From the NCBI GenBank assembly GCA_009881125.1, contig WXFH01000039.1, positions 1 through 25,157 of the forward strand: DNA of 25,157 nt. Reading direction: 5' to 3'. The DNA comes from Acidaminobacter sp. GTDB taxonomy: Bacteria > Bacillota_A > Clostridia > Peptostreptococcales > Acidaminobacteraceae. The notes under the pieces are model-generated. The model was not told the DNA's origin. It was given only the letters and a program-made list of their open reading frames with translations, and did no database searches. Positions 1-25,157 of this stretch are shown here, one piece after another (position 1 is the stretch's first letter; the number at the start of each line of letters is the position of its first letter). Position numbers and translations under genes: made by a program.

Positions 1-510
1 TTCTCCACCAGTTTGTCCGCCGGTTTCTCCGCCGGTTTGACCACCGGTTTCACCGCCAGTTTGTCCGCCGGTTTCTCCGCCGGTTTGACCACCGGTTTCA
101 CCGCCGGTTTGACCACCGGTTTCTCCGCCAGTTTGTCCGCCGGTTTCTCCGCCAGTTTGTCCGCCGGTTTCTCCGCCAGTTTGTCCGCCGGTTTCTCCGC
201 CAGTTTGTCCGCCGGTTTCTCCGCCGGAATTTCCATCATCATCTTTTTCTTTTTCTTTGTCTTTGTCTTTTTCTTTGTCTTTGTCTTTTTCTTTGTCTTT
301 GTCTTTTTCTTTTTCTTTTTCTTTTTCTTTGTCTTTGTCTTTATCTTCATCATGGCCATAGCCATAGCCATTGTGATTTATATGGCCTTGTCCGGTTTCG
401 TTGGTATGTCCGTCACTTCCATAAGCTGCCATCATCCCAAACGGTACTGCAAGCGTGATTATGAGCACAAAAATAAGGGATTGTGCCCATGATTTAAAAT
501 AACGTTTCAT
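1..510 (-). CDS. Exported low-complexity repeat protein, 3' end outside the window
   Basis: The reading frame starts at ATG 510 behind a GGGGGAA ribosome binding site and stays open to base 1, so 170 residues are visible and the C-terminus is missing. The N-terminus MKRYFKSWAQSLIFVLIITL followed by AVPFGMMAAYG looks like a signal peptide. A Gly/His/Asn stretch follows (about residues 32-53), then about 40 residues of alternating Lys with Asp or Glu, then DDDGNS, then a strict GGETGGQT repeat. The last part is 19 units of 12 bp, alternating Glu and Gln, up to the window edge. No enzyme domain is visible. The composition fits a surface or matrix protein, and the upstream c-di-GMP riboswitch supports that, since such riboswitches often control adhesins and extracellular proteins. 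The opposite strand is also open here, but only as a mirror of the repeat. Function is inferred. Confidence 0.8.
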   Translation of the reverse strand, partial: MKRYFKSWAQSLIFVLIITLAVPFGMMAAYGSDGHTNETGQGHINHNGYGYGHDEDKDKDKEKEKEKEKDKDKEKDKDKEKDKDKEKEKDDDGNSGGETGGQTGGETGGQTGGETGGQTGGETGGQTGGETGGQTGGETGGQTGGETGGQTGGETGGQTGGETGGQTGGE

Positions 511-523
511 GGTATTTCCCCCT

Positions 524-556
524 GTCAAGTAGGTTATTTATCTATGATTACTTGAC
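524..556 (-). promoter_or_regulatory. Candidate riboswitch expression platform hairpin
   Basis: GTCAAGTA (549-556) pairs perfectly with TACTTGAC (524-531) on the minus strand. The first arm shares bases 552-556 with the 3' strand of aptamer helix P1, so the two structures exclude each other. The 3' arm ends next to the AGGGGGAA ribosome binding site and no T-tract follows, which points to translational rather than transcriptional control. Whether ligand switches expression on or off cannot be decided from sequence. Confidence 0.6.
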
Positions 557-650
557 ACGGCAACTGGACTGCCATAACCCGAATAATAAGGTCTTAGGCT
601 CCATGGTTTTGCGTCCCAGCCTTTCAGCTGGTTTGCCTTTTTCGTATCAA
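552..650 (-). promoter_or_regulatory. Cyclic-di-GMP-I (GEMM-I) riboswitch
   Basis: On the minus strand the RNA has the class I c-di-GMP aptamer core: GGCAAACC, a stem AGCT-GAAA-GGCT with a GNRA tetraloop, GGGACGCAAA, then GCCTAAG as tetraloop receptor and a second stem ending GGCAGTCCAGTTGCC. The closing helix P1 pairs TTGATACG (643-650) with CGTGTCAA (552-559), with one G-U pair. It lies 42 bases upstream of the start codon of the exported repeat protein. Recognition rests on known features of the GEMM-I family. Confidence 0.93.
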
Positions 651-698
651 CGATCCTCCTCTTCAAACTTTTAAAGAAACACACAGTAATCTACTTTC

Positions 699-727
699 AG
701 AATAGTAAGATAAAACAACCTTGTCAA
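699..727 (-). promoter_or_regulatory. Sigma-A promoter of the riboswitch-repeat protein unit
   Basis: The minus strand reads TTGACA (722-727), a 17-base spacer, then TATTCT (699-704). Initiation would fall near 692, so the transcript would contain the whole riboswitch. Confidence 0.8.
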
Positions 728-1038
728 GTTGAATTTTTCGGCTGAAAGCCTTATGTAAACCCGCTTTCAGAGATCTGAGAGCGCTCATTTCAAGATGTTG
801 TATCAAATTCTAAACAATATGATTTTTGACACAAAATGTGCCAAAAAAAATTATTTTCCGCAATCTACAAGAAAAATTTTTGTCACCCTTTTCCCCGCTG
901 GGTGAATGTGCCCTTATGTGACCATCGGCAAAAAGCACTTAAATGTGGAAGGGGTGCCTGCGACTTGTGTCTATCAGCCCCCGCTTCCTCCCCCAAAAAA
1001 ATTCCGCCGATGGTCACGCCGCCATCTCCACAGCGCCA
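728..1038. other. Gene-free region holding two inverted copies of the GCCGATGGTC motif
   Basis: No coding sequence is credible here. The open frames crossing this stretch have no ribosome binding site and one runs antisense through the VanZ-like gene. The stretch is AT-rich up to about 900. GTGACCATCGGCA lies at 918-930 and GCCGATGGTCAC at 1006-1017, forming an inverted pair with 75 bases between. Both belong to the iterated motif family described in the findings. Nothing else is recognised. Confidence 0.6.
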
Positions 1039-1539
1039 TTACCCCCGACGGACCTCTTTCAATTTCTTTCGATCTTTCCTGACAAACCGCCCGACCGCCA
1101 GCATCATCGAGATCGCCAACCATGCAACCAGCACGCCCAGCAGCGCCCCACCGGCGTCCAGCGCCATGTCTGACAACATCATGGTCCGCCCCGGCACAAA
1201 ATGCTGGTGCACCTCGTCCGCGACCCCAAGCAAACTCGCAATCAGCCAGGCCGGCAGCACCAGCCGCAGCCCTTTGCGGCGCGTTAAAGTAAAAAACGCC
1301 ACCGTCACAAACCCGCCCAGCACGGTAAACAACAGCAGGTGCGCGCCTTTTCGCGCCAAATATTTCAACAAAACAACCGACGGATCCGTCGACCGTATCA
1401 ATTCCGCTTTCGTCGCCAGCCCGAGCCGGACCAGCACCTCATAGGTCTGCTGTGTCGTCTCCTGCATGGCCTGACTCGAGAACCAGTAAATCACCGCAAC
1501 CCAGACAATTACCAACAGCAGCGTCAATACGCGCTTCAC
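1039..1539 (-). CDS. VanZ-like family membrane protein
   Basis: This is a protein of about 166 residues with four hydrophobic segments. VanZ-family signatures are visible: a helix with K-G-A-H (ARKGAHLLLFTVLGG), then ADEVHQHFVPGR, and a late SDMALDAGGALLG. The conserved acidic and His residues in DEVHQ and the Arg in PGR are present. VanZ of enterococci gives low-level teicoplanin resistance, but most family members have unknown roles, so resistance should not be inferred. I prefer the GTG start at 1539 because GAGGTGAGGGGGG precedes it. An in-frame ATG at 1566 lacks a ribosome binding site. It appears monocistronic. Confidence 0.8.
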   Translation of the reverse strand: MKRVLTLLLVIVWVAVIYWFSSQAMQETTQQTYEVLVRLGLATKAELIRSTDPSVVLLKYLARKGAHLLLFTVLGGFVTVAFFTLTRRKGLRLVLPAWLIASLLGVADEVHQHFVPGRTMMLSDMALDAGGALLGVLVAWLAISMMLAVGRFVRKDRKKLKEVRRG

Positions 1540-1647
1540 GCGGGCATCCCCCCTCACCTCAACCATTATATGTCGAGAGCGGGGGTGAGGTCAAGGCCGC
1601 GCGCAGGTTGACATAAAATTGTTTTCGCCAGCAGCGCAGTTCTTCGT

Positions 1648-1815
1648 CTACATTGAATTCCCGCCGCGCTCCTTCTCCCTGATATACAGGTCCAGCGCCC
1701 GAATCCCCCTGTGCGCCAGCTTGAACATCAGGTAGTAAAGGTAAACCGTCAGCACCAAAAATCCAATCACAACCGCGACGTTAAAAAGTCCAAACACGCT
1801 CCAAAATGCGTTCAT
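1648..1815 (-). CDS. Small single-pass membrane protein, 55 residues
   Basis: An ATG at 1815 is preceded by GGAGG at good spacing, and the frame runs 55 codons to TAG. The product begins MNAFWSVFGLFNVAVVIGFL, continues with a hydrophobic helix to about residue 30, and ends with an amphipathic charged tail (KLAHRGIRALDLYIREKERG, then GNSM). It most likely has one membrane helix with a cytoplasmic tail. No family is recognised. The ribosome binding site, codon use and helix-plus-basic-tail layout support a real gene. A copy of the GCCGATGGTC motif lies 23 bases upstream of the start codon. Confidence 0.65.
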   Translation of the reverse strand: MNAFWSVFGLFNVAVVIGFLVLTVYLYYLMFKLAHRGIRALDLYIREKERGGNSM

Positions 1816-1837
1816 TTTCCAGCCTCCAAAAATTTTT

Positions 1838-1852
1838 TCTGCCGATGGTCAC
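1838..1852 (+). repeat. Copy of the iterated motif TCTGCCGATGGTCAC
   Basis: A full 15-base copy lies behind the T-rich tract AATTTTTT, just upstream of the small membrane protein gene. See the findings for all copies. Confidence 0.7.
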
Positions 1853-1947
1853 CCATACACCCAGCCTTTCCCTATTACCCGCCTGATCCTATCCTAAAAC
1901 CAATTCATGCCGTATTTTGAATAATGTCACCCTTGAATTAATTGCCT

Positions 1948-2002
1948 AAAAAGTAAAAGTGCCCTAGCCTGGTTGAGAAAAAACACAGGCTGGGGCATTT
2001 TT
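1948..2002 (-). terminator. Intrinsic terminator, possibly bidirectional
   Basis: Arms 1960-1971 and 1986-1997 (TGCCCtAGCCTG with CAGGCTGGGGCA) form a 12-bp stem with one mismatch. On the minus strand it is followed by CTTTTACTTTTT, just after the stop codon of the EamA-type gene. A short T-run also follows on the plus strand. Confidence 0.8.
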
Positions 2003-2006
2003 AAAA

Positions 2007-2426
2007 CTATCTGTTAATCAATATCAGTCCCGCAATGCACAGCACCGCCCCAAAGATCTTGTTGACCTCAAAGGCTTCCTTGTAGATCATGATCCCCACC
2101 GGAATCAGCGCGATAGCCAGGGCGATATTCGCCACAAGACTGCCCACGCTGATGTTCCAGCCAGCCCTATAGGCAGCCAGGAAACCGAACTCCAGCCCTA
2201 AAATTGAGATGCCCAGCAGAAAGGCCGTCCAATTGAGAGACTGCAAGGACTCAAGGACACCCTTATCCGTCTTGTAGAAAAGAAGCGCGACCACGGAGAG
2301 TGCTGCTGCCACCAGGTAGGTCACAGTCAGGCTCACAAAAGGATTGATCTTATCCGGCGTGGACTTTTGAGCGATATGGTACAGGATGTTGGACGCGACG
2401 ATCATGACTATCGAAAAGACGTACAT
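2007..2426 (-). CDS. EamA/DMT-superfamily half-size transporter
   Basis: The 139-residue protein has about five hydrophobic segments and resembles one EamA repeat of the drug/metabolite transporter superfamily. The late stretch GSLVANIALAIALIPVGIMI followed by YKEAFEVNKIFGAVLCIAGL is typical, with the Lys-Glu after the penultimate helix. Full EamA transporters carry two such repeats in about 300 residues, so this one probably works as a dimer, as small multidrug resistance proteins do. The substrate is unknown. The ATG is supported by GGGAGGAGA seven bases upstream. It is followed directly by a terminator and stands alone. Confidence 0.75.
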   Translation of the reverse strand: MYVFSIVMIVASNILYHIAQKSTPDKINPFVSLTVTYLVAAALSVVALLFYKTDKGVLESLQSLNWTAFLLGISILGLEFGFLAAYRAGWNISVGSLVANIALAIALIPVGIMIYKEAFEVNKIFGAVLCIAGLILINR

Positions 2427-2590
2427 GAGGCTCTCCTCCCGGTATTATATTCCATAACTAAGTATGCTGAATAAACTGGATTTTAAGCCTGGTTTTTGCC
2501 AGCAGGTTAAACAAATGTTAGTTTAGATATTTACAGAACGATACATTAGGTTCTGCTATGGATGTTGCTGCTATTCGTTCTTAACTGCGA

Positions 2591-2911
2591 CTATCTTCCA
2601 AGCTCGATAACATTTGCGACCAGGGCTTTACACTTGCCGCAGTCCGACCCTGCGCCGGTCACTTCAGCCACCTGATCCGCGGTGGTAGCGCCATTTGAGA
2701 TCGCGGTCAAGACGTCCTGGAACGTGACGTTTTTGCAGCCGCAGAGCATGGACATAATGTTGTCCAGGTTTTCGCTGCAGCCATCGCATTCGCCGCAGGC
2801 GCCGGTGACAGCTTTCAACTCCTCCAGTGAGCGCGCGCCGCCAATTTGCGCCTTTCTGAATGCCAGATACTCAACATTATTAGTTGTACAAATGATACCT
2901 TTACTTGCCAT
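2591..2911 (-). CDS. BFD-like [2Fe-2S] protein with two repeats
   Basis: This is a 106-residue soluble protein. The C-terminal half has the bacterioferritin-associated ferredoxin (BFD) ligand pattern: Cys57-x-Cys59, 31 residues, Cys91-x2-Cys94, with TFQDVLTAISNGATTADQVA between. The N-terminal half looks like a degenerate copy: one Cys at 8 instead of a C-x-C pair, then Cys39, Cys42 and Cys45 around ACGECDGC. BFD domains bind a [2Fe-2S] cluster and serve in iron release or electron transfer, often fused to larger enzymes. A free-standing two-repeat form is less common. AAAGGAGAA precedes the ATG. There is no obvious operon partner, so its client cannot be named. Confidence 0.78.
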   Translation of the reverse strand: MASKGIICTTNNVEYLAFRKAQIGGARSLEELKAVTGACGECDGCSENLDNIMSMLCGCKNVTFQDVLTAISNGATTADQVAEVTGAGSDCGKCKALVANVIELGR

Positions 2912-2965
2912 TTTTAAGTTCTCCTTTTCTTATGTGGTTTTTCCCAAGCCTCTATTTGGGTGCTT

Positions 2966-3014
2966 TTTGAAATCTTACCAGGAGATTTTATATTATTTTT
3001 GAAAAGATTTCAAA
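2966..3014. promoter_or_regulatory. Perfect 11-bp inverted repeat between divergent genes
   Basis: TTTGAAATCTT (2966-2976) and AAGATTTCAAA (3004-3014) are exact reverse complements separated by 27 AT-rich bases. They lie between the BFD-like gene (minus) and the HAD gene (plus). The site could be an operator or a stem-loop. No T-tract supports a terminator. Confidence 0.45.
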
Positions 3015-3045
3015 TCCTTTTCTGTGCTTTATCGTGGGTAATTTG

Positions 3046-3054
3046 TGCTAGAAT
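3046..3054 (+). promoter_or_regulatory. Extended -10 promoter of the HAD gene
   Basis: TGCTAGAAT matches the TGn-TATAAT extended -10 form. No good -35 box is seen. The start codon lies about 100 bases downstream. Confidence 0.5.
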
Positions 3055-3103
3055 AAAGTAACGTTGAAATGTGATACTGGCTGGGCTGATGGGGCGGATG
3101 GCT

Positions 3104-3206
3104 GACCATCGGCAGAAGCCGGCTTTTGGAATTGAAGGTTAAGGAGCGTTTTGAGATGGAACAATTGAGTATAGCGCCTCAAAAAAATAATTTTGCCGAT
3201 GGTCAC
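3104..3206. repeat. Inverted pair of iterated GCCGATGGTC motifs
   Basis: GACCATCGGCAGA (3104-3116) and TGCCGATGGTCAC (3194-3206) face each other across 77 bases. The first is in the leader of the HAD gene and the second is inside its N-terminal codons. Confidence 0.65.
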
Positions 3207-3860
3207 CTGACCCTCGCCTCACTGCCGCAGAAATTCAAAGGCTTTCTGTTCGACATGGACGGCACGCTGTTTGACTCGATGACGATGTGGCGACATCTGA
3301 TGCCGGATTATCTGCGGACTCACGGGATCGAGCTGCCGCGGGAGGTTCACAAGTCCATGCAGGGAAATTCCCTCGGGAAGGTCGTCGAAATAGTCGCCGA
3401 GCTGTATCATGAGCACCTGGACGAGCGGGAGATGTTCGAGTATTATGACCAGCGGCTGAAGGCAGCTTATGGGGAACAGGTCGCATTTAAACCCTTTGCG
3501 CTGGAGTATTTGCAGCATCTCAGGGCTCATGGGCGCCGTCTCGCGCTGGTGACCACAACGGATCGGGTCTATGTGGACGTGCTGTTTGAGCGCTTTGGCC
3601 TCCACGACTATTTTGAAGTGATCCTGACAATTTCGGATGTCGGGGCGGGCAAGAATAAGCCTGACATCTATCACGAAGCGGCCCGACGGTTAGGGCTTGG
3701 CGTGCAGGAATGTGTCGTCTTCGAGGACGCGCTGTTCGCGCTGGAAACAGCCCGGGCGGCGGGATATGTGACGATTGGCGTCGAAGATCACGGGCATGTG
3801 GATGAAGAGACGCTGGAACAGCATTGTGATTTGATGATTAAGAGTTGGGATTGGGCGTAG
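3156..3860 (+). CDS. HAD-superfamily hydrolase, beta-phosphoglucomutase/phosphatase-like
   Basis: The product has 234 residues. HAD motifs appear in order: FDMDGTLFDS with the nucleophile Asp33 and acid/base Asp35, an alpha-helical cap (about 45-120), motif II VTTTD, motif III Lys in GKNKPDIY, and motif IV VFEDAL. This fits the subfamily I phosphatases and phosphomutases (phosphoglycolate phosphatase, beta-PGM). The substrate is not predictable. ATG 3156 has AAGGAG at good spacing; an upstream TTG at 3126 does not. Residues 13-17 (FADGH) in an N-terminal extension before the HAD fold are encoded by a copy of the iterated motif, so this extension may be the footprint of a motif insertion. Two terminators follow. 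Confidence 0.85.
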   Translation: MEQLSIAPQKNNFADGHLTLASLPQKFKGFLFDMDGTLFDSMTMWRHLMPDYLRTHGIELPREVHKSMQGNSLGKVVEIVAELYHEHLDEREMFEYYDQRLKAAYGEQVAFKPFALEYLQHLRAHGRRLALVTTTDRVYVDVLFERFGLHDYFEVILTISDVGAGKNKPDIYHEAARRLGLGVQECVVFEDALFALETARAAGYVTIGVEDHGHVDEETLEQHCDLMIKSWDWA

Positions 3861-3895
3861 GGGTTTGGTTTGGAAAAGGGAATGGAAAAAGGAAA

Positions 3896-3922
3896 GGAAA
3901 ACGGCAAAGCGCGCCGTTTTCC
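3896..3922 (+). terminator. Stem-loop after the HAD gene
   Basis: GGAAAACGGC (3896-3905) pairs with GCCGTTTTCC (3913-3922). The trailing TCTT is weak, so this may only assist the stronger terminator downstream. Confidence 0.5.
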
Positions 3923-3942
3923 TCTTAACTGAATTAGATGAA

Positions 3943-3978
3943 GGAAATTGGTGCGGCTGCTCCAATTTCCTTTTTTTT
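3943..3978 (+). terminator. Strong intrinsic terminator
   Basis: GGAAATTGG pairs with CCAATTTCC around a 10-base loop, followed by eight T residues. It closes the HAD transcription unit. Confidence 0.92.
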
Positions 3979-4063
3979 ACACGTTGGGCAAATTACACCG
4001 ACAGCGCGGCAGTCATTATGAGTCGAAGTCGCCGCAAGGCCTGTAAGACTTGCACCTAACAAG

Positions 4064-4137
4064 CTCTGGCACCAAAACAAACTCGGTGTCAGACACCAAC
4101 TTCAACTCAGTGACAGGCACCAAGTTGAAGCTGGGGA
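4064..4137. repeat. Dispersed GTGTCAGACAC palindrome repeat, copy 1
   Basis: The segment contains TCTGGCACC, GGTGTCAGACACC and GTGACAGGCACC with ACTTCAACTCAG and AAGTTGAAGC between. Related arrays occur at 9436-9525 and 18903-18996, so this is a dispersed intergenic family made of short palindromes rather than a gene. Confidence 0.7.
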
Positions 4138-4155
4138 CGCGGACGGTAATATAAC

Positions 4156-4435
4156 TACACCTCACTATACAGACGTGCTGCCTCGCGGCTGGCGCCTATT
4201 GCTCCGCAATCCCCCTCACTGCGTTCGGAGTATCACTGCGCTTCGGTATAGGGCCAAGCCCCACGCAACGCACACCTCACCATACAGACATGCACCTCGC
4301 TCCGCCTTCAACCACGCTTCGCGTGATTAAAGGCTGCGCTTCGGTATAGGGCCACGCCCTATACAAATAAAGAAAACACCATGTGTCTGAGAGCAAGCTC
4401 TCTGACACATGGTGTTTTCTCTATTTGTGCACGTC
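4156..4435 (-). repeat. Structured repeat element, copy A, following livF
   Basis: Read on the minus strand, the element starts right after the livF stop codon with GACGTGC. A 66-nt hairpin follows (4363-4428, 32-nt arms, two-base loop TT, with CAGAGAGC and GCTCTC next to the loop). Then come ATAGGGC..GCCC, CCGAAGCGCAG, a variable stem (CACGC-GAA-GCGTG core), CGGAGCGAGG, GCATGTCTGT and GTGAGGTGT. The latter module is repeated once more at 4156-4260 and ends GCACGTCTGT..GTGAGGTGTA. GACGTGC and GCACGTC at the ends are inverted repeats. Copy B lies at 24979-25150. It is not a coding sequence, and no known RNA family is recognised. Confidence 0.8.
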
Positions 4436-5143
4436 CTAAGCTTCGCCTAAGTATGCCTTCCTCACCCTGTCATCCGTCAGCAAGGCTTTCGCTTCACCCT
4501 CTATGGTGATGCTGCCTGTCTCGAGGACATAGGCGTAGTCCGCCAGCTGCAGGGCAATGTTTGCGTTTTGTTCAACGAGCAGTACGGTCAGGCCCGTCGT
4601 CTTATTCAGGTCCGCTATGGCGCTGAAGATTTCTTGGACGACAATTGGCGCTAAGCCCATGGAAGGCTCGTCCAGCATCAGCAGGCGAGGCTTTGACATC
4701 AAGGCGCGGCCAATAGCCAGCATCTGCTGCTCGCCACCGGAAAGCGTCCCGCCCAACTGCTTTGCCCGTTCCTTCAGCCGCGGAAAGAGCTTGAACACGA
4801 ATTCCTTGTCTTTAGCCACGCCATCCTTATCCTTGCGCAGATAAGACCCCATGTCCAGATTCTCTTCCACCGTCAGGGCTGTGAAGATCCGCCGGCCCTC
4901 CGGCACGTGAATGACGCCCTTTCCAACGATTTTCTCCGATGGCAGCGCCAGCAGGTTCTCCTCCTCAAAGAGGATCTGACCTTTGCACTTCACCAGATTC
5001 GAAATGGCCTTCAAAGTCGTGGACTTGCCGGCGCCGTTAGAGCCTATCAAAGTGACAATCTTACCCGCAGGAATTTCAAAAGTCAGGTCACGGAGGGCGT
5101 GAATGCCGCCGTAATAGACGTCAATGCCTTGAACCTTAAGCAT
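4436..5143 (-). CDS. livF: Branched-chain amino-acid ABC transporter ATPase LivF
   Basis: This 235-residue cytoplasmic ATPase is one of the two nucleotide-binding subunits of the LIV importer and works with LivG on the LivH/LivM channel. Walker A is GSNGAGKS (about 34-41), the ABC signature is LSGGEQQ, Walker B is LLMLDEP, followed by SMGLAP and the switch His-equivalent region VEQN. HVPEGRRIF before the signature is typical of LivF and separates it from LivG. ATG 5143 is preceded by AAAGGGGGCGGAG and overlaps the end of livG by eight bases. It is the last gene of the operon. The final codons GCGAAGCTTAG resemble the sequence that starts the downstream repeat element. Confidence 0.95.
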   Translation of the reverse strand: MLKVQGIDVYYGGIHALRDLTFEIPAGKIVTLIGSNGAGKSTTLKAISNLVKCKGQILFEEENLLALPSEKIVGKGVIHVPEGRRIFTALTVEENLDMGSYLRKDKDGVAKDKEFVFKLFPRLKERAKQLGGTLSGGEQQMLAIGRALMSKPRLLMLDEPSMGLAPIVVQEIFSAIADLNKTTGLTVLLVEQNANIALQLADYAYVLETGSITIEGEAKALLTDDRVRKAYLGEA

Positions 5144-5909
5144 TCTGCTCCGCCCCCTTTCCAAGATACGCCGCTATGACGCGATCGTTCTTCATAATCT
5201 CCTCAGGCTTGCCCTCGGCGATCTTATTGCCATAGTCGAGAACGGCGACACGGTCGGAGATGCCCATGACCAGTTTCATATCGTGCTCGATCAACAACAC
5301 GGTGAATCCCCTGTCCCTGATCTTGCGGATCAATGTCGTCATTTCCACTTTTTCATTGGTGTTCAGTCCAGCCGCTGGCTCGTCCAGGAGGATCAAGCGC
5401 GGAGACGACGCCATAGCCCGTGCAATTTCCACATGGCGCTGAATGCCATAAGGCAGACTGACGGCGATTTCGTCTTTGTACTGTGTCAGATCCAGGAATT
5501 CCAAGATCTCTTCACAGACGGAACGGATCCTGACCTCCTCCAGCTTGTGGCGCTTCAGGTGCAAGAGCGCGTCAAAGATACTGGAAGACGTCCGGCAGTG
5601 CTGGCCAACCATAACGTTCTCGAGGACCGTCATGCTGGAGAATAAGCGGATATTTTGAAAGGTTCTGGCCATGCCCAGCTTAGTGATTTCAAAGGGCTTG
5701 GATTTTTTTAGCTCCGCCCCCAGAAAGTCGACGCGACCCTCCGTTGGCTCGTAAATACCTGTCAGCAGGTTGAAGAAAGTCGTCTTGCCGGCGCCGTTGG
5801 GGCCGATCAAGCTGACAATTTCGTGCTCATCGATATGGAAATCGACCTTGCTAACGGCCGTTAGACCGCCGAAAACTTTTGAAATTCCAGATGCTTCTAG
5901 GATTTTCAT
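5136..5909 (-). CDS. livG: Branched-chain amino-acid ABC transporter ATPase LivG
   Basis: This 257-residue ATPase has Walker A GPNGAGKT (about 36-43), ARTFQNIRLF (the LivG-type Q-loop region), a relaxed signature LPYGIQRHVEIARAM, Walker B LILLDEP, AAGLN and the switch His in LIEHDM. The signature is normally LSYGxQR in LivG proteins, so the LPYG form is within family variation. ATG 5909 is chosen because GGAGGAG lies at the right distance. A GTG nine bases upstream would sit on the ribosome binding site. The gene overlaps the 3' end of livM by 59 bases and livF by eight, which suggests translational coupling. Confidence 0.95.
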   Translation of the reverse strand: MKILEASGISKVFGGLTAVSKVDFHIDEHEIVSLIGPNGAGKTTFFNLLTGIYEPTEGRVDFLGAELKKSKPFEITKLGMARTFQNIRLFSSMTVLENVMVGQHCRTSSSIFDALLHLKRHKLEEVRIRSVCEEILEFLDLTQYKDEIAVSLPYGIQRHVEIARAMASSPRLILLDEPAAGLNTNEKVEMTTLIRKIRDRGFTVLLIEHDMKLVMGISDRVAVLDYGNKIAEGKPEEIMKNDRVIAAYLGKGAEQNA

Positions 5910-6963
5910 CGGCCGCACTCCTCCTTTTAAGACTGTCGAGACTGATCATGCCCTGCGGGCGAATGATCATCATCATAGCCAGCAGGATGCCGTAAATGGC
6001 GTATCTGTAAGTGGAGATGTCACGGAGGGCTTCCGGCAGGATGGCCAGGATCACGGCGCCAACAATGACGCCCGGAATGCTGCCAAGACCGCCCAGAACC
6101 ACCATGGTCAGAATGGTGACGGACTCCATATACGTGAAGTTGTCCGGGTTGACGTAGTGGACGAAGGAGGCGAAGAAGCCGCCCGCGAAGCCTGCAATGA
6201 CAGCGCCAAGGACAAAGGCCAGGATCTTCATGTTGGCCGGATTGACGCCCATGGACTCCGCCGCGATCTCGTCATCCTTGACCGCCGCGAGGCCTCGGCC
6301 CAGCCTGGAATCTTCCAGACGCTTGCTGATAATGATGGTCACAATCACCATGACGAGGATAATGTAGTAGTAGCCGGTGTTGCCCTTGACCACCATGCCA
6401 AAGAAGGATGGGGACGGGATGCCCGGAATACCTGCAGGGCCACGGGTAAAGGTGCCCCAGTTGATCAGGATCAGTCTGAGAATTTCACCAAAGCCTACGG
6501 TGACTATAGCCAGATAGTCGCCCTTGAGGCGCAGAGTCGGAATGCCCAGCACGAATCCGAAAATACCAGCCACGACGCCGCCCGCCACTAAAGCGATCCA
6601 AAAGTTCACGCCAAACGATACTGTCAAAATAGCCATGGTGTACGCGCCCAGGGCGTAAAACGCCGAGTGGCCCAGGGACAGCTGCCCCGCCTGGCCCAAA
6701 ACAATGTTGAGGCTCAGCGCCAATACAATATAGAGCAGTACCATGACGCTGGTTCTTAAAATGTAAGGCTCACCGGCCAGCAGTAATGGCAGCACAAGAG
6801 CGAACACGCCCACACCTGCGATAAGGAGCTTCTTTTTTCCACCGCCAACCTTAATCAGCTTCTTGCTGGCAAAGTCGAAGAATCGGGCCAGGACTTGAAT
6901 GGCCACAAAAAGTATCACAGAGTAAAAAATCAAATTACGGAGCACAGTCATCAAATTTGTCAT
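5851..6963 (-). CDS. livM: Branched-chain amino-acid ABC transporter permease LivM
   Basis: This 370-residue integral membrane protein has eight or more hydrophobic segments. Typical LivM stretches are seen: LSLNIVLGQAGQLSLGHSAF, the GIPTLRLKGDYLAIVTVGFG motif, and the cytoplasmic EAA-like loop ESMGVNPANMKILAFVLGA. It forms the channel with LivH. ATG 6963 follows AGGGGGG in the short gap after livH. The C-terminal tail after RPQGM carries about 27 further residues and overlaps livG, and its last part (SIWNFKSFRRSNGR) is read from the livG start region. Confidence 0.93.
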   Translation of the reverse strand: MTNLMTVLRNLIFYSVILFVAIQVLARFFDFASKKLIKVGGGKKKLLIAGVGVFALVLPLLLAGEPYILRTSVMVLLYIVLALSLNIVLGQAGQLSLGHSAFYALGAYTMAILTVSFGVNFWIALVAGGVVAGIFGFVLGIPTLRLKGDYLAIVTVGFGEILRLILINWGTFTRGPAGIPGIPSPSFFGMVVKGNTGYYYIILVMVIVTIIISKRLEDSRLGRGLAAVKDDEIAAESMGVNPANMKILAFVLGAVIAGFAGGFFASFVHYVNPDNFTYMESVTILTMVVLGGLGSIPGVIVGAVILAILPEALRDISTYRYAIYGILLAMMMIIRPQGMISLDSLKRRSAADENPRSIWNFKSFRRSNGR

Positions 6964-6977
6964 TTAGCCGCGCCCCC

Positions 6978-7850
6978 CTACACTTTCTCTTTCATAGTCT
7001 TGCCGAGGATGCCCGTAGGCTTGAACAGCAGGACTATGATCAGGATCACAAACGCAATGGCATCGCGGTAGCCGGAAGAGACATAGGCTGCCCCGAGACT
7101 CTCTGACACGCCCATGAGCATGCCGCCAATCATGGCGCCCGGAATACTGCCAATACCGCCTATAACCGCGGAGATGAAGGCTTTGAGACCTGGCACGAAA
7201 CCCATCATCGGGAAAACTGCTTTATAATACATGCCGACCAGAGCACCCGCTGTGGCCCCAAGGGCGGAGCCCAAGGCGAAGGTAAAGTAGACCACGCGGT
7301 TCGTGTTGATGCCCATGAGTCTTGCCGTGTCCATGTCCTGGGACACGCAGCGCATGGCTTTGCCCATTTTGGTGTATTTGACAATGTAGGATAAGACCGA
7401 AACGAGAACGATAGTGACGACAATGATAATGATCTGAATGGTCGACATTCTGAAACCGGCGAAGTTGTAAATTTTATTGGTCATGACTTCCGGGAAGGAC
7501 TGCGTCTCCGGTCCCCAGACCAGCATGGCGAAGTTCTCCAGGAAGATGGCGACACCAATCGCTGAGAGGAAGAGGCTGATCCGCGGCGCTTTAAAAACCG
7601 GGCTGTAGGCAAACTTGGCAATCGCGATTCCGAACAGCGCCGCGCCGGCCATGCCGAACAGCATCGCTGCAGCGATGGGCAGGTTGAGAATCGTAATGGC
7701 CGTCAGCGTCAGAAACGCGCCCACCATGTACAAATCGCCGTGCGCGAAGTTGATCAGGCGGATTATGCCGTAGACCATGGTATAGCCAATCGCTGTCAGG
7801 GCGTAAATCGAACCGAGGGCGATCCCGTTGCTGAGATGCTCCATAAACAT
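6978..7850 (-). CDS. livH: Branched-chain amino-acid ABC transporter permease LivH
   Basis: This 290-residue membrane permease carries the LivH hallmarks GSIYALTAIGYTMVYGIIRL then INFAHGDLYMVGAF near the N-terminus, MGKAMRCVSQDMDTARLMGI as EAA-type loop, and GGIGSIPGAMIGG. The start ATG 7850 has AAGGTGGTG upstream. An in-frame ATG 27 bases further out has no ribosome binding site and would add a charged extension. A gap of 133 bases separates it from livJ and contains a stem-loop that may lower permease expression relative to the binding protein. Confidence 0.93.
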   Translation of the reverse strand: MFMEHLSNGIALGSIYALTAIGYTMVYGIIRLINFAHGDLYMVGAFLTLTAITILNLPIAAAMLFGMAGAALFGIAIAKFAYSPVFKAPRISLFLSAIGVAIFLENFAMLVWGPETQSFPEVMTNKIYNFAGFRMSTIQIIIIVVTIVLVSVLSYIVKYTKMGKAMRCVSQDMDTARLMGINTNRVVYFTFALGSALGATAGALVGMYYKAVFPMMGFVPGLKAFISAVIGGIGSIPGAMIGGMLMGVSESLGAAYVSSGYRDAIAFVILIIVLLFKPTGILGKTMKEKV

Positions 7851-7963
7851 GCGTAGACACCACCTTTTGAAATGCACGCCCCCTTGTGACAGGGGGCGTG
7901 GCGGAGTGAAGCGTTCATTTGAAAGTTAGTTGATTGCTCTCAAAACAATTGTAAAAATCTTTT

Positions 7964-8002
7964 TGCCGATGGTCCCGGAAGTCCTACGGCTGAACATCGG
8001 CA
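7964..8002 (-). terminator. Stem-loop at the livJ 3' end, attenuator candidate
   Basis: On the minus strand CTGCCGATGTTC, the last livJ codons, can pair with GGACCATCGGCA after the stop, followed by AAAAGATTTTT. The stem is at least 8 bp. The downstream arm is a copy of the iterated motif (7964-7974). Partial termination here would give more LivJ than LivH, as is common for binding-protein operons. Confidence 0.5.
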
Positions 8003-9123
8003 GGAACAATCTTGCCGTCTTTAACGGTGAGGATAATGATGTTGCGGGAAACCGCGTTGTCAACAAAAGTGATTGGGCCGGCAACGCCAGGGAATTCCTG
8101 CGTCTCGTTGAGGAACGCTGTGATGGACTCGCGGTCCGCGCCTTTGGTTTTCATAGCTTCGAGGAGAACGAGGGCGGAGTCATAAGCGAGAGCAGCGTAA
8201 GTATCCGGCTCTTTGCTGTACTTCGCGACGAAAGCCTCTGTGAATTCTTTAGTGCCTGCGAACTCGATGTCCGGGTGGAAGAAGCCAGTGAACTTAATGC
8301 CTTCAACCGCGTCGCCGCCGAGCTTGACGAGCTCGTCAGAGCTTATGCCTTCTGTGCCGAGCATGTCGATGCTGAAGCCGGAATCCTTGGCTTGCTGAGC
8401 GATCAGAGCAGTTTCAACATAGTAGCCAGCGACGAACAGGAGGTCCGGGTTGGTGTTCTTGATGTTGGTGAGCTGCGGGCTGAAGTCTTTGGACTGGCCT
8501 TCGAAGTAAGTTTCAGTCGCGGTGATGGTGCCGCCGAGCTCTGTGAAGCGCTTCGTGAAGTCGTCCTTCAGACCGACGCCAAAGTCGTTGGCAGTGAACA
8601 TGATGGCCGCGTTTTTCTTGCCCATTTGGTTGTAGGCGTACTCAGCGAGTCTGTAAGCCTGATCTGTATCCGTCAGGGAAATTCTGAAGATATGCGGTGT
8701 GGAGCCGTCTGTGATCGCTTTGTTGACGGAGTCTGTGATGACCGGAATGCCGGCTGCTTCATAGATGCCGCGGGCTGCAAGCGTACAAGAGCTGTTCCAG
8801 TGGCCTATGATCGCAAGCACGCGGTCATCCGCAGCGAATTTCTGCGCGACGTTTGGTGCTTCTTTAGGGTTGCCTGTGTCGTCGCCGACCAGGAGCTTGA
8901 CCTGCTTGCCGTCGATGCCGCCAGCAGCGTTAACTTGCTCGAGTGCGAGTTCGATGGCTTTGACTTTCATGTCGCCAAACTGCGCGGAGTCACCCGTCAT
9001 AGGGTTGGCGCTTGCAATGTAAAGTTCTGTGCTTTCTTCTTCTGAGCCGCCGGAGCATCCGGCGAGGGCTGTGACTGCGAGGAGTAGGATCATTAATAAT
9101 GCCAGCATTTTTTTCATGTTCAT
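7984..9123 (-). CDS. livJ: Branched-chain amino-acid binding lipoprotein LivJ/LivK-type
   Basis: This 379-residue secreted lipoprotein has a signal peptide with lipobox LAGC, lipid attachment at Cys23, then a Ser/Gly/Glu linker and a type I periplasmic-binding fold (Peripla_BP_6). Family stretches include IASANPMTGDSAQFGDMKVK, VNAAGGIDGKQVKLL, DDTGNPKEAPNVAQKF, GHWNSS and MFTANDFGVGLKDDF. It captures amino acids outside the membrane and delivers them to LivHM. Leu/Ile/Val are the usual ligands, but homologues bind other amino acids, amides or urea, so specificity is inferred from the operon. AAGGGGGAAACA precedes the ATG. It is the first gene of the operon, behind a candidate sigma-54 promoter. 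Confidence 0.93.
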   Translation of the reverse strand: MNMKKMLALLMILLLAVTALAGCSGGSEEESTELYIASANPMTGDSAQFGDMKVKAIELALEQVNAAGGIDGKQVKLLVGDDTGNPKEAPNVAQKFAADDRVLAIIGHWNSSCTLAARGIYEAAGIPVITDSVNKAITDGSTPHIFRISLTDTDQAYRLAEYAYNQMGKKNAAIMFTANDFGVGLKDDFTKRFTELGGTITATETYFEGQSKDFSPQLTNIKNTNPDLLFVAGYYVETALIAQQAKDSGFSIDMLGTEGISSDELVKLGGDAVEGIKFTGFFHPDIEFAGTKEFTEAFVAKYSKEPDTYAALAYDSALVLLEAMKTKGADRESITAFLNETQEFPGVAGPITFVDNAVSRNIIILTVKDGKIVPADVQP

Positions 9124-9163
9124 TGTTTCCCCCTTAAAGTCTATGTTCGTTTTTTCCAGTGCG

Positions 9164-9178
9164 TCTGCCGATGGTCAC
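9164..9178 (+). repeat. Iterated motif in the livJ leader
   Basis: TCTGCCGATGGTCAC sits inside a possible leader hairpin, GTGC..GATGG-TCACG-CCATC..GCAC (9160-9192). It lies between the candidate sigma-54 promoter and the livJ start. Confidence 0.65.
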
Positions 9179-9201
9179 GCCATCGCTGCACTTAGTTATA
9201 T

Positions 9202-9217
9202 AGCAGGAAGGATGCCA
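9202..9217 (-). promoter_or_regulatory. Candidate sigma-54 (-24/-12) promoter of livJHMGF
   Basis: TGGCATCCTTCCTGCT on the minus strand has the invariant GG and GC exactly 12 bases apart and matches TGGCAC-N5-TTGCW at most positions (TGGCA and TGCT). Initiation would give a leader of about 65 bases to livJ. A sigma-A reading (TGCTATATA, no -35) is possible but poorer. A sigma-54 activator is encoded in the same window. Confidence 0.6.
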
Positions 9218-9304
9218 AGATGGGGGTTTTGAGTGAATTTTCACGAAATAATAAAAATATTGCGAAAATTTAAGTGTTGTTGAAATTTTCACCCCTGAAA
9301 AGGT

Positions 9305-9331
9305 AAAAAGACCCTCGCCGAGGGTCTTTTT
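9305..9331. terminator. Bidirectional intrinsic terminator
   Basis: AAAAAGACCCTC and GAGGGTCTTTTT form a perfect 12-bp stem with a 3-base loop and a T-run on either strand. It insulates the liv promoter region from transcripts coming from the toxin-antitoxin side. Confidence 0.88.
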
Positions 9332-9404
9332 CTGATTGAAGCAGGCGGACTTACTTACTTGATTATTCGTCATTTTTCGACAAAAAGTATGCAATAATTT
9401 CATG

Positions 9405-9423
9405 TCATGCAAAAACTGCATGA
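9405..9423. promoter_or_regulatory. Palindrome, candidate enhancer site for a sigma-54 activator
   Basis: TCATGCA-aaaac-TGCATGA is a perfect 7-bp inverted repeat, about 190 bases upstream of the -24/-12 element. A further half-site TATGCA lies at 9389-9394. The distance is typical of upstream activating sites of NtrC-type regulators. Confidence 0.45.
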
Positions 9424-9435
9424 TTTTAAGTACGG

Positions 9436-9525
9436 TGACAGTCACTGACTTTAAGTTAGTGTCAGACACTCACATCAAATGAGTGTCTGACACCAAACTT
9501 GAATGAGTGTCTGACACCAAACTTA
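9436..9525. repeat. Dispersed GTGTCWGACAC repeat, copy 2, with tandem 24-mers
   Basis: The region contains GTGACAGTCACTGAC, GTGTCAGACAC (9460-9470), then two tandem 24-bp units starting AATGAGTGTCTGACACCAAA (9478-9501 and 9502-9525) that differ only at the last base. It is related to 4064-4137 and 18903-18996. Confidence 0.75.
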
Positions 9526-9597
9526 ATTTTGTACCAGAGCTTTCGATCATAGTTCTCATTTAGGCGCACGTCTACCTCGCACGTTAAGAGGTGCATC

Positions 9598-9626
9598 TTG
9601 AAATGTGTAGATACGCGGTATATACT
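9598..9626 (+). promoter_or_regulatory. Sigma-A promoter of mazEF
   Basis: TTGAAA (9598-9603), a 17-base spacer, TATACT (9621-9626). A short inverted repeat ATAC-GCG-GTAT in the spacer could serve autoregulation by MazE. Confidence 0.8.
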
Positions 9627-9645
9627 AATCTTAGAGGTGATGACC

Positions 9646-9888
9646 ATGTATACGACCCTCCAAAAGTGGGGCAACAGCCAAGCCATCAGAATTCCTAAGT
9701 CCATCCTTGAAAAAGCTAATTTAAAAGAAAACGATCCTGTCGAATTGAAAGTGGAAGACGGCAACTTGATCATTATTCCACTCTATAAGCATATGACCCT
9801 AAAAGAACGAATTGCCGCCTATGGGGAAGCAGAAGCACCCTCTGAGGAATGGGACACCGGAAAACCGAAAGGCAAAGAGGTGTGGTGA
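9646..9888 (+). CDS. mazE: MazE-type antitoxin, AbrB/SpoVT fold
   Basis: This 80-residue protein begins MYTTLQKWGNSQAIRIPKSI, the classic MazE swapped-hairpin DNA-binding domain (W-G-N-S-x-A-I-R-I-P). ENDPVELKVEDGNLIIIPL completes the fold. The acidic tail (about 50-80, AYGEAEAPSEEWDTG) would wrap the toxin. ATG 9646 has GAGGTGA upstream; further in-frame starts lack spacing. The stop overlaps the mazF start (TGATG), the usual coupling in this module. It should neutralise MazF and repress the operon. Confidence 0.92.
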   Translation: MYTTLQKWGNSQAIRIPKSILEKANLKENDPVELKVEDGNLIIIPLYKHMTLKERIAAYGEAEAPSEEWDTGKPKGKEVW

Positions 9889-10244
9889 TGACTTACATTC
9901 CTGATCACGGCGATCTAGTCTTTCTCGAGTTTGACCCCCAGGCCGGACACGAGCAAATAGGAAAACGTCCCGCACTTGTCGTTAGCAACAAAACCTTCAA
10001 CCAATTTACTAAACTCACCATGGTTTGTCCCATTACCAATACGCAGAGGAATTACCCCCTTCACGTAACACTGGATTCAAGGACAAAAACAACAGGCGTC
10101 ATAATGTGTGAACAGGTGAAGTCGTTGGATTTGAATGCCAGAAAAGCTACTTTTTTTGAGCGAATCCCGGACGATATTCTGGCTGAGGTGCTTGATATTT
10201 TGAATGGCTTTATTGAAATTGAAGAAGACAAAGGAACAGTTTAG
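9888..10244 (+). CDS. mazF: MazF-type endoribonuclease toxin
   Basis: The 118-residue protein has the PemK/MazF signature: GDLVFLEFDPQAGHEQIGKR then PALVVSN, VCPITNTQRNYPLHV, TTGVIMCEQVKSLDLNARKA, and DDILAEVLDIL at the end. MazF toxins cut mRNA at short specific sequences, which cannot be predicted here. The Arg and Thr/Ser positions known from the family (KRPALVVS, CPIT) are intact, so the toxin looks active. The start ATG 9888 overlaps the mazE stop. A terminator follows. Confidence 0.92.
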   Translation: MTYIPDHGDLVFLEFDPQAGHEQIGKRPALVVSNKTFNQFTKLTMVCPITNTQRNYPLHVTLDSRTKTTGVIMCEQVKSLDLNARKATFFERIPDDILAEVLDILNGFIEIEEDKGTV

Positions 10245-10257
10245 ATGCAAATATAAA

Positions 10258-10291
10258 ATGGAACGCATCCTCAATATGCGCTCCATTTTTT
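10258..10291 (+). terminator. Intrinsic terminator of mazEF
   Basis: ATGGAACGCAT (10258-10268) pairs with ATGCGCTCCAT (10276-10286) with one mismatch, followed by a run of six T. Confidence 0.85.
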
Positions 10292-10372
10292 ATAATTACA
10301 AATGATTATTCCTGCCATTTCGTTAAAGTTGAATCCCAATAATAACTCCATTCATTATTTTGAAGGATCGCT

Positions 10373-10465
10373 TCATAGGTAATGCACCATAAGATAGTCA
10401 AATGGTTTATTATCGCGTACAGATATTTGTTTTATCTTTGCTTTGACACTATCTGCATTATTCAT
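10373..10465 (-). pseudogene. abiEii: abiEii toxin remnant, first 30 codons only
   Basis: The ATG overlaps the abiEi stop (ATGA) as in intact abiE operons. The 30-residue product starts MNNADSVKAKIKQISVRDNK and ends PFDYLMVHYL, which resembles the start of AbiEii-type nucleotidyltransferases. It then stops, and none of the nucleotidyltransferase motifs (GGxAL, D-x-D) follow. The next stretch in another frame (ITYEAILQNNEWSYYWDSTL) does not look like AbiEii and ends after 25 residues. The toxin gene is therefore cut off, probably by a deletion or recombination. Recognition rests on the N-terminus and on gene order. Confidence 0.65.
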
Positions 10466-11064
10466 AAAAGCGCCTCCACGTAAGGTCTGATGACGTTCTT
10501 AATTCTCAGCTTTTCAGCGTATTTGAACAAACGTTGTAGATCACGCTTACCAGACATATAATTTCTTAGAACTTCTATTGCTAGATCTATACCTAATAGA
10601 TTTCTTTTTCTAAAAAAGTCACATACTGTGCGTTCACGATCATAAATTCGAATGCTCATATTTTCATTTCCAATTGTTTGCAACCCCAACTCAAAAGTTT
10701 TCTGAGAAGATGCAATGAGCACAACCGGGGGAGACTCAGGTATTGAGACTCTCGTACGAATTGATGGCACAGCAATATAAATTGCAGAAGGGTTCACTGT
10801 TGTTAAATCATGATATTCTGCTGCGGTATACCAACATAATATTCCAAACGGAATAATAGTTGATACTTTTTCAATATCAGAAATCTCGTTCTCAATATCT
10901 GACAGCATATAATATCCTGGTTTAATCCTTGTCAGATCCCCAAGTGAAACAAGTTCGGCGATTTCTCGGCTACAAAGCCTGTGTTCATTCAGAAACTTAG
11001 TTTTAATAATTGGTCCATATTCTGCAAAAAGGCTTCTTACATGTTTTCTTTTATTTTCTGTCAT
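10462..11064 (-). CDS. abiEi: AbiEi-family antitoxin/autorepressor
   Basis: This 200-residue protein has an N-terminal winged-helix region (about 1-60: IAELVSLGDLTRIKPGYYML) and the AbiEi C-terminal domain with CWYTAAEYHDL, IYIAVPS, the ERTVCDFFRKRNLLGIDLAI motif and a basic C-terminus. AbiEi proteins repress their own operon and counter the AbiEii nucleotidyltransferase toxin in phage-abortive and type IV toxin-antitoxin systems. Here the partner is reduced to 30 codons, so the gene is an orphan. GGTGATC precedes ATG 11064. The gene and its flanks are clearly richer in A+T than the neighbouring operons, which suggests transfer from elsewhere. Confidence 0.85.
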   Translation of the reverse strand: MTENKRKHVRSLFAEYGPIIKTKFLNEHRLCSREIAELVSLGDLTRIKPGYYMLSDIENEISDIEKVSTIIPFGILCWYTAAEYHDLTTVNPSAIYIAVPSIRTRVSIPESPPVVLIASSQKTFELGLQTIGNENMSIRIYDRERTVCDFFRKRNLLGIDLAIEVLRNYMSGKRDLQRLFKYAEKLRIKNVIRPYVEALL

Positions 11065-11067
11065 ATG

Positions 11068-11114
11068 ATCACCAAATTACATAGTTTTATATTTTTTTTA
11101 TGTTTATTAATGAT
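11068..11114. promoter_or_regulatory. abiE operator, inverted repeat 1
   Basis: ATCACCAAATTACAT (11068-11082) and ATGTTTATTAATGAT (11100-11114) form an imperfect inverted repeat spanning 47 bp, adjacent to the abiEi start codon. The same layout recurs at 11152-11198. AbiEi proteins are known to bind two inverted repeats in their own promoter. Confidence 0.6.
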
Positions 11115-11151
11115 ATTATCTTACCCCCGAAACGAATTCTAGTCAAATAAA

Positions 11152-11198
11152 ATCATCAAATTACATATTATTAAAACTGATTTATGTAAATTAATGAT
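11152..11198. promoter_or_regulatory. abiE operator, inverted repeat 2
   Basis: ATCATCAAATTACAT (11152-11166) and ATGTAAATTAATGAT (11184-11198) again span 47 bp, 84 bp from repeat 1. The left arms of the two repeats agree at 14 of 15 bases. Confidence 0.6.
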
Positions 11199-11252
11199 TT
11201 TTAATAACCCATCTTAATGTAGAATTTCAAGTATCGAGTAAATACTGGTACT

Positions 11253-11398
11253 CTGTAAACACTAAAACTTGACATTCAACAGGTTAAAATCACTCATTGC
11301 TGCGTTGTCGTCATCCGCGATACTGCTTAGTACCGCTGCTTTCTCCGCCTTGCGCTGCGTAATTTTTCCGCTGTTGGATGTTATAGTTTTAGAATTTA
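11253..11398. repeat. Large imperfect inverted repeat, MITE-like
   Basis: The left end CTGTAAACACTAAAACTTGA continuing to CAACAG matches the reverse complement of the right end (CTGTAAATTCTAAAACTATA continuing to CAACAG) at most positions. The interior has further pairing potential, including TACTGCTTAGTA at the tip. There is no coding sequence. This could be a non-autonomous transposon or a large RNA stem. No target duplication could be fixed by eye. Confidence 0.55.
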
Positions 11399-11425
11399 CA
11401 GGGCACTAGATCTGTTCTTCCCAAC

Positions 11426-11463
11426 AAAAAAAGATGAACCTACTCATTAAAAAGGTTCATCTT
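11426..11463 (-). terminator. Intrinsic terminator of the two-component operon
   Basis: On the minus strand AAGATGAACCT pairs with AGGTTCATCTT across an 11-base loop, followed by seven T residues. It lies about 100 bases after the response regulator stop. Confidence 0.88.
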
Positions 11464-11563
11464 ATCTAATAGTTTCACTTAGGGTAGACACCAGTTTCTT
11501 CATTCAGAAAGTCGCCGCCTAAAAGCCTATCTACATCTTCACTTTTAAATAGCCTTGACGCCC

Positions 11564-12931
11564 CTACCCTTCCCCAAGCCCAAACTCCTTAATCTTGTTG
11601 TAAAGATGCCGCTCACTCAGCCCCAGCAGGTTTGCCGTCCTCCGGCGATTCCCCTCACAGTACAAAAGCGTCGCCTCAATCAGCCGCCGCTCCACCTCGT
11701 CCAGGCGTTCGCCCACATACACCGGCACCAGCTCCCGTGAGGATTTATAAACCGATATCCCCGTGATATCCCCCGGCAGATCCGCCAGCTGAATGATGGG
11801 ATCTATGGACAGCGCCACGGCCCGCTCGACAATATTCTGCAGCTCCCGGACATTCCCCGGAAAGTCATAGGCCTCCAGCGCCTCAATTGCCGTCGCTGAA
11901 ATCCCTGAAACCACTTTGCCAAACCGCTCCGAATACAGCTTCAAAAAGTGCTGGCACAGCAGCGGAATATCCTCTTTCCGCTTCCGAAGGGGCGGCACCT
12001 CAATGGCCACCACATTCAGCCGGAAAAACAGATCCTCCCTGAACAGCCCCTTGCGCACCGACTCCGCCAAATTCCGGTTCGTGGCCGTGATCAATCGAAA
12101 ATTCACATCTATGGACTTCTCACTGCCCAGCGGCGTCACCTTCTTCTCCTGGATCACCCTGAGCAGCTTCGCCTGCAGTGACAAATCCAGGTCCCCTATC
12201 TCATCCAGAAAAATGGACCCCTGATGCGCCAGCTCAAACTTGCCTTTGACCTTCTGATGGGCGCCCGTAAAAGCGCCCTTCTCATAACCAAAGAGCTCAC
12301 TTTCCAGCAGATTCAAAGGAATCGCCGCACAGTTCAGCGCCTGAAAGCTGTGCTTGGCCCGGTTGCTGCGCTCATGGATCGCCCGGGCGATCAGCTCTTT
12401 GCCCGTTCCACTTTCCCCGGTAATCAGCACATTGATGTCCAGGTCCTTGACCCGGTCGATCACATCAAACACATACCGCATAGCCGCACTGTCCGCAATG
12501 AGCATCCGCGAGTCCTCCGGCCCGCCAGAGCCGCCCTGCATCCCGGCGCCGCCCATCCCGCCAGCCCCGCCGCTCCTGAACTCAAGCGCCTTGTTGATCA
12601 TCACCGTCAAACTCTGAATATCCAGGGGCTTCGTCACATAGTGGTACGCCCCGCTCTGCATGGCTTTAATCGATGCCTCAATGCTGCCGTAAGCCGTCAT
12701 GGCAATAATCATCACCTCCGGCTTCCTGGCGTGCAGAGACCGGATCACGTCCAGCCCGTCCACGTCCCCCAGCCGCTGATCCAGCAGCACCAAATCCACC
12801 GAGTGGGCTTCCAAAATCTCAAACGCTGTTTCCGCGTTGTCCGCCACGTCAATCTCGTAAAGATCCTCCAGCGCGTAGCGGAGCGCCGTCAGAATCGTCC
12901 GCTCGTCGTCCACGATCAATATGCGCTTCAA
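11564..12931 (-). CDS. Sigma-54-dependent response regulator, NtrC/AtoC family
   Basis: The 455-residue protein has three parts. The receiver domain (1-115) has phospho-acceptor Asp51, acidic DDE at 8-10 and Lys101. The AAA+ domain has Walker A GESGTGKE (172-179), the sigma-54 contact loop GAFTGA (219-224), Walker B SIFLDEIGD (about 239-247) and the arginine-finger region FREDLFFRLNV. The C-terminal Fis-type helix-turn-helix reads NRRRTANLLGLSERHLYNKI. An unusual Gly/Met-rich linker (about 120-138) joins receiver and AAA+ parts. Phosphorylated by the adjacent kinase, it should activate sigma-54 promoters. The ATG overlaps the kinase stop by four bases. The liv operon is a candidate target. 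Confidence 0.93.
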   Translation of the reverse strand: MKRILIVDDERTILTALRYALEDLYEIDVADNAETAFEILEAHSVDLVLLDQRLGDVDGLDVIRSLHARKPEVMIIAMTAYGSIEASIKAMQSGAYHYVTKPLDIQSLTVMINKALEFRSGGAGGMGGAGMQGGSGGPEDSRMLIADSAAMRYVFDVIDRVKDLDINVLITGESGTGKELIARAIHERSNRAKHSFQALNCAAIPLNLLESELFGYEKGAFTGAHQKVKGKFELAHQGSIFLDEIGDLDLSLQAKLLRVIQEKKVTPLGSEKSIDVNFRLITATNRNLAESVRKGLFREDLFFRLNVVAIEVPPLRKRKEDIPLLCQHFLKLYSERFGKVVSGISATAIEALEAYDFPGNVRELQNIVERAVALSIDPIIQLADLPGDITGISVYKSSRELVPVYVGERLDEVERRLIEATLLYCEGNRRRTANLLGLSERHLYNKIKEFGLGEG

Positions 12932-14604
12932 ATTCGACTCCCCCTCTCCTCAAACGCCGGCAGTTCCATAATCACGCGAGTTCCCACACCGGGTGTGCTG
13001 TCCACCGAAATCGTCCCGTTGTTCTCGCGGATGAGTTGCTCGACCATCGGCAGACCTAAGCCGTACCCGCCGCGCTTGGAGGTCACAAAGGGCTCAAACG
13101 CCCGCGCCGCCTCGTCCCCGGTCATGCCCGGTCCGTTGTCTGCAACCACCAGCTCCACCACGCCACGTTCGCCCATCAGCGTGCTGGTGATCTCGATCCG
13201 CCCCTGCCTCACACTGCCCGCACCCTCGCCCATACCCGCAATTGCGTCCAGGCTGTTGAGAATCAGGTTCAGCAGAATCTGCTTTAGCTGGTTCGGGTCC
13301 GCATACACCCACAGAGCCTCAAGACGGTGGCCGATGGTCACGCTCCCACCCTCACTCCGCGGCCTTACAAGGCGTTCAAGGTTCTCCACCAGGCTGACCA
13401 GGTCGATCTCCCTGGGCTCCGGCACCTTTGGCCGCGCGTAATCCAGCAAATCCGTGATGAGCTGGTCCATCCGCGCGATCTCCGAAGGTACAATTTCCTT
13501 GAATTCCTCAATAAAGCGGTCGTTGTCGCGCTTCAGCGGCACGAGCTCGGACAGCGTCTTGATGGAAGTAAGCGGATTACGGAGTTCATGGGCGATCCCT
13601 GCCGCCAGATTGCCAACGGTCTGCATCTTGTCATACTGGCGGATCGCAGCTTCCTGAGACCTGATTTTCTCCGTCTGGAAGAGGACTTCCTTGGTCAGCT
13701 TCGCATTCCACTGGCGCACGACCAAAGCGGCGAAAATGGAAAGGCTCATAATCCCGAGGAGCAAATAAAAGATCCGCTTGGCCTGGTCCAGGGTGATCCC
13801 GTAGTCCACCAGCTGTTCTCCAAACCACTTTTTGTAAATCTGGTCATAAACGCCACTCTCCTTAACGCGCTTAATAGCGCCATTAAGTTTTTCGAGAAGT
13901 TCAGGATGGTCTGGATTCACGGCCATGCAATAATCTGTTACAGCCATGGGTTCCCCTACAATTTTTATGTCTTCCAGACGCCGCATCTTCTGCAGGTAAT
14001 AGATGGCCGTCAATCGGTTGCCTACAAAGGCGTCTGCATGGCCGTTCAACACATCCGCCAGAGCCCGCTCCTGGTCTGCGAAGCCCAGTGCGTCGACCCC
14101 AGGTTCCCAGCCCAGGATCTCTTCAGCCACATCTCCAAGCTGATAGGTTACCGTCCTGCCCTTAAGGTCCTCAAGGGCTGAGATAAACTGATTGTCCTTG
14201 CGCACAAAGATGGCCTGGCCGTTGGTGACGAGCGGCTCAGAAAACAGATAATAGCCTTCTCGCTCCGGTGTTCGGATCATCCCCTGGATCATGTCCACCT
14301 CACCCCTGCGCAGGGCCTGCTGAGCCTCTTCCCACTTCATGGGGATCAGCTCGAAGTCCATTTCCAGCTCAAGGAATACCGCGTTAAGCATGTTTACGTT
14401 AAAGCCTCGATAAACCCCATTCTGATCGAGAAATTCGTAGGGCGGATAATTTATGTCACCCGCGACCCGGATAACGTCATTGGTTGGACCTTCGACGGCG
14501 TAGGAAGGTTGGGCGATGGCAGGGTTGACCACAGAAAGCGCATATAGAAAAAAGACAAAAAACAAAACAAGGAAGGCCTTCGTGAACTTTAGTTTCCTGG
14601 TCAA
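12928..14604 (-). CDS. Sensor histidine kinase with extracytoplasmic solute-binding domain
   Basis: The 558-residue protein has an N-terminal signal/anchor helix (about 9-30). A family 3 solute-binding domain (PBPb, about 43-263) follows, with VAGDINYPPYEFLDQNGVYR, GFNVN and GEVDMIQGMIRTPEREGYYL. A membrane helix spans about 277-296. Next are HisKA with His339 in AAGIAHELRNPLTS, and HATPase with N-box NLILNSLD, DNGPGM, and GYGLGLPMVEQL. The sensor domain belongs to a fold that usually binds polar amino acids. The TTG start is supported by AGGAGGGAG seven bases upstream. It is translationally coupled to the regulator gene. Two copies of the GCCGATGGTC motif fall in this gene (13042-13054 and 13330-13341). 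Confidence 0.92.
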   Translation of the reverse strand: MTRKLKFTKAFLVLFFVFFLYALSVVNPAIAQPSYAVEGPTNDVIRVAGDINYPPYEFLDQNGVYRGFNVNMLNAVFLELEMDFELIPMKWEEAQQALRRGEVDMIQGMIRTPEREGYYLFSEPLVTNGQAIFVRKDNQFISALEDLKGRTVTYQLGDVAEEILGWEPGVDALGFADQERALADVLNGHADAFVGNRLTAIYYLQKMRRLEDIKIVGEPMAVTDYCMAVNPDHPELLEKLNGAIKRVKESGVYDQIYKKWFGEQLVDYGITLDQAKRIFYLLLGIMSLSIFAALVVRQWNAKLTKEVLFQTEKIRSQEAAIRQYDKMQTVGNLAAGIAHELRNPLTSIKTLSELVPLKRDNDRFIEEFKEIVPSEIARMDQLITDLLDYARPKVPEPREIDLVSLVENLERLVRPRSEGGSVTIGHRLEALWVYADPNQLKQILLNLILNSLDAIAGMGEGAGSVRQGRIEITSTLMGERGVVELVVADNGPGMTGDEAARAFEPFVTSKRGGYGLGLPMVEQLIRENNGTISVDSTPGVGTRVIMELPAFEERGSRI

Positions 14605-14628
14605 CGAACTCCCTCCTTGCGTTCAATC

Positions 14629-15978
14629 TTATCTCTCCAACATCCTATCAAAACTCCCCGTCCCCGTATATGGAAAAACTCCATAACGCTTCAGGGCAAA
14701 AGGTACGTCAGAGGCGCTGGCCGGTGCGTCGCCAAGAGCGAAGGCCATGACATAGCCAAAGCCGTTCAGCACCTGGTCTGCTCTGGCATCATGGACGCCG
14801 TAAGGATGCGCGTAAACTCTCGTCTTGTTGAAACCCTTGTCCGTCAGCAGTCCTGTCGCCATCTGAAGATCTGCCTTCAGCGAGATCTCGTCAAGGGCCA
14901 GGGCCAGCGGCACGCCGCTGCTGCTCAGGCCATGGAGGGCGTGGCTGTGGGGGTGATACTCGAAGACGTTCTTAGCCTTGTTCATCTCCGCCCACGAAAT
15001 CTTCACCGTTTTGGATGGATCCCACGCCACTGGCGCCGCCTCCACTGTACCGGTGACCACGAACATGGACGCCGTGAAGCCATACTTCTTCAGAATAGGG
15101 TAGGCGTAGCGGTAGACGCTTTGGTAACCGTCGTCAAACGTGATGACCACACTGTTCTCCGGCGCTGTCCAGGTCCCCTTGAGGTGGGCCTGCAGCTGCG
15201 CCATGGTCAGCGTCGTGACGCCCTTCGATTTCAGGTAGGCCATGTCGCGCTCGAACTTCTCTACGGAGACGATGGCCGCGTTGATCTTCTGAAGAGGCGA
15301 CATTTCCGCCTCGAGGAGAAGATGATGGTAGCACAGCACTGGGATGTCTGCAGGTGCGGTGACGGCTTCCGCCGCATTGGTTGTAATTGCGGCTTGGCCT
15401 TCATTTTCGGCGGGGGTGTTGGCGGAAGGGACCATCGGCAGACTATTTTCTGCACTGGCTAGCAACGGCGCAGCGAGTTCCGGTTCACTGTTTGCCGTGG
15501 CAGCAGGCTGCTCGGGCTCCGGCGTCCCGTTAGCCGGCTTCTCCAAAAGCGCACTTTGGCCGATAGTCACCAGAAAGTCCCGCTCCACATAATCTGCGCC
15601 GTTCTCCCGGAAGGCACTGTGCCAGGTCTCCCGCCCGGTCGCGTCCAGCACGTTGAGCCGGCCGTCCGCGGAGGGCATTATGAAGAACTGCTGAGTCCCA
15701 ATTTTCAGTGTCTTGAGGTCCCGGCTGGGATGCGCCGTCAGGGTCAGACCCGGGATGCGGGCGAGATCCTCAAGGCGCAGGTAGTCCGCTTCGACGCGGG
15801 TGATGATCTCAAAGGCTGGAATCGTCGCTGTTGACGCTTCCAATGAGACTTCCGTCGAAACCGACTGGGTGAAGCTGGGGGCTGGGAGGGTGACCATCGG
15901 CAGAAAAAGCCCTAAGATGAAGGTTAAGGCCATGGCGGCCTTTTTTATTTTTTGGTGATTTAAATGAACTGGTTTCAC
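14629..15978 (-). CDS. Secreted polysaccharide deacetylase (NodB homology domain)
   Basis: The 449-residue protein has a signal peptide (about 12-33). An N-terminal beta-rich region follows (about 50-140, IITRVEADYLRLEDLARIPG), then a Pro/Ala/Glu linker (about 150-210) and a NodB domain. Catalytic motifs are PVLCYHHL, TFDDGYQS (Asp282, Asp283), a metal-binding His motif HSHALH (His344, His349) and AHPYGVHD. Such enzymes remove acetyl groups from peptidoglycan or other N-acetylated glycans in the wall. GTG 15978 has GGAGGTAAGTC upstream. Two copies of the GCCGATGGTC motif encode LPMV, in the signal peptide (15890-15904) and the linker (15430-15442), where insertion would be tolerated. It lies 24 bases before the kinase gene. 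Confidence 0.9.
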   Translation of the reverse strand: MKPVHLNHQKIKKAAMALTFILGLFLPMVTLPAPSFTQSVSTEVSLEASTATIPAFEIITRVEADYLRLEDLARIPGLTLTAHPSRDLKTLKIGTQQFFIMPSADGRLNVLDATGRETWHSAFRENGADYVERDFLVTIGQSALLEKPANGTPEPEQPAATANSEPELAAPLLASAENSLPMVPSANTPAENEGQAAITTNAAEAVTAPADIPVLCYHHLLLEAEMSPLQKINAAIVSVEKFERDMAYLKSKGVTTLTMAQLQAHLKGTWTAPENSVVITFDDGYQSVYRYAYPILKKYGFTASMFVVTGTVEAAPVAWDPSKTVKISWAEMNKAKNVFEYHPHSHALHGLSSSGVPLALALDEISLKADLQMATGLLTDKGFNKTRVYAHPYGVHDARADQVLNGFGYVMAFALGDAPASASDVPFALKRYGVFPYTGTGSFDRMLER

Positions 15979-16024
15979 GACTTACCTCCTGGTACTGACT
16001 ATAATCTGCGGTGCGGTGGTGCCG

Positions 16025-16615
16025 TTATTCTGCGTAAAGGATGTCGACGACCATGTCCTGCCGGATTTCCCAGAGGTTCGCCTGGACCCTGAAGATGTTC
16101 CACTCATCTATGTCGAAGATGCGGATCCAGCTGTCCATGACTTGCTTGCGCTCCCTCGGATAAAAATGGGCGGTCGCCTCATCCAGAAAGACGAACAGGT
16201 TGGTGTGGCCGCGGCTGGCCATTTCTTTTTTGTAAGCCTCTTCGTCCGCCTGGTCCTTTGGAATGTACAGGTGATTGAGGACGTGGTCCCACTTCACCCC
16301 ATCAAAATAGATGATTTCTGAGGGGTCGACCTCCAGGACATAGACCACGGTGTCCTCAGTGGGCCGCAGCATATTTTCCTCGCTGATGGAGCACCAGACC
16401 GGGAACTCGACGTCCGACGGCTTGGGGTTTCGCTGGTCAGCGGCGTTGACAAACCATTTGTAGAGCTTGATGATATAGCCCGAAATGGCATCAAACTTTT
16501 CCTCGAGGTGGTCGCTCTTGATGCGGATCACACCGTGTTTTTTCAGTTCCTCAAGGCTTTTGATGTCCTGACGGGTCCAGAGTCTGACTTTTTGGGTTTC
16601 ACTCATTGGCTTCAA
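16025..16615 (-). CDS. DUF3841 family protein
   Basis: The 196-residue soluble protein has the N-terminal VRLWTRQDIKSLEEL and later FPVWCSISEENMLRPTEDTV then VYVLEVDPSEIIYFD, which match my memory of the DUF3841 family. Its function is unknown. A TTG at 16615 is close behind AAAGGAG (four bases), while ATG 16606 lies 13 bases from it, so the exact start is uncertain. It heads the run deacetylase-kinase-regulator with 46 bases to the deacetylase, so it is probably cotranscribed. Confidence 0.75.
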   Translation of the reverse strand: MKPMSETQKVRLWTRQDIKSLEELKKHGVIRIKSDHLEEKFDAISGYIIKLYKWFVNAADQRNPKPSDVEFPVWCSISEENMLRPTEDTVVYVLEVDPSEIIYFDGVKWDHVLNHLYIPKDQADEEAYKKEMASRGHTNLFVFLDEATAHFYPRERKQVMDSWIRIFDIDEWNIFRVQANLWEIRQDMVVDILYAE

Positions 16616-16683
16616 GGCGCTCCTTTCCTCTGAAAATGATCCTCGATAATAGTTGGATTAATAGTTAGATTACTCTACCTTCA

Positions 16684-16712
16684 ATTGTAGGAAATTAAAC
16701 CGCCCTTGGCAA
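16684..16712 (-). promoter_or_regulatory. Sigma-A promoter of the DUF3841-deacetylase-kinase-regulator operon
   Basis: The minus strand reads TTGCCA (16707-16712), a 17-base spacer and TACAAT (16684-16689), with the leader running about 60 bases to the first start codon. Confidence 0.75.
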
Positions 16713-16730
16713 GGAGGAATTGAGATTTAT

Positions 16731-16808
16731 GAGTCAGTTGCAAGTTGGGGGCAATAGGCTTCAGGCCGCGCGGACAACTTCTGACTCGGGGTCAGGTACG
16801 GTAACATG
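16731..16808. repeat. Imperfect inverted repeat, possibly a decayed dispersed repeat
   Basis: GAGTCAGttgcAAGTTG (16731-16747) pairs with CAACTTcTGACTC (about 16775-16787) with a four-base bulge. CGGGGTCAGGTACGGTAACA follows and resembles the end of the repeat at 4064-4150 (CTGGGGAC..GGACGGTAATA). Nothing coding is seen between 16713 and 16837. Confidence 0.4.
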
Positions 16809-16837
16809 ATTGTAACATTGCATCACCAACATAACTT

Positions 16838-16864
16838 AAAAAGCGCCCTAAAGTTCAGGGCGCC
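16838..16864 (-). terminator. Intrinsic terminator after the DUF1328 gene
   Basis: On the minus strand GGCGCCCT and AGGGCGC form the stem around GAACTTT, followed by TTTTT. Confidence 0.82.
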
Positions 16865-16922
16865 TCATTTACACTTCTATCTCACAGCAAGTCATACGTG
16901 CGGACGCCATCAGCATCCCACT

Positions 16923-17084
16923 TTAAAACCGCTTCTTCCCTGTAAGCAGTGAAATGGCGAAGAGCACGAGGAAAACAAAGAACAATATTTTTGCTATTCC
17001 TGTAGCCGTGCCAGCAATCCCGCCAAAACCCAAAAACCCGGCAATGATTGCAACAACTAGGAAAATAAGCGCATATCTCAACAT
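16923..17084 (-). CDS. DUF1328 (YtjA-like) small membrane protein
   Basis: The product is a 53-residue peptide that starts [20 protein letters not shown], continues [20 protein letters not shown] and ends [13 protein letters not shown]. The two hydrophobic helices separated by [15 protein letters not shown] are the hallmark of the DUF1328/YtjA family. The function is unknown; homologues are often stress- or envelope-associated. AAGGAGGAACTGAAA precedes ATG 17084, and a terminator follows. Confidence 0.9.
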
Positions 17085-17177
17085 TTTCAGTTCCTCCTTA
17101 AATCTAAGAGCTCATTTGTTGTCTTTTTTGGAGAATAAAACCGTTAATAACATAATACCCGCAAAAGCAGTCCCGAA

Positions 17178-17206
17178 ACAATTCCAACGGTTTTAGTTGG
17201 AATTGT
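17178..17206. promoter_or_regulatory. Perfect 11-bp inverted repeat between divergent genes
   Basis: ACAATTCCAAC and GTTGGAATTGT flank a 7-base loop. The site lies between the DUF1328 gene (minus) and the antiporter gene (plus). It has no proper T-tract and may be an operator shared by both. Confidence 0.5.
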
Positions 17207-17254
17207 AATGTGATTGTCATAAAATTCCTAGCGCTCCCATCCTCAATCTTTGGG

Positions 17255-17260
17255 TATAAT
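17255..17260 (+). promoter_or_regulatory. -10 box of the antiporter gene
   Basis: TATAAT preceded by TGGG, 45 bases before the start codon. No convincing -35 is seen at 16-18 bases. Confidence 0.45.
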
Positions 17261-17305
17261 TAATGTAAACTTGACTAATGGCCCACTCGAAAGGAGGTTC
17301 AGCCT

Positions 17306-18784
17306 TTGCCCCAATTCCAGGTTCTGAACTTAAACCAGCTGCTGCTCCTCGCCGCCTTCGTCCTTCTCGCCAGCGCCTTCTCCAGTAAGATCCTTTACCG
17401 CTTCGGGATCCCGACCCTGCTGATCTTCCTCTCCATAGGCATGTTTTTTGGTGCCGATGGTCCCGGGAACATCCAATTCAGCAACGCCACACTCGCCCGC
17501 AATATCTCCGTCCTCGGTCTCATTATGATTATGTTCACCGGCGGCTTCGACACCAACTGGAACACCGCCAAACCCGTCGCGGTCAAAGCCCTGCTTCTCT
17601 CTACCCTCGGAGTAGTCATCACCGCGGGACTCGTGGGCGTCTTCGTCTATTACATCACCAACCTCTCCCTAATCGAGGGCTTTCTGCTGGGATCGGTCAT
17701 AGCTTCCACCGACGCAGCCTCCGTCTTCTCCATCCTGCGTTCCAAAAAACTCAACCTAAAAGACCGGCTGGCGCCTATGCTGGAAATCGAGAGCGGCAGC
17801 AACGATCCCTTCGCCTACATGCTCACCATCCTGACTCTCAGCGTCATCATGTCCTCCGGTAACGGCTTTCCGGCCGCCATGCTCATAAAACAGATCGTCT
17901 ACGGTGTCCTCATAGGCGCCGCTTTGGGCAAGCTGGCCGCCCTCTCCCTGCGCAAGATCCAGCTGGATATTGACGGCCTCTACCCTATCCTGACCTTTGG
18001 CTTCGTGATCGCCACCTTCGCCGCTTCTGAAACCCTGGGCGGCAACGGCTTCTTATCCGTCTACCTCATGGGCCTGATCGTGGGGAACAGCCCCATTGTC
18101 CACAAAATCAGCCTGGTTCGGTTCTTCGATGGCATCTCCTGGCTCATGCAGATCGTCCTGTTCTTCACCCTGGGGCTTCTGGTCAATCCGTCCACGTTTC
18201 CGCAGGTGGCGCTGGTCGGCCTCGCGGTCGCGGTCTTTCTGATTCTGGTGGCGCGTCCTATTGCCGTTGCTGTCATCCTGACACCTTTCGGCTACTCCCT
18301 GCGGCATCAGGCCTTCGTCTCCTGGGCAGGCCTGAGGGGTGCGGCGTCCATTGTGTTTGCCACGTATCCGCTGTCACTAGGGTTACCATCGGCTAACCTC
18401 ATCTTTCATACGGTCTTTTTCGTGGCCATGCTGTCCGTCCTCATCCAGGGCAGCTTCATGAGCCAGATGGCCGTGAAGCTGGATCTGATCGCCCCCAACG
18501 ACTCTGTCCTCAAGACCTTCACCGATTACGCCGGCGAGATCCACAACAAGATCCTGGAGCTGCCCATCACCGCGAACAGCGCCTTCGCCAACAAGCCCAT
18601 CATGGATCTGGGCATCCCCATGTCTATCCTGATTGTCATGGTGAAGCGCGGCGAAGAAGTCATCACCCCCCGCGGCGCCACTGTGGTGAGGCCCGGGGAT
18701 GTGTTGATGCTGACTGGGGATTCTGAGGAAGAATTGCTTAGTTGCTGCACGGGGGAACCACAGACGAGTGACATAGTCGTGTAG
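17306..18784 (+). CDS. CPA1-type K+(Na+)/H+ antiporter with RCK_C/TrkA_C domain (NhaP2/CvrA-like)
   Basis: The 492-residue protein has about 12-13 membrane helices (8-385) and a cytoplasmic TrkA_C domain (about 400-485, with MSILIVMVKRGEEVITPRGA and VVRPGDVLMLTGD). CPA1 landmarks are FGADGPG near residue 50, GSVIASTDAASVFSIL in the unwound helix region, and ESGSNDP with Asn166-Asp167 as the ion-binding pair. This architecture matches NhaP2/CvrA, which exchanges cytoplasmic K+ or Na+ for protons in osmotic and pH adaptation. TTG 17306 follows AAAGGAGG at seven bases. The GADGPG codons include a copy of the GCCGATGGTC core (17452-17462), here probably just family sequence. It is monocistronic. 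Confidence 0.9.
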   Translation: MPQFQVLNLNQLLLLAAFVLLASAFSSKILYRFGIPTLLIFLSIGMFFGADGPGNIQFSNATLARNISVLGLIMIMFTGGFDTNWNTAKPVAVKALLLSTLGVVITAGLVGVFVYYITNLSLIEGFLLGSVIASTDAASVFSILRSKKLNLKDRLAPMLEIESGSNDPFAYMLTILTLSVIMSSGNGFPAAMLIKQIVYGVLIGAALGKLAALSLRKIQLDIDGLYPILTFGFVIATFAASETLGGNGFLSVYLMGLIVGNSPIVHKISLVRFFDGISWLMQIVLFFTLGLLVNPSTFPQVALVGLAVAVFLILVARPIAVAVILTPFGYSLRHQAFVSWAGLRGAASIVFATYPLSLGLPSANLIFHTVFFVAMLSVLIQGSFMSQMAVKLDLIAPNDSVLKTFTDYAGEIHNKILELPITANSAFANKPIMDLGIPMSILIVMVKRGEEVITPRGATVVRPGDVLMLTGDSEEELLSCCTGEPQTSDIVV

Positions 18785-18815
18785 CCTAAAACTTAATGAA
18801 AGACAAAAAACCAAG

Positions 18816-18879
18816 AAAAGCTTTGCAAATGCTCGTTGATCTCACTTTGACATCAACCAGTTATCTGCAAAGCTTTTTT
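18816..18879 (+). terminator. Intrinsic terminator of the antiporter gene
   Basis: AAAAGCTTTGCA (18816-18827) pairs with TGCAAAGCTTTT (18866-18877), an inner stem GTTGAT/ATCAAC closes the loop, and T residues follow. Confidence 0.85.
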
Positions 18880-18902
18880 CTATGTTACAGAAATATTACA
18901 AT

Positions 18903-18996
18903 GCTCTGGCACCAGTTTGAGTTTGGTGTCAGTCCCCAGTTTCAGTTGAGTGCCTGTCACCCATCTTGATTTGGTGTCAGACACTCAACTCAATTC
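18903..18996. repeat. Dispersed GTGTCAGACAC repeat, copy 3
   Basis: CTCTGGCACCAGTTTGAG, TTGGTGTCAGTCCCCAG, GAGTGCCTGTCACCC and TTGGTGTCAGACACTCAACT follow one another, as in the arrays at 4064-4137 and 9436-9525. The end overlaps the last codons and the stop codon of the AraC-type gene. Confidence 0.72.
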
Positions 18997-19815
18997 CGCC
19001 TCTTTCCCCCGCCCCACAAACGCCTTCCTGTACTTCCCCGGCGACATCCCGGACAGCTTCCCAAAGGTCCTTATAAAATGCGCGTTGTTCTGAAAGCCCG
19101 ACAACTCGCCCGCCGCCTGGACACTATGCCCGCCCCTCAGCAGGGCCCGCGCCTTCATCACCCGGTTGTGAATGATGTATTCTCCCACCGAAAACCCCGT
19201 CACCGCTTTGAAGCTATGACACAGGTGGTACTTATTGATAAAAAAGTGATCCGCAATCTCCTCCAGCTTCAAGGACTCCCCCAAATTGCGCTGGATGTAT
19301 TGAATGATCGGCTCAACCTTTCCAAAGTCGGTATTCCTCGAATGATCAGAAGGTGACTTCGTCAAAAACAGCTTATGCGCTCGAATCAACAGACCCACAA
19401 AAGCCATGATCCTCTGAAGATCTTCCCCAAACTCCCCCGTCCGGACCTTCTGACACGCCTCAAAATACGGCAGCAGCGCATCCAGCTCCCCAGAATCCAG
19501 CTGAACGCACCTATTTTCTAGAATAAACTGCGACAAAAAATCCGTCTGCGGCGTCGAGATTCGCTCCAAAGCAGACCTGTCAAAATGCAGCACATAGCGG
19601 CTGTAAGAATCGCACCCAGCGGCGATTGTCCTGTGCAGCGCCGTGTCCCGAATCAAAATCAGCGTCCCTCTGTTCAAAGGATACAAAGTATTCTCAATAA
19701 AAATACTGCCCGCGTCGGACAGCGACAGCAGGATCTCATAGCCCTCATGGAAGTGGTGGGAATGCATCTGCCACTCCCGGTCATGATTCAAATTCAATTC
19801 AAAATCTATATTCAT
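18985..19815 (-). CDS. AraC-family transcriptional regulator
   Basis: The 276-residue protein has an N-terminal cupin-like sensor domain (about 1-140; MHSHHFHEGYEILLSLSDAG, NTLYPLNRGTLILI) and a C-terminal pair of helix-turn-helix motifs (about 175-270). These read LKLEEIADHFFINKYHLCHS followed by FKAVTGFSVGEYI, and AAGELSGFQNNAHFIRTFGK then LSGMSPGKYRK. The signalling ligand is unknown. It is divergent from the dehydrogenase-etf-gltS genes and is a likely local regulator of them. ATG 19815 has GAGGTGA upstream. The C-terminal Leu-Ser-stop lies in the dispersed repeat, so the natural C-terminus may have been altered. Confidence 0.88.
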   Translation of the reverse strand: MNIDFELNLNHDREWQMHSHHFHEGYEILLSLSDAGSIFIENTLYPLNRGTLILIRDTALHRTIAAGCDSYSRYVLHFDRSALERISTPQTDFLSQFILENRCVQLDSGELDALLPYFEACQKVRTGEFGEDLQRIMAFVGLLIRAHKLFLTKSPSDHSRNTDFGKVEPIIQYIQRNLGESLKLEEIADHFFINKYHLCHSFKAVTGFSVGEYIIHNRVMKARALLRGGHSVQAAGELSGFQNNAHFIRTFGKLSGMSPGKYRKAFVGRGKEAELS

Positions 19816-19857
19816 GCACGTCACCTCATACAATCTTCATACAATAAACTATCATAA

Positions 19858-19873
19858 TGGCATACAAATAGCA
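19858..19873 (+). promoter_or_regulatory. Weak sigma-54-like element before the dehydrogenase operon
   Basis: TGGCATACAAATAGCA has GG and GC 12 bases apart and five bases of the -24 box. It lies in AT-rich DNA 150 bases before the dehydrogenase start, so chance is a real alternative. Confidence 0.25.
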
Positions 19874-19962
19874 AGATACGCAAACTATAAGTCAAAATAT
19901 CGATAGAAACCACTTTTCTTTGAGCATATACTAATCCTATCAGAAATAGTTCAAACTTTCTG

Positions 19963-19976
19963 ACAATTCGAATTGT
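19963..19976. promoter_or_regulatory. 14-bp palindrome, candidate operator
   Basis: ACAATTCGAATTGT is a perfect palindrome, 47 bases upstream of the dehydrogenase start codon in the divergent control region. Confidence 0.4.
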
Positions 19977-20023
19977 ACAGGACCACCTGCACACATATAG
20001 CGCCAAAGACAAGGAGGCATATC

Positions 20024-21613
20024 ATGGACCTGAATCTCATCAAACCCATGCATGACGACTACGCGGATTATCTCAGGGATGAGTCCAGGGCTATCGGCCA
20101 GGCGGACAGCATCTCCTTTCCTAAAAACGAATACGAGGTTGCATCCCTTCTCAAAACGCTGTACGCCCAGGGCACACCCATCACCGTTCAGGGCGCCAGG
20201 ACCGGTCTCGCAGCTGGCGCCGTCCCACGGGGCGGCCATATCCTGAACCTCTCCAAAATGGATCACATCAAAGGCATAAGACAGTCTGCCGATGGTCACT
20301 TCCACATCACCGTCGAAGCCGGCACCATCCTCTCCCAGCTCCGCAAAAGGATCGAGCAGAAAAAGTTCGACACCGCGGACTGGACTAACGAGTCCCAACA
20401 AGCCTTCGAAGCCTTTAAGGACGAACCGGCCCTCTTCTTCAGCCCGGATCCTACGGAAAGCTCCGCAACCATAGGCGGCATGGTAGCCTGCAACGCATCC
20501 GGCGCCAGAAGCTACCTCTATGGCCCAACCCGGGATCACATCAGCGGCCTCAGAGTCGTCCTCCACGACGGTCAAATCGCCGCGCTGAAGCGGGGCGACT
20601 ACACAGCCAGCGGCAGAACCCTCAGCTTTCCGACCCTTCAGGGCAATCAGATCACAGTCGACCTCCCAACCTATATCATGCCAAAAACCAAAAACGCTTC
20701 CGGCTATTACATAGAAGACCATATGGACGCGGTCGACCTCTTCATTGGCTCAGACGGCACCCTGGGCATCGTCACCGAAGTGGAGCTCAGACTGCAGCCC
20801 CTGCCTCAGACCGTTTGGGGCATCACCTGCTTCTTCAGCGAAGAAGCCGCCGCCCTGGACTTCGTCATCTCCGCCAGAGACACCATGAACCAGCTGGCGT
20901 CCATGGAATACTTCGACGGTCACGCCTTGGATATTCTAAGATATCAGAAGCAGCACAATCCTGGCTTCTCGAAGCTTCCAATCCTGCCGGACCACGTCAA
21001 TACCGCCATCTATGTTGAGCTGCACTGCCAGGAGGAGACGGATGCGGTGGAGGGTCTCAAGACCATCGGCCAACTCCTTGAAAAGGCAGGCGCAAACCCC
21101 AACGACACCTGGGTCGCCAGGAACGAGTCGGACCGGGACCGCCTCCTGTTTTTCAGGCACGCGGTGCCGGAAAGCGTCAACATGGTGATCGACCAGCGAA
21201 AGAAGACCAACCCTATGATCACGAAGCTGGGGACGGACATGTCGGTGCCGGATCAGCATCTGAAGCAGATCATGGCCATGTACCACCGCATGCTGGCGGA
21301 GCGAAACCTGGAGTCGGCCATCTGGGGCCACGTGGGCAACAACCACCTCCACGTCAACATCCTGCCGCGGGACGACGAGGACTACAAAAAAGGCAAAGCC
21401 CTCTACGACGAGTGGGCGGCTGAAGTGACCCGGCTGGGCGGCGCGGTTTCCGCGGAGCACGGCGTCGGCAAACTAAAGGCAAAATACCTGGAGGTTATGT
21501 ACGGTCAGGAGGCCATCGAAGAAATGGCCAGGCTGAAGCAATACTTCGATCCGAAAGGCCTGCTGGGTGTCGGCAATATGTTTGAACCCGTGAAAGGAGA
21601 GGTGTCACAATGA
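20024..21613 (+). CDS. FAD-linked 2-hydroxyacid dehydrogenase (GlcD/LctD-like)
   Basis: The 529-residue flavoprotein has FAD_binding_4 (about 30-260) with GARTGLAAGAVPRGG, TIGGMVACNASGARSYLYGP and IGSDGTLGIVTEVELRL. FAD-oxidase_C follows (about 265-525) with WGHVGNNHLHVNILP and AVSAEHGVGKLK. Family members oxidise D-lactate, glycolate or D-2-hydroxyglutarate. The next genes encode EtfB and a ferredoxin-type EtfA, the arrangement of the confurcating lactate dehydrogenase of Acetobacterium, so electrons probably pass to Etf. The downstream glutamate symporter makes 2-hydroxyglutarate an alternative substrate. AGGAGG precedes ATG 20024. A full copy of the iterated motif (20285-20299) encodes SADGH in a surface loop of the FAD domain. 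The stop overlaps the etfB start. Confidence 0.88.
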   Translation: MDLNLIKPMHDDYADYLRDESRAIGQADSISFPKNEYEVASLLKTLYAQGTPITVQGARTGLAAGAVPRGGHILNLSKMDHIKGIRQSADGHFHITVEAGTILSQLRKRIEQKKFDTADWTNESQQAFEAFKDEPALFFSPDPTESSATIGGMVACNASGARSYLYGPTRDHISGLRVVLHDGQIAALKRGDYTASGRTLSFPTLQGNQITVDLPTYIMPKTKNASGYYIEDHMDAVDLFIGSDGTLGIVTEVELRLQPLPQTVWGITCFFSEEAAALDFVISARDTMNQLASMEYFDGHALDILRYQKQHNPGFSKLPILPDHVNTAIYVELHCQEETDAVEGLKTIGQLLEKAGANPNDTWVARNESDRDRLLFFRHAVPESVNMVIDQRKKTNPMITKLGTDMSVPDQHLKQIMAMYHRMLAERNLESAIWGHVGNNHLHVNILPRDDEDYKKGKALYDEWAAEVTRLGGAVSAEHGVGKLKAKYLEVMYGQEAIEEMARLKQYFDPKGLLGVGNMFEPVKGEVSQ

Positions 21614-22389
21614 AAATTGCCGTCTGCATCAAGCAAGTGCCCTCCACCAACGAAGTCCACATGGACCCGGTCACCAACACCATCATCCGGGACGGCAAGC
21701 AATCCGTCACCAATCCCTTCGACACTTACGCCCTGGAACAAGCGGTACAGATAAAGGATCATCTCGGAGGCGAGGTCATAGCCCTCAGCATGGGCATCCC
21801 GGCCACAGAGCGACTCCTCAGGGACGCCACCAGCCGGGGCGCCGACCGCTCTCTGCTCCTTTCGGACCGCAGCTTCGCCGGGGCGGATACCCTGGCCACC
21901 TCCTACACACTGTCCCTTGGCATACGCGAGCTCGGCGGTGTGGACCTCATCCTCTGCGGCAAGATGGCTGTGGATGGCGACACTGCCCAAATCGGTCCCG
22001 AACTGGCGGAGCAACTTGGCCTACCCCATGTCACGGACGTTTTAGCGATCGACGCCATTGACGAACAGACCGTCCTCTGCCGAAAAGCTACGGATAACGG
22101 CTACCAGCGGCTAAAAGTCACACTCCCTGCCCTGCTGACCGTGGTCAAGGACCTCAACATGCCGCGCATGTCCTCACTGCCGGGCATTCTCTACAGCCTG
22201 GACTCCCCTTTTGAGTCTAAAACCGCCGCAGATCTCTCAGCAGATCCTGCCCGAATAGGCTTAAACGGTTCCCCGACTCAAGTCGTCAGAACTTATGTCC
22301 CACAACGGATCCGGGAAGCTATTGTTCTAGAAGGCGACGAGAGCCAACTGGCAGAAGACCTTCTCAACATCTACAGCGAGGTGATTTAA
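21610..22389 (+). CDS. etfB: Electron transfer flavoprotein subunit beta
   Basis: The 259-residue protein starts MKIAVCIKQVPSTNEVHMDP, the standard EtfB opening, followed by NPFDTYALEQAVQIKD and, later, LILCGKMAVDGDTAQIGPEL (the AMP/FAD-binding region with D-G-D-T-A-Q). The DGDTAQ form is characteristic of bifurcating-type EtfB, where the nucleotide site holds FAD rather than AMP. It pairs with the EtfA encoded next and accepts or donates electrons for the dehydrogenase. The start overlaps the dehydrogenase stop (ATGA) and has AAAGGAGAGGTG upstream. Confidence 0.94.
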   Translation: MKIAVCIKQVPSTNEVHMDPVTNTIIRDGKQSVTNPFDTYALEQAVQIKDHLGGEVIALSMGIPATERLLRDATSRGADRSLLLSDRSFAGADTLATSYTLSLGIRELGGVDLILCGKMAVDGDTAQIGPELAEQLGLPHVTDVLAIDAIDEQTVLCRKATDNGYQRLKVTLPALLTVVKDLNMPRMSSLPGILYSLDSPFESKTAADLSADPARIGLNGSPTQVVRTYVPQRIREAIVLEGDESQLAEDLLNIYSEVI

Positions 22390-22390
22390 G

Positions 22391-23626
22391 ATGACCGGCT
22401 TAAAAATCCATCAGGACAAATGCGTGGGCTGCGGCCTTTGCGTCAAAACCTGCGCCGCTGACGCCCTCGCTATTCAGAATAAAAAGGCCGTCGTGAACGA
22501 AGCCTGCATCCTGTGCGGCATGTGCCTGGACAGTTGCCCCTTCAAAGCGATTTCCATTGAAAAGCAAGCGGCCCCTAAAGAGGACCTCTCTGCCTATCAC
22601 GGCATCTGGATTTACGCAGAGCAGCAGCAGGGCAAAATCCTCCAAGTGGCCTACGAGCTCCTGGGCAAGGGCCAGGAACTCGCTAAGCAGAAAGGCTGCA
22701 AGCTGACCGCTCTGCTCTTTGGAAATGACGTTGCCAATGAAGCCCAATCACTGATCGTTTATGGTGCCGATGAAGTCCTTCTCTGCGAGCACCCCCTCCT
22801 GGACACCCAGATTGATGAAAACTACATAGACCTCTTCGACCAACTGATTCAGGAGCGCAAGCCCGAAATCCTCCTCTTTGGCGCCACCGGCTTTGGCAGA
22901 TCCATAGCCCCGAGGATCGCGGCCAGACGCCAAACCGGCCTCACTGCCGACTGCACCATTCTTGACATTGACTCCGAGAACGGTCTCCTCAACCAGACCC
23001 GCCCTGCCTTTGGCGGCAACCTCATGGCAACCATCATCTGCCCGAACCACCGCCCTCAAATGGCCACCGTTCGCCCTGGGATTATGCAGGTTCAACCTTG
23101 CGACGAGGCGCACACCGGCGAAATCATCAGGGTCGACTATGCTGATCCAGATGCGTCCAAAACCGCCTCCGTCGAGCTCCTGGAACAGGTCATCGCCGCT
23201 CACGTCAACACCATTGCAGACGCGGACATCATTATCTCCGCCGGCAAAGGTATTGGTTCCCAGAAAAATATGGAACTCGTCAAGCGGCTCGCTGAGCTCA
23301 TGGGCGGCGTCGTAGGCGTCTCCCGCCCTCTCGTGGACATAGGCTGGAGCGAGTACCAGAACCAGGTTGGCCAGACTGGCTCCACCGTGTCACCGAAGCT
23401 CCTCATCACCTTTGGCATCTCCGGCGCAATTCAGCACCTGGCCGGTATCAGCGGCGCTAAGACCATCATTGCCGTCAACACCGATCCGGAAGCGCCAATT
23501 TTCAGCGTCGCCCACTACAAAGTCGTTGCCGATTGTGTCGAAATCCTCAAACACATGATTGCAAATCTGGAAGCCCGTCCCGAGAACGGACTACTGATCG
23601 AAGAATCCAAAGATAAATTATCCTGA
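22391..23626 (+). CDS. etfA: Electron transfer flavoprotein subunit alpha with N-terminal 2[4Fe-4S] ferredoxin domain
   Basis: The 411-residue protein carries two [4Fe-4S] cluster motifs, Cys11-14-17-21 (CVGCGLCVKTC) and Cys39-42-45-49 (CILCGMCLDSC). The EtfA domain follows (about 70-400) with GATGFGRSIAPRIAARRQTG, TRPAFGGNLMATI, and the C-terminal FAD-binding GISGAIQHLAGISGAKTIIA then VNTDPEAPIF. The extra ferredoxin domain is known from EtfA of clostridial and acetogenic confurcating complexes, including the lactate dehydrogenase LctC. Two bases separate it from etfB, and AGGTGATTTAAG serves as ribosome binding site. Confidence 0.94.
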   Translation: MTGLKIHQDKCVGCGLCVKTCAADALAIQNKKAVVNEACILCGMCLDSCPFKAISIEKQAAPKEDLSAYHGIWIYAEQQQGKILQVAYELLGKGQELAKQKGCKLTALLFGNDVANEAQSLIVYGADEVLLCEHPLLDTQIDENYIDLFDQLIQERKPEILLFGATGFGRSIAPRIAARRQTGLTADCTILDIDSENGLLNQTRPAFGGNLMATIICPNHRPQMATVRPGIMQVQPCDEAHTGEIIRVDYADPDASKTASVELLEQVIAAHVNTIADADIIISAGKGIGSQKNMELVKRLAELMGGVVGVSRPLVDIGWSEYQNQVGQTGSTVSPKLLITFGISGAIQHLAGISGAKTIIAVNTDPEAPIFSVAHYKVVADCVEILKHMIANLEARPENGLLIEESKDKLS

Positions 23627-23689
23627 TTCTGTACTTTCCCCCTATTGCTGCCTCAAATGCTATACCAAAAAAATTGCGAGGTGACGTTC

Positions 23690-24973
23690 ATGTTAGTAAT
23701 TCCTGTTGACTCGACCCAAACGCTGTTCATTGCTGTCCTGCTCTTGTTATTAGGCACCTATATCAAAAGTAAGACAAAATTTTTCACGAAGTATTGCATT
23801 CCTGGTCCTGTCGTAGGCGGATTGCTATTTTCCGGACTGGCGCTGGCGCTCAGACAGTCTGGCGTAGTCGAGTTCGAATTCAACACCTCCCTCCAGCAGT
23901 TTTTCATGAACTTGTTTTTCACCGCCAGCGGCTACGGCGCCAGCATGTATTTGCTGAAAAGAGGCGGCAAGCTGATAGTCATTTTCCTTGGTTTGGCTGC
24001 GGTGCTTGCTGCACTTCAAAACGTTCTTGCTATCAGCCTTGCGAATATCCTCAATGTTGAACCTATGATCGCGCTGATGACGGGCTCCATTCCAATGACC
24101 GGCGGCCATGGCAACGCAGCAGCCTTTGCCCCAATCGCTGAAGAGCTCGGCTTCGCCGGCGCAATGACCGTCGCCGTTGCCGCCGCAACTTTTGGACTAG
24201 TTTCAGGCTCTATCATGGGCGGCCCGGTCGCAAACAGCCTGATCCTCAAAAAAGGTCTGTTCACTAAAAAAGTCCAACAGGAACTTGGTGTTGAAGTCGA
24301 GGAAGATGTCGCTTATGACCTCGCTGTAGGCGGAACTGTTACCACTTCAAGTACAATCAGCAAATCCAAGTCAGCTGCAAAGCCTTCTCAAGCCGATGTT
24401 CACCCTTTCAACGCCAAAGTCTTATCCAGAAGCTTTTATCTCATTTTCATAGGCCTCGGCCTGGGCTCCGTCTTACATATCATCTTCAAACAACTCATGC
24501 CCGGTGTCACGCTCCCCATCCACGTTATGGGCATGCTGGGCGGCGTCATCATCCGCATCCTGATGGACTGGAAAAAACTCACCGTCCCCGAAAAAGAAAT
24601 CGACGCTATCGGCGATGTCTGCTTGGGCGTCTTCGTCTCCATGGCTGTCTACACCATGAAGCTATGGGAGCTGACCGGCCTGGCAGTGCCGCTGCTCATC
24701 CTCCTATTCGCCCAAGTCGTCCTCATGTACCTCTTCGCTGTCTACGTCACCTTCCCACTCATGGGCAAAAACTTCGATTCCGCCGTTATTACCGCCGGCC
24801 ATATTGGCTTTGGCTTAGGTGCCGTCCCAGTCTCCATGGCCAATATGAATACCGTCAGTGAAAAGTTCGCTTACTCTAAGCTGGCCTTCTTCGTAGTCCC
24901 AATTATAGGTGGCCTTTTCAGCAACTTTACGAATGCTGCGATAATTACGTTTTTTATGAATGTTGCGAAATAG
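23690..24973 (+). CDS. gltS: Sodium/glutamate symporter, GltS family
   Basis: The 427-residue membrane protein has two homologous halves of about five helices each. Re-entrant-type stretches are PMIALMTGSIPMTGGHGNAA followed by AAFAPIAEELGF in the first half and ITAGHIGFGLGAVPVSMANM in the second, both typical of GltS (the GG-H-G-N/T and GH-x-G-x-G motifs). It should import glutamate with Na+. Start ATG 23690 follows GAGGTGACGTTC; an upstream in-frame ATG at 23645 has no ribosome binding site. The 63-base gap after etfA has no terminator, so cotranscription is likely. The stop is followed by structured repeat element copy B. Confidence 0.9.
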   Translation: MLVIPVDSTQTLFIAVLLLLLGTYIKSKTKFFTKYCIPGPVVGGLLFSGLALALRQSGVVEFEFNTSLQQFFMNLFFTASGYGASMYLLKRGGKLIVIFLGLAAVLAALQNVLAISLANILNVEPMIALMTGSIPMTGGHGNAAAFAPIAEELGFAGAMTVAVAAATFGLVSGSIMGGPVANSLILKKGLFTKKVQQELGVEVEEDVAYDLAVGGTVTTSSTISKSKSAAKPSQADVHPFNAKVLSRSFYLIFIGLGLGSVLHIIFKQLMPGVTLPIHVMGMLGGVIIRILMDWKKLTVPEKEIDAIGDVCLGVFVSMAVYTMKLWELTGLAVPLLILLFAQVVLMYLFAVYVTFPLMGKNFDSAVITAGHIGFGLGAVPVSMANMNTVSEKFAYSKLAFFVVPIIGGLFSNFTNAAIITFFMNVAK

Positions 24974-24978
24974 CTAAA

Positions 24979-25150
24979 AGACGTGCATCCGCGAAGGCTA
25001 ACAGACGTGCATAAACAGAGATGACGCCACGCGTCAGAGAGCTTGCTCTTTGACGCGTGGCGTTATCTTTGTTTATATAGGGCGCAGCCCGTGACCGAAG
25101 CGCAGTCCAAAGGACGGAGCGAGGTCTCACGTCTGTTACTGTGAGGTGTA
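24979..25150 (+). repeat. Structured repeat element, copy B, following gltS
   Basis: The element starts six bases after the gltS stop. AGACGTGCAT occurs twice (24979-24988 and 25003-25012). The 66-nt hairpin (25011-25076) has 32-nt arms with only G-U wobbles as irregularities and loop TT. It is followed by ATAGGGCGCAGCCC, CCGAAGCGCAG, a short stem GTCC-AAA-GGAC, CGGAGCGAGG, CACGTCTGTTA and GTGAGGTGTA. TAACAGACGTG (24999-25009) and CACGTCTGTTA (25128-25138) are perfect 11-bp inverted ends. It corresponds part by part to copy A at 4156-4435, with one downstream module instead of two. The window ends just after it. Confidence 0.8.
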
Positions 25151-25157
25151 AATTTGG

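Follow-up and report, generated by a model that had tools for sequence, protein, structure and literature searches.

The nine-base word ACCATCGGC (reverse GCCGATGGT) occurred as an invariant core 15 times in the window, the whole 25,157-nucleotide stretch of DNA analysed here. G001, the nearest genome and apparently one of the same species, has 1,011 copies. With its flanks, this word is probably a tag, particular to one genus, by which cells recognise their own DNA for uptake; we put the probability of this reading at roughly 0.58. Within the genomes sampled, the motif was restricted to a single genus. G002, the second genome from that genus, carried 819 copies of the core, while the remaining 295 of the 297 sampled genomes of the order carried 112 or fewer. 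The 12-mer ACCATCGGCAAA was found 224 times in G001; of 398 genomes sampled across the phylum, the remaining 397 had no more than eight copies each.

Copy number and sharpness of the core

A preliminary description of the window had reported 14 exact copies of a ten-base form, GCCGATGGTC. All 14 were present where it had placed them, apart from a few added flanking bases, whereas 100 dinucleotide shuffles gave a mean of 0.03 and a maximum of one. The near matches at 7992, 15559 and 24392 were also real. The motif is thus iterated as claimed, but the conserved unit is the 9-mer rather than the ten-base core. This adds a fifteenth copy at 18385-18393, which was overlooked because its 10-mer form differs at the last base. 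The copies in the window are listed below, with the product names of genes assigned by eye.

921..929, + strand: core ACCATCGGC, intergenic; inverted partner at 1006-1014, 85 bp away
1006..1014, - strand: core, intergenic; inverted partner at 921-929
1841..1849, - strand: core together with its complete flank TTTTTTCTGCCGATGGTCACC, between genes; exact in G002
3105..3113, + strand: core, intergenic; inverted partner at 3195-3203, 90 bp away; exact in G002
3195..3203, - strand: core within the called gene 3126-3860; G002 differs by one base
7965..7973, - strand: core, intergenic, with permease-like and substrate-binding-like ABC transporter genes on either side; exact in G002
9167..9175, - strand: core in the spacer upstream of substrate-binding-like gene 7984-9123; aligned with G002 but without conservation
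13043..13051, + strand: core within gene 12928-14604 (sensor-kinase-like); exact in G002
13330..13338, - strand: core within gene 12928-14604 (sensor-kinase-like); not conserved in G002
15431..15439, + strand: core within gene 14629-15933 (polysaccharide-deacetylase-like); outside the G002 alignment
15893..15901, + strand: core within gene 14629-15933, close to its start; outside the G002 alignment
17453..17461, - strand: core within gene 17306-18784 (cation/proton-antiporter-like); exact in G002
18385..18393, + strand: core, the fifteenth copy, 10-mer form differing in the last base; exact in G002
20288..20296, - strand: core within gene 20024-21613 (FAD-linked-oxidase-like); outside the G002 alignment
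21062..21070, + strand: core within gene 20024-21613 (FAD-linked-oxidase-like); outside the G002 alignment

The core density of the window was 0.60/kb, against 0.19-0.62/kb in seven sampled contigs of G001, which makes the window a dense part of the genome. The excess nonetheless held genome-wide: the 10-mer occurred 340 + 307 times in G001 and its backwards control 1 + 1 times, far from the near-expected frequency that would have confined the motif to the window. In 425 kb, the core ranked top by z-score of all 9-mers that occurred 12 times or more (102 against 1.2). In size-matched samples of G001 and G002 it ranked first among both 9-mers and 10-mers, and among the 12-mers of the G002 sample another repeat outranked the motif.

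Counting the mismatched forms, as had been proposed, revealed a sharp boundary around the core. Words with zero, one and two mismatches stood at 58.6, 1.23 and 0.95 times expectation in the G001 sample, and at 54, 1.34 and 0.95 times in the G002 sample. In two known uptake words, the excerpted text of PMC1939737 describes a similarly steep drop from zero to one mismatch, with the mismatched forms clearly in excess. The one-mismatch excess here (1.2-1.3 times) was weak and lay below the level given in that excerpt.

Sites were also retained between the species. Exact copies were found in the other species for 31 of 66 and 31 of 46 sites (47-67%), compared with 10.9% of 1,961 permuted-word sites. 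DNA common to both species showed no clear rise in density over the rest (50 sites in 300 kb vs. 4 in 36 kb), these being few sites.

Flanks, strand and placement of the sites

The flanks of the core were similar in both species, G/T-rich before it to about -16 and with an A-tract after it, in the form ..RTG-ACCATCGGC-ARAA..YTTT. The conserved sequence ended within about 20 bp of flank. The T-rich tract noticed earlier before the motif is an A-tract that follows the core when the site is read as GTGACCATCGGCARAA.

Both strands were used, as the initial inspection had suggested, and no significant polarity was detected. When polarity was judged from local GC skew over the window and the contigs sampled from G001 and G002, the G-rich strand carried 183 sites and the opposite strand 154 (p = 0.13). 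Orientation relative to the main gene strand gave 141 and 112 (p = 0.08). Core density tracked G+C content (rho 0.68) and was uneven along the genome (dispersion 1.87 over 40 bins).

The sites favoured the spaces between genes. In G001 the density was 0.65/kb between genes and 0.20/kb inside them, and in G002 0.68/kb and 0.14/kb, so that spacers were three to five times denser across the two genomes. Most sites were nevertheless intragenic (139 of 205 in G001, 47 of 85 in G002). The difference in density supports the earlier argument that protein selection is not the cause of the copies, although 98 of the 139 intragenic copies in G001 fell in two of the six reading frames. Convergent spacers had the highest core density and divergent spacers the lowest in both genomes; the convergent spacers of the window held 0 sites in 2.3 kb. 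A preference for gene ends was also seen: of the 66 sites that lay in codirectional spacers, 47 were closer to the upstream stop.

Neighbouring copies were arranged as inverted pairs. All 26 pairs no more than 60 bp apart in the sampled DNA were inverted, although not all of them are independent and at least one is common to both species. Within 150 bp, G001 had 21 pairs against 8.0 expected, a single one of which was not inverted. Twelve of the 16 GCCGATGGT..ACCATCGGC pairs within 60 bp had start-to-start distances of 18-23 bp, about two helical turns. Tight pairs form hairpins after stop codons, and inspection by eye revealed no clear T-run behind the hairpin.

Proposed uptake signal and rival explanations

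This layout is that of the DNA uptake sequences of Pasteurellaceae and Neisseriaceae, the families from which such sequences are described in the excerpted texts of PMC1852404, PMC5031613 and PMC1939737. The motif is a word of 9-12 bp with hundreds to thousands of copies, far over expectation; its exact copies far exceed the one-mismatch copies, which are only weakly in excess; close inverted pairs, as described for uptake sequences in the excerpt of PMC1852404, are in excess near gene ends; and both strands are used without significant replication polarity. The likeness to uptake sequences or another genome-wide landmark, drawn in the preliminary description, holds for the layout: the high copy number, the use of both strands, the core that is either exact or absent, the A-tract flank, the inverted pairs and the enrichment in spacers were each seen. 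A working role in uptake is putative.

The USS of Pasteurellaceae, AAGTGCGGT, resembles the motif in its 9-bp exact core, about a thousand copies, use of both strands, inverted pairs and sharp drop at one mismatch (excerpts of PMC1852404, PMC5031613 and PMC1939737). However, the two words are unrelated in sequence, the motif here has a G/T-rich block on the side opposite its A-tract and hairpins without a clear T-run, and its host belongs to Clostridia and has no secretin match. The Pasteurellaceae USS carries an AT-rich tract on one side, like the A-tract here, and the hosts of both the USS and the Neisseriaceae DUS have a PilQ-type secretin. The DUS, (AT)GCCGTCTGAA, is alike in copy number and in inverted pairs near gene ends, and its lineage-specific dialects also count as a likeness (excerpts of PMC1852404 and PMC5031613), whereas its sequence differs, the general searches brought up no ComP-type pilin and G001 had no type IV pilin by profile PF07963. 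The motif belongs to neither sequence family, since the word differs and no secretin was matched in G001 or G002 at E <= 0.001.

If the motif is an uptake signal, a DNA receptor at the cell surface or pilus tip would bind it. DNA bearing the motif would be preferred, pulled in by a Tad/Flp-type pilus, or by a type IV pilus where present, and would enter through the ComEA-like protein and ComEC. Such a genus would be transformable, and the incoming DNA would be recombined with the assistance of DprA and RecA. Since tagged DNA from kin would be taken up preferentially, the chromosome would in turn gain further copies of the tag, and we propose that this gain would account for the many exact copies and few near-misses, the use of both strands, the tolerance inside genes and the concentration in spacers. 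Micrococcus luteus, in which transformation is Tad/Flp-dependent, is likewise a Gram-positive with Tad-type genes and therefore a precedent for uptake by such pili, although the abstract of PMC4322843 mentions no uptake sequence. For two Gram-positive species, the excerpt of PMC5031613 attributes kin choice to peptide signals particular to each species rather than to tags in the DNA. Further points against the uptake reading are the weak one-mismatch excess, the link of density to G+C content, the hairpins without a clear T-run, the one pair within 150 bp in G001 that is not inverted, the empty convergent spacers of the window, the density in shared DNA, the wide presence of ComEC in the family, the missing type IV pilin and broken tadA-like frame of G001, and the position of its comEC, comEA-like and flagellar-type genes in site-free stretches.

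The word might also be bound by a protein of the nucleoid, or one that organises the chromosome, which is abundant, specific to the genus and without any role in uptake; a dimer would then sit at the inverted pairs. The spacing of about two helical turns, the uneven density and the flank conservation, which suggests a footprint of about 35 bp, would suit such a protein. Still, it seems an unlikely explanation, because about 1,000 sites with scarcely any near-misses are sharper than is usual for such proteins, most sites are intragenic, and the divergent spacers, unlike those with regulator sites, are the least dense. A word made by methylation-dependent repair bias rather than by binding is more doubtful still. 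Highly iterated lineage-specific words do exist, such as HIP1 of cyanobacteria, GCGATCGC, but in the abstract of PMC4390886 HIPs are GC-rich palindromes, and the core ACCATCGGC is non-palindromic. HIP1 is linked to methyltransferases, whereas the core here prefers spacers and has long asymmetric flanks, an A-tract and a G/T-rich block, which span some 30 bp. Occurrence inside genes is common to both, since HIP1 is found there too.

Chi and KOPS are over-represented short words that are polar along the replichore. A signal of this type for recombination or chromosome segregation would agree with the genome-wide over-representation, but we hold it to be very improbable, given that neither strand comparison was significant (183:154, p = 0.13, for GC skew) and that every pair within 60 bp was inverted. 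Remnants of a REP or MITE mobile repeat, or a family of transcription terminators, appear just as far-fetched. The inverted pairs, many right after stop codons, and the other dispersed repeats of the genome recall such elements, but the majority of sites are single, 139 of 205 in G001 are in genes, no common body extends past the flanks and the hairpins lack a clear T-run by eye.

Should the uptake reading be correct, the motif would be a third, independent case of an uptake sequence, in a genus without a secretin match. Sequence-tagged sex could then arise without an outer-membrane pore, and a genus-restricted system would allow the beginnings of tag and reader to be seen and the origin of uptake bias to be tested. 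We also consider, with somewhat less than even odds, that this may be the first DNA self-tag system to be found where an outer-membrane secretin is lacking. In that case a clostridial genus would tell the DNA of its kin by sequence, the receptor would be built on a Tad pilus or on ComEA and not on a type IV minor pilin, and the system would have arisen within one genus, separately from USS/DUS. Among the matches listed in full-text literature, outside which most subscription journals lie, there was no report of uptake sequences in Firmicutes, Clostridia or Gram-positives, and those listed for the core as a text term looked unrelated from titles and abstract starts. Even if the motif does not serve as an uptake tag, a word that stays nearly invariant over about a thousand copies still demands some protein or process that acts across the whole genome.

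Competence genes, relatives and site-free stretches

Competence pilus genes, whose presence had been put forward as a check, were found in part. ComEC, ComEA-like and DprA genes and a Tad-type locus were present, although no receptor for the motif was found and type IV pilins (PF07963) occurred in G002 only. The tadA-like reading frame of G001 is broken near codon 78, through error or real loss. Of the 41 genomes from the family, 39 had ComEC, which therefore does not track the motif; both ComEC and DprA also occurred in relatives without it.

By eye, the longest stretch without sites, 51 kb of G002, held integrase-like fragments and genes of exopolysaccharide type, and the third longest, 26 kb of G001, held flagellar-type genes; the second longest, 33.5 kb of G002, contained the Tad-type locus. 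The G001 comEC and comEA-like genes also lay within site-free stretches (contig C2, 209234-222124 and 227384-253051). Under an even spread the longest expected gap is 28.6 kb, which only the 33.5- and 51-kb stretches exceeded; clean avoidance of mobile or foreign DNA was therefore not demonstrated.

For EtfB, the closest relatives came from Tindallia, Dethiosulfatibacter, a Bacillota MAG and Maledivibacter, at 67-71% identity, and the genus or family may be Acidaminobacter. An unbiased word count over 80 kb from each of 10 genomes, which represent nine other genera in the family, revealed no comparable word that might represent a dialect. Enriched words were present in G034, G018 and G015, and may be longer repeats. 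A scan of IMG/VR with a 16-letter form of the motif matched 34 stretches, with one match apiece.

Abundance and sharpness of the word

The preliminary description reported 14 copies of the 10-mer GCCGATGGTC in the window, and each was found in its place, with a shuffle mean of 0.03. The copies were real, but the true core proved to be the 9-mer GCCGATGGT (reverse complement ACCATCGGC), which gave one further site:

18385-18393: 15th copy of the core, 9-mer match

All 15 core sites were unchanged in G001, the nearest genome compared, where aligned blocks were 98-99% identical and which has in common with the window 75% of the 31-letter words sampled from it. From these sequences, G001 and the window apparently belong to the same species. 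The excess was also genome-wide, a frequency near expectation having been set beforehand as refuting: the 10-mer occurred 340 + 307 times in G001 vs 1 + 1 for the backwards control. Among the 41 genomes of the family, hundreds of 10-mer copies were found only in G001 (647) and G002, the other genome of the genus (543); the remaining 39 held at most 26 each. The 9-mer occurred 1,011 times in G001 and 819 times in G002; of 297 genomes sampled in the order, the remaining 295 had no more than 112 each. In a draw of 398 genomes from the whole phylum, G002 not among them, the 12-mer ACCATCGGCAAA occurred 224 times in G001 and at most 8 times in each of the remaining 397.

In an unbiased count of 9-mers with at least 12 copies in 425 kb, ACCATCGGC had the top z-score (102 vs 1.2). 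At equal sampling, the motif word ranked first among 9- and 10-mers in both G001 and G002, and no comparable word was found in 10 genomes from nine other genera. Samples from two relatives in the family (contig C11 of G015 and C71 of G034) were strongly enriched in other words (CTTGCGAGGCAA and GCGGGAACGTTA; GCTTAACTATGA), which are perhaps longer repeats.

The 9-mer word is nearly all-or-nothing. At zero, one and two mismatches, 792,527 bp of G001 held 205, 196 and 2,080 sites vs 3.5, 160 and 2,199 expected, and 800,000 bp of G002 held 135, 186 and 1,900 vs 2.5, 138.5 and 1,998.5. PMC1939737 describes, for two known uptake words, a large fall from zero to one mismatch together with a clear excess of mismatched forms; the one-mismatch excess in G001 and G002 was weaker than the one described there. 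Between the two species, 338 kb aligned at 76.5% identity, and 31 of 66 G001 sites were exact in G002 and 31 of 46 in the reverse direction, vs 10.9% of 1,961 permuted words of the same composition. A smaller first alignment run gave 15/24 and 15/21, vs 12.1% for random 9-mers.

Placement, pairing and flanks

With genes and spacers defined by a home-made gene caller, sites were denser in spacers than in genes (0.65 vs 0.20/kb in G001, 0.68 vs 0.14/kb in 400 kb of G002, 1.08 vs 0.46/kb in the window). In G001 and G002, convergent spacers were the densest (about 1.0/kb) and divergent spacers the sparsest (0.5 and 0.4/kb); the window's convergent spacers (2.3 kb) held no sites. In codirectional spacers, 47 of 66 sites lay closer to the upstream stop than to the next gene. 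Inside G001 genes, two of the six frames (Thr-Ile-Gly and Ala-Asp-Gly) took 98 of 139 sites. Density across 40 G001 bins was uneven (dispersion 1.87) and rose with G+C (Spearman 0.68). Sites showed no significant polarity, either against GC skew (183 vs 154, p=0.13) or against the main gene strand (141 vs 112, p=0.08). A 51-kb stretch of G002 (C19:47711-98763, G+C 0.43) contained no sites; exopolysaccharide-type and integrase-like genes, named by eye, lie inside it.

Neighbouring sites at most 150 bp apart formed 21 pairs in G001 vs 8.0 expected, 20 of them inverted. Within 60 bp, all 26 pairs in the sampled DNA were inverted, though not all are independent because at least one is common to both species. 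Twelve of 16 GCCGATGGT..ACCATCGGC pairs within this distance were spaced 18-23 bp, and a stop codon lay directly 5' of many tight inverted pairs. By eye, no clear T-run was seen at the hairpins, which on this reading look unlike typical intrinsic terminators.

Read as ACCATCGGC, 65 spacer sites showed a G/T-rich block (roughly -16 to -8), a T at position -7 and RTG directly before the core; on the 3' side came ARAA and, less strongly, YTTT at +15 to +18. This pattern recurred more weakly at G001 in-gene sites (n=140) and G002 sites (n=135). Beyond it the copies had little or no sequence in common and thus do not resemble transposed units. The Pasteurellaceae uptake signal sequence (USS) carries an AT tract; the motif's flank resembles that arrangement, and the extra G/T-rich block is its own feature.

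Known uptake words and putative competence machinery

The motif is like USS and the Neisseriaceae DNA uptake sequence (DUS) in copy number, sharpness and flank, and also in that its sites occur on both strands, form inverted pairs and favour spacers. It is unlike them in the sequence of the word and in its hosts, G001 and G002, where secretin had no match and a PilQ-kind outer-membrane pore was thus not seen. On this comparison, we file it as a motif that probably 'works like an uptake sequence', short of a proven member of the class. PMC4390886 describes a further highly iterated word, the cyanobacterial HIP1, which is palindromic.

ComEC was found in 39 of 41 family genomes, including G001 and G002; being family-wide, it permits uptake without explaining the restriction of the word to the genus. 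A genus-specific reader is expected, and none was found. DprA was present in both G001 and G002 and in all three relatives checked for it. Of three relatives checked for a secretin, one (G034) had it. A search of G001 and G002 found in each a small helix-hairpin-helix protein of ComEA type, named from HHH_3 and from a hydrophobic N-terminal stretch that was judged by eye. In G001, both comEC and the comEA-like gene sit in stretches without sites.

Both genomes carry a Tad-type locus. In G002, three of its members have Pfam support (the ATPase, a membrane protein of F type and an FHA protein); two others matched no family. The ATPase frame, whole in G002, is broken near codon 78 in G001 (C2 near 159,880, locus L118), which is either a sequence error or a real loss. 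Tad-dependent transformation is described for Micrococcus luteus in PMC4322843. Type IV pilins numbered three in G002 and had no match in G001; in G002, contig C32 (L194, L216) carries these three pilins together with PilB- and PilT-like genes of a type IV pilus.

Other repeats and elements in the window

1-227: tandem array, 12/24-bp unit TTCTCCGCCGGT
242-347: tandem array, 6/18-bp unit TCTTTG
556-647, minus strand: c-di-GMP-I riboswitch RF01051, 76.6 bits

The tandem arrays account for low-complexity open frames at 1-347. A second iterated word, GTGTCAGACAC, lies at 9458-9524, with a related form at 18912-18984, and occurs at many places in G001. Of its 56 copies in sampled DNA, at least 49 were between genes, often in arrays with 24-bp spacing, and it looks like a REP-type repeat. 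Dispersed repeats at about 4272-4435 and 11248-11409 have more copies in G001 and G002.
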